DNA of 64,000 nt, from contig AP025250.1 in NCBI GenBank assembly GCA_020886235.1, forward strand, positions 682,001-746,000, written 5' to 3'. Shown piece after piece: positions 1 through 64,000 of the stretch (the first letter of the stretch is position 1; each line of letters opens with the position of its first letter). The notes beneath the pieces were generated by a model, which had not been told where the DNA came from, did no database searches, and saw nothing but the letters and a program-made list of their open reading frames with translations. This DNA comes from Candidatus Dependentiae bacterium Noda2021. Its GTDB lineage: Bacteria; Babelota; Babeliae; Babelales; Vermiphilaceae. Position numbers and translations under genes: made by a program.

Positions 1-447
1 TGCTTGAGTTAAAAGATTTGCCCCGGTGTTACCGGTAATCGATGGGCCTCGTGCTCCGGTAGAACCTGTAAATCCCGTAAATCCGTTAGGACCAGTGTTT
101 CCCGTATTACCATTTATGGTTGCACCTTGAGCACCTGCAGCTCCTTGGTTACCCGTAGAACCCGTAGGGCCTCCATCACCGGTAGTACCCGTTGCCCCGG
201 TTGTTCCTTGTGCATCGCTTTGTAAACCTTGATTACCAGTCAGACCGGTAGGTCCGGTTAAGCCCGGATCATTTTGCGTACACGGTATAGTATTACATAA
301 GGCACCTGCGACACTCAGAACGTTAACTTTAACATTGCCTTTAACGATGAGTGAGTTAATTATTTTATTGTTACAATTTTTTGCCTGAGCAACAGCGGCA
401 CATAATACCACTGTGCAAAACAATATAATAAGACTTTGCTTTTTCAT
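1..447 (-). CDS. Collagen-like exported protein, T1 chain C (3' end cut by window)
   Basis: Third gene of operon T1, open to the window edge, so only the first 149 residues are visible. Residues 1-22 are a signal peptide ending AVAQA. There is almost no N-terminal domain. The linker (about 25-52) carries IVKGNVKVN and LSVAG. Collagen triplets run from residue 62 with a 7-residue break after the fourth triplet (GLQSDAQ), the interruption typical of C chains. It ends in LLTQA, which in sister chains directly precedes the C-terminal beta-sandwich. The start is supported by GGAGTG upstream and lies 14 nt after the preceding gene's stop. The collagen part is about 27.7 triplet equivalents, matching its two operon partners. 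Function is inferred: one chain of a secreted heterotrimer. Confidence 0.85.
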
Positions 448-461
448 CTTCACTCCATTTA

Positions 462-1681
<1,220 letters not shown>

Positions 1682-1682
<1 letters not shown>

Positions 1683-2803
1683 TATTTATCCTGAACAATC
1701 AAAATTGATGCCGAAACACTACCACTATTAGAAACAAGGTTTACGGTTGTTGGAGTCGCAATATTAGGCGTTGTTTCATTGCGCAAGGTAATAATATCAC
1801 CCGCATTGAGCGGCACTAATGTTTGCCCATGTAGTTGTTGATTGGTGCTTATGAAATACCGAGACGCTTCAATGACTGTATCATTTTGATACAACGCAAA
1901 TTGACTTGCATTAGGACTGGTGATTACATAAGAAATTTCATAAATACCCGACGTTAGAATAGTCAATGCAGAACTGCCTGGTGTATATGCAATACCTGTT
2001 ATGGCATAGGCTGTACTAAAAGGCACTGCTCCCGCTTCAGCAACACCCGAGCCACCAGTAATACTCGTAGCTCCTGTGGTATAAATAAATGCAAAAGCGC
2101 CATCACCTTCACTCAATCCACTTACACCCGTTGTTGCAGTAAACCCCGTAAATCCAGTAGGGCCGACGCTTGCATTACCCGTAAGCCCCGTATTGCCCTG
2201 AGCACCAGTAGACGCGGTAAACCCAGTAAGACCAGTTGCTCCTTGTGGCCCGGTATCACCCGTTGCTCCTTGAATACCACGCGCACCCAATGCGCCTTGA
2301 TTGCCGGTGAATCCTGTAATACCTGTTGGACCTGTGTTTCCTGTTGCGCCAGGATTGCCATTACTGCTTGGATCACAGGATATACCACATATCTGATTGC
2401 ATACTAATAAATTGCCACAAATGAGTACATTGCCCTTCACGCACAATTGATTAAACTGCTTGCAGCGTTTACGCGCTGTTTGAAAATCAAAAACAACATC
2501 CGGATCATTGTTTTTAATGTTACTAATTAGATCACGTATCTTATAATCCGTATCATTTAGATCTATTAATGCCTGACAAGCTATATGAGCAGGAGCTACA
2601 CAAATATTTTGATCTATTAATTCAATGACCGCTTGTAATGAATCGGATTGTAGATCTTCTTTAGCTCTACATTTGATGCAGCTTTGAAAAAAATCATTCA
2701 TATAAATATAACCCGTTAATGCAACGGGATTTTGTTCGTTACTAAGCGCAATGCCGGGTAGTAAGCAAAGCCCGCTGAAAATAAGCAATGGTATATGCTT
2801 CAT
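1682..2803 (-). CDS. Collagen-like exported protein, T1 chain A
   Basis: First gene of operon T1, 373 residues. Signal peptide 1-21. The N-terminal region 22-110 has scattered Cys. A Cys-rich linker 113-143 contains [14 protein letters not shown] and CGNLLVC. Collagen 149-231 is broken by GFTAST, GNASV and GFTATT. The C-terminal sandwich 235-373 has the A-class signatures ATSITGGSG and [14 protein letters not shown]. It ends IVQDK instead of the usual RQIA-like terminus. AAGGAG lies six bases before the ATG. A candidate promoter lies at 2836-2864. With five Cys just before the triple helix, it is the likeliest place for interchain disulfides (inference). Confidence 0.93.
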
Positions 2804-2835
2804 GAAACTCCTTTTAATATTGACAAACTCTACTA

Positions 2836-2864
2836 TCTGTAATTTTTATCACAGCGCTTATCAA
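2836..2864 (-). promoter_or_regulatory. Candidate promoter of operon T1
   Basis: Reading the minus strand, TTGATA is followed after 17 bases by TACAGA, 33 bases before the start codon at 2803. The spacing is canonical; the -10 box is only a fair match. No hairpin terminator separates T1 from T2, so T1 may also be reached by read-through. Confidence 0.35.
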
Positions 2865-2920
2865 ATTATCAATCAATGCTACGGATTTAGACACCTGATA
2901 CGAAACGTCACAAGTCAGCA

Positions 2921-4216
2921 TTAATCCAATTTTCGTATGGTCATCGATAAATTCGTATTTGGTCTTTGAGAATCTGCGCGATTAAAGAACGTAAAAAATC
3001 CTTGCCCACTCACTGAACTATGATTGATGACCGTTATGTTATCACCCGCGTTTAAGGCAATAATAATGTGGCCATGAACTTGACGCTGTGTGGTTGGAAG
3101 CTCATTGGTTGCACCGGCACCAAATTGCCCTCCATCAATAGGTACACCGTTATGCAGTAACCCAATTTGCACTGCAGCATTATTAGGATTAGTGTTTACT
3201 GAGCTGATTGCCGTTGCTGAAAAGCTGATCTGATACAGACCCGCCTGATTAAAAATAACGGGGTTAGTAAATGCCTGGTATGTGATATTAAACAGCGTTC
3301 CAATAGATGAAAATTGAACTATTAGACCATATTCCTGAAAATTAGCATTAGTCTTATATAAGTATCCATAAGCTTGAGTGATATTTGTCGAACCTGTGTT
3401 ACCCGTTATAGCTTGCGCACCCGGCACGCCTATCGAACCCGTCAAACCGGTTAACCCAGTAAGCCCCGTCAAACCAGTAATGCCTGGTGCACCAATAACA
3501 CCACTATTACCAGTAATGCCAGTAGCACCAATCGCTCCGCTAATACCATTTGTACCCGTTGAACCAGCATCGCCGGTTACGCCCACCAAACCATCCACTC
3601 CTGTGACACCGGTAATTCCTTGTGGGCCGGTTGACCCTGTTGCGCCCGGTGCTCCTTGAGCATCTTGTATAGTCAGTTGATTACCCGTCAAACCGGTAAC
3701 ACCCGTAATACCGGGTATTTCAATGGGAGCTTTTGATGTATCGCGTATGCCATACACAGTGCCTCCTACCCGTAAATTATTTACCAATACAGAGCCTTTA
3801 ACCACCAAAGAGTCTAAGATTTTGTTTTTATAGGTTGCGCGCGCATTCTGCTCAGCGATTACCGTAGCACGCTGACTCATCACATCGCTCTTATATTCTA
3901 GTATAATTTTTTCAAGGTCGTGCATTGCGTAGCAATTTGCACAACCTAGTGCTTCATCACATCCACTTAATACTAAATCATAGGGAATGAATTCATATCC
4001 TGAGCACAGTGCTATGTAAAGACCCGCCAGAGTGTTGCATGGGCTCATTTTTTTTTCTTGGTAAAGCACATCAAAACATGTCTTAATATCCTGTGGTATT
4101 AAAACATGACACTGATTATTATCATCAAACTGATAAACATATGTATTAGTAATATCCGTGCCCAAAACATTAGTGCTTAGTGCCAGTATGGCAAGCGCTA
4201 TAAATTTTTTTATCAT
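2921..4216 (-). CDS. Collagen-like exported protein, T2 chain C
   Basis: 431 residues, last gene of T2. Signal peptide 1-19 (NVLG). The N-terminal region 20-128 has a Cys cluster around 86-95 (CDEALGCANC). Linker 130-156 (SLVVKGSVLVNN, VGGT). The collagen region is about 169-278, with a ten-residue C-class break after the third triplet and a second break GAQAIT near its end. The head is 280-431, ending MTIRKLD. The run of four GLT triplets is unusual. The start is set by AAGGAATTTTGCG. It follows the B gene by 11 nt. Collagen length is about 36.3 triplets, equal to its A and B partners. Confidence 0.93.
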   Translation of the reverse strand: MIKKFIALAILALSTNVLGTDITNTYVYQFDDNNQCHVLIPQDIKTCFDVLYQEKKMSPCNTLAGLYIALCSGYEFIPYDLVLSGCDEALGCANCYAMHDLEKIILEYKSDVMSQRATVIAEQNARATYKNKILDSLVVKGSVLVNNLRVGGTVYGIRDTSKAPIEIPGITGVTGLTGNQLTIQDAQGAPGATGSTGPQGITGVTGVDGLVGVTGDAGSTGTNGISGAIGATGITGNSGVIGAPGITGLTGLTGLTGLTGSIGVPGAQAITGNTGSTNITQAYGYLYKTNANFQEYGLIVQFSSIGTLFNITYQAFTNPVIFNQAGLYQISFSATAISSVNTNPNNAAVQIGLLHNGVPIDGGQFGAGATNELPTTQRQVHGHIIIALNAGDNITVINHSSVSGQGFFTFFNRADSQRPNTNLSMTIRKLD

Positions 4217-4227
4217 CGCAAAATTCC

Positions 4228-5478
4228 TTAACTCAATCGTTGTAACATCAATGAAAAAGCCGAACCAATTTGATCACCACCCATAGAATTAAGAACATCA
4301 AGAGAAGTCGTATTTAAATTTACTAATTCCACAGTGCTTCCTGGCTGCACTCTAATAATTGCTTGGCCTACCGTTTGAGAATTATTAGAGGATTGCGCAT
4401 ACACTAAAAGAGGATCTACTAAACCATTAATACGCAATCCAAGAACATTAGATGTTACCCCTTGCACGACGTAGTTAACTTTATACACACCACCGTTTAC
4501 TACAGTTAGTAGACTACCCCCATTAACGATCCCTGGTGTTATTATTGGCATAGACCCATCAAACGTAAAGGCTGATCCCGCAGGAATGGTTTGCACAATA
4601 CCTGTACCAAGACCGGTAGTATAAAAAACACCATAAGAAGCAGCTGCACCCAGTAAAACGCCACTTGGTCCAGTAACAAGCAATGAAGTTGGACCGGTAT
4701 TGCCTGTTGATCCCTGTGTACCCTGCAATCCAGTAAACCCCGTAAGACCATTTAACCCTGATTCTCCCGTCGATCCGGTAAAGCCTCTTGGACCGCTGTT
4801 ACCGGTGTTACCATTGATGCCCGATATGCCTGCTGCACCAGCATTTCCCGTATTGCCCGGCATTCCTGTTGCGCCCACATTGCCGGTAAATCCGGTGTAT
4901 CCAGTAAAACCATCTGCGCCAGTATTACCCGTGACTCCCGGTGCACCCGTAGCCCCATGGGGACCAGTTACGCCATTGATTCCCTGTGTCAAACTATTAC
5001 CTAATGTGCCTACCGGTGGAGTTATAATTAATCCATTAACGATCAGGTTACCATTTACACTCAAAATATTGCTAACCAAATTGCTCATTATTTTTGGCTT
5101 TTTTCTATCAGGACTAGCTTGAAATACAACTGCACAATCTGGCGATTCAAGTACCTGTGCAAAACTTGAAAGGCATAAATTAAATTGATTAGTCGAGGTT
5201 AGTTGTTTAAAGTTTTGAAAGATCTGGCGCGTTTGATCAAGGGGGTATAAGGTATTACCCTGTTCTAACCATTCCAATAAATCCATTTCATGTTTTGACA
5301 ATTCTTGACGTGTGCTTAGTTCAGCTAATGCGTCATATATAAAACGGGGAATATAGACGTAATTTTTCGCTTGATGTAAAGCTAGCAAGTTGTAATCGTG
5401 CTCGGTTACATCGCTCAGCTCAACCATGGCATAAGTATTGCACGTCAACATCAAAAGTAGTATTAATAATTTTTTCAT
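4228..5478 (-). CDS. Collagen-like exported protein, T2 chain B
   Basis: 416 residues. Signal peptide 1-17 (NTYA). The N-terminal helical region 18-126 resembles the other B chains of the left half (HDYNLLALHQ and a LEWLEQGNTLY stretch). Linker 127-152 (LVSNILSVNGNLIVNG). Collagen 166-276, uninterrupted for 32 triplets and then broken by GPTSLLVT, a break position shared with other B chains. The sandwich 280-416 includes NSMGGDQIGSAFSL and ends QRLS. AAGGATACGAGTA precedes the ATG. The upstream A gene ends 15 nt before. Cys is sparse in the linker, unlike the A and C chains of this operon. Confidence 0.93.
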   Translation of the reverse strand: MKKLLILLLMLTCNTYAMVELSDVTEHDYNLLALHQAKNYVYIPRFIYDALAELSTRQELSKHEMDLLEWLEQGNTLYPLDQTRQIFQNFKQLTSTNQFNLCLSSFAQVLESPDCAVVFQASPDRKKPKIMSNLVSNILSVNGNLIVNGLIITPPVGTLGNSLTQGINGVTGPHGATGAPGVTGNTGADGFTGYTGFTGNVGATGMPGNTGNAGAAGISGINGNTGNSGPRGFTGSTGESGLNGLTGFTGLQGTQGSTGNTGPTSLLVTGPSGVLLGAAASYGVFYTTGLGTGIVQTIPAGSAFTFDGSMPIITPGIVNGGSLLTVVNGGVYKVNYVVQGVTSNVLGLRINGLVDPLLVYAQSSNNSQTVGQAIIRVQPGSTVELVNLNTTSLDVLNSMGGDQIGSAFSLMLQRLS

Positions 5479-5493
5479 TACTCGTATCCTTAA

Positions 5494-6708
5494 TTAGGCA
5501 AATTGTCTTAATAATATTGATGCACTGATATTTGTAATGGCAGGATTAGGACCAGCTGCAGGGTTAGTGACAAGGGTAACGGGAGTCCCAATATTGGGCG
5601 TGGTTTCATTACGCAAAGTAATTATATCTCCTGCATTAAGTGCCACCACCACCGAGCCCACGTTCTGCTTGTTGCTACTTCCTGCATAATAGCGTGATCC
5701 AGCAATAAGATTTGAATTTTGGTATAACGCAAGTAAATTGTTATTAACGCTTGTTATTGCAAAGGTAATCTCATACACACCGGTTCGCTGTATGACAATA
5801 TCAGTAGAACCAGGAGTATGGGTAAACCCTACTAATTCGGCGTTAGTGTCAAACGGCACTGCGTTGGAACCTGCAAAACCTGAGCCACCTGAAACACTCG
5901 TCGCTCCCGTACTATAAATATAGGCAAATGCTTGATCTGATTCACCAAGACCAGTTTGCCCTTGTGGGCCTGTAAATCCAGTAAAACCGGTAAATCCTGT
6001 AGGACCTGTTGCTCCGACAGCACCTTGTGCGCCATTAGCTGCACTCAATCCCACAGGGCCGGTTGCACCTTGTGACCCTGTGTTGCCGGTAAAACCTGTT
6101 TGTGCATTGATTCCATCACTGCCAGTAAATCCTGTTGCTCCAGTGATACCCGGTCGCCCCACACCTCCGGTAGTTCCTTGAGGACCACGCGCGCCAAGAG
6201 CTCCCGTAAAACCAGTAAATCCTGCATCTCCCGTAAAACCTGTGGCCCCTGTATTACCTGTTGCTCCAACGGCCGCATTAATGGGATCAACACACGTATT
6301 ACCGCACACGGTTAAGTTACCACAAATCAGAGCATTTCCCCGAACACATACTGCATTAAATCGCTTACATTTATTGCGCGCAGTTTTATCATCGCTGACA
6401 ACATCTGGATCATTGGTTTTAATTTTATTAATGAGCTCATAAACGCTATCATCTGCATCACCTAAATCAAGTAATGCTTGATAGGATATAGCAGCAGGAA
6501 TCACACAATTATTGTGATCTATAAAATCATAAACTGCCGGTATTGAATCAGAGCACATGTCATCTTCATGCTTGATCTTTATGAGATTTTGAAATGTCTC
6601 ATCTAAAACAATATAGCTCTCAGATGAAATCACGACACGTTCATCAGATCGCACTCTGCTGGACAATAAACATAGTCCAGTAAGAAATAGTAAGGATATT
6701 CGCTTCAT
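5494..6708 (-). CDS. Collagen-like exported protein, T2 chain A
   Basis: 404 residues, first gene of T2. Signal peptide 1-21 (RVRS). N-terminal region 22-110. Cys-rich linker 113-140 ([24 protein letters not shown]). Collagen 148-256 keeps perfect length phase, although GINAQT and GLSAAN replace the second Gly of two six-residue blocks. Head 260-404 with [21 protein letters not shown] and [12 protein letters not shown], ending LLRQFA. AAAAGGG lies before the ATG. The hairpin terminator at 6823-6859 isolates it from the upstream C-type gene, so it must have its own promoter in 6709-6820; I see no strong sigma-70 match there. Confidence 0.93.
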
Positions 6709-6822
6709 AAAATCCCTTTTTTACACAATACTTTTCAGTAATGTTTTAACACAGACCTATACTAAACAATTCACACCTAGTTAGGTAAACAATAGAATGG
6801 TGCGCACCATTATTTTTACTAA

Positions 6823-6860
6823 TAAAAAAGAGCGCGCATCACCTGCGCACTCTTTTTTTA
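6823..6860 (-). terminator. Intrinsic terminator after the solitary C-type gene
   Basis: On the minus strand, GAGTGCGC pairs with GCGCGCTC (one G-T) around a 7-base loop and is followed by a T run. The A run on the other flank makes it potentially bidirectional. Confidence 0.8.
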
Positions 6861-6871
6861 GGTACAAGATT

Positions 6872-8155
6872 TTATGCTAGTCGGCGTACAGTCATTGACA
6901 TATTACTAATCGGTTGCTGTACGTCTGGATTTGTTTGTAGTAAAAAGTTACTTCCATCGTTGTAGAAACTACGATTAATAATTGCTAATTGATCACCGGC
7001 ATTGAGCGTAAGAATTATCTGACCACTTACTTGCCGCAACAAAGTATCAGCACTTGTTCCTGCTCCATATTGGCCGCCCTCTACTGGAGACCCATTACGC
7101 ACTAAACCTACCTGGATCAAAGAATTTTGTATGGTAAAATTAGAAAGAACACTTAAACCCGTAGCTGAAAAACTAATTTCGTAAGTACCCGATTCATCAA
7201 AAATAACATTAGGGGTCACTGCCACGTGAGTAATGTTAAATAACGGACCATTATTAAAAAGAGTAAGTAATGCTCCGTACTGAAAGCTGCTTGAACTTGT
7301 TTTGTATGGATAGCCAAATGCTTCGGTTATGAGAGTTGGACCGGTATTTCCTGTTGCTGTACTTTGCGCTCCTCTTTCTCCTTGTGCTCCCGTAAACCCC
7401 GTAAAACCTGTAAGACCTTCTGGCCCGACAGGACCTTGCGCACCTGCAGCACCAGCGTCACCAGCTAACCCAGTAAAACCTGTAAACCCGGTCGGGCCTG
7501 TGTTGCCTTGCATACCTTGTGCGCCAAGCGCTCCGGCATTTCCCGTTGAGCCGGTATTACCGATTTCTGATTGAGGACCTGTCTGACCAGTATTTCCTGT
7601 CGCGCCGCGCACGTCTTCTTGCGTTACAATATTTCCGGGGGCACCTGTTGCTCCCGTTAAACCAGTAGTTGTACCTGCAGGATCACAAGTATTGATACCA
7701 CAAATAGTTCCGCATACCAATAAATTGTTTACAACAGCATCACATTTCACGACTAAGCAGCTCAGCACTTTATTTTTACAACGAGCACGGTGTGATGCAG
7801 TAGCCATTATGTGTTCAGATTTAGTTTCTAGTTCGTATTGAAATTCTTTCAAACATGCGTCAAATTGCTGAAATGAAAGATCTTCAAGTAGCGTAACCGC
7901 CTCTGTGCACGCTTTGTTTGCAAGCTCATGAGGTACTATTTCATAACCACTTTTTAAAGCCGCATACAAACCTGCCAGGGCTGGTTCTTTAGCTGTAAAA
8001 CTTCTTTGTGCATAGAGGTGGTAAATAATTTGTTGTATCGGTTCTTTAATTACCACATATTCCTGTATATCAGGCAACTCCCTACAAAATTGTGCATATC
8101 CGCTAAAAGGGAGTATTGCGTGTAATAGTGCGAGCACTAAGGTAAATTTTTTCAT
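6872..8155 (-). CDS. Collagen-like exported protein, solitary C-type chain
   Basis: 427 residues from the ATG at 8155; a TTG four codons upstream is in frame, but GAGGAAGTGC fits the ATG. Signal peptide 1-21 (SGYA). The N-terminal region begins QFCRELPD, almost the same as the C chain at 8351-9634. Linker around 126-153 with [12 protein letters not shown] and CGTICG. Collagen 165-274 with the ten-residue C-class break [10 protein letters not shown] after triplet three and a second break GAQSTAT. Head 276-427 ending VRRLA. It lies alone between two terminators, without A or B partners. Its collagen length (about 36.7 triplets) fits T2 and T3, so it may be an alternative C chain for either (inference). 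Confidence 0.92.
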
Positions 8156-8302
8156 GCACTTCCTCAAATTTTTTAAGCATCGATTAAGTTATTTGTTTAG
8201 CTATCAACATTAATAAAAAGGTAAAAATAATTATGAGAGATGCACAACCATTTAAAATAATTTTTTTCTTAATCAAAACGCTCTCTTACTACTCGCATTG
8301 CA

Positions 8303-8340
8303 GAAAAAAAACAAGCGCACTGCAACAATTCAGTGCGCTT
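8303..8340 (-). terminator. Intrinsic terminator of operon T3
   Basis: A perfect 10-bp stem (AAGCGCACTG with CAGTGCGCTT), an 8-base loop, and on the minus strand a run of eight T. It lies 10 bp after the stop of the T3 C chain. Confidence 0.9.
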
Positions 8341-8350
8341 GCTGTATTAC

Positions 8351-9634
8351 TTATGCTAATCGTCTAATGGTCATAGACATATTACTAATTGGTTGTTGAA
8401 CATCGGGATTGGTTTGAAATAAAAAATTATTTCCATCGTTAAAAAAACTATGGTTTATAATAGATAGTTGCTCACCTGCACTTAACGTGAGAATAATTTG
8501 TCCGCTCACTTGACGCAATAACGTATCTGCACTCGTACCCGCACCATACTGTCCTCCTTCTACAGGAGCGCCGTTGCGTAACAACCCAAGTTGTATTAAT
8601 GAATTTTGAATAGTGTTATTAGACAAAGAACTACGACCTGTTCCAGAAAAGCTAATCTCATACGTACCAGCTTGATCAAAGATCACGTTTGGTGTTACGG
8701 CAACGTGAGTGATGTTAAAAAGGGGACCATTAGTAAAGAGTGTCAGCTGTATCCCATACTGCGAATTACTAGAGTTATTTTTGAACGTGTAACCAAATGC
8801 TTGAGTGATTACGGTACCTCCAGTATTACCACTAGCTCCTGCTAATCCGCGAGCACCTTGATCGCCGGTAAATCCCGTAAATCCGGTAAACCCTGTAGGC
8901 CCAACCGCACCCTGCGCACCTGCTAGACCGGCATTGCCAAGAGGACCAGTGAATCCGGTAAATCCTGTGGCGCCGGTATTACCAGGCAACCCGAGCGCAC
9001 CAATAGCTCCAACTCCACCAGTCGTTCCTGTCAGACCCGTGTCACCTTGCGCACCAGTATCGCCGGTGCTTCCTGTAGCACCACGTGCATCATCTTGCAG
9101 ACCTTGATTGCCGGTAATGCCAGTAACTCCGGTAACACCCGGCACAGTTCCGGCTGGATCACAATTGGTTAAACCGCAAATATTACCGCACACAAGAAGA
9201 TTGTTTACTACTGCATCACATTTGACCACTAAGCAGCTCAGCACTTTATTTTTACAATGAGCACGTTGTGATTCAGTAACCATTACCTGGTCAGATTTAG
9301 CCTCTACTTCGCACTGATATTCTTTCATGCGCACATATGAGTCCTGCAATGAAAGTTTTTCAAGCAGTGTAAGCGATTCTGCACACGCTTTGCACGCAAG
9401 CTCGTGCGGCACTATATCATAGCCAGATTTTAAAGCGGCGTATAAGCCAGCAAGTGCTGGCTCTTTATACGTAAAGTTCTGCTGTGTGTATGCTTCGTAA
9501 ACAATGTGTTGTATTGTTTCTGGAACTAACACATATTCTTGTCTATCAGGCAATTCTCTGCAAAATTGTGCGCGCACCACAATCGGTGATAGTAAACTCA
9601 CTATGGCAAGAGCTAAAATATATTTTTTTAACAT
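8351..9634 (-). CDS. Collagen-like exported protein, T3 chain C
   Basis: 427 residues from the second ATG (9634), which stands six bases after AAGGA; the ATG at 9640 abuts that motif and is less likely. Signal peptide 1-22 (VVRA). N-terminal region starting QFCRELPD. Linker with [20 protein letters not shown]. Collagen about 166-275 with the 7-residue break GLQDDAR after triplet four. Head ends IRRLA. It is the same length as, and very similar along its N- and C-terminal parts to, the solitary C gene just downstream, a clear local duplication. It follows the B gene by a few bases. Confidence 0.93.
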   Translation of the reverse strand: MLKKYILALAIVSLLSPIVVRAQFCRELPDRQEYVLVPETIQHIVYEAYTQQNFTYKEPALAGLYAALKSGYDIVPHELACKACAESLTLLEKLSLQDSYVRMKEYQCEVEAKSDQVMVTESQRAHCKNKVLSCLVVKCDAVVNNLLVCGNICGLTNCDPAGTVPGVTGVTGITGNQGLQDDARGATGSTGDTGAQGDTGLTGTTGGVGAIGALGLPGNTGATGFTGFTGPLGNAGLAGAQGAVGPTGFTGFTGFTGDQGARGLAGASGNTGGTVITQAFGYTFKNNSSNSQYGIQLTLFTNGPLFNITHVAVTPNVIFDQAGTYEISFSGTGRSSLSNNTIQNSLIQLGLLRNGAPVEGGQYGAGTSADTLLRQVSGQIILTLSAGEQLSIINHSFFNDGNNFLFQTNPDVQQPISNMSMTIRRLA

Positions 9635-9643
9635 ATACATTCC

Positions 9644-10915
9644 TTACGCTAATCTTCTAATCATGAGTGAATAGGCTGTGCCCTGCTGATCTCCGCCCAT
9701 TGAATTGAGCACTGCAAGGTTAACCGCACTCAAATTTACCAATTCAACTACTGCTCCGGCAGGAACGGTAATAATAGCTTCACCGACATCTTGTGAGTTG
9801 GTTGAAGATTGAGCATATATTGACGTTGGATCAACAACACCATTAATACGTAAGCCAAAAACGCTGCTGGCAACACCCTGGACAATATAATTAAACTTAT
9901 AGGTACCTGCAGTTGTTACGGTAATCGAAGTCCCGCCATTCACTAAACCAGGAGTCACAGTAGGCAATGCGCCATTGAAGGTTACCGGTGCTCCGGCAAT
10001 AAGTGTTTGCGTTACTCCTGTTGCAACGCCAGTGGTATAAAAATAACCGAACGAGCCACTCAACAATGCGCCAGAAGCTCCCGTAAGACCCGTTAAAGTA
10101 TTTGCAGCTCCGGCACTTCCTGATTGACCCGTAATGCCTTGCGGACCGAGTGGTCCGGTAAATCCTGTGGCACCCGTTGCACCGGTATTTCCAGTATCAC
10201 CGATAGCACCAACTGCTCCTATGGGTCCGGTTATCCCTGTTAGGCCCGTTGCTCCAGTATCACCGGTAGCCCCTGTCAAACCCGTGTTGCCTGCATTGCC
10301 CGTAAATCCAGTTAATCCTGTCAAGCCCGTTGCTCCAGTAAATCCTGTCTGTCCATTTGGACCTGTAGGACCTTGTGGGCCCGTTACTCCATTTGCACCA
10401 GTAGCACCACCATTAGCGCTTGTTGTTGCATTAGGAACGTTTATTAATCCGTTAACAATGAGATTGCCACCAATTTGTAAAATATTGGCAAGTAACTGGG
10501 TGTATACTTTTGGTTTACGGCGATCGGGGCCAAATTCAACTGAGATCAGTCCCTCGTCACTTTTTAAAAGATCTGCAAACGCGAGCAAGCACAATGCGTG
10601 GTGATTAGTGCAATGCGATTCTAAATAAGGAGTAATTTCCGCAAAAGCTTTTCGAGACTCTGCCATAGTATACAGTTTGTTGCCTTGGTTAAGCCAAACT
10701 AATAATTCTTGGCACGCTTTTGGCAGTTGCACTACCTCATGCAACCAACTAAATGCTTGTTGCACACAGGTCGGAAAATAAGCGTGATGCTGTTCACGAA
10801 ATTCTTCAAGCATGTGATAGTCATCTGAACTTAAATCATTAATTTCAAACATATTGGCAGTCATACACTGCGTAGTCAGTATGGCACTTATAATTAATAA
10901 AAATTTCATCTTCAT
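9644..10915 (-). CDS. Collagen-like exported protein, T3 chain B
   Basis: 423 residues. Signal peptide 1-20 (MTA). N-terminal region 21-134 of the same B class as the T1 and T2 B chains ([21 protein letters not shown]). Linker 135-160 ([15 protein letters not shown]). Collagen about 169-283, 34 unbroken triplets, then the break NTLT and a short tail. Head 285-423 with [15 protein letters not shown] and terminal IRRLA. GTAGGAATAG precedes the ATG. The frameshifted A gene ends 13 nt upstream. Collagen length is about 37 triplets, the same as the reconstructed A chain and the C chain. Confidence 0.93.
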
Positions 10916-10928
10916 CTATTCCTACCTC

Positions 10929-12196
10929 TTAAGCAAATTGTCTTATGATGATCGCAGCACTTATGTTTGTTACCGCTGGGTTTGGTCCTGCTGTTGGATT
11001 GAGTGTCAAAGTTGTTGGCGTTGCAATGTTAGGTATTGTCTCATTGCGTAAGGTAATTACATCGCCCGCATTTAACACAACAATTACAGAGCCATTATTT
11101 TGTTTTGCAGCACTTCCGGAAAAATAACGTGAACCTGCAATAAACGTACTATTCTGATATAACGCTAATTGATTAGCACTTGTACTATTTATGTTATACG
11201 TAATCTCATACGTCCCTGAGCGCTGGATTACAATTTCGGCAGTACCTGGTGTATGAAGCAATCCAACTAAAGCACTGTTAGTTTCAAAATTAATAGGGCC
11301 TGATCCGGTGTACCCCGATCCACCCGTAACACTTGTTGCTCCTGAACTGTAAATATACGCAAATGCTTGATCAGCCTCACCTATTCCCGTAGCTCCTTGC
11401 GGCCCAGTGAACCCAGTAAAACCCGTAAAGCCGGTAGGGCCGGGGTTTCCTTGCGCTCCTATGCTTCCTTGTAAGCCTAATAAACCGGTAAGGCCGGTAA
11501 AGCCCGTAAAGCCTGTTTGGCCCGTTTCGCCCGCAGCGCCCTGTGCGCCCGCTACTCCGGTAAATCCTGTACTACCTGTTTGCCCATCAGGACCGGTATT
11601 GCCAGTAGTTCCCTGTAGGCCACGCGCACCCAACGCGCCTGAATTACCCGTAAATCCTGTAATACCTGGATCTCCTGTTGCACCCGTTGCTCCGGTTGCC
11701 CCTTGAGGCCAGCACCCGGATCACACACAATATTGGGTGCGTTGCAGCAAACCGTAAGATTTCCACAAATAAGTACGTTACCGCGAACGCATAGTTTATT
11801 GAAACGTTTGCATCGTTTACGCGCCGTTTCAAGGTCAATAACTAATTCTGGATCACATGCATCTATTTTTGCAACGACAGACAACAGTTCATCGTGTCGC
11901 TCAGGGGTAACTAACGTTAAATCAATTAATGCTTGTTTTATTAAATCTGAAGGCACTACCAAAACATTATCATCAATACACCCAACGATAGCTTTTAATG
12001 CTACAGACTCATGGCTTGCAGTGCGGCTTGGCACGGTAGCATCACGGAGTGATTCATCTAAAAAAACATACCCATTGCACGGTTTTTCTGAAAAATAATT
12101 CCAAGGGGTACTATCGCTATATATGGCACACGGCACTAATAAAAGTCCGAGTATGAACGCACCAATAGGTGCAAACAAAGTAACAGTTTGCTTCAT
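10929..12196 (-). pseudogene. Collagen-like exported protein, T3 chain A, frameshifted
   Basis: The 5' part (12196 to about 11710) encodes a signal peptide (1-27), an A-class N-terminal region and the linker CKRFNKLCVRGN / CGNLTVCC. The 3' part (about 11710 to 10929) encodes about 36 collagen triplets and an A-class head (ATSVTGGSGY, ITLRNETIPNIA, ending IIRQFA). The two are in different frames. Adding one base near the GGCC at 11705-11712 restores a continuous GPQGAT reading and a 422-residue protein of normal class length. AAAGGAG precedes the ATG at 12196. It may be a real null allele, a phase-variable state or a consensus error; no other damage is visible. Confidence 0.85.
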
Positions 12197-12284
12197 GAAA
12201 CTCCTTTTTATGTAAACATATATTATGATGATAAATATACTACTCAATTATTATCACATGCATAATATCAGATACAATTACTGT

Positions 12285-12327
12285 AAAAAACAAATAGGGA
12301 AGAGTCTACCCTTAGGTAAACTCTTCC
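12285..12327 (-). terminator. Intrinsic terminator of operon T4
   Basis: GGAAGAGT and ACTCTTCC frame a stem that continues, after one mismatch, as TACC/GGTA around a 4-base loop. On the minus strand a T-rich tract follows. It lies 20 bp past the stop of the T4 C chain. Confidence 0.85.
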
Positions 12328-12346
12328 ACTAAAAATACTATAACAT

Positions 12347-13531
12347 TTAAGCTATTTGGCGAATCAAAATAGAAGCATTAATACTCGAGCCTGCAAAGCC
12401 GGCTGGAGGCGTTACTAAATCAACGCTAAAGGTACCAGTTCGTGCACCAATATTAACAAACGCACCTGCAGGTAATGTTAAAATTGCTTGTCCACGTACT
12501 TGAAATGGGGTATTGGGATCGCCGCCTAAACCAACACCATTTCTTGTCTCTTCAATAAATGCACCGTTGATTGCGATGAAAAATTGTGCATTATTATTAA
12601 CGCCTACACCACCATTAGTATTAATTGCCATAACTTCATAGGTGATTTCATACACACCCGCATTATCCACAATAATATCACTGTCACCAAGTGCGTGAGT
12701 AACGTTGAGCAAAACCCCATTATCGCTAAAGTTCACAAAACTTACTGCGGTTTGTGCTGCAGTATTATAAATATATGCGTAGCTCAATGCAACGCCTGGT
12801 TCACCGGTAGCACCAGTAGCACCTGGGATGCCCGTAGGTCCTTGGTTACCAGTAAACCCCGTAAGGCCCGTAATACCCGTAGGTCCTGTTTGACCTTGCG
12901 CACCCAAAGCCCCTAAAATGCCAACGGGCCCTATGGCACCCGTGATTCCAGTTCCCCCTGTTGCGCCCGTAGCGCCCGTATCACCGGTAGCACCCTGTGC
13001 ACCCTGCAATCCTTGAACCCCGGTAATTGAAATGCCTGTTTGTCCATTAATGCCGATACCAGTACCACAATTAACCGTACCATTTAACGTACCGCATACA
13101 AACAGATCTCGTACTTTGACATTGCCTCGTACGATAAGGTTATCCAAGGCCTTGTTATGTAAGTGTCTTCTTATTCTGCCAAAGCCACCTGCTGGCATAT
13201 TTCCTTGCTCGAATTGACAAATACTAGTGCGTAATGCATCGATACATTTGGTGTAGCATTCACCATCGATAAGATCTTTATGGCTTTTCATGTAATCTAA
13301 AGCCTGCGTTAATCCATGACCCATTGTTTGCGCAGGCACTGCATAATCATGTTCTTGAACATGAAGACACAAAACTTTAAGAGCCGGCGATAACACTTCC
13401 TGTTGTGCAAGTTGTTGTATTTCTTGCAAGGCAACCACTAGATCTTCTGGCATTACCAGCAACTCATCATTAACTACTTGGCTGTAAGACCAGCCGCCCA
13501 TGAACAATAAACTCAGTATTATTTTTTTCAT
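12347..13531 (-). CDS. Collagen-like exported protein, T4 chain C
   Basis: 394 residues. Signal peptide 1-17 (WSYS). Helical N-terminal region 18-118 with [14 protein letters not shown], a pattern also seen in other C chains (surface of about 100 residues before the linker). Linker 125-155 ([23 protein letters not shown]). Collagen 160-248 with an early break GISIT after the second triplet. Head 250-394, ending LIRQIA, with an INTNGG insertion relative to the A chain. AAAAGGTAGG lies before the ATG. It follows the B gene by 14 nt. Total collagen is about 29 triplet equivalents, like its partners. Confidence 0.92.
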
Positions 13532-13545
13532 TTGCCTACCTTTTA

Positions 13546-14724
13546 TTATGCAATGCGACGTACGAGTACTGAAGCAGAAACGCTAAATGGTGCCGTGAAA
13601 TTTGATCCCAAAAAGCCCCATACTAAAATTGAAGATCCAGTAACATTAACTACTTGGATATTAGTGTTAGCGCCCACCGTTAGTATAACTTCTCCAAAAT
13701 TCATAGCGTTGACCGAACCTTGAGCAAACACGGTGCGTATGTCAGGCGCTGCACCGTTAATACTTAACCCAAATTGGTTGGGGTTGTTTCCTGCAACAGC
13801 AAAACTTATTTTGTAGGTACCGGCAGGAACAATGTTAATCACACCATTTGCTTGTAAACTCATACCAACGGCTGTACCCGCGACGTTTATAGGAACAGGA
13901 CTGCCATTACCCACTGATGAACTTGAGTTATAATAAAAATATCCGTATGCATCATCTGCAAGCGCAGAGCCAATTGGACCAGTTAATCCCGTAGTGCCCG
14001 AATCACCTTGCGCACCAGTTGGACCTTGCAATCCTCGTGCACCATCTAATCCAGTAGACCCTGTTGGGCCAGTCAGACCCGTTTGACCTGCCGCACCTTG
14101 CGCACCGACTGAGCCTTGTGCACCGGTAAAGCCAGTCAGCCCCGTATCTCCTGCAATGCCTGTAGCACCGGTAAATCCAGTGGCACCTGGATCACCAAGA
14201 GATGCTGCTCCGTTACCGCCCAATGAACCAGATGAACTTGATAGGCCGGGAATAGTTATAGCGCCACACACCGTTAAATTGCATACTTTCAGTATACGCG
14301 CGCATGCTTGGCAATAGGTTTTTAATTTTTTTCTATCACAAGAAATTGTCGCCTGTCCTGAAAGCATTTGATCTTTATAGGTTGTTAAATACATCACAAC
14401 ATCAGCAAGCTCATCACGCGTTTGAGCAAGTTCAAGCGCTTGATCGACCGCTTTGATAGCAATTGAGAACGCAATGATTCTGACGTTATCTTTTGAGTGA
14501 GAACGTAATGCTAAAAAAGCATCATTAAATATTGCTTTAGGAAAAAACTTAGTCACGGTTTGGACTGAATAAAACACGAACTCGGGAATAAACACACACT
14601 CTTCTTGAGTTGAGGCAATATATGTTTGTTCTGCAACCGATAGCTCATCGCTGTTATCAAACTCCTGTGCGTATACAGGCACAGATACTAAAATCGTAAG
14701 CAGTAACGCTGAGTACAACTTCAT
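13546..14724 (-). CDS. Collagen-like exported protein, T4 chain B
   Basis: 392 residues from the ATG at 14724, chosen because AAAGGATCT lies just upstream and it begins a clean signal peptide (1-19, VPVYA); the in-frame ATG at 14748 would overlap the upstream gene and add a polar leader. N-terminal region 20-130. Linker with [20 protein letters not shown]. Collagen 166-254 with one early break GAASL. Head 258-392 ending LVRRIA; it carries NLGSN-like spacing (GFLGSNFT) where other B chains have GGDQ. Collagen is about 29.3 triplets, identical by my count to the A chain. Confidence 0.92.
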
Positions 14725-14740
14725 ACTAGATCCTTTTAAA

Positions 14741-15898
14741 CTAAGCAAGTTGACGAATTACAATAGACGCACTCACGTTTTGACCCACACCAAATACATT
14801 AGGATTGAGCGTTACGCTACCCGGACTTTGATTATTTTGTAAGGTGATAATCGCATTTGCCGGTAAAGCGAGTATCGCTTGTCCCATGTTTTGTGTTGCA
14901 GAAACATAATATCGTGCAGATGAAGCAACACCATTTACAAATATATTAAATTGACTTGCTTCAATCGTGCTGGTGTTAAACGTAATTTCATACACACCCG
15001 GATTAACCACGACTATTTGTGATGAACCAGGAACGTGTATTACCCCTGTCAAATCTCCGTTGCTTGCAAATGGCACTACGTCAGTGGGTGCTGTTGCATT
15101 GATCAGATCATTTCCTGTTGTGTAAATATAGGCAAACGTAATTTGAGATGGGCTCAATCCTGCTGGTCCTACGGCGCCTTGTGGACCAGTAAAGCCGGTA
15201 ATACCAGTAAGAGTATTAGTTGCTCCGGTCGCACCTTGTGCACCTTGATTTCCGGTAATACCGGTAAAGCCCGTGCCACCCGTAGGGCCGGTAAGTCCGG
15301 TATTACCCGTTTGACCAAGTGCCCCACGCGCGCCCAACGCGCCATTAGGACCAGTAGTTCCCGTAATGCCAGTTGGACCGGTAGCGCCCGTAAATCCTGT
15401 AGCACCCTGAGTGCCGGAACTACTTTGTTGGCAATTTAATCCATTAATAAATGCGCTGTTACACACTAATAAATCGCCGCCAATAATCATATTTTTTTTC
15501 ACGCACAATCTGTTGAAAACGTTACAGCGTTTTCGTGCAACAGAATAATTACATACAACATCAGGGTGTTCTTCTTGAATTTTTTGTTTGTAACTAACAA
15601 GCAACGAATAATCATCATGATCACACGGAACGAGTGTCATAAGGGCATCAATAAGATTAGTGACTTGAGCTGCTGGCATCAGAGTGTGTCCTATAGTTCT
15701 TTGCTCAAGATATTCGCTAATATTTTTTATAGTTGCACCCGCGTGAGCACAATAATAAACAATGTGATCTAGCGGCTCTATCGATACATATTTTTCATCA
15801 AACGGTTCATGCATTTCTTGTGCACTACAAGTAAACTCCATGGTGCTTAACATTGCACACAAAAAACTAAAAAAAATTGTACGTTTCAACGCCAGCAT
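14741..15898 (-). CDS. Collagen-like exported protein, T4 chain A
   Basis: 385 residues from the ATG at 15898, preceded by AAGGAGATGG; an upstream in-frame ATG would add 31 residues without signal character. Signal peptide 1-26 (CSA). N-terminal region 27-120. Linker 122-155 ([24 protein letters not shown]). Collagen 162-249 with the 7-residue break GATNTLT. Head 250-385 with [16 protein letters not shown] and terminal VIRQLA. First gene of its unit; the preceding unit ends at the C-run terminator 16012-16047. Confidence 0.92.
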
Positions 15899-16011
15899 AA
15901 AACCATCTCCTTGTATAACTAATCTTTTACTACTATGTATGTCATACATAATTGGCAGAGGATTAATCAAAGGTTTTGGTGCCGTTAACACGAGAATGGT
16001 GCGGATAGTTT

Positions 16012-16047
16012 TTCAAAAATACCCCCCCCACTAAGCGAGAGGGGTGA
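16012..16047 (-). terminator. Probable terminator of operon T5
   Basis: On the minus strand, ACCCC pairs with GGGGT of an 8-G run, followed by ATTTTTG. It lies just past the stop of the T5 C chain. The stem is short; the eight-base homopolymer (16022-16029) is itself error- and slippage-prone. Confidence 0.6.
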
Positions 16048-16058
16048 TTCAATCTTTC

Positions 16059-17372
16059 CTAGGAAAGCTGCTCAATGTAGATGCTGGTTGATACTACCGT
16101 AGTTCCAAAAGGATCTGGACTTAACACAAAGGTAGATCCAGCAGTTCCTGTGTTATTCACTAATCGTAATGTATCTCCTGCAGAAACTTGAACAATAAAC
16201 TGACCGGTCATAGTGTTATTATCTGTATTGATGCTTGATGCTAATCCCACGCCATAGGTACTTGCTTCATAAATACCACCTGCTGTGTTTATAGCATAAA
16301 ACTGAATTCTATTAGTCGGTACACCACCAGTGCTTTCAAAGCCGGTAATAGCGTAAGTAACTTCATACGTGCCGGTAACAGCAAATGTTACTGTACCACC
16401 TACAATAGTCATGTTAGAAGCTAGTGTAGCATTATAGGGCACTACCGCCTGATATGCTAAGTTACTTGTTCCATTGATATTTGAAAAACCAAATGCCGGT
16501 GCAAAGCTTGCTCCCGTATTACCTGTGGCACCCGGCGCTCCTTGAGGGCTAATTCCCTGTGGTCCGGTGAACCCGGTAAGACCCGTTGGCCCCGCAGCGC
16601 CATCAGCGCCGGCAGCGCCTAGGGAGCCTATAGGTGCTGTGCCCGTAGCACCGGTATCGCCCTGTGCACCGGTGTTGCCGGTGTTACCAAGAGCACCGCG
16701 TGCACCCAGTGGGCCTGCAAAACCAGTAAGGCCGGTACTTCCGGTATTACCGGTGTTACCCGTATCTCCAAGCCCACCAAGAGGAGCTGTTAAACCAGTA
16801 AAACCTGTAAGCCCGGTCAAGCCTGTTGTACCCGTTACGCCTGTTTGACCGGTAGCCCCTTGCGCAAGAAGCTGGGAGCCCGCATTACCGGTAAATCCAG
16901 TAAGACCCGTAATACCCGTTGGGGCCGTAAAACCACCGCATCCCGTTATTGAAGCGTTGGCAAAGATTCCAAAAATAGTTCCTCCCACAGCCAAATTATT
17001 TACTTTGACTGATTGTTGAACTACTAAGTTATCAATTATTTTTCTTTTTTTATGTTTTCTCACTTCCCCCGTTATCCAGTGATAATACTCCTCTAAACGT
17101 TGCGCAAGTTCGTGATTGCGAGAATCAATAGTCTCAAGACCATCAATGATTGCATTATGCACAACGCTCGCAGGTAGAACTGAATATCCGTGAGATACGG
17201 CGTGTTCAACAGCACGCACCGAAGGACGCACAATACCCGGAGTATACAGTGAGATATTGTTAAAAATATTTTTTAATTCGTGGGTGCATTCAACCAACTC
17301 ACCACGCACCGTAGTATCTTGTGCCTGCAGGGGCAGCGCACATGCAACCACCAGTAGTAATATACGTTTCAT
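16059..17372 (-). CDS. Collagen-like exported protein, T5 chain C
   Basis: 437 residues. Signal peptide 1-17 (LQA). N-terminal region 18-108 with ELVECTHELKNIF, nearly shared with the T7 C chain. Linker 110-140 ([23 protein letters not shown]), which lacks Cys. Collagen from about 144-153 to 290 with breaks GSQLLAQ (C-class position), GTAPI and GISPQ, giving 46-48 triplet equivalents depending on where the helix is taken to start. Head 294-437 ending YIEQLS. Ribosome site AAGGGAGAG. It follows the B gene by 13 nt. Confidence 0.93.
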   Translation of the reverse strand: MKRILLLVVACALPLQAQDTTVRGELVECTHELKNIFNNISLYTPGIVRPSVRAVEHAVSHGYSVLPASVVHNAIIDGLETIDSRNHELAQRLEEYYHWITGEVRKHKKRKIIDNLVVQQSVKVNNLAVGGTIFGIFANASITGCGGFTAPTGITGLTGFTGNAGSQLLAQGATGQTGVTGTTGLTGLTGFTGLTAPLGGLGDTGNTGNTGSTGLTGFAGPLGARGALGNTGNTGAQGDTGATGTAPIGSLGAAGADGAAGPTGLTGFTGPQGISPQGAPGATGNTGASFAPAFGFSNINGTSNLAYQAVVPYNATLASNMTIVGGTVTFAVTGTYEVTYAITGFESTGGVPTNRIQFYAINTAGGIYEASTYGVGLASSINTDNNTMTGQFIVQVSAGDTLRLVNNTGTAGSTFVLSPDPFGTTVVSTSIYIEQLS

Positions 17373-17385
17373 GTATTTCTCTCCC

Positions 17386-18732
<1,347 letters not shown>

Positions 18733-18743
18733 GAATTACCCTT

Positions 18744-20105
18744 TTATGCTATCTGACGCACAACAATAGATGCTGATATATTTTGGTTATCAGTGCCTGT
18801 TAATCCGGTGGTGTTTACCACAACTGAGTTTCCAACTCCATTAGCACAACGCACACTAATAATATCTCCCGCTGTAGCTGCTATAACTACACGGCCCGTG
18901 TTTTTTGATGGGGTAGCCGTACCTGAGCTGTACAAGCTATTTGGCGTAGTTAAGCTACCATTTAAAGCAACTGAAAATAATGATGCGCTTGATACGGTGC
19001 CGCTCGATGTTGAAACAGTAAATAATACTTCGTAGATACCAGTGGTTACCACTTGTATGTCAGTACTTGCTGGTGTCAGAAGATTGTTTACCGCTACGGT
19101 ATTGGTAAACGGAACGGAAGCGCTTCCTACTAATGCTACCGTACCCCCCGTCACGCTTGTAGCGCCGCTGAAATATGCGTATAAGAATGCTGCATCACCC
19201 GCACCAAATCCTGCAGCTCCTGAGTTGCCGGTAAATCCAGTGATACCAGTAACTCCGGTAGGACCAGTGTTACCTGCAGCTCCTGCATTACCTATTGCTC
19301 CGCGTGCACCTTGTGGACCTGTAAACCCAGTTACGCCAGTAGCGCCAGTATTTCCCGTATTGCCGGGTAATCCAACTGCTCCCAATGCTCCCGTAAAACC
19401 AGTAAAGCCGGTAGGTCCTGTAAAGCCCGTAGTACCTGCTGCTCCTTGTGCGCCGGCAGCACCCTGTGGACCCGTTAAGCCCGTTAATCCCGTATCACTT
19501 GTAGGACCGGTAGCCCCTGTATCACCTGCTCCACCCAATGAACCTATTGCACCTTGTGGACCAGTAAAACCAGTAAATCCTGTGACTCCTGATGGACCTG
19601 TAGCACCAGTTTCGCCTGCAGCACCAACGGTACCACACGAAACACGTATGTTGGGATCAGGGCAGATAGTGCCACACACTATCAAGTTACCCCCTATGCG
19701 CGCATTACCGCGTACACATAACTCATTAAATGTTTTACAACGCTTGCGAACGGTTTCTTCATCTGCGACAATTGATTCATCAAGACATAACAGTTGCTCG
19801 TAATACGTATTAACAGTTTTTACATCTTCGCTTGATAATGACACATCTTGTAATTCCTGGGCCGCGCACATCATTAACTCGAGCGGCATATATTCTAACG
19901 TGCTATCAGAATATGCTGCTGCCAAAGCAACTAAGCCCGGTGTGCGTGCGTTTGATAGATCAACCGTAATTGACTTCAGTGGCTGAGCATAGTACTGGCA
20001 CGGATTATTACTGGTAAACGTTATCTGTTGTTCTGTTTTGATTCTAGAAAATAATAACATCAGTATCAGAAAAACAGAATTTCGTCTCAATGAGACTTTG
20101 TTCAT
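18744..20105 (-). CDS. Collagen-like exported protein, T5 chain A
   Basis: 453 residues, first gene of T5. Signal peptide about 1-24, beginning with the SLRRNSVFL leader found only in the A chains of T5, T6 and T7. N-terminal region 25-118. Linker 120-152 ([30 protein letters not shown]). Collagen 158-301, 48 triplets, with Ser in place of one Gly (GPTSDT). Head 305-453 with [16 protein letters not shown] and terminal VVRQIA. AAAAAAGGAG lies before the ATG. The upstream 150 bp is very A/T rich and ends the T6 terminator. Confidence 0.93.
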
Positions 20106-20205
20106 TACATGCTCCTTTTTTATAACGACAATAGATTAGTTTTTTTAAAAATTCTTTTTTTTCTTTTTTGTAGGTTTAACAAAAAATAATCAGTTAATGA
20201 AATCA

Positions 20206-20243
20206 ATTTAAAAATAAAATTCCCCGAGAATAATCTCGGGAAT
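20206..20243 (-). terminator. Intrinsic terminator of operon T6
   Basis: CCCGAG (20223-20228) and CTCGGG (20235-20240) with a 6-base loop, flanked by AT pairs, then a T-rich tract on the minus strand. It lies 20 bp beyond the T6 C-chain stop. Confidence 0.8.
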
Positions 20244-20262
20244 AAAAATAGACCATTTAAGT

Positions 20263-21429
20263 TTAAGCTATTTGTCTGACATACATACTAATGCTTGTAG
20301 TATTTGCAGCATTGCCCGCTAGTGCGTTTACATTGAGCAAATCAGTAGGGTCGCCGGTATTGTTAACTAATCGCACAGAGTCTCCAGCATTTGCAAACAT
20401 TATAAATTGGCCACACATAGACTGTTGACTCTGATTAATGGGAAAACCAGTGTTAGAGTTATATCCATAGGTACTACCGTCTATAATATCACCGGCAGCA
20501 TTAATTGCATAAATTTGTACTTGCGAGGATATGTACGCATTACCTGATGTAGCACGGAATCCGTTTACAACATAAAAAACTTCAAACACCCCACTGGTAT
20601 TAAAAATAACCGAATCAGTTGTTGCACTCATGTTGTAGAAAAAAGATCCAGGGATTGATAGCACCTGACCACGGGTAAATGTTATGGGATTAGTAGTGTT
20701 TAATCTAAAAGCATACGGCATTCTTACACCAGGTGCACCAGTATTTCCGCTTGAGCCTTGCAATCCAGCAACACCGCGTGAACCGGTAAAGCCAGTTAAA
20801 CCTGTTACACCAGTTGGTCCGGTTGCACCTAATGCGCCGGCAGCTCCAATGCTTCCCTGTAATCCCGTAATACCTGTAGAACCAGTAGGGCCGGTACTAC
20901 CCGTTTGGCCCGTGTCTCCCGCAGCTCCTTGCGCAAGAAGTTGAGAACCTGTATTACCAGTAAAGCCCGTTAAGCCCGTAACACCATTGACCACTGAACT
21001 AGCGCTGGCAAAAGAACCTATAATTGAACCACCCACCACTAAGTTTTTAACTTTAACCGATTCCTGAACGTTTAAGTTATTAATTACTTTATTTTTCTTT
21101 GAGGATCGATCTTGCAAGGACAATTGATAGTTTTGCAAAAAAGTTTTAAGCGATTTTTCTTGGTTATTTTTCAACTGTTCTACATAAAATAAGGCATCAT
21201 CTATTGCAGAATTTACAACACAAGACGGAATCTGTGTGTATCCATAATCAAATGCATCACACAAAGCAAAAATTGCAGGTGAAATCATATCAGGGGATGC
21301 TGATTTAATAGTCTTTAGTGCTTCTATCAACTCAATGTCAACATATGTCTTAAGTAAATATTCCTCCTGTGCGGCTATGCGCAATGAAATACCAGATAGA
21401 ATAAAAAGTAATAAGATTTTAAGGTTCAT
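20263..21429 (-). CDS. Collagen-like exported protein, T6 chain C
   Basis: 388 residues if the second of two adjacent ATGs is used; AAGGG stands six bases before it but only three before the first. Signal peptide about 1-20 (RIAA). N-terminal region to about 110 ([22 protein letters not shown]). Cys-free linker ([19 protein letters not shown]). Collagen about 149-236 with the C-class break GSQLLAQ after triplet four, about 29 triplet equivalents. The C-terminal head ends YVRQIA. It follows the B gene by about 14 nt and is the short-helix counterpart of the T5 and T7 C chains. Confidence 0.92.
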
Positions 21430-21443
21430 CATATGCCCTTTTT

Positions 21444-22580
21444 TTAGCTTGCAATTCGTTTAATGATAAGTGAAATTGCAGTTCCCAAGTTATCGCCGCC
21501 TAAATTGCCATTCAATAGAAGAGATCCGCCAAGAGCTGCTAAAGTAATCTGGGTATTTGGTTGTGTAACAGTCAGTAATCCTTGTCCATAAATTTGCGCA
21601 AAAGCATTGCCTGATACTCGAGTAAAGCTAGGATCTTCAACACCATTCACTAACAATCCGATTTGAGTAGTTGCAAATCCACCGACAGGATAAATGTAGC
21701 TTATTTCATACGTTCCTGGATCAACTATGGTAATAGCACTACCACTCAACGTAAAGCCCACTGGGACAGTAGGTATTGATCCCGCAAAAGCTACTCCGGT
21801 TGTGGATACGCCACTCACACCGGTGGTCAAAAACATTGCATATGCTAAAGGAGTTACGTTAGCACCGGTTGGTCCGGTAATACCTGTTTGGACGCTGACC
21901 GCTCCGGCAGGACCGGCTGCAGCAGCATTGCCCGGGTTACCTAACGGTCCGGTAAAACCCGTAAAGCCCGTATCACCAGTATTTCCCGTTTGGCCTGGTA
22001 ATCCTTGCGCTCCTTGCAAACCGGTCAATCCCGTAAACCCCGTAAAACCAGTCAACCCCGTGTCGCCGGTCTGGCCAAGCGCTCCCGTATTACCCTGTGC
22101 TCCGCGTGTTCCAATAAGACTTACCGTTGAAGGATCAGATACTTCAGGTGCGTAAATTAATCCACCTACACAGATGTCACCAGCAACTTTTAATGTGTCT
22201 ACGCATATCCTGCAATATGTGTTACATTTTGATTTGCTTACTGCACAAGTCATTGCATCATCAGCTAAGCAGTCTTTATACTGCTTAATGCACGAAATCT
22301 CTTCTGCAAATTCTGGTAATGCTTTTTCAAAAGCAAGTACATGATTAATGCCAGCTACTAGTAGACTTATATCAACATTATAGCCAGATTTAACTGCGGC
22401 ACACAATTCGTCCAGCACATTGTCATACAGCCTTATCTCATTATTTTCTTTAATATTTAAGAGTGCCTGTTTTACACAGTCGGTAACGAGAATTTTTTCA
22501 GTTGCGTGCAATGCGCCAAGTTGAAAAAAAAATCCATAAAGTAATAGCATCAAACAAATTTGCAATCTCATTTTTTTCAT
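21444..22580 (-). CDS. Collagen-like exported protein, T6 chain B
   Basis: 378 residues. Signal peptide 1-26. N-terminal region 27-116. Linker 118-146 ([23 protein letters not shown]). Collagen 157-242: 20 regular triplets, then two breaks (GNAAAA and GAVSVQT) before the last three triplets, about 28 in all. The break near the C-terminal end is the B-class position. Head 245-378 with [20 protein letters not shown] at the terminus. CAAGGGTC before the ATG. Its stop is 11-14 nt from the C gene start. Confidence 0.92.
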
Positions 22581-22595
22581 TATAGACCCTTGTTA

Positions 22596-23783
22596 TCAAA
22601 AAATTTGCCGTATCATTATAGAAGCAGTTGCTCGATCTCTAACTAATCCAGCAGGTCCAGAAATAGTAACCGAAGGCGATAAGGCTACACCTATGTTTTT
22701 AATATTGATGATATCACCTGCATTACATGACCTTGTTAGCTTCATTAGATTGTAGGGTGATACAATTTTTTGACCCGAAGTATAAATGCTGCTTACGGCA
22801 ATAAGAACATCGTTTACAGCTAGACCAAAAAGATTTGCTTCGCCCTCTGTAATAGCCTGGAACGTAATTTCATAAGTACCGGTTGTTGTTACCTGGATAT
22901 CAGTACCATCAATCAAATTAAAGCCATTTACCGGTCCTTGGTTAGTAAAGGGAACAGATGCTGCACCCGAACCATTTACTGATGACCCACCTGTAACACT
23001 CGTGGCACCCGTAAAGTAATATGATGCATACAATGATTCATTTGCCGGTATACCCGCAGGCCCGACGTTACCTGTAAGCCCCGTAAATCCTGTAAGACCT
23101 GTTGATCCAGTATTGCCTGTTTCTCCTTGCGCACCAGCTGCACCTGCTGCTCCTTGCGGTCCGGTAAAACCCGTAAGACCTGTAGCGCCTGTGTCTCCTA
23201 TCGAACCAAGCGCCCCTAACGCCCCGACTGCACCTTGTGATCCGGTAAATCCAGTAAAGCCTGTATTTCCCGTAGCACCAGGTTCTCCCGCACCTGCTTG
23301 ACCGGTACGTGGATCAGGGCATATGATACCGCACACAATTAAATTACCCCCAATGCGTGCATTGCCACGCACACATAACTGGTTAAATGTTTTACAATGC
23401 GCACGTAATGATTCTTGACCACGTACTAATTGCTCATCAAGATTAATTAATTGTTGGTAGTAGCTATCTAAATGTGTACGCTCATTCAAACTTAAAGAAC
23501 TCTGTGACCGAATATCATGTACCGCACATAGCATTAACTCAAGAGGCATAAACTCAATTGATTCATCATTAATAGCAGCAGACAATGCAACCATACCTGG
23601 TGTATCTTGTAGAACTGAACCATCTAACCGTTTATACAATGATTTAATTTCAGCAGTTACCTGTGCATACAACTGATCAACCTGATTGGTAGTAAACAAA
23701 ATTTGATTTTCTGATGCGCGCAAAGTAAATAGCACTGATAGCGATAGAAAAAACAAACTCTGTCTCAATGAGACCTTAGGCAT
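22596..23783 (-). CDS. Collagen-like exported protein, T6 chain A
   Basis: 395 residues. Signal peptide 1-23 with the SLRQSLFFL variant of the SLRR leader. N-terminal region 24-127. Linker 129-158 ([29 protein letters not shown]). Collagen 161-248, about 28-29 triplets, with a minor phase slip near the start (GQAGAGEP). Head 250-395 with ATSVTGGSSV and terminal MIRQIF, a Phe in place of the usual Ala. AAAAGGAG before the ATG; a TTGACA box lies about 35 bp upstream, but no good -10 box follows it. Confidence 0.92.
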   Translation of the reverse strand: MPKVSLRQSLFFLSLSVLFTLRASENQILFTTNQVDQLYAQVTAEIKSLYKRLDGSVLQDTPGMVALSAAINDESIEFMPLELMLCAVHDIRSQSSLSLNERTHLDSYYQQLINLDEQLVRGQESLRAHCKTFNQLCVRGNARIGGNLIVCGIICPDPRTGQAGAGEPGATGNTGFTGFTGSQGAVGALGALGSIGDTGATGLTGFTGPQGAAGAAGAQGETGNTGSTGLTGFTGLTGNVGPAGIPANESLYASYYFTGATSVTGGSSVNGSGAASVPFTNQGPVNGFNLIDGTDIQVTTTGTYEITFQAITEGEANLFGLAVNDVLIAVSSIYTSGQKIVSPYNLMKLTRSCNAGDIINIKNIGVALSPSVTISGPAGLVRDRATASIMIRQIF

Positions 23784-23832
23784 TACATACTCCTTTTAAG
23801 AAATGCATGTGTGTAGCTGTCAAAAATGGTAA

Positions 23833-24105
23833 TTATTCTTTACGTATGTTTAACAAAAAAGCACAGCAATAATCAACCAAGAATGTAATAGTAGAAATAA
23901 AAAAATCCCCGAATTGGATCTCGGGTATAATAAAATAGGCTATTTGTCTAACATAAACACTCACTAAATTATTTGCAGCACGGGCTAACGGTAAAACACT
24001 AGTAGTAATGATTCGTGCCAGACCCGTGTTATTGATTAAACAGAGTGTCTCACCAGCTGAAGCAGTTACAATAAATTGCGCTCGCCTCAATGAACCCATA
24101 TTCAT
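23833..24105 (-). pseudogene. Remnant of a C-type collagen chain (head domain only)
   Basis: The minus-strand frame from 24105 reads AQFIVTASAGETLCLINNTG and ends SVYVRQIA before running on into non-coding sequence through a terminator-like hairpin, because the usual stop after IA is missing. It matches the last 50 residues of the T5, T6 and T7 C chains ([26 protein letters not shown]). There is no signal peptide, linker or collagen. AGGGAG before the first ATG may be fortuitous. Most likely the leftover of a C gene removed by recombination between cassettes. The real homology covers only about 23939-24105. Confidence 0.8.
23896..23925 (-). terminator. Small terminator downstream of the C-chain remnant
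   Basis: CCCGA (23908-23912) and TCGGG (23921-23925) with an 8-base loop; on the minus strand a run of seven T follows. It resembles the T6 terminator in sequence, as expected of duplicated operon ends. Confidence 0.65.
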
Positions 24106-24200
24106 TTGCAGCTCCCTGTTTTATTGCAATGCATCATTTTTTAATTTAGAAGTGTTCTTTGGTAGGTCTAAAAAAATAATAAGAATCAAACTAGGAATAA

Positions 24201-24248
24201 CTAAAACTAGTGAGCTCCCGTTTTTTGGGTCTCGGGAGCTTACTAGTT
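24201..24248 (-). terminator. Strong intrinsic terminator of operon T7
   Basis: A 16-bp stem with one wobble (24205-24220 with 24233-24248) and a 12-base loop, followed on the minus strand by TTTTAGTT. It lies 12 bp beyond the T7 C-chain stop and is the longest hairpin in the array. Confidence 0.88.
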
Positions 24249-24260
24249 AAAACAAATTTC

Positions 24261-25586
24261 TTATGCTATTTGTCGAATGTAAATACTAGCAATGGTTCCA
24301 GGGGGTGTAACCGAAACTGTCGATAATAGTAGAGTACTTCCAATGGTTCCTGTGCTATTAACCAAACGAAGTGTGTCACCCGCACTAACTTGAATAATAA
24401 ACTGACCTGTCAGCATTTGGCCTACAGTATTGCCTGCAGTAGGGCGACCTAAGCCATAAATACTACTCTCTATAGTTACGCCTGCAGTATCAATAGCGTA
24501 TACTTGAACCTGATCAGAACTGCTTCCGCCACTTTCAAATCCATTCACTGAATAGGTCACTTCATATACTCCTGGATTTGAAAATGTAAAACTAGTACCG
24601 ACTAGAGTAATATTTAAACTGCTGAGTAGTGTGAAAGGAAATTCCTGCTGGTAGGTAAGTGATTGAGATGTTTCTATAACACCAAGGGCAAATGCTTGTA
24701 CAACACCTGACGGACCCGTATTACCAGTTGACCCCTGTATTCCGGTAAAACCAATCAATCCCGTCAATCCGGTAAAACCAGTAAAGCCTGTTGTCCCAGT
24801 AGAGCCGGTAGATCCACTATTGCCTATGCTACCTATTTGACCAGCTCCTCCTGTTGCACCCGTATTACCAGTAAAACCAGTATTGCCCGTTAGCCCCAAC
24901 GCACCACGCGCACCTTGAGGACCTACAGGACCTGTAAAGCCCGTATCACCAGTTGGACCAGTAAAGCCAGTATCACCGATCGGACCTAATGCGCCTATCG
25001 GACCTGTAAACCCGGTAAAGCCTGTTGTACCTGTTGCTCCAGTAGCCCCGGTATCACCGGTAGCACCCTGTGCTAAGATTTGTGAGCCCGCGTTACCAGT
25101 GAATCCAGTCAAACCAGTTGCACCAGTGGCAGCAGTTAAACTACCACACCCTGTTACTTGATTTATACCTGCAAACGTCCCAAAAATAGTTCCACCAACG
25201 GCAAGATTGTTTACCTTAACCGATTGTTGAACTAATAAATTATCGATAACTTTTCTTTTGTTATGTTTTCTATTTACATCGTTAACGCTATGCCAACATT
25301 GCTCAACTTTGTTTGCAAAATCAACATGAGTTGAATCAATAGTTTGCATTGCGTCGAACAAAGCATTTTCAACTAATGATGATGGCAAAACTGTATACTG
25401 ATCATCAATCAATGCATATTTGACAGCTTTGATAGTAGGTCGAACTATACCTGGAATATGATTACCTATTTCACTAAAAATATTGTTAAGTTCTTCAGTA
25501 CATTCTATTAACTCTGAAGATGTCTCGTTTTCTTTCGCATGCACACATAAAGCAAATGCAAGCGAAAAATATAGTATTCGTTTCAT
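24261..25586 (-). CDS. Collagen-like exported protein, T7 chain C
   Basis: 441 residues. Signal peptide 1-17 (CVHA). N-terminal region 18-108 with [13 protein letters not shown] and [12 protein letters not shown], the close paralogue of the T5 C chain. Cys-free linker 112-140 ([20 protein letters not shown]). Collagen 155-297 with a single C-class break GSQILAQ after triplet four, about 47 triplet equivalents. Head 300-441, ending YIRQIA. AAGGAGAG before the ATG, the same leader sequence as in T5. It follows the B gene by 12 nt. Confidence 0.93.
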
Positions 25587-25598
25587 GTATTTCTCTCC

Positions 25599-26954
25599 TT
25601 AATTTGAAATACGCGTGATTAACAATGACGCAGCGGTACCTATTTGAACGCCCCCCAAATTGCCTGCAATTCCCACCGTTGGTGAGCTTGTTAATAAATT
25701 AACTAAAGCAATAGTATCTCCTGCTGCTAAAGTTATTAGACCCTGCCCATATACCTGAAGCGTTGAAGTAGGTTGACCATAGGTAAAAATATTATTAGGG
25801 GTACCGTTTACTGATAAACCAAAACGAAGCTGACTTGTTTCGTTTGCTGCTGCTATAAAAGAAATTTCGTAGAGGCCAGCATTAGTTATGGTAATTGTAC
25901 CAGCACCATCGTAAGTCATCCCCACGGGAATTGTTGGTTGTGATGCGGTAAAGACAACTGGTGCATTTTGCGCAATCGTCGTTGCAGCTACACCAGTTCC
26001 TCCAGTAATATAAAACATTGCATAAGCTAATGGACTTAATGCCGCACCAGTAGGTCCGGTTGAACCCGTGACAATACTCCCGGCAGCTCCTTGCGCTCCT
26101 CGCGCACCAGCCGCACCTTGAGGACCGGTAAATCCGGTTAATCCAGTAAATCCAGTTGCACCAGTAAATCCAGTTGCACCAGTAGATCCATTAGCACCAA
26201 TCAATCCAGTAATACCGGTAAATCCAGTCGATCCGGTAACGCCAGTGTTTCCTGTATTTCCTGCAGCTCCCGCAGCACCTCTCAATCCTGTGAAGCCAGT
26301 AAATCCTGTAGTACCGGTATTTCCAGTATTACCACTTAATCCTAAAGCTCCTAAAACACCTTGAGGACCTGTGAACCCAGTATTTCCAGTAAAGCCTGTA
26401 CTGCCTGTATCGCCTAGGGGACCTGTTGCTCCGCGAAAACCACGCGCACCTTGTGGACCAGTTGTTCCAGTAACAGGGTCAAAGATCGTTGAAACTGGCG
26501 CGCAAATTAATCCACCAACACACAAATTGCCCTTAATCTTGAGACAATTGGCGCAAAGTTTGCAGTATATTTTACATTTTTTGCGCGTTTGACCTTGGTA
26601 TGTTGATTCACTTAATAATGTAGTGTAAAACTGCTCTAGACATTCTTTATTACAATCATTAGGTAACGCATGTCCCATAGCGAGAACAGCTTCTATACCC
26701 GATCTTACGATCGCAAAATCAACATATTTATTTGATGCAATGCGCGAACATAATTGTTGAAAATCATTATGTATTAGAAGGGCTTGCTGGCCTGAGCTCA
26801 GCATGTGCAAACTTTCTTTTACACACGTTGGTAGGCAAATTTCTACATCATCTACTGAGTATGCAAGTTCTTGTTCAATATTAATAGCGTGTGCTACAGC
26901 TGCAAACATGCTGAGTGCGCTGGTTAAAAAAAATATAAACATCTTATTATTCAT
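25599..26954 (-). CDS. Collagen-like exported protein, T7 chain B
   Basis: 451 residues. Signal peptide 1-23 (AHA). N-terminal region 24-124 with paired Cys ([11 protein letters not shown]), matching the T5 B chain. Linker 126-153 ([25 protein letters not shown]). Collagen 163-306, 43 unbroken triplets, then the B-class break GSIVT, about 47.7 in all. Head 310-451 with [20 protein letters not shown] at the end. AAAGGG before the ATG. The adjacent A gene is frameshifted, so if chains are obligate partners this operon would not make the full trimer. Confidence 0.93.
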
Positions 26955-26964
26955 GAGCTACCCT

Positions 26965-28346
26965 TTATCCAATTTGACGTACAATTATAGACGCAGCTAC
27001 GTTTTGATTGTTAGCACCTGTAAATCCGGCTGAACTTATAACTGCGCTTGTCCCAGTACCGTTAACTAGTCGTATCGTTAAGACGTCTCCTGCAGTAGCC
27101 GAGAAAACCACTCTTCCAGCAAACAAGGCCGGCACGGTGCCTGATCCAATAAAATAAAGAGTTGCTCCAGGTATCAAACTTCCATTGATAGCAGCCGTAA
27201 ACCGTGATGTATTAACGGTAGTAGTGATGGTGTATAAAACTTCATATCTGCCTGGCGTTAATATTTGAATATCCGTGCTTCCCGGTGTATGGGTAATACC
27301 ACTAATCGGGCCATTAGTTGTAAATGGAACGGCTGCGCTTTGAGCTAAGGTAACAGGATCGCCGCCTGTGACACTTGTTGCTCCCGTAAAGTAAGCGTAT
27401 AAAAATGCTGCATTTGCGGCTGCAAGACCGGAAGCACCTGAACTTCCCGGCAAACCGGTAAAACCTGTAAAACCCGTGGGACCGGTTGCGCCAATAGCTC
27501 CTGCAAGCCCCGCTACGCCGCGTGCTCCTACCGGACCTGTAAATCCTGTCAATCCTGTCTGGCCTGTATTACCCGTAGCACCCAGTGGCCCAATAGGACC
27601 TACTGGGCCGGTGAATCCTGTCAGTCCAGAACCCCCCGTACCCCCGGTATTTCCCGTGGCACCCAATGCACCTAAACTTCCTTGCGGACCAGTAAAACCA
27701 GTGAACCCTGTGTCACCAGTTGGACCAGTAAAGCCGGTTTGACCTGGTGCCCCAGAGCGCCGAGTGCACCTTGTGGTCCGGTAAATCCGGTAAAGCCTGT
27801 GTCACCGGTAATACCGGTAAAGCCCGTTTGACCGGCCGGTCCTTGGTTGCCACACGAAACTCTAATGCTTGGATCGGGACATATTGTTCCACACACAATT
27901 AAATTACCGCCAATGCGTGCATTACCGCGCACACACAGTTGGTTAAAGGATTTGCAACGACCACGTACCATATCTTCATCAAGAACGACTTCTTGATCCA
28001 TACTGACCAGTTGTTGGTAATACGTATTAACTAATGTCTGTTCTTCTGACGACATAGAAAGAGTTGAGCGCATTTCTTGTATTGCGCATATCATTACTTC
28101 AAGCGGCATATACTCAAGTGAGTCATCTTCAATAGTTTTTGCCAATGCGATAAGTCCTGGCGTGTCGTGTGTTGTCGATGAGCCAATTTTTTTGGCAAGA
28201 GATCGTATGTCTTGTGTGACATAGGCGTAGTGCTGATTTGGCTGATTAGTTGTAAACGTAATCTGATCTTCTGATCCATGCATGCTGCTAAACAACAACA
28301 AAAGTGATAGAAAAACAGAATTTCGTCTCAATGAGACTATATTCAT
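26965..28346 (-). pseudogene. Collagen-like exported protein, T7 chain A, frameshifted
   Basis: The 5' part from the ATG at 28346 (AAAAGGAGCAGG upstream) gives a signal peptide with the SLRRNSVFL leader, an A-class N-terminal region, the CKSFNQLCVRGN / [15 protein letters not shown] linker and the first 11 collagen triplets. The rest of the collagen and the head (ATSVTGG, terminal VVRQIA-like IVRQIG) are in another frame. One extra base in the C run at 27750-27753 (GGGG on the coding strand) restores GAPGQTGFT and a protein of 460 residues with 48 triplets, exactly the length of its B and C partners. A homopolymer slip, in the cell or in the assembly, is the obvious cause. Confidence 0.87.
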
Positions 28347-28435
28347 TACCTGCTCCTTTTTTATAATAATGATTTTTTGCTTCAAGAGATCTTTGAAAGA
28401 TTAGAAATTTTTTTTTTAAAAATCAAAAATAGTTA

Positions 28436-28471
28436 TCCAAAAAAATAGCATCGCCCTTGAAGCGATGCTAT
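28436..28471 (-). terminator. Intrinsic terminator of operon T8
   Basis: A perfect 10-bp stem (ATAGCATCGC with GCGATGCTAT), a 7-base loop, and a T7 tract on the minus strand, 22 bp past the stop of the T8 C chain. Confidence 0.9.
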
Positions 28472-28493
28472 TGGTAAAAAATTAATTATAGAC

Positions 28494-29609
28494 TTACGCT
28501 ATTTGTCTGATGTAAAGCCCGGCACGCGCATTAGGTACCGCTGATCCGCTTGGTTGGAACAACTGTAAGGTATATCCAGCAAAAGGATTACATACCAGCT
28601 CAATAAAATCTCCGGCCGTGAGATTTAAAATAGCATACCCTGTTAACGTGGCTGTTGGATTGGTACCGTAGGTAGCAAGTGGTTGTGCAACACCATTTAC
28701 ATTAATTCCTACCTGCACACCTGCAATAGTGTTAACACCGTCGGTTTGGTTAGCTAACAAGTTAAAGTAAATCTCATATACACCGGTCTGAGTAACAAAA
28801 ACCTGGGTGCTGCCGGGTACATGCGTAATACCATTCAAAATAGCATTTGAATCAAAAGAAATCGTGTTACTTAATGTAGTTCCATTTGAGTTGAGCACAT
28901 AGCCATATGACAAGCTCACACTGGAAACGCCATTGGGCCCCGTACCACCAGCAGCACCAATAGCACCGGTAAATCCGGTAAATCCGGTAAATCCTGTTGG
29001 ACCCGTGTTGCCCGTGAATCCTTGAGCACCTTGCGCACCCACATTTCCATCAAGACCCGTAAATCCGGTAAAACCCGTAGGACCGGTTGCATCTCCAGTA
29101 GCACCAGTCGCGCCCTGTGCACCACGCGCGCCTTGCGCGCCGGTAGCGCCAGTAATGGAACCTCCGGTAACACCGGTGACTCCAAGTGCCGGGTCACAGA
29201 CTAGTGCAGGACACAACTGACCTGCAACGCATAGATCTTTAACCAACACATCTCCACGCACGCACAATTGATCTACCTTTTTACAGGATTTATGCGACTT
29301 GTTAGTATCCCAATCAATACACGGTGCAATTTCAGCACAGAGCGATTGCAAGGCATTGCGCTCAGTTTCATCAAACAATGTTTGATCAGTGTAAGCAATG
29401 CGCAACAAATGTTGAGCCGTAAGCAATAACGCATCAATTGTTATTGTGGAAGACTGCTGGTTCAATTCATCCGCACCAGCAACTATTTCTTCTTGTTGAT
29501 TATGTGTTCTTAATTTGTGCAAACACTGAGTGATTAACACAGGCATCTCAATTAATTGCTCGTGCGCATGCATTGAAAATGTCATTACAAATAATAGTAA
29601 TCTTTTCAT
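28494..29609 (-). CDS. Collagen-like exported protein, T8 chain C
   Basis: 371 residues. Signal peptide 1-15 (MHA). N-terminal region 16-105. Linker 107-138 ([23 protein letters not shown]), here with A-like Cys content. Collagen 143-229 with an early break GGSIT and a second, GDAT, coming to about 29 triplet equivalents. Head 232-371 ending YIRQIA. It is the only chain of this operon with a full-size N-terminal region; its A and B partners have almost none. The ribosome site (AATAGGTGAGAC) is weaker than elsewhere. Confidence 0.92.
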
Positions 29610-29627
29610 TATGGTCTCACCTATTGG

Positions 29628-30518
29628 TTACAAAATTTGCTGTATAGTAATGCTAACCGGAACAGATGGACTGATAGATGGGCCACCCGTTGCCTGCAAT
29701 ACAGTGCTAATATTGTTAGTAAATGTAATGAGCTGAATTGTGGTGTTAGGAACCGTTATTGGCAATATCATTTCACCAAAAATGCACTGTTGTGATCCAA
29801 CCGGCTCTGCTGCAAATAATGTCGCTTCGTTTATTACTCCGTTGATTGATAATCCAACTATAGTCTGCAACCCGCCAACAACTATGTTTATTTTATAAAC
29901 ACCAGGATTTGCTACAGTCAACGTTCTTGTGGCCGCGTCAAGCGTTATGCCCGGCGTTAGCGTTGTCGCTGTTGATAACGGATACGCATCCCCGTTTTGA
30001 AGCACCAATATAGCTCCCGTTGCAACATACACATAATTACCATAACTAATACTAGCAAGTGCAATACCCGAATTGCCGGTAACACCCGTGCTACCTGTGT
30101 TACCCGTAGGACCAACACTACCACGATTTCCTACAATTCCTTGCGGACCGGTAAATCCCGTTTCTCCGGTATTACCCGTATTTCCTGTTTGCCCTTGAGC
30201 GCCCAATGCACCAACGTTGCCCGTTTGTCCCGTGCTACCAGTAATGCCGGTAACGCCCGTAGCACCGGTAATGCCTGTTGGGCCCGTTTGACCCACACCG
30301 GTAGCGCCTTGAGCGCCGCTCGCACCATTGATTACAACAACTCCTGGAGCTTGTATAATACCCCCCACTGAAAGATTGCCTCCTACTTTTAATGTAGTAG
30401 CGCACAAGCGAGCGTATTGGGTAACATGTTTTTTGTAGCAATCTGTTTCCTGTGTATGGATGGCAACATAGCTGCACAAACTGAGAACGGAAAATAAAAC
30501 CGCAATTTTTGTATTCAT
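29628..30518 (-). CDS. Collagen-like exported protein, T8 chain B
   Basis: 296 residues from the ATG at 30518, which follows AAAAAAGGAAG; a further 17 codons upstream are open but make a polar leader. Signal peptide about 1-23. Practically no N-terminal domain: the linker ([19 protein letters not shown]) begins near residue 35. Collagen 65-150 with one break GVGQT, about 28.7 triplets. Head 153-296 with [10 protein letters not shown] and terminal TIQQIL. It is the shortest B chain in the window, 18 nt upstream of the C gene. Confidence 0.92.
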
Positions 30519-30534
30519 TAAACTTCCTTTTTTC

Positions 30535-31398
30535 TTATGCAATTTGTCGTAAAGTAATTGCTGCTGCAATATTTACAAATGGTGGGATTGTATCAGACGT
30601 TAGTGGTGTTGCCCCTGCACGCTCGCTTCTAAGAGTAATTTGATCACCCGCACGCAATCCAATCAGGAGCATGCCTGAATTTGGAAAATCGCCATTTCCC
30701 CCGATGTATGACGAACTTGCTTCACGTAATCCATTGATATAAATAGTAAATTGAGCAATCTCGGTAGGCTTGACGGTGTAATTAATTTCATACACACCGG
30801 TATTTTGAATGGTGATTACTGAGGTGTTAAGGGTATGTGCAATACCCGTGGCTATATAATTAACGTTAAAGACCACAGATTGACCACTTGCAACACTTTG
30901 ATTGCCAGTTGCGTAAATATACGCAAAGCTCGCATCAACTGCATTGAGCCCTGCTGATCCTACAATACCCTGCGGCCCTGTTTGACCAATTGGACCGGTA
31001 GGACCGGTAGCGCCTTGCGCATCTGATGCTGCACCTTGCGCTCCTTGTATACCTGTAATACCAGTAAGGCCTGTGGCTCCGGTAGGGCCAGTATTTCCCG
31101 TATTCCCTTGGGTAGCTTGCGCACCCTGGTTACCGGTAAAACCAGTAAATCCATCAGCACCGGTGGCACCAGTCGCTCCCGATAATCCTGTTGCTCCCGG
31201 ATTTCCTGGATCGCCTTGACAGGTGGTGCTACCGCCATTAATTGAACCGCATACGATCAGATTTCCTCCAATGCGCATGTTATTTCTCACGCACACCGAT
31301 GCATATTTTTTACATGCTTTTTTATACAAACTCATTGAGTGAGTACATGCACAGCTACTTGCAAGCAAAGATAATGAAAGTAATATTTTTTTTCTCAT
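30535..31398 (-). CDS. Collagen-like exported protein, T8 chain A
   Basis: 287 residues, first gene of T8 and the first gene of the collagen array as transcribed. Signal peptide about 1-20. The linker follows immediately ([27 protein letters not shown]). Collagen 62-150 with in-phase loss of one Gly (ATQ) and a four-residue insertion SDAQ, about 29 triplets. Head 152-287 with [18 protein letters not shown] and terminal TLRQIA. AAGGAG before the ATG. The 260 bp upstream separate it from the plus-strand glycosyltransferase genes and hold an ACCAAT/ATTGGT inverted repeat near 31450, of unknown meaning. Confidence 0.92.
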
Positions 31399-31658
31399 TT
31401 TTGTTCTCCTTCAATATATTTCATAACAAACTAAAAAAGTTTTTTCACCAATAAATTGGCAGTAGCCGATTGGTAAAATTCATTAAGTTTATTGATGTAT
31501 TGATCAGATTAAAAAAAATTTAAAACAATTGATAGAGCAGCTTTAGATTTCACGTATATGGTCAAGAGGCCACACACCGATCATGTGCATATCTTTATAT
31601 TGCATTTTTTGACGTGATGCATATAATCCACAAAAAACTCATAAAAAAAGGATGTGGC

Positions 31659-32651
31659 ATGAAGTACGAGTTTATAAAACGATTTTTGCTAACCTATCTT
31701 CTGGCTGTGGTGTGCAACACAGCATGCGATGGTAGCAACCAAAAACCATTTGTGGTTATAATACCTTCATATAACAACATCGCGTATTGCGAAAAAAATA
31801 TACGCTCCGTATTTGGTCAAGAATATGAAAATTATCGAGTAATTTATGTTGATGACTGCTCAACTGATGGCACCGGTCAGCGCGTAGAAGAACTCGTTAA
31901 AGAGCTTGGGCAACAACATCGTTTCATGATCGTCCACAATAAAACGCGACGCGGTGCAATGGCAAACTGGGTTATGGCAGTCTGGCTCTGTGATGCACAT
32001 GAAGTGGTCGTAAGCCTTGATGGGGATGATTGGTTTGCACATGAGCGCGTGCTTACTTATTTAGATTCAGTATATCAAGATCCTAATGTGTGGATGACTT
32101 ACGGACAATTTATAATTGATGGCAGCAATCAAGTAGGTTGGTGTAGAGAAATTCCACAAGATATTATTGCACATAATCAATTTCGTGATTATGCCTGGGT
32201 AACCTCACACTTGCGTAGTTTTTATGCGGGCCTTTTCCACGGCATACCAAAAGAAGATTTTATGGCACAAGGACAATTTTATCCTTCTGCTGCCGATCTT
32301 GCTATTATGTACCCACTTCTTGAGCGCGCCGGCACACACAGCCGCTTTGTTCCGGAAATATTGTATGTGTATAACCGCAGCAATCCTCTTAACGATGAGC
32401 GCGTCGATTATTCACTGCAAACTAACGTTGGGCTCTATATTCGCGCGCAAAAGAAACATGCACCCGTTGAGCGTTTTGATGATGCGACCGAAAAACGTAC
32501 AATCTACATTCAAAAAGGATTGTGGGGAACATTGTTTGACCTAAACTCACATCATAATCGTGATAATTGTTTATATCCAACACACCATTTGCGCAACGAG
32601 ATGGCAAAAAAGCGTATCGTCTTAAAGAAACATCAAGCATTGCAGGCTTAA
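31659..32651 (+). CDS. Exported GT2 glycosyltransferase, N-terminal part of a GT2-GT10 fusion
   Basis: 330 residues from the ATG at 31659 (AAAAAAAGGATGTGGC upstream). Signal peptide about 1-22. GT2 domain 30-275: nucleotide-binding start VVIIPSYNN, DDCSTDGT, and the DGDDW metal motif at 121-125. Unlike the two related GT2 proteins (about 275 residues), it does not stop after the domain but continues into IYIQKGLWG and NRDNCLYP, the beginning of a GT10 fucosyltransferase. The frame then ends 13 codons past an A AAA AAG heptamer at 32606-32612. Read as a one-base deletion, the gene encodes a 593-residue bifunctional enzyme (31659-33439); read as programmed -1 shifting, it makes both a GT2 form and a fusion. 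Confidence 0.9.
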   Translation: MKYEFIKRFLLTYLLAVVCNTACDGSNQKPFVVIIPSYNNIAYCEKNIRSVFGQEYENYRVIYVDDCSTDGTGQRVEELVKELGQQHRFMIVHNKTRRGAMANWVMAVWLCDAHEVVVSLDGDDWFAHERVLTYLDSVYQDPNVWMTYGQFIIDGSNQVGWCREIPQDIIAHNQFRDYAWVTSHLRSFYAGLFHGIPKEDFMAQGQFYPSAADLAIMYPLLERAGTHSRFVPEILYVYNRSNPLNDERVDYSLQTNVGLYIRAQKKHAPVERFDDATEKRTIYIQKGLWGTLFDLNSHHNRDNCLYPTHHLRNEMAKKRIVLKKHQALQA

Positions 32652-33439
32652 ACAATGCTCATTCAATTGTGTGCTTTGATGTGCCTATGAATGAGTTAGA
32701 CAGACTCGTAGAATTTTCTTATGAAAAATTATTTTTAATGTTGTGGGAACCGCCTTCAGTTGCACCACACAATTATGATCGCACATTCCACTATCCGTTT
32801 GCCAAAGTTGCAACATGGGTAGATAGCCTAGTTGATCATAAAAAATACCACAAAATGTATTACCCAGTGCATCATGATATGATTACCGACATCGTGCCGT
32901 TTGAGCACAAGAAACTGGCAACCATGATTGCATTTAACAAAAATTCAGGCCATCCCCAACAATTATATACTGAGCGTCAACGACTCGTTGAATTTTACGA
33001 ACATAATCATCCTGAAGATTTTGATATTTTTGGCAGCTTCTGGCCTCAACAGTATCGCACGTTTAAAGGCGCAGTAAAAAACAAAGTTGAAGTACTAAAA
33101 CATTACAAATTTGCCTATGCGTATGAAAACATCCAAGATGTTCCCGGCTATGTGACCGAAAAAATATTTGATGTGTTCTGGGCCGGAACCGTGCCCGTAT
33201 ACTGGGGCGCCAATAATATTGAGCAGTATGTACCAAAAAATTGTTTCATTAATCGCAAAGATTTTAACAGCAATGAAGAGCTCTACCAGCACCTCAAATC
33301 TATGCCTCAAGAAACATATGAGCAGTACCTTGTCAATATAAAAAACTATCTTGCAAGTGAACAAGCACAATTATTTAATGCACATCATTTTGCCGATATG
33401 TTCTCTCGTCTTGTTTTAAACGAATCATTAAGTGAGTAG
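32567..33439 (+). CDS. GT10 alpha-1,3/4-fucosyltransferase domain, continuation of the fusion in the -1 frame
   Basis: This frame carries the body of a GT10 enzyme: LMLWEPPSV, then YAYENIQDVPGYVTEK and AGTVPVYWG, the conserved fucosyltransferase region. It aligns along its length with the complete GT10 gene at 37552-38514. It has no signal peptide, no ATG near the start and no ribosome site; only a TTG directly after an in-frame stop opens it at 32567. The missing GT10 N-terminus (NRDNCLYP) is in the frame of the upstream GT2 gene. So it is not an independent gene. Substrate by family: GDP-fucose. Confidence 0.85.
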   Translation: MFISNTPFAQRDGKKAYRLKETSSIAGLNNAHSIVCFDVPMNELDRLVEFSYEKLFLMLWEPPSVAPHNYDRTFHYPFAKVATWVDSLVDHKKYHKMYYPVHHDMITDIVPFEHKKLATMIAFNKNSGHPQQLYTERQRLVEFYEHNHPEDFDIFGSFWPQQYRTFKGAVKNKVEVLKHYKFAYAYENIQDVPGYVTEKIFDVFWAGTVPVYWGANNIEQYVPKNCFINRKDFNSNEELYQHLKSMPQETYEQYLVNIKNYLASEQAQLFNAHHFADMFSRLVLNESLSE

Positions 33440-33444
33440 TTTGT

Positions 33445-34359
33445 ATGAAAAATAAATTGTTATTTATCCTGTCCTTTATTGTATTCACTCTTACATTACA
33501 GGCCCAACCACTCAACTTTTGTACCGCAAGCAATGCACATTTTTTTAATTGTTTGATGAATTTAATTGGCTGCCTGCACAAACACAATTATCAAGACATT
33601 GGAGAAATTGCCGTATTTGATCTGGGTCTTTCTACAGAACAAAAGGATATCCTAAATGCCATACAAAAAGTATCAATTCATGAAATAGATCGGGTGCATC
33701 CTGATATTTTGACTCCGGTACAAACGACGCCATGGGGCAAAATGGTGCCCGGCTGGTATGCATGGAAAGCGGTGCTGGTCAAGCAAGCATTAGATTTGTT
33801 TGATCGCGTGCTATACATTGATGCGGGCACGACCGTATATCGTCCGCTTAATGATCTTTTTGATCACATTGACTACGCAGGATATTTCTTGCATAATGGC
33901 TCTCCTTGGTGCATTAAACAAGAAACCACCGAGTATGTCATTAATAAATTTGGTCTCAATCACGCAAATAAACAATGGCTTCTTGATGAATCAGTAAAAG
34001 GTCTTGAAGCGGGCTTTTGGGGCGTAACCCGACGCGTATATGATACGTTTGCAATGCCATTGTATGAACTTGCTCATGACTTGAACAATTTTGCAGATGA
34101 TGGCACCTGTCGAGGAGGCTTTGGTAATTGTCGTCATGATATACCCATGTTTTCTATGATAGCACTACTTAATGGATTTACGATTTATCATCATTATCAA
34201 AATCCACGCCAGGATTTACAGCTGCTCACAAGCAAAGGACCTATAACCTTTCACATTGCCTGCAATCCACAAGATCGCACACCTAATACTCATGTCTATT
34301 GCTCACGCATGGATGTGTCTCAATTACAACAGAATGTACAAGCAATTCACTGGAAATAA
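33445..34359 (+). CDS. Exported GT-A fold glycosyltransferase, GT8-like
   Basis: 304 residues. Signal peptide 1-20 (LTLQA). The body starts with NFCTASNAHFFNCL and has the probable metal-binding motif LYIDAGT at 123-129, followed by RPLNDLF, as in GT8-like enzymes where DxD is followed by a membrane-distal strand. The D-A-G triad departs from strict DxD. A later GFGNCRHDIPMFS stretch may form the acceptor site. It starts five bases after the GT10 stop, so it is cotranscribed. Donor and acceptor cannot be told from sequence. Confidence 0.8.
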   Translation: MKNKLLFILSFIVFTLTLQAQPLNFCTASNAHFFNCLMNLIGCLHKHNYQDIGEIAVFDLGLSTEQKDILNAIQKVSIHEIDRVHPDILTPVQTTPWGKMVPGWYAWKAVLVKQALDLFDRVLYIDAGTTVYRPLNDLFDHIDYAGYFLHNGSPWCIKQETTEYVINKFGLNHANKQWLLDESVKGLEAGFWGVTRRVYDTFAMPLYELAHDLNNFADDGTCRGGFGNCRHDIPMFSMIALLNGFTIYHHYQNPRQDLQLLTSKGPITFHIACNPQDRTPNTHVYCSRMDVSQLQQNVQAIHWK

Positions 34360-34378
34360 TTAATAGAAGGAAATAACT

Positions 34379-35053
34379 ATGAATAGCGCACGCGTACTTT
34401 TTTATATCACCGTGGCAACAACAACTACCGCAATTTACTCATATGAACCAAAAATTCACGAACAATGGTGGCAAACGAATTGCAATAGCAAAATACACCT
34501 GTTTAGAGAATGGTACGGATCTGCTGAAACCAAAGAGCGTAAGTTATTATGCGACTACCTTAAAGAAAAGCAGTATAGATCTATACTTGATGCCGGCTGC
34601 AGCTTGTGTACGCTCTTTTTTGCAATAAAAAAAGAACAACTTGATATTGAGTATGATGGACTTGATGTTACCCAAACATTTGTCGATCGCGCACACAAAT
34701 TTGGCATCAGAGCAACGCATGCTTCTATTGAGCACATGCCATTTGAAGACAGCGCGTATGATATTGTCTATGCCCGTCATGTGCTTGAGCATTTAGAATA
34801 TTATCAGCACGCGTTGGATGAAATGATTCGTGTTGCAAAAAAAGAAGTGATGATCTCATTCTTTATGCATCCTAACAATTGGACACCAGATGCTATCAAC
34901 ATTAATACTATTGATGAACTACCGGTATATCACAATCAGTACAATAAGTTAAAGCTAGAATCCTGGATTAAAGATAATCCTAAAGTAGAAAGCGTTTCAT
35001 GGCGCTATGTAGGAAATGATTATTCAGCACACATTATGCTCAAAGCAAACTAA
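34379..35053 (+). CDS. Exported class I SAM methyltransferase (Methyltransf_11-like)
   Basis: 224 residues. An N-terminal hydrophobic stretch, 5-20, acts as signal peptide or anchor. SAM-binding motif I LDAGCSLCTLFF at 70-81, acidic residue of motif II in GLDVTQ (about 94-99), motif IV/V YARHVLEHL at 131-139. The size and order of motifs fit a small-molecule or sugar methyltransferase. It is the last gene of the plus-strand unit that starts with the GT2-GT10 fusion, 19 nt after the previous stop with GAAGGAAATAACT as ribosome site. An exported SAM enzyme is odd because SAM is cytoplasmic. Confidence 0.82.
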   Translation: MNSARVLFYITVATTTTAIYSYEPKIHEQWWQTNCNSKIHLFREWYGSAETKERKLLCDYLKEKQYRSILDAGCSLCTLFFAIKKEQLDIEYDGLDVTQTFVDRAHKFGIRATHASIEHMPFEDSAYDIVYARHVLEHLEYYQHALDEMIRVAKKEVMISFFMHPNNWTPDAININTIDELPVYHNQYNKLKLESWIKDNPKVESVSWRYVGNDYSAHIMLKAN

Positions 35054-35054
35054 A

Positions 35055-35095
35055 GATAAAAGGCCGGCAGATAACATATGCCGGCCTCTTTTTTT
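35055..35095. terminator. Bidirectional intrinsic terminator between convergent genes
   Basis: AGGCCGGCA (35061-35069) and TGCCGGCCT (35079-35087), a 9-bp stem with a 9-base loop, a T8 tract on the plus side and TTTTATCTTT on the minus side. It lies between the stops of the convergent methyltransferase genes. Confidence 0.9.
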
Positions 35096-35099
35096 ACTG

Positions 35100-35822
35100 T
35101 TAGTGTGAAAAATATCTATCAAATTCGTCACACCAATACTTGAACATTTCTTGCTCAGTATCATCGACTAAACTCTCATACAAAATCTGTTTTGCATTAC
35201 GAGCTAATATAGCGGGATCAATATTTTTTTTCTTTTTTGCTTTTACAATAATATTAGGACATAGCTTCCACTGGGTATATTCAATAGCAATATCTTCATA
35301 GCCAAGCAAGCTTAATACATGATTAAACTTTTGCGCATACCAGCCATCCCAATGCACGGCCCAATGAGCTTCATGTGAGCCAAAAATATGGCGCATCGTG
35401 CTTTGTTTTTGAACATACGAGTAGTCATCACTTACCAGTATTTTCATACTTCTTTCAAAATCGGGCGTCTCGATAGTAATAAAGCCATCCAATTCAAGCC
35501 ACTGATGCCAGTTACAAAGAAGCGCAAGAGCAATCGGTCTACTAAAATGTTCAAACACGTGATGAGATCGTACTTCTTTTATAGTTTGTGGTGGCACAGA
35601 TAACTTAGTAATATCTGCATGAAGCTCAGCCGCCGTATTTTTTTGCACAGTATGTTCACTCGGCGGAAAATCTATATTTAGATAACTATTAAGCCGTACT
35701 TGACCACAGCCTAAATGCAAGTGTATGGGTTGCCATAACTCATTAACGTCAAAACTATATTCTGCGTGCAATCCCCACACAGCTAATACGCTCAGTGCTG
35801 CAATTTTTTTTACATGATTCAT
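35100..35822 (-). CDS. Exported class I SAM methyltransferase
   Basis: 240 residues from the ATG at 35822, supported by AAGGATATTTTT; the longer frame upstream overlaps the GT2 gene. Signal peptide 1-20 (LHA). Motif I HLHLGCG at 34-40, acidic LNIDF at 48-52, and RSHHVFEHF (85-93) with ETPDF (118-122), the pattern of the predicted SAM-dependent methyltransferases found in surface polysaccharide clusters. A Lys-rich stretch (AKKKKN) follows the core. Cotranscribed with the GT2 gene 10 nt upstream. The acceptor is unknown. Confidence 0.83.
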   Translation of the reverse strand: MNHVKKIAALSVLAVWGLHAEYSFDVNELWQPIHLHLGCGQVRLNSYLNIDFPPSEHTVQKNTAAELHADITKLSVPPQTIKEVRSHHVFEHFSRPIALALLCNWHQWLELDGFITIETPDFERSMKILVSDDYSYVQKQSTMRHIFGSHEAHWAVHWDGWYAQKFNHVLSLLGYEDIAIEYTQWKLCPNIIVKAKKKKNIDPAILARNAKQILYESLVDDTEQEMFKYWCDEFDRYFSH

Positions 35823-35832
35823 AAAAATATCC

Positions 35833-36651
35833 TTAGTTAAACAATGAAGATAAACGGTTATATGGTTTTTTGCCAAGTACATAATGCATTAGATTTAATT
35901 GCATACGATGATTCACCCGATGATCACTGATAGGGTTTGAGTTGTTATAAATCACCAGCACGTCAGGAATACATTTGTAACGCTCGCCAGCCATTTCTAT
36001 CATCGGTGCCATCATAGCTTTATCACACGTCATTGACAGAAAATTTCCTGATTCATCAAGAAAATCTTCTACGGCAACTTTTTTAAATAACCCTGCATAA
36101 AAAGTGCGTAAATGCGACATAGGTAAATTTTCAAAACGTCTGAACGCGTTGTTCTGTACCACCCATTGGGGAAAATCTTGGCAAAACCCAACCACACCCG
36201 TAGGATATTCTTTATATTGCCCATAGGTGATCCAGACATCATTGTTAGAGTACACATCATTGATATAGGTCATTACATTTTCATGAGCAAACCAATCGTC
36301 GCCGTCTAAAATTAAAATAATCTCTTCATCTTTGCAGGTAGATATTGCCCGATAAAAATTTTCCATGGCACCGCGTCGCTGCGCATTATCTATCATGGCA
36401 AACGGTATCTTCTTTTTTTGCTGAGCACAAAAATGGAGCACTTTATTTTTTGTAGCATCAGTGGATGCATCATTAATATACACAATGCGATAATTAGAAT
36501 AATTTTGTGCAAAAACTGAGGATAAATTTTGTTCGCACCACTGCTCATTATTGTAGGAGGCAATAACAACAACAAGAGGTTTTTCTTCCAGTTGTGCCGT
36601 CACATACATAGAGCAAAATAGAACACATACCGATACTATAATACGCTTCAT
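35833..36651 (-). CDS. Exported GT2 glycosyltransferase
   Basis: 272 residues. Signal peptide 1-19 (YVTA). GT2 core: VVVIASYNN (27-35), YINDASTDAT (58-67), RRGAMENFY (92-100), ILDGDDWFAHE with the metal-binding DGDDW at 116-120, and WITYGQ. It is a clear paralogue of the GT2 part at 31659-32651 and of the gene at 39469-40302, which share SHLRTFYAGLF in the acceptor region. The start has AAAAAGGAC upstream. First gene of a two-gene minus-strand unit with a methyltransferase. Confidence 0.88.
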   Translation of the reverse strand: MKRIIVSVCVLFCSMYVTAQLEEKPLVVVIASYNNEQWCEQNLSSVFAQNYSNYRIVYINDASTDATKNKVLHFCAQQKKKIPFAMIDNAQRRGAMENFYRAISTCKDEEIILILDGDDWFAHENVMTYINDVYSNNDVWITYGQYKEYPTGVVGFCQDFPQWVVQNNAFRRFENLPMSHLRTFYAGLFKKVAVEDFLDESGNFLSMTCDKAMMAPMIEMAGERYKCIPDVLVIYNNSNPISDHRVNHRMQLNLMHYVLGKKPYNRLSSLFN

Positions 36652-36686
36652 TGTGTAGTCCTTTTTTGTAATAAAATTTTATGATG

Positions 36687-36715
36687 GTTGTACTATTAAT
36701 ACTTTGATAAGTCAA
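36687..36715 (-). promoter_or_regulatory. Candidate promoter of the GT2/methyltransferase unit
   Basis: On the minus strand, TTGACT (36710-36715) is followed after 17 bases by TACAAC (36687-36692), about 36 bp before the start at 36651. It lies in the divergent intergenic region shared with the GT6 gene. Confidence 0.4.
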
Positions 36716-36810
36716 CCAATCGCCTCTAGGCAATAAGTTGTTTTTATTGTAATTACGTGTTTTTATTGGTAAAAAACAAAAAGATTTTTTTTAAATTAAA
36801 GGATAGTTTT

Positions 36811-37542
36811 ATGAAGCACCGCTTACTCACCTTGTTATTTCTTATTTTTTTTGCACGCATTGCAAATGCACACAGCGTTGGTCTTTTAATGGTTGCCACG
36901 GGTAAATATGTACAGTTTATCCCGCAGCTCATTGAGTCAGCGCGCACCTATTTTTGCAAAGGACATGACGTGCATTACTATGTATTTACTGATGGTAATT
37001 TACAACCTGCACCTGATACCACCATTATTTTTCAACAACGCTTAGGCTGGCCACACGATACATTAAAACGTTTTTCTATGTATGCATCTCATGCTGATCA
37101 ATACCAACATCACGATTATTTATTTGCGCTCGATGCAGATATGCTCTTTGTTGATTACGTAGGCAGTGAGATATTATCTGATCGCGTTGCCACGTTACAT
37201 CCCTGCTTAGTTAATCAACGCGGCACCTATGAAACACGATCAATCTCAACTGCCTGTGTAAAAGCTGATGAAGGCACTCATTATTTTGCCGGTGGTTTTA
37301 ATGGTGGTTCAAGCAAAGAATTCTTAAAGATGGCATGTACCATTACTGCAAATATTGAAAAAGATCTTGAGCATGGTTTTATCGCGTTATGGCACGATGA
37401 AAGCCATTTAAATCGCTATTTTATTGATAATAAACCGACGCTTATTTTATGCCCTGATTATTGTTATCCAGAAGGCTGGGACTTGCCTTATAATCCCAAA
37501 CTAGTTGCCCTTCTAAAAGATCACAAAAAATTTCAAAACTAG
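36811..37542 (+). CDS. Exported GT6 (ABO blood-group-like) alpha-1,3-Gal/GalNAc transferase
   Basis: 243 residues from the ATG at 36811 (AAAGGATAG upstream). Signal peptide 1-20 (IANA). Family GT6 is recognisable throughout: FCKGHDVHYYVFTD (48-61), RLGWPHDTLKRF, ALDADMLFVDYVGSEIL with the metal motif DAD at 108-110, HYFAGGFNGGS (157-167), and the signature WHDESHLNRYF (194-204). Known GT6 enzymes add Gal or GalNAc alpha-1,3 to Gal, often when that Gal carries fucose, which fits the fucosyltransferases around it. Most described bacterial GT6 have NxN in place of DxD; this one keeps the animal-type DxD. It is followed by a GT10 gene 9 nt later. Confidence 0.92.
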   Translation: MKHRLLTLLFLIFFARIANAHSVGLLMVATGKYVQFIPQLIESARTYFCKGHDVHYYVFTDGNLQPAPDTTIIFQQRLGWPHDTLKRFSMYASHADQYQHHDYLFALDADMLFVDYVGSEILSDRVATLHPCLVNQRGTYETRSISTACVKADEGTHYFAGGFNGGSSKEFLKMACTITANIEKDLEHGFIALWHDESHLNRYFIDNKPTLILCPDYCYPEGWDLPYNPKLVALLKDHKKFQN

Positions 37543-37551
37543 AGAGTGATA

Positions 37552-38514
37552 ATGAAAAACAAAATTATACGTCTTTTGATTGTCTTGTTTACTCCAGTAC
37601 TTAACGCTCAAGTTGTGTATGTGTACGCACCGGGTTGGGAAATCCCGGTTTACTTTGACGCCACCGGCACTACTAAACATTTAAGTAGTGAGGGAATAAC
37701 GATCCAACAAGTTCAACGAGTGTGCCAGATCCCGGATAATGCACCGGCACTATTTTTTGATATTGATTGTGCCAGTGCACAGGAGTATGCATCACGGGCA
37801 CATGCACCTTCAGCACTTTTTCTGTGGGAGCCACCATCGGTAAAGCCCTACAATTACGATACAAGCTATCATCAATACTTTAATCGTATTTATACATGGA
37901 ATGATGCCTTAATTGATAATATGAGATATTACAAGTTTTATTATCCGGTTCGTCACAATATGAAGCGTTCAAGCGATAGCTTTAATGACAAAAAATTGTG
38001 CGTCATGGTAACTGCCTATAAGTCATCTCATCACCCTAATCAGCTGTACACTGAGCGCTCGGGGGTCGTGCATTTTTTTGAAAAAAAACATCCACAAGAT
38101 TTTGACTTATATGGATACGATTGGCCCTCAAGCATTCGCGTCTACAAAGGAACTATTGATGACAAACTTGAAAAGGTTTCTCATTACAAATTTAGTATCG
38201 CCTATGAAAATATTAAAGATGAACCCGGTTATGTAACAGAAAAAATGTTTCATTGTTTTGCCGCAGGTACCGTGCCCATTTACTGGGGTGCATCAAATAT
38301 TTATGACTATGTTCCGCATTCATGCTTTATTGATCGCACCAATTTTTCAAGCAATGAAGAACTGTATGATTATTTAACAAATATGAGCGAGGAAACTCAC
38401 CAAACTTATCTATCTAACATAGAACAGTATTTGCAAACTCCCGCCGCTCATAATTTTAGCAATGCATATTTTGCGCAATTAATTACGCGTGTATGCACTG
38501 AACTTCTTAAATAA
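37552..38514 (+). CDS. Exported GT10 alpha-1,3/4-fucosyltransferase
   Basis: 320 residues from the ATG at 37552; a GTG two codons earlier is also possible. Signal peptide 1-19 (VLNA). Core with VYAPGWEIPVYFD, LFLWEPPSV, YNYD, then the donor-binding region AYENIKDEPGYVTEK (217-231) and AGTVPIYWGASN. It transfers fucose from GDP-fucose by family assignment. It aligns with the C-terminal part of the GT2-GT10 fusion, but here is a stand-alone enzyme with its own signal peptide, which shows what the fused copy has lost. The 3' end overlaps the convergent neighbour by 8 nt. Confidence 0.9.
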   Translation: MKNKIIRLLIVLFTPVLNAQVVYVYAPGWEIPVYFDATGTTKHLSSEGITIQQVQRVCQIPDNAPALFFDIDCASAQEYASRAHAPSALFLWEPPSVKPYNYDTSYHQYFNRIYTWNDALIDNMRYYKFYYPVRHNMKRSSDSFNDKKLCVMVTAYKSSHHPNQLYTERSGVVHFFEKKHPQDFDLYGYDWPSSIRVYKGTIDDKLEKVSHYKFSIAYENIKDEPGYVTEKMFHCFAAGTVPIYWGASNIYDYVPHSCFIDRTNFSSNEELYDYLTNMSEETHQTYLSNIEQYLQTPAAHNFSNAYFAQLITRVCTELLK

Positions 38515-39379
38515 TATTGGGAATATAGGCCATGTGGGCAGATTTATTGTCGAACAAGTATAATTTTTTCCAATCGAGTTTCTTACCTTGTTCAAATAAT
38601 GCAATTTGCTCATCAGGTCCCAGAATTTCCATATTACGATTTGCGCCGTCTGTCTGCACTTGGTTAAGAGGCAAATTTACCATTTTAGCAGTGCTATAGC
38701 ATAACCCAATTCGATGTTGTACCGCACCGGCATGCATAGACCACAGCCCTTCTAATGAATTAGGGGTGTAATACGGCAGTTGAGAAAATAAGGGCATAAT
38801 GTCTGACTTTTTGTAAATGGTCATATCCACGGTGTTGGGATATCCCCAATCATGTTCAGCACCTGCAAAGGTCCAATAATACACTCCCGGTACACACTCA
38901 TGCATCGCCGGTACGCGTTGTGGTTTGTTCATGGTGTAGCAATAATCTAAATGCAATCCCATGCGCAAATAAAAACCATAGGCATTCATATCTTGCATGA
39001 TACTAATCGCATCTTGCAGTGATATATAATCTTTGACAATAATGTCATCAACCGCAAAGAGCACATAAGGCGACTCTGAATTATCTAAGGCGGCTTGAGA
39101 AAGAAGTTTAAAATCACTGTGTGGATTTGATGATTGCGCTGTAAAGTTCACGCTCGGAAATTGTTTGGTTAACTGATGGTAACACTGCGCAGCGCGCTCG
39201 CTCGTGGTACGATATATTACATGCACAGAAGAAAGTCCCGTGACATAATGTTCCACTGATTCTAATAACGCCTGTAACTGTAATGGCCTGTTAAAAGAAA
39301 ATATAATAAGATCAACGCCCGTTGATGCAAACGCACATACATTGGTTATTAAAAATAATGCCAGAAGAAATTGCTTCAT
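38507..39379 (-). CDS. Exported GT-A-like glycosyltransferase (paralogue 1)
   Basis: 290 residues. Signal peptide 1-18 (AFA). Begins with LIIFSFNRPLQLQALLESV, like a GT-A nucleotide-binding strand, then IYRTTSE, and AVDDIIVKD (109-117) as probable metal site. Conserved with the gene at 43329-44216 over its whole length (CYTMNKPQ, DWGYPNTVD, KMVNLPLNQVQ). I do not recognise a named family; fold by motif order is GT-A, activity unknown. AAAGGAACGGT before the ATG. Convergent with, and overlapping, the GT10 gene. Confidence 0.75.
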   Translation of the reverse strand: MKQFLLALFLITNVCAFASTGVDLIIFSFNRPLQLQALLESVEHYVTGLSSVHVIYRTTSERAAQCYHQLTKQFPSVNFTAQSSNPHSDFKLLSQAALDNSESPYVLFAVDDIIVKDYISLQDAISIMQDMNAYGFYLRMGLHLDYCYTMNKPQRVPAMHECVPGVYYWTFAGAEHDWGYPNTVDMTIYKKSDIMPLFSQLPYYTPNSLEGLWSMHAGAVQHRIGLCYSTAKMVNLPLNQVQTDGANRNMEILGPDEQIALFEQGKKLDWKKLYLFDNKSAHMAYIPNII

Positions 39380-39468
39380 ACCGTTCCTTTGTAAAAATTT
39401 ACTTTATTTACCCGTATAAAGTAGTAGATTTTCTTTGATATTGCAAAACAGTAACAATAAGGGAGTAC

Positions 39469-40302
39469 ATGAAGCTGCTCGTTAATTTTCTTTTTTCATT
39501 GATCGCAATAACCCTATTAATTTCAGGCAAAGTAGAGTCTACTCAACCTGAGCACTCGACCCATTTTGTGGTTATAATACCGTCATACAACAATAAAGAA
39601 TGGTATAAAAAAAACTTAGATTCAGTGTTGAGTCAACGCTACACTAATTTTGAGGTAGTGTATGTAGCAGATGCGCCAACTGACGGCACAGAGACGTTAG
39701 TGGAAGAATATTTTAATACCAAAACAACCCCTATTAAATGCACGCTTATTAAAAATGAAAAGCGCAGTGGAGCGTTGTGCAACCTCTATCATGCAATTCA
39801 TGAATGCCAGCCTCATTATGTGGTCGTGACCGTTGATGGTGATGATTGGTTACCTGATGAAAATGTGCTCACCTATTTGAACGATGTTTATTCTAATCGT
39901 AATGTATGGATGACCTATGGACAATCATTGCATTATCCATCAAACCGTATTGGCGGTGCCCGTCAAATTCCTGACACTATAATTCAAACTAATGCTCATC
40001 GCGACTATGAATGGGTTGCAACTCATTTGCGCACCTTCTACGCCGGCTTGTTTCAACAAATACGTCAAGAAGATTTAATGTATGAAAATAAGTTTTATTC
40101 AGTGACCTGGGATCTTGCATTTATGTTTCCTATGCTTGAGATGGCAGGCTCGCACAGCCGTTACATCGATCGCATAATGTATGTGTATAATTGCAATAAC
40201 CCTATCAGTGATTTTCGTATCGCGGCTCAATTACAAGGTGCATATGAAAAAGATATTAGAAGCAAACCGCGCTACATGCCCTTGCAATCTCTACCTGCAT
40301 AA
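39469..40302 (+). CDS. Exported GT2 glycosyltransferase
   Basis: 277 residues. Signal peptide about 1-24. GT2 core with FVVIIPSYNN (33-42), YVADAPTDGT, KRSGALCNLYHAI, TVDGDDWLPDE with DGDDW at 123-127, and WMTYGQ. The usual DxSxD of the family is here DAPTD. THLRTFYAGLF and NPISDFR are shared with the two other GT2 copies. Ribosome site AAGGGAG. First of three plus-strand genes (GT2, GT4-like, methyltransferase) with spacings of 27 and 11 nt. Confidence 0.88.
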   Translation: MKLLVNFLFSLIAITLLISGKVESTQPEHSTHFVVIIPSYNNKEWYKKNLDSVLSQRYTNFEVVYVADAPTDGTETLVEEYFNTKTTPIKCTLIKNEKRSGALCNLYHAIHECQPHYVVVTVDGDDWLPDENVLTYLNDVYSNRNVWMTYGQSLHYPSNRIGGARQIPDTIIQTNAHRDYEWVATHLRTFYAGLFQQIRQEDLMYENKFYSVTWDLAFMFPMLEMAGSHSRYIDRIMYVYNCNNPISDFRIAAQLQGAYEKDIRSKPRYMPLQSLPA

Positions 40303-40329
40303 TACCATTATTTAAAAAAGGAATAGGTA

Positions 40330-41271
40330 ATGCGCATTATTTTTCTTACACTGTCGTTTTTGCTAACCGCACAAAGCATTGCAGAATCGAGTATAACTAT
40401 TTTTAGCCAAAGTCCTCACCCGGCAGTTCTTTCAAGTCTGCGCCGTGGCCTTGATGCTCTTGGCTTTCCCTACAAAGTTAATCCTCACCTTGATGATACT
40501 GATGCAACCGTGGTGATACTCGATGGGCTTGATTATCTACGCACCATGATTGAATTTAAAAAAAATAAACGCATTGAGCATTTACTAACCGGGCCTAATA
40601 TGATGAATCGGGTATGTGATCATAATCGTATTTTAGGTGATCCTGAAATTGATATTTTTTTTGTACCAAGTCCCTGGGTAGAAATTGCATGTATTGAAGA
40701 TGAGCCACGACTTGCAGGTAAAATTGCCGTGTGGTTTGCCGGTGTTGATGTTAATTTTTGGCAACCGGCCGCCCATGATCAAAAGCCAAACGTGCTGGTC
40801 TATTGGAAAACTGATTCTGAATCATGGTGCATTGCTGCTGAAGATATCATACGAAAGTATGGATACAATCCTACGCGCTTGCGTTACGGAGCCTACAGCA
40901 CCGATCATTACAAAAGTGTATTACATGGCTGCCAGTTTGCGGTGTTTTTAAGTAGATCAGAATCTCAAGGAGTTGCGCTTGCAGAAGCCTGGGCTATGGA
41001 TGTGCCAACCTTTGTATGGAATCCCCAAGCGATGTCAGCGTATGGCAAAGTATACAACCCGGTATCAGCCTGCCCGTATCTGACCGATGCACAAGGCAAA
41101 GATTGGCAAACATTAGAGCAGCTTGACTCACTGGTGAGCAATTTTAAGAATAACCACCACTCATTTACACCCCGCGCATGGACACTTGAGCACATGACCG
41201 ATCAGCATTCTGCACAGTTATTATTAACGATAATTGAAGAACTTAAAGCAAAAAAGGCCCTCGCGCATTAA
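40330..41271 (+). CDS. Exported GT-B glycosyltransferase, GT4-like
   Basis: 313 residues. Signal peptide 1-19 (IAE). The N-terminal lobe to about 150 is divergent. The C-terminal lobe has VLVYWKTDSE, then SRSESQGVALAEAWAMDVPTFVW with the E-x7-E pair (E211, E219) that binds the nucleotide sugar in GT4 enzymes. The LLTGPNMMNRV stretch in the first lobe is unusual. It is the only GT-B enzyme of GT4 type in the window. AAAAAGGAATAG before the ATG. Donor unknown. Confidence 0.8.
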   Translation: MRIIFLTLSFLLTAQSIAESSITIFSQSPHPAVLSSLRRGLDALGFPYKVNPHLDDTDATVVILDGLDYLRTMIEFKKNKRIEHLLTGPNMMNRVCDHNRILGDPEIDIFFVPSPWVEIACIEDEPRLAGKIAVWFAGVDVNFWQPAAHDQKPNVLVYWKTDSESWCIAAEDIIRKYGYNPTRLRYGAYSTDHYKSVLHGCQFAVFLSRSESQGVALAEAWAMDVPTFVWNPQAMSAYGKVYNPVSACPYLTDAQGKDWQTLEQLDSLVSNFKNNHHSFTPRAWTLEHMTDQHSAQLLLTIIEELKAKKALAH

Positions 41272-41282
41272 AAAGGATTCTC

Positions 41283-42215
41283 ATGAAAAAAATAATATTT
41301 ACCCTCTTGTCTTTTGTGTTAGTCAACAATTCAACACAGGGATATCAATTTACCTTTTCATACCCCAAAACAGATAACATTCTTGAATCTGCTTTCTTAA
41401 CCACCTTAAAAGATCTTTTTGGGCTCACTACGTTTGTGGAAACCGGCACCTACAATGGCGATACCACGGCATGTGCTGCACCGATATTTAAACAAGTGCA
41501 TACCATTGAACTCAGTTCACATTTTCACGCACGCGCCTGTGAGCGATTTGCACAACAAACAAACGTCGCCGTACATTTAGGCGATTCACAGTATGTGTTG
41601 CCACAATTATTACCAGAACTTGCAGATCACAAAATGTTATTTTGGTTAGATGGTCATTATAGCGCCGGTACTACTGCAAAAGGTGAGACAAACACACCAA
41701 TATTGCAAGAATTAGACGCTATTCATGCAGCGGGTATAACTGATGCTGTTATCATGATTGATGACATTAGATTTTTTCAAGTGCCGGCTCAAGATGCGTC
41801 ACATACGCCCGTGGGTGATTACCCTAATCTCATTACAACCATAGATCATCTAAAAAAGATAAATCCCAACTATGTGGTTGTGCTGCTCGGTGACATTCTC
41901 CTCGCCTTTGAACATGATGATACCATCACCATTTCACCGCTCGCTCAAGCATGCACTAAGCTTAGACTGCTTACCAAACACGATGATCAACAAGAACTAG
42001 AAGAGGTATTAGCACAGGTAATAAACGCACAAGGCTCTGAAAAAGAAGCATTGTGTAAACTGTTTAATACCTTTGGCCGTGAGCCAATTTCTGAAGAATA
42101 TGGATTTAATAAATTTTACGTGTGGTGGTACAGTTTGGTATTGCAGCACGATGCGCCAGAAAGCGCTGCGCAGTGGCTTGCGCATGCAAAGCGCTATGGC
42201 TTGCCCTGTGCATAA
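41283..42215 (+). CDS. Exported SAM-dependent methyltransferase
   Basis: 310 residues. Signal peptide about 1-20. FVETGTYNGDT (51-61) as SAM motif I, HTIELSSHF as motif II, LFWLDGHYS, then IMIDDIR as post-core strand. This order is typical of class I methyltransferases found next to glycosyltransferases. A C-terminal helical extension of about 80 residues (from 225) has no recognised match. AAAAAGGAT before the ATG. Third gene of its unit; a hairpin follows at 42223-42245. Confidence 0.75.
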   Translation: MKKIIFTLLSFVLVNNSTQGYQFTFSYPKTDNILESAFLTTLKDLFGLTTFVETGTYNGDTTACAAPIFKQVHTIELSSHFHARACERFAQQTNVAVHLGDSQYVLPQLLPELADHKMLFWLDGHYSAGTTAKGETNTPILQELDAIHAAGITDAVIMIDDIRFFQVPAQDASHTPVGDYPNLITTIDHLKKINPNYVVVLLGDILLAFEHDDTITISPLAQACTKLRLLTKHDDQQELEEVLAQVINAQGSEKEALCKLFNTFGREPISEEYGFNKFYVWWYSLVLQHDAPESAAQWLAHAKRYGLPCA

Positions 42216-42250
42216 TAAAAAAAGGGCTGGCACACTGCCAGCCCTGATTA
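42216..42250 (-). terminator. Terminator between convergent genes, best on the minus strand
   Basis: AGGGCTGGCA (42223-42232) and TGCCAGCCCT (42236-42245), a 10-bp stem with a 3-base loop. On the minus strand it is followed by T7, so it ends the sugar methyltransferase unit; the plus side lacks a T run but may still be stopped by the hairpin. Confidence 0.85.
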
Positions 42251-42252
42251 TC

Positions 42253-43218
42253 TTACTTACGTGCGATCAGTTCATACGACGGCATAACATGAAGCGAAAC
42301 ATGATGTGGTTGGCATTGAACATGGGCATAACAATTGCGAACTGCATCAGTAATTGGTGCATGGTTTACAAATTTAAACTCATTTCCCCACCCGTGCAGT
42401 TGTCCTGAAATATAGCAGTATTGTGCATCAAAGAATTTTTTAGCTACAACCATTTCTTGGGTATACGCAGATGATTCAGATAACGCAAAAGTCGAAATAA
42501 ACAAATCAGCTTTGAGGGTAAGCTGCGGTAATAAATACACCGGAATTAAATGTATAGCGCTTTCCTCGAATTTTTCAGGAACGCGTGAATGCATGATTAC
42601 CGGGGCATCTTGAGTGGCTTTTAAAAAAAAGTATTGCAAGGCAAGTAACTCAGGAAGATCAATTAAAAATATCGTGGCCTCTGGCTTAATTTGTTTAAAC
42701 ATACTGGCAAGATTGCCGTACCCACTGCCCAATTCAACGATAGATTGTATCGTTTCATGTGGCCATTGCTCAAATACTTTTGCCGCATAAAATAAATGCC
42801 CAAGCGCATTGGTTGAGCAGTTAAATTCTCTGCACGTTTTTTCTAGTCCTAAAAAATCCGGTTCATGGTAGCGCGCGAGCAAGCTTTTGGTCGATGGGCT
42901 AATGCAATCTTTTAAAAATAAGATCTCGTATGCTTGCACCGGGCTCATACCACGACGCACCATCGTATTCCACACACAGTAGTGACGCGCAAAATAACGA
43001 TCGGTAGAACCTAGTAAAATGGTTTTTATTTCAGCCTTTGTTGATTTCCAAATATCATGGCAATAATTGCTTTCCTGATCGAGTAATCCATCAAGTGTTA
43101 ATTGATCAACGGTTTTAACATAGGTCGCTTGCATGTCATGCCATAAATCATCAATAAAATGTGCCTGTGAGGGTAAGCATGCCAGCAAGACAAGAAGTGA
43201 CAAGAGACGTAATTTCAT
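42253..43218 (-). CDS. Exported putative sugar O-methyltransferase
   Basis: 321 residues. Signal peptide 1-19 (SQA). An N-terminal helical half to about 155 is followed by SIVELGSGYGNLA (motif I, 160-171) and FLIDLPELLALQYFFL, the IDLPE pattern of the putative sugar O-methyltransferase family (TIGR04371 type). Then FISTFALSESS near the active site. AAAAGGAG before the ATG. It stands alone on its strand. By family role it caps or modifies a sugar of a surface glycan. Export is predicted from the leader only. Confidence 0.8.
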   Translation of the reverse strand: MKLRLLSLLVLLACLPSQAHFIDDLWHDMQATYVKTVDQLTLDGLLDQESNYCHDIWKSTKAEIKTILLGSTDRYFARHYCVWNTMVRRGMSPVQAYEILFLKDCISPSTKSLLARYHEPDFLGLEKTCREFNCSTNALGHLFYAAKVFEQWPHETIQSIVELGSGYGNLASMFKQIKPEATIFLIDLPELLALQYFFLKATQDAPVIMHSRVPEKFEESAIHLIPVYLLPQLTLKADLFISTFALSESSAYTQEMVVAKKFFDAQYCYISGQLHGWGNEFKFVNHAPITDAVRNCYAHVQCQPHHVSLHVMPSYELIARK

Positions 43219-43328
43219 AAGAACTCCTTTTAAGCTTTTTGTAACGTGATATGTGTACCAAGCCTAGTTGTGTTGCATTTTTTTTCAAGATATGTAACTG
43301 TTTAACAAAATTATGTTTAGGAGAAATA

Positions 43329-44216
43329 ATGAACGTCAAAGCCCTCTTAGTTGTATTATTCTGCATGAGCACTGCGATAAAAGCTAATCATGATAAAGCA
43401 GATATGATCATTTTTTCTTTTGATCGTCCGTTGCAACTATATGCGCTTTTAGAGTCAGTAAAAACTAATGTATCGGGAGTTGATACCGTCACGGTAGTAT
43501 ATCGCACCAGCTCTGATGAATTTGATTATGCCTACAAGCTCATACATGATTCATTTAAAGAAGCACGTTTTGTAAAACAAGGCACACAACCCCGCGAAGA
43601 TTTTAAACCACTAACCTTAGCGGCAATCAATAATTCACCTAATAAATACGTCATTTTTGCCGTTGATGATAATATTGTAAAAGATCATGTGGACTTAGAT
43701 TATTGCATTCATGCCATGAAAAAACATCATGCCTATGGGGTGTATTTGCGCCTTGGATTTAACACCGATTTTTGTTACACCATGAATCAAGCACAGTCAA
43801 TACCGGTCCATTACCCCCTAGAGTCAGGGTTGTACGCATGGCAATTTTGCAATGGCACCTGTGATTGGGGCTACCCAAATACCGTCGATCTGACGTTGTT
43901 TAAAAAAAGCGATATTATTAACACCCTTGAAAGCTTATCATTTTATTCGCCTAACGTTCTTGAGAATGCCTGGGCTGCTACCAGTGCATCAGTAGCAACC
44001 CGTATAGGATTATTTTTTGCGCAGTCAAAAATTGTAAATCTTCCGCTCAATATTGTTCAGCAAGATTGGCATAATCGCAATCAACAAGAACTCTTACCTG
44101 AAGATCAATTGGCACTGTTTTTTGAAAATAAAAAAATTGACCTTACGCCACTTCATCAAATAGAGAATAAATCTCCGCACATGGAATATTGCCCAACCTT
44201 TGTTGATCGCACTTAA
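43329..44216 (+). CDS. Exported GT-A-like glycosyltransferase (paralogue 2)
   Basis: 295 residues from the ATG at 43329 (GGAGAAATA upstream); the longer open frame lacks a plausible start. Signal peptide about 1-19. IIFSFDRPLQLYALLESV, VYRTSSDE, AVDDNIVKD (111-119), CYTMNQAQ and DWGYPNTVD align with the gene at 38507-39379. In both, the second Asp of AVDD is kept and the residue after it varies. The product is likely a transferase of the same donor class with a different acceptor. Its stop overlaps the convergent GT23-like gene by 4 nt. Confidence 0.75.
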   Translation: MNVKALLVVLFCMSTAIKANHDKADMIIFSFDRPLQLYALLESVKTNVSGVDTVTVVYRTSSDEFDYAYKLIHDSFKEARFVKQGTQPREDFKPLTLAAINNSPNKYVIFAVDDNIVKDHVDLDYCIHAMKKHHAYGVYLRLGFNTDFCYTMNQAQSIPVHYPLESGLYAWQFCNGTCDWGYPNTVDLTLFKKSDIINTLESLSFYSPNVLENAWAATSASVATRIGLFFAQSKIVNLPLNIVQQDWHNRNQQELLPEDQLALFFENKKIDLTPLHQIENKSPHMEYCPTFVDRT

Positions 44217-45031
44217 CGCAACTCAATCCCTTTTAAGCTAGGGTTAAAGCACAGCACTGCGCTTGAAACATTCGAAATCGTGTGAATGAAGGTATCGGTA
44301 CGAGAAAGAAGTATTACTTCAATCAAAACATCACGTCCACTTTGCGTCTTGTTGGCACACTCTGAATTGTAGTGCAAAGGCGTTCCATCAACCGAGCGCG
44401 GACACGGGAAAAATATAACGGGCTTGTTCAATGCCATCTGCGCTGCTTGTAATATTTCCATCTCATCAGTTGCGACCAAGTATTGATCGGTATCAATAGC
44501 ATTTGCCGTACTAAATATTTTTTCTAGGGGAACATCGGGGCGTTCTACGTGCTTATCGGTTCGTCTAATGTGAATGCCCACTGTTTTCTTGCCGTGCATG
44601 TAAGTGCGATAAAAATCATTTACTGCTTGTTGAATGTGCTCATTAAGCCTAATCCATTTTTTTATAGCGCACGCAATTTTTGTGCGATGGCGAGCACAGG
44701 GCGGTATTGAAAACCACGTCCTACCATTAACATCAAAATAACTATTATGAACATAATCACCGGGTGCGTACTTATAGTTAGAAACCGGTTTAAAAAAACA
44801 TAGCCAGGCGTTGTCACGGCACTCAGGATCACGCTCGTCATAATACAATGAATTAGAATCCCACATCATAACCGGCTCTTTTTTGTGCGCGTGACACCAC
44901 ATTAAATTGTTGAGTGCGCCAAAAAAGCACGAAAAGAACCCGCACCGATGATGGCCAATCACAAACTTATCTTTAGTTTGTGCAAGTGATAAAGCATTTA
45001 CCATGAGTAGCAGCATTACTAATTTTTTCAT
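44213..45031 (-). CDS. Exported GT23 (FUT8/NodZ)-like fucosyltransferase
   Basis: 272 residues from the ATG at 45031 (AGGGGAA upstream). Signal peptide 1-17 (LSLA). The family signature VGIHIRRTDK (151-160) corresponds to the GDP-fucose binding HxRRTDK motif of alpha-1,6-fucosyltransferases. YLVATDE (184-190) and ISNVSSAVLCFNP near the C-terminus match the later motifs of the same GT-B superfamily. The N-terminal FGALNNLMWCHAHKKEPVMMW block is shared with the next gene. Compared with FUT8 it lacks the coiled-coil and SH3 parts, as in bacterial NodZ. Confidence 0.82.
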   Translation of the reverse strand: MKKLVMLLLMVNALSLAQTKDKFVIGHHRCGFFSCFFGALNNLMWCHAHKKEPVMMWDSNSLYYDERDPECRDNAWLCFFKPVSNYKYAPGDYVHNSYFDVNGRTWFSIPPCARHRTKIACAIKKWIRLNEHIQQAVNDFYRTYMHGKKTVGIHIRRTDKHVERPDVPLEKIFSTANAIDTDQYLVATDEMEILQAAQMALNKPVIFFPCPRSVDGTPLHYNSECANKTQSGRDVLIEVILLSRTDTFIHTISNVSSAVLCFNPSLKGIELR

Positions 45032-45131
45032 TTCCCCTAACCCCCTCTTTTTAATACTGTTAGAAGAAATAATAGCATGCAAGGCTGTATTACTTAAAGG
45101 TATTACACAAAATTATATGTATAAATAGAAG

Positions 45132-45956
45132 TTAATTTTTGCGCAAGCATAGATTATCAAGAGCCGGATTAAATACTAATACTGCCATGGAAACATTAGA
45201 CCAGGTGTGAATAAAATACTCGCACCGCGCTAGCAAAAGCGCGTCAATCAGGACTTCTTGACCGGCTAACGCTTTGCCGCCAGTTCCATGAAAATGAATG
45301 GGACGACCATCTTTAGAGCGAAAACAATCGGTATGTATAACGGGCCCTGGTAAAAATTTTTTAAACGTATCTAATACGTACTGTTCATCCGTGGCCACGA
45401 AAAATTGACATCCCTTAAACTTACGTGCCTGTTTTATGACCAGCGCAATGGGTATTCTTTTAGTTTCTTGTGATTTATCTGTGCCTCGATAATAAATACC
45501 GATAGTTTTTTTTCCCCTAAAAAAATGACGGTGATAAAATGCCTCAACCGCATCTACAATATGGGGCTTTATCCTGATGTATTTGTCCATAAACTGGTTT
45601 GCAAGACGACGGTTGCTTTTATTGTTTGTAAAATCGGTAAAATTTACATACGCAGTTGGGGGTAGATACTGGTAGTGCACTTCATCGCCTTCGTGATACT
45701 GATCTTGCGAAACCGGCTCAAAATAATATTCCCATGCATTATAAGTATCATTATACCCTTCAGGCTGATAATATAAGCACTTGTCATCCCAATACATGAC
45801 CGGAATTTTATTGTTATGCTCACACCACCATAACTGATTTAAGGCACCAAAAAAAGCAGAAAAGAATCCTGCTCCGTCATGGGAAGAGCACACATATTTT
45901 TCTGGCTGGCAAACAACAGATGTAGCCCATAGCACTAACAAAATTATTTTTTTCAT
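45132..45956 (-). CDS. Exported GT23-like transferase, variant active site
   Basis: 274 residues from the ATG at 45956, the best spaced of three nearby ATGs relative to AGAGGA. Signal peptide 1-16 or so. Same family as its downstream neighbour (FFSAFFGALNQLWWC, FFVATDEQ, TWSNVSMAVLVFNP), but the sugar-nucleotide motif reads GIYYRGTDK (153-161): the His and the first Arg of HxRRTDK are replaced by Tyr and Gly-shifted spacing, while one Arg and TDK remain. It may use another donor or be weakly active. It lies about 100 nt upstream of the canonical copy. Confidence 0.75.
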   Translation of the reverse strand: MKKIILLVLWATSVVCQPEKYVCSSHDGAGFFSAFFGALNQLWWCEHNNKIPVMYWDDKCLYYQPEGYNDTYNAWEYYFEPVSQDQYHEGDEVHYQYLPPTAYVNFTDFTNNKSNRRLANQFMDKYIRIKPHIVDAVEAFYHRHFFRGKKTIGIYYRGTDKSQETKRIPIALVIKQARKFKGCQFFVATDEQYVLDTFKKFLPGPVIHTDCFRSKDGRPIHFHGTGGKALAGQEVLIDALLLARCEYFIHTWSNVSMAVLVFNPALDNLCLRKN

Positions 45957-45997
45957 CCCCATTCCTCTGAGTAAATACAAATCCCATTGTCTGGTAA

Positions 45998-46981
45998 TTA
46001 GTATCTACAAATGAGGTTTGGATTTACAAATAATTTATCATGACCCTTTTTTATCATGGACGCATGTAGAGTTGAGTGTTCACATACTACGGGGCTATCA
46101 TACCCACAGTTAGGGATAAATATGATAGGCAATGGTGCAGGGCGGTTGCCAATCGCATTACGATAACACTGATAAAACTGATGATCAGTACTCATTTTGT
46201 TATTAATTATTTCTTGCATTAACCATTCAAGATCTTGGGTAACAAAGCCCGTATAGTAACAATCACGCAGCGATTCGCGCTTATATATGGCAACCCCACC
46301 AAAGGCTGAATACACTTTTCTGAGCGGTGTACCCGGCAGAAAATAAATGGGCTGCTCAAGGCGAATGCGCCAAAATTCTTCACCAATAAGTTCTGGCCCC
46401 AGAGGAAATTGATCATCACGAAATGCATAGCGATCATAGTGATAATGATCTCCATTTAATCCATTGGCTGCAATACCATCCCATTGATCAGTCACATTGA
46501 GTGATGCAATGATATCATCAACCTGCCAGCCGCGCTGAAAATCTAGATCAGTCATTACCACTAACGAATAGTCATCATAAGCACTATCCATCGCTTGCAT
46601 AAGCACTTGATTGCGAGCATAGGCAATCAATTCCATTCTGCACGGTGCTTGATCACGTAACGCATGACCTTGTGTGCGCTTATGCAATTCGTCACCAGAC
46701 ACATATTCAGATATTACGGTTACTTTAGCGTTATTTAGTGTCCACTGCTCAAGAATATCGGCAGTAGCATCGGTCGAATTATTTTCATAAATAAAAACAC
46801 GGTAGTCTGAAAAGCAGTTTCCCAGCGTCTCTATTTTTGCAATCATGGTGGTCAAACAATGGGCAATATTTTTACCCACACCAAGTATGAGCACTTTTTC
46901 TTTTTTGGGATCGATTGTTGCCTGAGTAATCATGCCCATGAGAACCAAACAAATGCTCAGGAGAATATATCCACGCTTCAT
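45998..46981 (-). CDS. Exported GT-A glycosyltransferase, CAP59/GT69-like
   Basis: 327 residues. Signal peptide 1-21 (ITQA). IYENNSTDATADIL (64-77), RMELIAYARNQVL (115-127) and VVMTDLDFQRGW (141-152) with the DLD metal motif follow the order seen in fungal CAP59-type alpha-1,3-mannosyltransferases. Later FGGVAIYKRESL. The assignment rests on motif resemblance only. AAAAAGGAACTAGGGT before the ATG. Part of a seven-gene minus-strand run (50591 to 44213). Confidence 0.75.
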   Translation of the reverse strand: MKRGYILLSICLVLMGMITQATIDPKKEKVLILGVGKNIAHCLTTMIAKIETLGNCFSDYRVFIYENNSTDATADILEQWTLNNAKVTVISEYVSGDELHKRTQGHALRDQAPCRMELIAYARNQVLMQAMDSAYDDYSLVVMTDLDFQRGWQVDDIIASLNVTDQWDGIAANGLNGDHYHYDRYAFRDDQFPLGPELIGEEFWRIRLEQPIYFLPGTPLRKVYSAFGGVAIYKRESLRDCYYTGFVTQDLEWLMQEIINNKMSTDHQFYQCYRNAIGNRPAPLPIIFIPNCGYDSPVVCEHSTLHASMIKKGHDKLFVNPNLICRY

Positions 46982-47000
46982 ACCCTAGTTCCTTTTTTGA

Positions 47001-47783
47001 TTATTGAGCAGCATATATTTTAAGACGTTCCAGAATTTGCGCTGCCTGGCGCGGATCTTTGCACCCATGCAACATGTAGTATTTAATATCTTTTTGGGTG
47101 TAACCATGCTCGTACGGTACTCGATTTTCACGCCATGCATCAATGCAACCAAAATAAGGGTCATAGACCGGCACGAACTCAGTTGCTTGGTGTTTCCACA
47201 ACAATACATTTAAAATCGTTTCATCAAAATTGGGTGCTGTGTGACCGTATTTTAAGCATGCATCATACCATTCTTGCAAGAATGAGTGGCATGTATGAGA
47301 AAACAAAATATGCGCATGCACGTAGGGCATCGTTTTTTCTGTAACGCCCATGCGACGCATGGTATCAAACTGATTTTGCGGATCGCGTGGATGCAAGGGG
47401 CAGAGCGGATAGTCTGTGATGGTTTTGCACAGGTCAAAAAGGTTATCAACCCCTTGATTTAGAATATCATCTGCTTCTATGTAAACACCATAATCAAGAC
47501 CAGACTCTAAGATGATACGCACTTTAATAAAAAATATGTGCACTTTGCTCAAATCTACATCAATACGCCGTTTAATAAGACGTGGATACTCAGCAGCATC
47601 AAAGGGAATATCCGCATTAATACCATAGGCGATTACGGGACGACTTGAAAAATGGTGCACGCTATCAAGCGTTACTTTAAGTAATTCAAAATAATTGCTG
47701 GTCGCAAAAGTGACAAATCCTTCGCTTGCATTAGCTGTGTTTATTAAAAAAAGGAGTGAGATAAATGCTATTATTTTTTTCAT
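47001..47783 (-). CDS. Exported probable GT-A glycosyltransferase
   Basis: 260 residues. Signal peptide 1-19 (NTANA). FVTFATSNYFELLKVTLDSV resembles the first strand-helix of GT-A enzymes; VYIEADDIL (100-108) would be the metal site. NFDETILNVLLWKH near residue 190 resembles the acceptor-loop helix of GT8-like transferases. No family can be named with confidence. It shares the operon with FkbM and other transferases, 11 nt after the previous gene. Confidence 0.72.
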   Translation of the reverse strand: MKKIIAFISLLFLINTANASEGFVTFATSNYFELLKVTLDSVHHFSSRPVIAYGINADIPFDAAEYPRLIKRRIDVDLSKVHIFFIKVRIILESGLDYGVYIEADDILNQGVDNLFDLCKTITDYPLCPLHPRDPQNQFDTMRRMGVTEKTMPYVHAHILFSHTCHSFLQEWYDACLKYGHTAPNFDETILNVLLWKHQATEFVPVYDPYFGCIDAWRENRVPYEHGYTQKDIKYYMLHGCKDPRQAAQILERLKIYAAQ

Positions 47784-47794
47784 GCCAATTACCT

Positions 47795-48577
47795 TTATTC
47801 TATACCCAGTTGTTGAGCTAATGAGTCAAGATGATATTTGTATGCTTCATAGGGGCGGAGCATATGACAATCAACGTAGTAGCCTTTTTGCAACAATTCA
47901 ACATTGTACGACCATCCACCGCGATCAACACGGCGCTCAACAGTATGCCCAAGTTTTATGCCTCGACTTGTTTTTGCATTCCACTCATTAAAACGTTGAA
48001 AGAGTATCTGCTGATCAGTAGTCCAACCCAACCCAAGGTTGTACCATTGCGTTATGATAGAAGGAATCTCGTCAATTGATTTGATATCAAAAATTTCTTT
48101 GAAGACCCAGCCTTTTGCCGCATTGTAACACATCGGATATTCATTAATATTTTGACCTGCAAATGCACCATCTTTGTACACAACAAAACAATTTTCAAAT
48201 ATAGCACTTACTGATTTGGTAAAATATTCTTTGCTGAGTGGAATCATATCCATGTCTGAAATTATGCAAATGTCATCTTCAAAATACGCAGGCGCCAATA
48301 ATCTAATAACCTGTGCTTGAAATGAGGTAGGGATGCCTGGTAGGGGCTCAAAGCGTATCACGTGCCCCAGGGACTCATCAACAGTAACATCAGCGGGTGC
48401 TACCAAAAATAATGTGGGCTTAATGCCTACAATTTGTTTCCATGTTTTTGCAACTAAGGGCCAAAATTGTAAATAGACTGGGTTTGCATCTGATGCAACA
48501 ATCACGCGATTAATGCGAAACGCCTGTGCTGTGGTCACGGTAAGCAACACACTCAATAATGCTATTTTGAGCATCAT
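47795..48577 (-). CDS. Exported probable GT-A glycosyltransferase
   Basis: 260 residues. Signal peptide 1-19 (TTAQA). RVIVASDANPVYLQFWPLVA, PTSFQAQVIRLLAP and CIISDMDMIPL with DMD at 108-110 give a GT-A outline. WTTDQQILFQRF later in the chain is a typical acceptor-side helix. The start ATG overlaps the stop of the FkbM gene by four bases, so the two are probably translationally coupled, also with AAGGAGCAGCA upstream. Donor unknown. Confidence 0.75.
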   Translation of the reverse strand: MMLKIALLSVLLTVTTAQAFRINRVIVASDANPVYLQFWPLVAKTWKQIVGIKPTLFLVAPADVTVDESLGHVIRFEPLPGIPTSFQAQVIRLLAPAYFEDDICIISDMDMIPLSKEYFTKSVSAIFENCFVVYKDGAFAGQNINEYPMCYNAAKGWVFKEIFDIKSIDEIPSIITQWYNLGLGWTTDQQILFQRFNEWNAKTSRGIKLGHTVERRVDRGGWSYNVELLQKGYYVDCHMLRPYEAYKYHLDSLAQQLGIE

Positions 48578-49305
48578 TGCTGCTCCTTGTCAGTGGCAAT
48601 AACATTCTCACGCGCATTGGCAAAATTGATGTACAAATCATCAAACCCACCAATTTTTTTTATAAAGGTAAATCCCTTTGCGGCCAGAATATCATGAGCA
48701 TCCATGGTATTTTCATTGTTTTCTATGCTGATGGCAAAAATTTTGACCGCATCAAAATCAATAGACTTGATAATGTCTATTTCTGAACCTTCAGTATCAA
48801 TAGATAAATAATCAATGTATGAAATATCATGTTTTTTCATCGTGTCGTTGAATGTGACGACGGGCAAATCAAGTATGGTGTAATAACTGCCCGGCGTGGT
48901 TGCCAAATACCGATTAACTACTTCCCAGCGATGTGGCTCTTCATCAAAAAACTTTTTTAAACCGCTCAGCTCTTCTAACTTGTTAATATCAACAAAGGGC
49001 ATCACACCGGGTGTTCCTGCAACACATGCTTGAATGCATATACAGTTACGACGTGATGCAAGTTCTTTAAAGATGCGCGGCGTTGGCTCAAAACAAATAC
49101 CAGACCAATCAAGCTCTTTTTCAAAAAAATAACTGTTGCTAAAGCAGCGCCCATCATAGGCACCTATATCCACAAAGACACCATTGCGCATATTTTTAAA
49201 ATAGGTTTCATTTAAAAATTGATCTTGTCCCACTTGGCTATAATACTCAGCATATACCGGGACTGCGCACAGCAGTCCCATCAGAATAGTTTTTACACAT
49301 TTCAT
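48574..49305 (-). CDS. Exported FkbM-family methyltransferase
   Basis: 243 residues. Signal peptide 1-19 (VPVYA). FkbM (Methyltransf_21) motifs are clear: YSQVGQDQFL (22-31), GVFVDIGAYDG (42-52), WSGICFEPTP (67-76), and DYLSIDTEGSEIDI. FkbM enzymes methylate hydroxyl groups, often of sugars. The TGA stop overlaps the next gene's ATG. Eight bases separate it from the upstream GT2-TPR gene. A fourth exported methyltransferase type, beside three other classes in the cluster. Confidence 0.88.
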   Translation of the reverse strand: MKCVKTILMGLLCAVPVYAEYYSQVGQDQFLNETYFKNMRNGVFVDIGAYDGRCFSNSYFFEKELDWSGICFEPTPRIFKELASRRNCICIQACVAGTPGVMPFVDINKLEELSGLKKFFDEEPHRWEVVNRYLATTPGSYYTILDLPVVTFNDTMKKHDISYIDYLSIDTEGSEIDIIKSIDFDAVKIFAISIENNENTMDAHDILAAKGFTFIKKIGGFDDLYINFANARENVIATDKEQQ

Positions 49306-49313
49306 AATAAACC

Positions 49314-50591
49314 TTATGCCGCCGCAGCTGCTGCTACTTGTTGTTCAACAATTGCTTTGCGATCTTCGTAGAATTTTAAATTCTTTGTTAAATGCTCAAG
49401 ATGAGGTCTGTTTTTAAGAGCATTGCGCACTTGCGCTTCACCCATATCATATTCACCAATGTACCACGATGAAATGCCAACAACATCATGACGGGTAAAA
49501 TCATAAATATCTTTATCCACAAATAATACATCGTGTTCTGGATACGGCTGCTCACAGGCACGGTGGCCAAATAAATATGCAAGGGCATGCTCACCTTTTG
49601 CAAGGTAGTATTGTGCAATTCTCACGAGCGGCTCAGTACGACATGGGCGATATGAATATGCTTTCAAATAATATTGTAAGGCTTCTGACCAGGTATAGTT
49701 TTCATTATCTTTTGCAAGCCACTCAGTAATTTGAGCAAGGCGATACCAGGTTACAAAGTTTTCTTCATACCAGCCTGGCAAGGTACTGCGGTGCTTGTAA
49801 TACAGATATGCATTTTCAAGATCACCCAAACACGCATAGGTCTGCGCTAAGTAGAAAGTAGTACGCGGATCATTAGGATGCTCACCATGATATTTGAGTA
49901 ACAAATCAAGATCACGCTTCCAACGGGCCATAGACTTATCAGCACCTGCTTGCGATGGACGCAAATCAAAATAAATATCACCCGGTGCTTTGTAAGGAGT
50001 GCCTTCGGTTATAGTTTCGTGAACCACACCACCAAAGCGTAATCCAGCATCTTTACGCAACAAACGCTGTGTGTAAAAATCAATGCTTGGGTTCATGATG
50101 CGCATCAAATAAGATGATTCAATAGTTTTATCTTTGTGCTCTTGGCAAAAATCCATGAGGCCGGGCATGTTAACCATGTACCACTCAGCATCAGGCATCA
50201 TCACAAAAACCGCATTAGGGAATTTTTGCTCGGCCAAATCAAGACCGCGATTACGAGAGGTTGCAAAATCAACAAATGGTTCTTGCGCTATTGCTGCGTT
50301 TGCAATGCCATGTTCTTTAAAAAATTCTTCTGCTTTTGCAATCGTGTCATCGGTAGACCCCGTATCAAATACAAAAAAACCAAGTGATTGTTTTTGTTCT
50401 TGGCTAATACCTTTGATAAATGATTCAAGTGTTGGCTTTATCACCGGCTCTTCATTTTTTACCATCAATACAACCACTAGTAACAAGGGGTCATAATAGG
50501 TATACCCATTTTGAAATGATTGCTCTGCAAACAGCGAGCTTAAAGAAGAGAAAATACACAACAGACTACACAACAGCTTTTTTAACTTCAT
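49314..50591 (-). CDS. Exported GT2 glycosyltransferase with TPR-like C-terminal half
   Basis: 425 residues. Signal peptide 1-22 (SLFA). GT2 core 36-235: VLMVKNEE, VFDTGSTDDT, FATSRNRGL and VMMPDAEWY, where DAE takes the place of the metal-binding DxD. RFGGVVHE is also typical. From about 240 to 400 there are helical repeats (DPRTTFYLAQTYACLGDLENAYLYY) of TPR type, as in other GT2-TPR proteins. The C-terminus ends in six Ala. First gene of the long minus-strand unit, as transcribed. AAAAAGGATCTCC before the ATG. Confidence 0.87.
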   Translation of the reverse strand: MKLKKLLCSLLCIFSSLSSLFAEQSFQNGYTYYDPLLLVVVLMVKNEEPVIKPTLESFIKGISQEQKQSLGFFVFDTGSTDDTIAKAEEFFKEHGIANAAIAQEPFVDFATSRNRGLDLAEQKFPNAVFVMMPDAEWYMVNMPGLMDFCQEHKDKTIESSYLMRIMNPSIDFYTQRLLRKDAGLRFGGVVHETITEGTPYKAPGDIYFDLRPSQAGADKSMARWKRDLDLLLKYHGEHPNDPRTTFYLAQTYACLGDLENAYLYYKHRSTLPGWYEENFVTWYRLAQITEWLAKDNENYTWSEALQYYLKAYSYRPCRTEPLVRIAQYYLAKGEHALAYLFGHRACEQPYPEHDVLFVDKDIYDFTRHDVVGISSWYIGEYDMGEAQVRNALKNRPHLEHLTKNLKFYEDRKAIVEQQVAAAAAA

Positions 50592-50671
50592 AATCTAGGA
50601 GATCCTTTTTTGTTATCTGATTACGTACAGGTTATTTTGGAGCTGAAACTACTAATATTTAAAACAAACGT

Positions 50672-50712
50672 CAACGCTAAGAGCCGGCAAATTTTTTGCC
50701 GGCTCTTGTTAA
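50672..50712 (-). terminator. Hairpin at the end of the propeller-collagen operon
   Basis: AAGAGCCGGCAA (50679-50690) and TTGCCGGCTCTT (50696-50707), a 12-bp stem with a 5-base loop right after the stop at 50713. The T run on the minus strand is poor, so the call rests on stem strength and position. Confidence 0.6.
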
Positions 50713-53700
50713 TTAAAAGAGATCTACCTGAACTACGGCACTTGCTAATGCCGAGCCACCACTACGTACTACTTGTACAGAAATTCTATCCCCTGCAGCA
50801 AACGGGACTGATACACTGTTATTAATCGCCTGGGTTGCAGTACCTGATATAGAAACGCTAAGCGGTGTGTTAACACCGTTCTTTCTCACCGTAAAGGTAT
50901 CAGTGTTACCAACACCGGGTGCCGTGGTACATTGAATACTTATAGATTTTGCGATGAGCTTTTGCGATGCTCTAACAAATGACTCGGTACCATTTGGGGC
51001 AATAGTACCAGGCCACATAAAATTAGTACCCGCGGGCAACCCACCCTGGTCAGCATAAATGAGACTAAAGGGTTGATTAACCGTTTCAAAACCAAGGCCA
51101 TTTGCATTGTTGTTAATTAAATTGGCTGAGCCAAGCGACAAAGTTCCATTTGTTTGTGAAATATCGGCACCATCACCGGCTACAGAAATTAAACGACCGG
51201 TAAGCTGTGTCCCTGTACCATTAGTTTCTATGCCAATAAAGCCTGAATTACCGGTAATACCGGTAAGTCCGCGCACCAAAATATTGGTGTCGCGAATATT
51301 GAAAGTACCGCTATCAACTAGAATACCTCTTTTAGGTCCAGTTCCTGCGGATAACACTTTTATTGTTGTTGTTCTTAGATTAGTAACATCTTCAGGGTTA
51401 ACACCCGTGTTACCTGCACAATATACCCCTATTACCGTTGATGTACCAGTAGGTGATGCAGTAGAGTTATCAACAGTAACGTTAACAGTATTTATACGAG
51501 AATCTAAATTAGTTCTAGCAGGAAATACAATTCCTCGCAATTGTGTATGCACAGGTGCTTGCAGTAAAATACTTATATCTTGCAATCGTGTGTTCGCTCC
51601 CATTGTTACGATATCAGTAGGACCCGTAACACCGGTCAAAAAGATATTGGTGTTCAAAAGGGAAAGCCCTCGCAAAGAAACTCCATCTTTTATTGTTACT
51701 ATTTCAGGGTAACTTCCCGGAAAAACCCAAACATCCGTTCCTGCAACAGCTGCCGACATCGCAGCATTGATAGTTCTAAAGGGTGGACCACTCAACTGGC
51801 CCAAACTATCATTACCATAAATTTGATCAACTCGGGCAACAAGACCGAAAGCCTGAGTGCCGGTTGCGGGTGTCGGCCCTGTAGCGCCCGTATTACCTTG
51901 TATTCCTTGCGGACCGGTCGCTCCCGTAATTCCTGTTGTTCCAGTAGTTCCCTGAATGCCTTGCGGACCAGTGGCACCAGTATTACCTGTAAATCCTTGT
52001 GGACCAGTGTTGCCAGTCGTACCCGTAGTTCCCTGGATACCTTGTGCACCCGTGTTACCCGTTGTGCCAGTCGTGCCTTGTATTCCTTGTGGACCAGTGT
52101 TGCCGGTGTTACCCGTCACACCTTGGATACCTTGTGCTCCGGTATTACCCGTCGTACCCGTAGTTCCTTGAATACCCTGTGCACCAGTGTTACCCGTTGT
52201 GCCCGTCGTGCCTTGTATTCCTTGTGGACCAGTGTTGCCGGTATTACCCGTCACACCTTGGATACCTTGTGCTCCGGTATTACCCGTCGTACCCGTAGTT
52301 CCTTGAATACCCTGTGCACCCGTGTTACCCGTTGTGCCCGTCGTGCCTTGTATTCCTTGTGGACCAGTGTTGCCGGTGTTACCCGTCACACCTTGGATAC
52401 CTTGTGCTCCGGTATTACCAGTCGTACCCGTAGTTCCTTGAATACCCTGTGCACCCGTGTTACCGGTTGTGCCAGTCGTGCCTTGTATTCCTTGTGGACC
52501 AGTGTTGCCGGTATTACCGGTCACACCTTGGATACCTTGAGCTCCGGTGTTACCAGTCGTACCCGTGGTTCCCTGGATACCCTGCGCACCCGTGTTACCG
52601 GTTGTGCCCGTCGTACCTTGTATTCCTTGCGGACCGGTGTTGCCGGTGTTACCGGTTACACCTTGGATACCTTGCGCTCCGGTGTTACCAGTCAAACCCT
52701 GAGGTCCTGTATTTCCCGTAGTGCCTTGGATACCCTGCGGACCGGTAGCGCCCGTATTACCAGTTAATCCTTGGGGGCCAGTAGAACCGGTGCTGCCCGT
52801 ATTTCCGGTGGTGCCCGCGATTCCAGTGCTGCCCGTCGGACCGGTAGGATTAGGTATAATACAACTTGATATTCCTCCAATCCCGTAAGCTTGATCGAGT
52901 GATCCATTAGGTAAATATTGTATAACCGCAAAATAGACTAAGTTACTAATATCCGCAGATCCACCTACTACCAAATTGGTACTGGTTAAAATCACAACGC
53001 TTCGTGCTTCTGAGTTGGTGCCAATGCTCGTTTGTACAAGACCACCACTGCCAAAGGTACCATCAAGGGCACCCGCTGATGTATAGCGTGCCACAAGTAT
53101 GGTTAACTGATTACTAATGCTTTGAGAAACCCCTGCAACGACGATATTAGTATCTGGTTGGATCAATACACTATAACCAATAGATCCTGTGTCTACGGGA
53201 GTTAATACGATACCTGCTGTTCCAAAGGTAACATCTAACGTTCCAGTCGTGTCATAGCGTGCAACGGTTAAAGAGTTAGTGTTGTTAATAACTGATGACC
53301 CGGCAACTACAATATTGCCATCAGCTTGAATGGCAAGTGAGTTGATTCTATCACTCGAACCTATGGGAGTTATGGTTATACCACCTGATCCAAACGTTCC
53401 ATCAAGCAAACCTGTTGAGGTATAACGTGCAAGAGCAAACTCAGAGCTTCCGTTAATTACCGCAAATCCTCCCACTACAATACTACCATCGGTTTGTATG
53501 GCAATGGCATTAGCTCCGGCAAAATCTCCTATTGGTGTTGTGGTAAAGCCCCCTGATCCAAAGGTAATATCAGGAACACCGAGCGTTGAATAACGCGCCA
53601 CAAAAAATTCTGTGGTGCCGCCATTGGCAACCGTACCTGCAATTACAATGCTGCCATCTGCTTGCAAGGCAATTGCATTGGCACTAGCTCCATCATCAAG

Positions 53701-54087
53701 TTGCGTAGTTACGATACCACCAGTACCAAAGGCGGCATCTAATACACCTGCGGTAGTGTAACGCGCTAAAACAATATTGGGCACTCCGGCAATAATTGCT
53801 TCGCCCGCCACAACGCTCATGCCATCGGTTTGAATGGCAATAGCTCTGCCGGTGGCTGTTTGACCGACAGTTGTTTGAACAACTCCAGCCGTGCCATACG
53901 CTGCATCAAGTGATCCATCAGTATTATAGCGCACGGTTTGTATCACGTTGCTTGAAAAACCGGTGGCTACTATTTTTTGATCAGTCTGTGCAGCAACTGC
54001 ATTTATTCTACCCTGTGGAGTGCTACATGGCTTTGCAACTGCACTTATTAATATCATTAACCATGAAAATTGTAATAATCGCTTCAT
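50713..54087 (-). CDS. Exported giant: delta-60 propeller, long collagen region, beta-helix and C-terminal sandwich
   Basis: 1124 residues, the longest protein here. Signal peptide about 1-19. Seven delta-60 repeats (TIGR02608 type, GxLDxxFG core) cover about 20-410. The collagen region about 413-740 has the triplets NTG, PQG and IQG and contains a 45-residue block repeated about five times. Then [12 protein letters not shown] and [20 protein letters not shown] open a right-handed beta-helix of pectate-lyase or pectin-esterase type (about 745-1010). The last 115 residues form a sandwich that differs from the C1q-like heads. Ribosome site AAAAGGG. It follows the gene at 54098 by 10 nt. The beta-helix may bind or cleave a polysaccharide; catalytic residues cannot be named. 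Confidence 0.92.
52005..52700 (-). repeat. 135-bp in-frame tandem repeat in the giant collagen gene
   Basis: The same block, traced by the string CCTTGGATAC, recurs at 52121, 52256, 52391, 52526 and 52661, exactly 135 bp apart. Copies differ by a few third-position changes. It encodes 45 residues, 15 triplets. The period is a multiple of 9 bp, so gain or loss of copies keeps both reading frame and Gly-X-Y phase. Confidence 0.93.
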
Positions 54088-54097
54088 ATATTCCCTT

Positions 54098-55939
<1,842 letters not shown>

Positions 55940-56024
55940 ATATGCGACTCTTTTGCTTTTTTACGTTTCTACTCTTTCTAGCAAAAACTCTAGTAAAAAC
56001 AAAATTGGTAGTCAAAAAAATTAG

Positions 56025-56056
56025 CAATAAAAAAGCGGGCACTTCTACCCGCTTAT
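56025..56056 (-). terminator. Intrinsic terminator after the gene at 56095-57965
   Basis: AAGCGGG (56033-56039) and CCCGCTT (56048-56054) with an 8-base loop, then T6 on the minus strand. Confidence 0.85.
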
Positions 56057-56094
56057 AATTTGTTAACCGAGCTATCACAAAAATCAAGTCGTTC

Positions 56095-57965
56095 TCATAA
56101 AACACGCTGGATTATTATCCAGGCAGACTTACCAACGCTGACAAACAATGCGTTGACCGGAACATAGAGAGTAACCGCACCTGCATTAGCTGCGGCTTGA
56201 ACCACGATGGTTGTTCCCACATTACAATTTATGACGATGCTATTATGTAACCACATACCTAAATTATTAGCGTTAGGCGGGCTGTAATTTCCGCTTACAT
56301 AACCAGCAACGTTTGTGTTGTCACCACTGATCACTAAACGCATTGCAACAGTATATGTCGACCCAGCGGCTGGTAATAAAAAACTACCCGCATAAGAAAT
56401 CTCGTACACTCCTGCCACTTGGCACGTAAAGGTTGTATTGTCTGATGTCCAACCCGTGTTAGCTATAGGCGCAAAAGGGAATGCTAGGTTAGTCCATGTA
56501 TTTGATCCAGCAAGGTTTATTGTACTATTTGCGTATCTATTAACATACCCATTAGGCGTACTAAAGGTACCAGTATTACCTTGTGGACCCGTATTTCCCG
56601 CGGGCCTGTGGGGCCCGTAAGGCCTTGTGGGCCCGTATTACCAGTTGGACCAACTGAACCGGTATTGCCTGTTGTGCCCCGATTTCCTTGCGCGCCGGTT
56701 GTACCCGTTGCACCAGTAGCATTATTTAAGTTACTGATACCTACAACGCCATTTACCCCAAAGGAACTGTCTAATTGTCCATCCGTGGTAAAACGTGCAA
56801 GCATATTAAATTGCGAAGAACCTACAATTATTGCCCCTGCAACAACTATTTTGCCGTCGGGTTGTAAGAAAGCTGTGCTCGCTTGATTAGAAAGCGCACT
56901 CGTAGTTGAAGCAACACCTTGATTACCAAATGTTGTATCTAAAGAACCTGTTGAGGTGTAGCGCAATAATGTAGTTTGAGGAGGGTTAGATTGGTTTACT
57001 GAGCCACCCGACACGACAATTTTACCATCCGGCTGTGCAACAGCACCGTAAGAATAACTTTCCGTGGCTGTATTAGTTAAGGCTACACCACCAGAGCCAA
57101 AGCCAGAAACAAAATTACCTGAAGAGCTTAACTTAATCGTCATACTTACAAATTGAGCTGCAATAATTGTTGAACCTGCCAGTATAAAGGTTCCATCAGG
57201 AGCATTGATAATTTTTTGTACGTTGTCATTTGATCCTATAGGCGCAACGCGATAGCCACTGGAAGCAAACGAGGTATCAATTGAACCACTTGATGAAAAT
57301 CGTGCACAAAATAATTGATTTTGATTACTTATGGTCTCAAACCCTGCAACAACAATTGCATCATTACTTTGCTGAACAAGCATCGAAAATAATGCAACAC
57401 CTTGGCCTTGATTTATCAGAGTCACACCATTGGAACCAAACGAGCTATCTAACACACCATTGGTTGTGTAACGAGCAATAAACCCATTGAGAATCCCATT
57501 AATTGTTGCGGTACCTGCGATAATAATTTTACCGTCGCTTTGCAACGCGATTGAGTAAGCTGTCGCATTTTGGCCGATAAGACTTTGAACGATACCTGCT
57601 GTTCCAAACGATGAATCAAGGGTACCGTCGGTGAGTAATCGCACAACAAATAAATTATAATTTGCACTGACCGCGGAACCTGCCAGCACTATTTTTTGAT
57701 CTGCTTGAAGGACAGAATCAAAAAATTTTGTGTTATCATTGCCAGAAAATTGAACAATTCCCTGATTACCAAACGTAGTATCAAGATCTCCCGTTGGTGC
57801 ATAACGAACTACTTGCGCCTGTGAATTATTATATCCTGCAGCAACTATATTACCATTACTTTGGATTTGTATGTCATTAATTATGCCCGGCACTGGCACA
57901 ATAGCAGCATTTAGAAAGTTAAATAAAATTACTAATGCAGATATTGATTTTCTGATGATCTTCAT
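56095..57965 (-). pseudogene. Exported delta-60 propeller/collagen protein, frameshifted
   Basis: The first frame (57965 to about 56600) gives a signal peptide 1-20 (LNA), seven delta-60 repeats to about residue 415 and a short collagen region. The collagen frame is lost near CCCGCGGGCC (56597-56606). The other frame, open to 56095, continues [20 protein letters not shown] and a head that matches the end of the partial gene at 62746 (VAGVYEISY, [14 protein letters not shown], IIIQRVL). One added base gives 623 residues. Close paralogue of the intact gene at 60128-61957. AAAAGGGAAAG before the ATG. Confidence 0.87.
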
Positions 57966-58115
57966 TCTTTCCCTTTTAAAGTGATTTATTTTACCTTAAT
58001 AAAGAGAAATAAAATCGTCAAACGAGTGATCATGATTTTGAAAATTATCATAGGGTATAAACTACGTGCCAGTGGTGATTTTCTATGGGCCACGTTACGT
58101 GGCCCTGATATGAAA

Positions 58116-59909
58116 TTATAACTTCGAAATTGTTAACGTGGCACTTGGTCGTGTTATACCCGAACCATTATTTGCAGTAATTTGGTTGTTGGTGGTAGTT
58201 CCAGTGAATTGCAATACTATTTCATCTGATGCAGCACAAGTTACTAAGAATGATTGGTGCACCGGCAAAAGTTGTCCTACCAATTGCCCCAAGCTAATTG
58301 AAGCTTGGCTTCCTGAAATTTCTGTGCCGTTCAACAAGGCTCGTACTGAAATAGTCGAAGCCTGTGCGCTAACTGATGTGTTATTGGCAAGCAAACGATA
58401 GGTTACTAAATACGTACCATCGGTAGGGCACGTAAATGTGGCTGAACCTTCACTATGAGTCCAATTATTGATAACTTGATTAGTACTAAAATTAATATTC
58501 TGAAAGCTGCTTGCGATGGCTACAGATTGATTTGTAGTGTCATATGAAAACACATAATCAGTTGCTGCTGCAGAGGGGCCAGTGTTCCCGGTAGTCCCTT
58601 GAACACCTTGAGCACCTTCAGGACCAGTACTACCTGCTGGACCGGTATTTCCTGTGCAACATGAAGATCGTTGATTGGGTCCGGCTATCCCGCCGCTACC
58701 AAACGTTTGATCAAGTGTTCCATCTAATAAATAACGCGCCAACGTAAAATAGATAATTCCATTAAATTGTGAATAACCTGCAACTACTATCTTATTATCA
58801 ACTTGTTGAACAATTGCACGAGTGCCTGCATTTTCTCCGATAGTAGCAACAACGATACCACTGGAACCAAAAGTTGTATCAAGAGTTCCATCTGTTAGAT
58901 AACGCACAGTAGCAAATTTCTCTGTACGTGAAACACTGAGCAGACTTCCTGTCGCGGCAATTGCACCATCTGTTTGAACTAATCCTCCAAAACTAAATAA
59001 TCCATTTTCTTGTGTGGTTGTCACAATACCCGCTGTACCAAAACTGCTATCAAGAACGCCACTTGTAGTGTAACGTGCAATACAAATACTGTTTGGTGTT
59101 GAAGACGAATATCCGTAAGCGACAATGTTCCCATCAGATTGAATAGCTATAGCCCGAATGATATCTGACCCGGTGATAGTTGTGGTAACATACCCATTTC
59201 CTGAACCGAACGATGTGATATCTAATGCACCATCTGTTGTGTATCGTGCCACTGCAAAATTGGTGTTTCCGCTGTCTATAGCCAATCCTCCGACTACTAT
59301 TTTGTCATCATCCTGCAAAGCAATGCTATAGGCTGTAGATGTAGAATCAATAAGAGTTGTGGTAATACCATCAACACCAAATGTGCTATCAAGTAAGCCT
59401 GTTGCATCATACCGCGCAACAACTATGTTTGGTATTCCACCAATAATCGCAACCCCACAGATAACAATGTTACCATCCGGTTGCAATACCATGGCATTTG
59501 CCGTTGCACCATCACCAACGGGGGTGGTGACAATTCCGCCAGTACCAAAAGTTGTATCAATTTCTCCATTTAAATTATACCGCGCCAGTGCAATCTGAAC
59601 ATTAGAAGAAATTGAAAATCCAGCAACGACAATTTTACCATCTGGTTGTATTGCAATGCTCGTTGCTTGGCAAGAATCACCAATAAGTGTTGACACGAAA
59701 CCTCCGCTACCAAAAGCCTCATCAAGCGAGCCGTCTTGGTTATAGCGCGCCGTTTGAAACACGGTAGCATTATTGTCGTAGCCGGTTGCCACAATTTTAG
59801 CATCAACTTGTAAAGCAATGGCATTAATTTGACCCTGTACGGGTAACGCTTGCATTCTGTAGGACGCTAACATAAAAAAAATTAAAAAAAAATTTACATA
59901 CAATCTCAT
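58116..59909 (-). CDS. Exported delta-60 propeller protein with short collagen stalk and sandwich head
   Basis: 597 residues from the ATG at 59909, set by AGGAATAGT. Signal peptide about 1-21 (MQA). Seven delta-60 repeats (DGSLDEAFG to DGTLDQTFG) to about 420. A Cys pair (SCC) then only about nine collagen triplets (GNTGPAGSTG). The C-terminal sandwich, about 455-597, resembles that of the gene at 54098 (NQVINNWTHSEGSATF, terminal TISKL). A repeat number of seven suggests a closed beta-propeller; binding partner unknown. Confidence 0.9.
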   Translation of the reverse strand: MRLYVNFFLIFFMLASYRMQALPVQGQINAIALQVDAKIVATGYDNNATVFQTARYNQDGSLDEAFGSGGFVSTLIGDSCQATSIAIQPDGKIVVAGFSISSNVQIALARYNLNGEIDTTFGTGGIVTTPVGDGATANAMVLQPDGNIVICGVAIIGGIPNIVVARYDATGLLDSTFGVDGITTTLIDSTSTAYSIALQDDDKIVVGGLAIDSGNTNFAVARYTTDGALDITSFGSGNGYVTTTITGSDIIRAIAIQSDGNIVAYGYSSSTPNSICIARYTTSGVLDSSFGTAGIVTTTQENGLFSFGGLVQTDGAIAATGSLLSVSRTEKFATVRYLTDGTLDTTFGSSGIVVATIGENAGTRAIVQQVDNKIVVAGYSQFNGIIYFTLARYLLDGTLDQTFGSGGIAGPNQRSSCCTGNTGPAGSTGPEGAQGVQGTTGNTGPSAAATDYVFSYDTTNQSVAIASSFQNINFSTNQVINNWTHSEGSATFTCPTDGTYLVTYRLLANNTSVSAQASTISVRALLNGTEISGSQASISLGQLVGQLLPVHQSFLVTCAASDEIVLQFTGTTTNNQITANNGSGITRPSATLTISKL

Positions 59910-60089
59910 ACTATTCCTCACATCGAAAAAAACTTTTTTCAATATCTACCTGGCAAATTTGCACCATCTCCTTGAGCAAAAGGTTTTAGTAAAAAATCTT
60001 AAATCTAGAAAAATTCATTTTTCAAGATCAATACAACAAAAGAAGTACTGGGTAAAAATATGAGTCAAAAGCACCTTTTGCACGGTAAA

Positions 60090-60130
60090 GAGAAAAATAA
60101 AAGCCCTGATTCATTCTTAACACAGGGTTA
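60090..60130 (-). terminator. Probable terminator abutting the stop of the 60128-61957 gene
   Basis: CCCTG (60104-60108) and CAGGG (60123-60127) with a 14-base loop and a CTTTTATTTTT tract on the minus strand. The stem is short. Confidence 0.5.
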
Positions 60131-61957
60131 TAAGACTCTTCTTATGACAACGCTTACTGCAGGTGCAGACGTATTAAATGTCGAGATTTGATAGACGGAA
60201 CAATTTGCCCGATTAGCCCGCGCCTGAATAACAAACGTAGTTCCCACTACACTATCAATATAAAAAGTTTTAGTTAAATTTACAGTAACCACATCTGAAG
60301 GTGAAGCAATAAATGTTAATACAGAGGTACTCGTGATAAACGCAACACCGTCAACTACCGCTTGACCTGATACCGTAGTAACTCCGGCAGTTCCTCCAAG
60401 AATATTCATCCAATAGGTTACTTCATAGAGCCCCTCAAGAGTGCACGTAAATTCTGTATTACTGCCAACAGTAGTAACTGTCCAACCGTTGGGTGTTAAA
60501 GCTGGTGTAGGTATCAACAAACTTTGCCACGCGTTATTGGGCAACGAGGTATTTGTAGTGCGATAATTGCTTATATAACCCTGGGGTGAATCAAACGTAC
60601 CCGTAGCCCCAGTAAAGCCCTGAGCGCCTTGCAACCCCTGTGGGCCGGTGCTACCAGTGCTGCCTTGAATACCTTGTGGACCCGTTGCCCCCGTAAAACC
60701 GGTTGATCCGTCACCATTGCTCACATTACTTACGCCCACAATACCATTTACACCAAAGGAGGTATCAAGTTGTCCATCAGCAGTAAAACGAGCAACCATA
60801 TTAAATGGCCAAGAGCCTACAATTATAGCACCAGCAACAACAATCTTGCCATCAGGTTGTAAAAGAGCAGTATTAGCTTGATTGGAAAGTGGTGCTGAGG
60901 TTAAAGTAACACCTTGGTTGCCAAACAGTGCATCCAAGGCACCAGTTGATGTGTATCGCATCAACGTGGTTTGTACAGGATTTGATTGATTCACCGAGCC
61001 ACCTGAAATTACAATTTTATTATCCGGTTGTACTACTGCACCATATGAATAACTCTCCGAGACTAGATTGGTTATAGCAACACCATTGGAACCAAAATTT
61101 GTCACAAAATTACCCGAACTGTCCAATTTAACCGTCATGCTCACAAATTCACCGGCACTTATTGTTGAACCACTTAATACATAGCCGCCATCATTAGAGG
61201 AGATAATTTTTTGCACATTGTCATTAGATCCAATCGGTGCAACGCGATAACCGCTTGTACCAAAAGAGCTGTCTATAGTACCGTTAGCTAAAAATCGCGC
61301 ACAGAATAATTGATTTTGATTATTGACAGTTTCAAATCCAGCCACAACTATTGAGTTGCTGCTCTGCAATACAAGTAATGAAAATAACGCAACTCCTTGG
61401 GCTTGTTGTATGGTAACAAGACCATTAGTTCCAAACGAGGTGTCTAAAACTCCTGCTGTTGTGTAACGTGTTATAAAACCATTAATCACACCATTTATTG
61501 TTGCAGTTCCTGCAATAATAATCTTACCATCATTTTGTAGAGCAACAGAATAGGCTGTTACACTTTGTCCTATCAACGCTTGAACTATACCTCCTGCCCC
61601 AAAAGAGTTATCAAAACTGCCATCTGCAAGCAACCGCGCAACAAAAAAATTATACGTTGTGTTTGCGGCATAACCAACAACCAGTATCTTTTGATCTGGC
61701 TGTAAAATAGAATCAAAAATTCTTGTATTAGTTTCTTGAAATTGAACAACACCTTGATCACCAAAGGTAGTATCTAAATCACCTGTTGATGTGTAACGCA
61801 CTATTTGCGCCTGTGAGTTATTGTATCCAGATGCAAGGATGTATCCATTGCTTTGCAATTGTATATCATTAATCTGACCTGGCACTGGAACAATACTGGC
61901 AATAAAAAAACTATGAAAAAGAAGTGAGGAGATAATTATTGGTATTTGCGACTTCAT
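60128..61957 (-). CDS. Exported delta-60 propeller protein with short collagen stalk
   Basis: 609 residues. Signal peptide about 1-20 (FIAS). Seven delta-60 repeats ([10 protein letters not shown] to DGQLDTSFG) to about 415, nearly parallel to the frameshifted gene at 56095-57965 (shared IVGVSN / IVGISN after the last repeat). A collagen stretch of about 13 triplets ([12 protein letters not shown] onward), then TPQG-like SPQGYISNYR and a head of about 150 residues ending VIRRVL. AAAAGGAAAAGC before the ATG. It shows the intact form of its broken paralogue. Confidence 0.92.
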   Translation of the reverse strand: MKSQIPIIISSLLFHSFFIASIVPVPGQINDIQLQSNGYILASGYNNSQAQIVRYTSTGDLDTTFGDQGVVQFQETNTRIFDSILQPDQKILVVGYAANTTYNFFVARLLADGSFDNSFGAGGIVQALIGQSVTAYSVALQNDGKIIIAGTATINGVINGFITRYTTAGVLDTSFGTNGLVTIQQAQGVALFSLLVLQSSNSIVVAGFETVNNQNQLFCARFLANGTIDSSFGTSGYRVAPIGSNDNVQKIISSNDGGYVLSGSTISAGEFVSMTVKLDSSGNFVTNFGSNGVAITNLVSESYSYGAVVQPDNKIVISGGSVNQSNPVQTTLMRYTSTGALDALFGNQGVTLTSAPLSNQANTALLQPDGKIVVAGAIIVGSWPFNMVARFTADGQLDTSFGVNGIVGVSNVSNGDGSTGFTGATGPQGIQGSTGSTGPQGLQGAQGFTGATGTFDSPQGYISNYRTTNTSLPNNAWQSLLIPTPALTPNGWTVTTVGSNTEFTCTLEGLYEVTYWMNILGGTAGVTTVSGQAVVDGVAFITSTSVLTFIASPSDVVTVNLTKTFYIDSVVGTTFVIQARANRANCSVYQISTFNTSAPAVSVVIRRVL

Positions 61958-62174
61958 AGCTTTTCCTTTTCGATTGTTTCTCTTTTTATAAAAAACTAAT
62001 AAACAGAAGACAGATCGTCAAATATGAATGAAATTGATTATTAATCTTATTAACGACGCACCGTTTATGGATATACTACACGTGATCTAAATCAGTATGA
62101 AAAGTTTGTTAAACTTATCCTGCGTTTAAAAAAGAACCGCTCTTTAAATTTTTTCTCTCTTTGCGGCTTTAAGG
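61958..62174. other. Intergenic, A/T-rich, no clear feature
   Basis: A 217-bp gap. A CCGC/GCGG pair with a very long loop followed by T6 on the minus strand (about 62115-62165) could end the gene at 62175, but the stem is too weak to call. No collagen remnant was found here, so the neighbouring head-only gene is not obviously a recent truncation. Confidence 0.5.
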
Positions 62175-62696
62175 TTAACGCTCAACTTGCGTGTAACACG
62201 GAGTTACATTGCATACCGGATCATTGATAATTTTACCGCACACAATCAAATCACCGCCCACACGCATGCATCTTCTAATATTTAGCTGATCAAAAGTGCG
62301 CGTAATAGGATTTGCATACTCAAAACAACTACGTGTTATAATGTCTTCTGCTTCAATTATAGAGTGGCGACCATTAGAGTCTAAAATAACAAGGCTCTGT
62401 TGCTGCGCGTTTTCTATAAACCCAATTAATAAATCATTGTTAGGTAACAACTCAAGGCAAATCTTTATCAGTCGAGGAATAGTTAAAAAAACGGTTCCTT
62501 TTTTGCCAAAACTCTCTAATAGTTGGCCTGCTTGTACATATTTTTGTAATATTAATTGAGTGGAATTTTCACTTGAAAATGATATGCCAAAAATATACTC
62601 ATCATCTGACAGTGCTATTTTGTATTTAGTAATATCCTGAACCAGATTAGCTGTAGCAATCACACAATGAAATAATATTAAATAAACTTGCTTCAT
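62175..62696 (-). CDS. Exported collagen-less head module related to the gene at 54098
   Basis: 173 residues from the ATG at 62696; a GTG four codons earlier is also open. Signal peptide about 1-18. It has one degenerate delta-60-like unit (AGQLLESFGKKG) and the linker FDQLNIRRCMRVGGDLIVCGKIINDPVC, very close to residues 177-205 of the protein at 54098-55939. It then stops with two more Cys, precisely where collagen starts in its relative. It may be a truncated gene or a capping subunit that joins other chains through the linker. Confidence 0.82.
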   Translation of the reverse strand: MKQVYLILFHCVIATANLVQDITKYKIALSDDEYIFGISFSSENSTQLILQKYVQAGQLLESFGKKGTVFLTIPRLIKICLELLPNNDLLIGFIENAQQQSLVILDSNGRHSIIEAEDIITRSCFEYANPITRTFDQLNIRRCMRVGGDLIVCGKIINDPVCNVTPCYTQVER

Positions 62697-62745
62697 AACC
62701 TCACTCACGGTTTAGGGTGCCTCTTGAAGACACCCTAGTCAAGAA

Positions 62746-64000
62746 TTATAAAACTCTTTGAATAATAATCGTTGCAGACTTACCCACGTTAGTGAATGTA
62801 GTAAGCGGAACAAATAGACTTGATGAGCCTTCGCTCGCCACTGCTTGCACTACAATAGTTGTACCCACTGCGCAATTTATGATCACACTATTAGTTTGTA
62901 ATACTCCTAAATTGTTAGCACTTCCAGCAAAATAATTACCCGTGCTGTATGTAGCTACGTTGGTGTTGTCACCATTTATCACTAAACGAAGACCAATACT
63001 AATATCATTATTCAAACCGCCTAGACCAAAATAACCAGAGTAGGAAATTTCATATACACCTGCAACTTGGCAGGTAAATGTTGTATTATCAGATGTCCAA
63101 CCATTGTTAGCGATTGGAGCGAATGGAAATGTTATATTTGTCCACACGTTTGAAGATAATGGTATGGTTGCAGTTGCATATCTATTAACATACCCTGTAG
63201 GCGTATCTAATGCGCCGGTATTCCCTTGAGCTCCAGTGTTTCCTGGAATACCTTGTGGCCCTGTGTTACCTGTTATACCTGGTAGACCCTGAGCTCCAGT
63301 ATTTCCTGTTGTCCCTGGAAGACCTTGTGCTCCGGTGCTACCAGTAATACCTTGTGGCCCTGTTAAACCCTGTGGGCCGGTGTTACCCGTTGTTCCCACC
63401 ACGTCAATTCCACTTGCGCTAATAGGTGTGCCGTTAATTTGGGTGACAAAAATGCTTGTTGCGTTGATGGTTTGTGAATTGAGAATATTATTGTTAATAA
63501 CATTTGCATTAACAATATCACCAGTAATGCTGGTGGCATTAATGATAGTACTATTTATAATATTGGCATTAAACACATCGCCGTTAAAACTTGTTGCATT
63601 AATGATTTGCGAGTTAATGATTTGTGAATTTAAAATAGTAGTATTTGCTGTGTCTGCATTTAAAGTATTAGTAGTCACAGTATTACTTACAACGCTATCG
63701 GCAGTAAGCTCGCCACGTATGCGTGCATCTCCTGCAACACCAAGTGAATTTCTAACACATAAAGAATCAACAACTTTACAACCACGAGTTCCAATATATT
63801 CAGCATCTACTAAATTGGCCCCAGAAAGAAGATCTTTTTCGTAGTCCTGTAAGGCCTGTGCAATTTCATGATATGTTTTTGGATCGCAATCGCGCATGCC
63901 ACTCATTAGATCAACCGCATCTTTCAATGCCTGTTTTGCATGTTCAAGGGTCATGCATGAATCACAATCTATGTGTAACATATCTTGATGTGCTTGTGGT
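62746..64000 (-). CDS. Exported protein with Asn-rich pentapeptide solenoid, collagen and head (5' end cut by window)
   Basis: The frame stays open to the window edge; the first ATG inside (63981) starts no signal peptide, so the true start lies beyond 64000. Numbered from that Met: helical Cys-containing region 1-65, linker 68-93 ([24 protein letters not shown]), pentapeptide-like repeats 97-187 (INATS, LNSQI, FNANI), collagen about 196-260 ([20 protein letters not shown]), and a head to 411 with [10 protein letters not shown] and terminal IIIQRVL. The head matches the frameshifted gene at 56095. Confidence 0.88.
63421..63693 (-). repeat. 15-bp degenerate repeats encoding Asn-rich pentapeptides
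   Basis: About 18 consecutive five-residue units, mostly [ILFV]-N-x-[STNQD]-[ISV], such as [20 protein letters not shown]. Asn stands at the second position in most units. The pattern predicts a quadrilateral beta-solenoid of pentapeptide-repeat type with an Asn ladder rather than the usual Leu/Phe-centred A(D/N)LXX. Confidence 0.8.

What the first reader, a model, noticed from the sequence alone, without database searches (positions are those of the whole stretch)
31659..50591. All 20 glycan-modification genes carry signal peptides
Each of the 15 glycosyltransferase genes (counting the GT2-GT10 fusion once) and 5 methyltransferase genes begins with a basic start, a hydrophobic core and usually an AxA-type site (for example NTANA, TTAQA, VPVYA, LTLQA). 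These families normally act in the cytosol, where nucleotide sugars and SAM are. A whole pathway exported together implies a compartment outside the inner membrane with those donors, for instance the periplasm fed by transporters, or a host vacuole or cytosol.
Basis: partly seen in the sequence, partly recalled or inferred. Interest (0 to 1): 0.9.

Follow-up and report, generated by a model that had tools for sequence, protein, structure and literature searches.

The report
Exported sugar-coating enzymes of a parasite
A bacterial parasite of single-celled eukaryotes (Dependentiae) puts secretion tags not only on its sugar-attaching and methyl-attaching enzymes but also on the enzymes that make the activated sugars, so it appears to run a glycan factory outside its own cell, most likely inside the host; no description of such an exported pathway was found.

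Summary
All 20 genes start with a leader of signal-peptide anatomy: median cut after residue 19, small residue at -1 in 20/20 (Ala in 16), positive n-region in 20/20. The starts are real: a Shine-Dalgarno-like motif precedes 17/20, against 3/114 internal ATGs. No SignalP was available; a home-made score (false-positive rate 3.4% per start). The genome background is high (35-42% of genes), and most of the window is secretome, including about 30 collagen-like genes flanking the cluster, so leaders alone do not single the cluster out.

The decisive finding lies outside the window. In the same genome, enzymes that make the donors also have leaders: GDP-mannose dehydratase (Gmd), GDP-fucose synthase (Fcl), UDP-glucose dehydrogenase and two UDP-sugar-type SDRs. 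Relatives carry tandem leadered and leaderless Gmd, and leadered ManC. Leadered Gmds form a supported lineage with intact catalytic residues. GT6 is leadered in Dependentiae and Chlamydiae (40/49) and leaderless elsewhere (39/39).

Fcl needs NADPH and ManC needs GTP, so I favour secreted enzymes using host-cytosol metabolites over a transporter-fed periplasm. Export beyond the inner membrane and the acceptor remain inferred.

The parts
31659..32651 (+). GT2 glycosyltransferase with leader MKYEFIKRFLLTYLLAVVC
   Evidence: PF00535 E 2e-20; leader and AAAGGA upstream
32567..33439 (+). GT10 fucosyltransferase frame in -1 relative to the GT2 ORF, no leader of its own; A_AAA_AAG at 32606-32612
   Evidence: PF00852 E 3e-17; sequence; stand-alone homologues
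33445..34359 (+). GT8-like glycosyltransferase with leader
   Evidence: no Pfam hit itself; homologue L098 hits PF01501 E 6e-4, below cut-off; leader
34379..35053 (+). SAM methyltransferase with leader
   Evidence: PF08241 E 2e-13
35100..35822 (-). methyltransferase-like, leader start at 35822
   Evidence: PF08241 E 0.0065, below cut-off
35833..36651 (-). GT2 with leader
   Evidence: PF00535 E 8e-18
36811..37542 (+). GT6 (ABO/BoGT6a family) with leader
   Evidence: PF03414 E 4e-48; 4ayj and ABO chains; leader absent from non-endosymbiont GT6
37552..38514 (+). GT10 fucosyltransferase with leader
   Evidence: PF00852 E 1e-15
38507..39379 (-). GT-A-fold glycosyltransferase with leader
   Evidence: AF2 pLDDT 83, Foldseek hits GnT-I, TarP, SpsA
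39469..40302 (+). GT2 with leader (weakest cleavage site)
   Evidence: PF00535 E 5e-18; score 3.44
40330..41271 (+). GT-B (GT4-like) glycosyltransferase with leader
   Evidence: PF00534 E 0.007, homologue PF13692 E 3.5e-4, both below cut-off
41283..42215 (+). methyltransferase (Methyltransf_24-like) with leader
   Evidence: PF13578 E 3e-4, below cut-off
42253..43218 (-). methyltransferase-like with leader
   Evidence: PF00891 E 0.005, below cut-off
43329..44216 (+). paralogue of 38507-39379 (GT-A fold) with leader
   Evidence: 46% identical
44213..45031 (-). GT23/NodZ-FUT8-like fucosyltransferase with leader
   Evidence: PF05830 E 5e-4, below cut-off
45132..45962 (-). paralogue of 44213-45031 with leader
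   Evidence: PF05830 E 1e-4, below cut-off; 41% identical
45998..46981 (-). GT69/CAP59-like mannosyltransferase with leader
   Evidence: PF11735 E 3e-7
47001..47783 (-). putative glycosyltransferase with leader (family not verified)
   Evidence: no Pfam hit; homologue in L089
47795..48577 (-). GT-A (GT6-like fold) glycosyltransferase with leader
   Evidence: AF2 pLDDT 78; Foldseek best BoGT6a/ABO
48574..49305 (-). FkbM methyltransferase with leader
   Evidence: PF05050 E 7e-18
49314..50591 (-). GT2 (+TPR-like tail) with leader
   Evidence: PF00535 E 6e-6
462..31398 (-). array of about 25 secreted collagen-like (BclA-like) genes, candidate acceptor proteins
   Evidence: PF01391, and weak PF18573 in some; GXY runs, 57% Thr at Y over the window
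50713..61957 (-). further secreted collagen-like genes with repeat domains
   Evidence: PF01391 for 54098-55939; GXY runs

Best explanation
The window lies in a genome of Dependentiae (TM6), a phylum whose isolates are obligate intracellular parasites of protists. The 20 genes are the transferase and methyltransferase arm of an exported glycan-making system. The enzymes enter Sec through cleavable signal peptides and leave the inner membrane. I infer that they then cross the outer membrane, perhaps through the T2SS-like secretins or vesicles, and work in the host cytosol (or a host-cytosol-fed vacuole). There, donor enzymes exported by the same genome (Gmd, Fcl, UDP-glucose dehydrogenase, UDP-sugar-type SDRs; in relatives also ManC) turn host GDP-mannose, UDP-sugars, NADPH and NAD+ into GDP-fucose and other donors. 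The exported GT10, GT23-like, GT6 and GT2 enzymes and the methyltransferases use these donors and host SAM to build glycans that are probably O-methylated. The acceptors are either the parasite's own Thr-rich collagen-like surface proteins, encoded on both sides of the cluster, or host glycoconjugates. Shown by sequence: real leaders, conserved and clade-specific; intact catalytic motifs in Gmd and Fcl; leadered donor enzymes. Inferred: passage beyond the inner membrane, the compartment, the products and the acceptor.
For: Leaders real, with Shine-Dalgarno-like motifs at the leader start. Leaders kept in 89 of 115 homologues of the cluster at score >=4, and most of the rest show a hydrophobic leader. 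Own genome: Gmd (TIGR01472 578 bits, cut-off 415), Fcl (499 vs 500) and a UDP-glucose-dehydrogenase-like protein (TIGR03026 444 vs 190) all have 20-28-residue leaders with Shine-Dalgarno-like motifs. The domain begins where leaderless PDB enzymes begin: Gmd residue 21 = E. coli GMD residue 2; Fcl residue 30 = residue 4. All four PF01370 proteins of the genome are leadered. In relatives Gmd is bimodal: 24 with a hydrophobic extension of 17-51 aa, 25 without a leader, both kinds in one genome in G025, G017, G015, G010, G026, G028 and G008, often in tandem. Leadered clade 20 of 21 rows, SH-aLRT 99. Catalytic E, Y and K invariant in all 24, with Thr in 22 and Ser in 2. ManC leadered in several relatives. 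GT6: endosymbiont clade 40/49 leadered, other bacteria 0/39. A Chlamydiae genome also has two leadered Gmds. SPase I and two secretins present. No Wzx-type flippase above cut-off. NADPH, NAD+ and GTP needs are established enzymology.
Against: No experiment and no SignalP. No direct evidence for outer-membrane passage. A few homologues have long N-terminal segments that may be uncleaved anchors with positive charges after them (L095 GT6) or lack a leader (L098_9870; L116 Gmd). The genome has eight EamA-domain matches in four proteins that could feed a periplasm. Cysteine content does not discriminate compartments. Collagen proteins are absent from some genomes with the same GTs (G017), so they cannot be the general acceptor.
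Confidence: 0.6

Rival explanations
1. Periplasmic or surface glycosylation: the enzymes stay in the periplasm or at the outer membrane, and nucleotide sugars, SAM, NADPH and GTP are brought there by transporters (EamA-type and others) or leak from the host through porins.
For: Sec leaders alone deliver to the periplasm; four EamA proteins in the genome; secreted collagen-like proteins next to the cluster are natural surface acceptors.
Against: Would need steady NADPH, NAD+ and (in relatives) GTP and mannose-1-phosphate outside the inner membrane; no precedent known to me for periplasmic Gmd, Fcl or ManC. Several genomes keep a second, leaderless Gmd, so the cytosol can already supply donors to an ordinary surface pathway.
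Confidence: 0.22
2. The N-terminal segments are uncleaved inner-membrane anchors that hold the enzymes at the membrane, with catalytic domains facing the cytosol, as a glycan-assembly metabolon.
For: Hydrophobic segments can anchor; a few homologues have long segments followed by positive charges (L095_7678, L089_13574).
Against: In the window 20/20 have a positive n-region and a small residue at -1, 16/20 Ala, median cut at 19, and few positive charges after the cut, which is signal-peptide anatomy with N-in orientation. Soluble Gmd and Fcl need no anchor, and leaderless paralogues exist beside the leadered ones.
Confidence: 0.1
3. Mis-called starts or chance: the true proteins begin after the leader and the enzymes are ordinary cytosolic ones.
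For: Fcl has an internal Met just before its domain; 35-42% of genes in this genome score as leadered.
Against: 17/20 Shine-Dalgarno-like motifs at leader starts vs 3/114 internal ATGs; the internal Fcl Met has none while its leader start does; own Gmd has no internal Met between leader and domain; leaders conserved over tens of genera.
Confidence: 0.03

Closest known systems
Chlamydia trachomatis exported glycogen metabolism (GlgA and others in the inclusion lumen; UDP-glucose via host SLC35D2; eLife 2016, PMC4829429)
   Same: Bacterial sugar-nucleotide-using enzymes secreted to work on host donors outside the bacterium
   Different: Type 3 secretion, glycogen only; no exported de novo donor synthesis, no fucosyl-, ABO-type or methyl-transferases
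Giant-virus glycosylation systems (PBCV-1 GMD/GMER, mimivirus fibril pathways and collagen GT L230; review PMC9614988)
   Same: Parasite-coded nucleotide-sugar enzymes, GTs and methyltransferases work in the host cell; collagen-like acceptors in mimivirus
   Different: Made in the host, so no leaders are needed; here a cellular bacterium would have to export them
Bacillus anthracis BclA exosporium glycosylation (collagen-like protein with O-methylated anthrose)
   Same: Thr-rich GXT collagen-like proteins next to glycan genes including methyltransferases; weak BclA C-terminal domain matches
   Different: BclA glycosylation enzymes are cytosolic (own knowledge); here they are leadered
Secretome of Chromulinavorax destructans and Babela massiliensis (PMC6561590, PMC4378268)
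   Same: Dependentiae; 44% of CDS with signal peptides in C. destructans; secreted ankyrin and other effectors, type II secretion predicted in Babela
   Different: The main-text searches made here turned up no exported glycan or nucleotide-sugar pathway
Bacterial GT6 enzymes (BoGT6a, 4ayj)
   Same: Same family and fold
   Different: BoGT6a and the non-endosymbiont GT6s are leaderless; BoGT6a has NAN where this one has DAD

Membership tests
Sec-dependent exported proteins | Tripartite signal peptide at the true translation start | tested here: met
   n/h/c anatomy in 20/20, score >=4 in 19/20, Shine-Dalgarno-like motif 17/20
Sec-dependent exported proteins | Signal peptidase I in the genome | tested here: met
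   PF10502 at 783 kb
Sec-dependent exported proteins | Cleavage and translocation observed | not testable with these tools
   needs fusions or mature N-termini
Host-acting secreted enzymes (effector-like) | Secretion route across the outer membrane | tested here: inconclusive
   two secretin genes at 1116-1121 kb; T2SS versus T4P not resolved, and not shown to carry these proteins
Host-acting secreted enzymes (effector-like) | Found in a host compartment | not testable with these tools
   needs fractionation or imaging of infected cells
GDP-L-fucose de novo pathway | Gmd and Fcl with intact catalytic residues | tested here: met
   Gmd TIGR01472 578 bits (cut-off 415); Fcl NF047922 499.3 vs 500, just short of its cut-off, but SSCIYP and YAIAK motifs intact
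GT6 family (ABO/BoGT6) | PF03414 above cut-off | tested here: met
   164 bits vs 25; PDB 4ayj E 3e-48
Wzx/Wzy O-antigen or capsule locus | Wzx flippase | tested here: not met
   only one PF01943 match, below cut-off (20.8 vs 28.2 bits), at 508 kb, away from the cluster
BclA-type glycosylated collagen | Collagen repeats with Thr-rich triplets and BclA_C domain | tested here: inconclusive
   PF01391 met; BclA_C E 2e-8 to 1e-4 but below its cut-off; 522/908 triplets with Thr at Y; glycosylation not testable

The most novel reading that the evidence does not exclude
An obligate intracellular bacterium exports a nucleotide-sugar pathway (Gmd, Fcl, UDP-sugar enzymes; ManC in relatives) together with glycosyltransferases and methyltransferases, and runs it in the host cytosol from host sugar phosphates, GTP, NADPH and SAM. 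It would be a bacterial counterpart of giant-virus glycan factories, shared by gene transfer with protist-infecting Chlamydiae, in which tandem cytosolic and exported copies of one enzyme serve two compartments.
Probability: 0.5. Interest if true: 0.93.

Novelty: new variant of a known kind. Interest (0 to 1): 0.85.

Why it matters
Leloir glycosyltransferases and nucleotide-sugar enzymes of bacteria are treated as cytosolic by default. Tens of genomes of two parasite phyla show leadered versions, with leaderless paralogues side by side as natural controls. That predicts donor chemistry outside the bacterial cell and gives a direct, testable hypothesis for how Dependentiae coat themselves or remodel protist hosts. 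It also warns that pathway annotation of such organisms may assign whole pathways to the wrong compartment.

Tried and rejected
Mis-called starts: rejected. Collagen-like proteins as universal acceptor: rejected as a general rule, because G017 has many GTs and no collagen; kept as an option for this genome. Classical Wzx/Wzy surface polysaccharide locus: not supported. In-frame GT2-GT10 fusion: none seen in the relatives' stretches examined; the frame change maps near an A_AAA_AAG run, but the downstream RNA fold is no better than shuffles (z 0.11), so programmed frameshift versus indel stays open. Cysteine content as a compartment marker: uninformative. Ten literature searches found no description of exported nucleotide-sugar enzymes in Dependentiae (among them; one further search call was rejected for its wording); the library holds open-licence papers only. 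A PDB sequence search for 47795 found nothing.
Full report
What was checked. The window is 682001-746000 of a 1.22 Mb single-contig genome. This phylum contains obligate parasites of protists; Chromulinavorax destructans has signal peptides on 44% of its proteins (PMC6561590) and Babela massiliensis is predicted to use type II secretion (PMC4378268).

The leaders. All 20 genes have an N-terminal leader. At the chosen start, all 20 have a positive n-region and a small residue at -1 (16 Ala), with a median cut after residue 19. A Shine-Dalgarno-like motif lies upstream of 17/20 leader starts but of only 3/114 internal ATGs. The home-made score; its false-positive rate is 3.4% per internal Met. 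Background must be kept in mind: 35-42% of sampled genes score, and 28 of 33 other genes of this window do. Against the genome the cluster is enriched (p=2e-6), against its own neighbourhood it is not (p=0.26). The neighbourhood is about 30 secreted collagen-like genes whose GXY triplets carry Thr at Y in 522 of 908 cases; Thr-rich triplets are also the glycosylated part of BclA (own knowledge).

Identity. Nine of the 20 exceed a Pfam cut-off: GT2 (31659, 35833, 39469, 49314), GT10 (37552), GT6, GT69-like, Methyltransf_11 and FkbM; the 32567 frame is a GT10 too. GT23/NodZ-like, GT4-like and three methyltransferases are sub-threshold. Two Pfam-less families were modelled and match GT-A enzymes. 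47001-47783 remains unverified.

Homologues. In 20 stretches from relatives plus a second own locus, 89 of 115 homologues score as leadered and most of the rest show a hydrophobic leader by eye. For GT6 the tree splits with SH-aLRT 98 into a clade holding Dependentiae and Chlamydiae (40 of 49 leadered, the two phyla intermixed, suggesting gene transfer) and a clade of gut and free-living bacteria (0 of 39; typical start MKIGILYICTGKY). PDB BoGT6a begins where the mature part of this enzyme begins.

The decisive step. A second locus of the same genome at 66.7-74.8 kb holds two leadered GT2 genes plus leadered UDP-glucose-dehydrogenase-like, GDP-fucose synthase (Fcl) and GDP-mannose 4,6-dehydratase (Gmd) genes. 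Gmd residue 21 aligns with residue 2 of E. coli GMD, Fcl residue 30 with residue 4; both have the Shine-Dalgarno-like motif at the leader start, while the internal Met of Fcl has none. All four SDR 'Epimerase' proteins found in the genome are leadered, whereas GalU, ribonucleotide reductase and one GT2 at 77 kb are not, which shows that enzymes are not leadered indiscriminately.

Relatives as controls. Of 49 Gmd rows collected, 24 have extensions of 17-51 residues with a hydrophobic leader and 25 have none, nearly all starting within a few residues of the domain. Seven genomes carry both forms, several in tandem with Fcl and with a leadered ManC (ManC confirmed by Pfam in two). On a tree built from the domain only, 20 leadered rows plus one exception form a group with support 99; four other leadered rows lie elsewhere, so leaders arose or were lost more than once. 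Catalytic Glu, Tyr and Lys are invariant in all leadered copies, and the catalytic Thr position is Thr in 22 and Ser in 2, so they are kept as enzymes. A Chlamydiae genome has two leadered Gmds in tandem.

Mechanism. Sec export is well supported by sequence. The next step is inference: Fcl consumes NADPH, UDP-glucose dehydrogenase NAD+, ManC GTP, and the methyltransferases SAM (established enzymology). A host cytosol has all of these and a periplasm ordinarily does not. SPase I and two secretins are present; no Wzx flippase passes its cut-off. The closest functional precedent is C. trachomatis, which secretes glycogen enzymes into its vacuole and uses host UDP-glucose (PMC4829429). Giant viruses supply their own GMD/GMER and GTs in the host cell (PMC9614988). 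Possible acceptors are the flanking collagen-like proteins or host glycoconjugates; collagen cannot be the general answer because some GT-rich relatives lack it.

Limits. No SignalP, no wet evidence, no proof of outer-membrane passage. Trees are quick searches with single support values. The background comes from about a third of the genome. The literature search covers open-licence papers only.

Noticed in passing
32567-32651: GT2 ORF and GT10 frame overlap in the -1 frame around an A_AAA_AAG heptamer (32606-32612): programmed frameshift, real indel or sequencing error; no in-frame GT2-GT10 fusion in the relatives examined and no unusual RNA fold downstream.
   Followed up: partly
462-31398 and 50713-61957: About 30 secreted collagen-like genes, some with weak BclA_C domains, 57% Thr at Y; collagen family present in 19 of 51 genomes searched, up to 85 matches in one.
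   Followed up: partly
L009:11713-19770: Second own-genome locus with leadered UDP-glucose dehydrogenase, two GT2, Fcl and Gmd.
   Followed up: yes
L161:1087-3105 (G000 about 1095-1097 kb): Adjacent leadered Polysacc_synt_2-type SDR (UDP-sugar 4,6-dehydratase-like) and RmlD-like SDR; may make a second donor, perhaps UDP-rhamnose-like.
   Followed up: partly
L157:1387-2937: GlmU-like gene with two starts preceded by Shine-Dalgarno-like motifs, one giving a leader and one a leaderless protein: possible dual targeting of one enzyme.
   Followed up: no
L136, L137, L138, L139, L140, L141, L100: Leadered and leaderless Gmd in the same genome, often tandem with Fcl and a leadered ManC.
   Followed up: yes
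L251/L254: Chlamydiae genome with two tandem leadered Gmds; chlamydial loci also hold leadered GT6, GT2 and apparent GT11-like genes.
   Followed up: partly
L098:11644-13791: In G033 a flippase-like multi-TM protein is fused to a GT2 domain, next to a leaderless GT2: possible cytosolic variant of the same family.
   Followed up: no
L105:8683-10113, L093:9459-11147, L104:9859-11694: Multi-domain fusions among these exported GT families.
   Followed up: no
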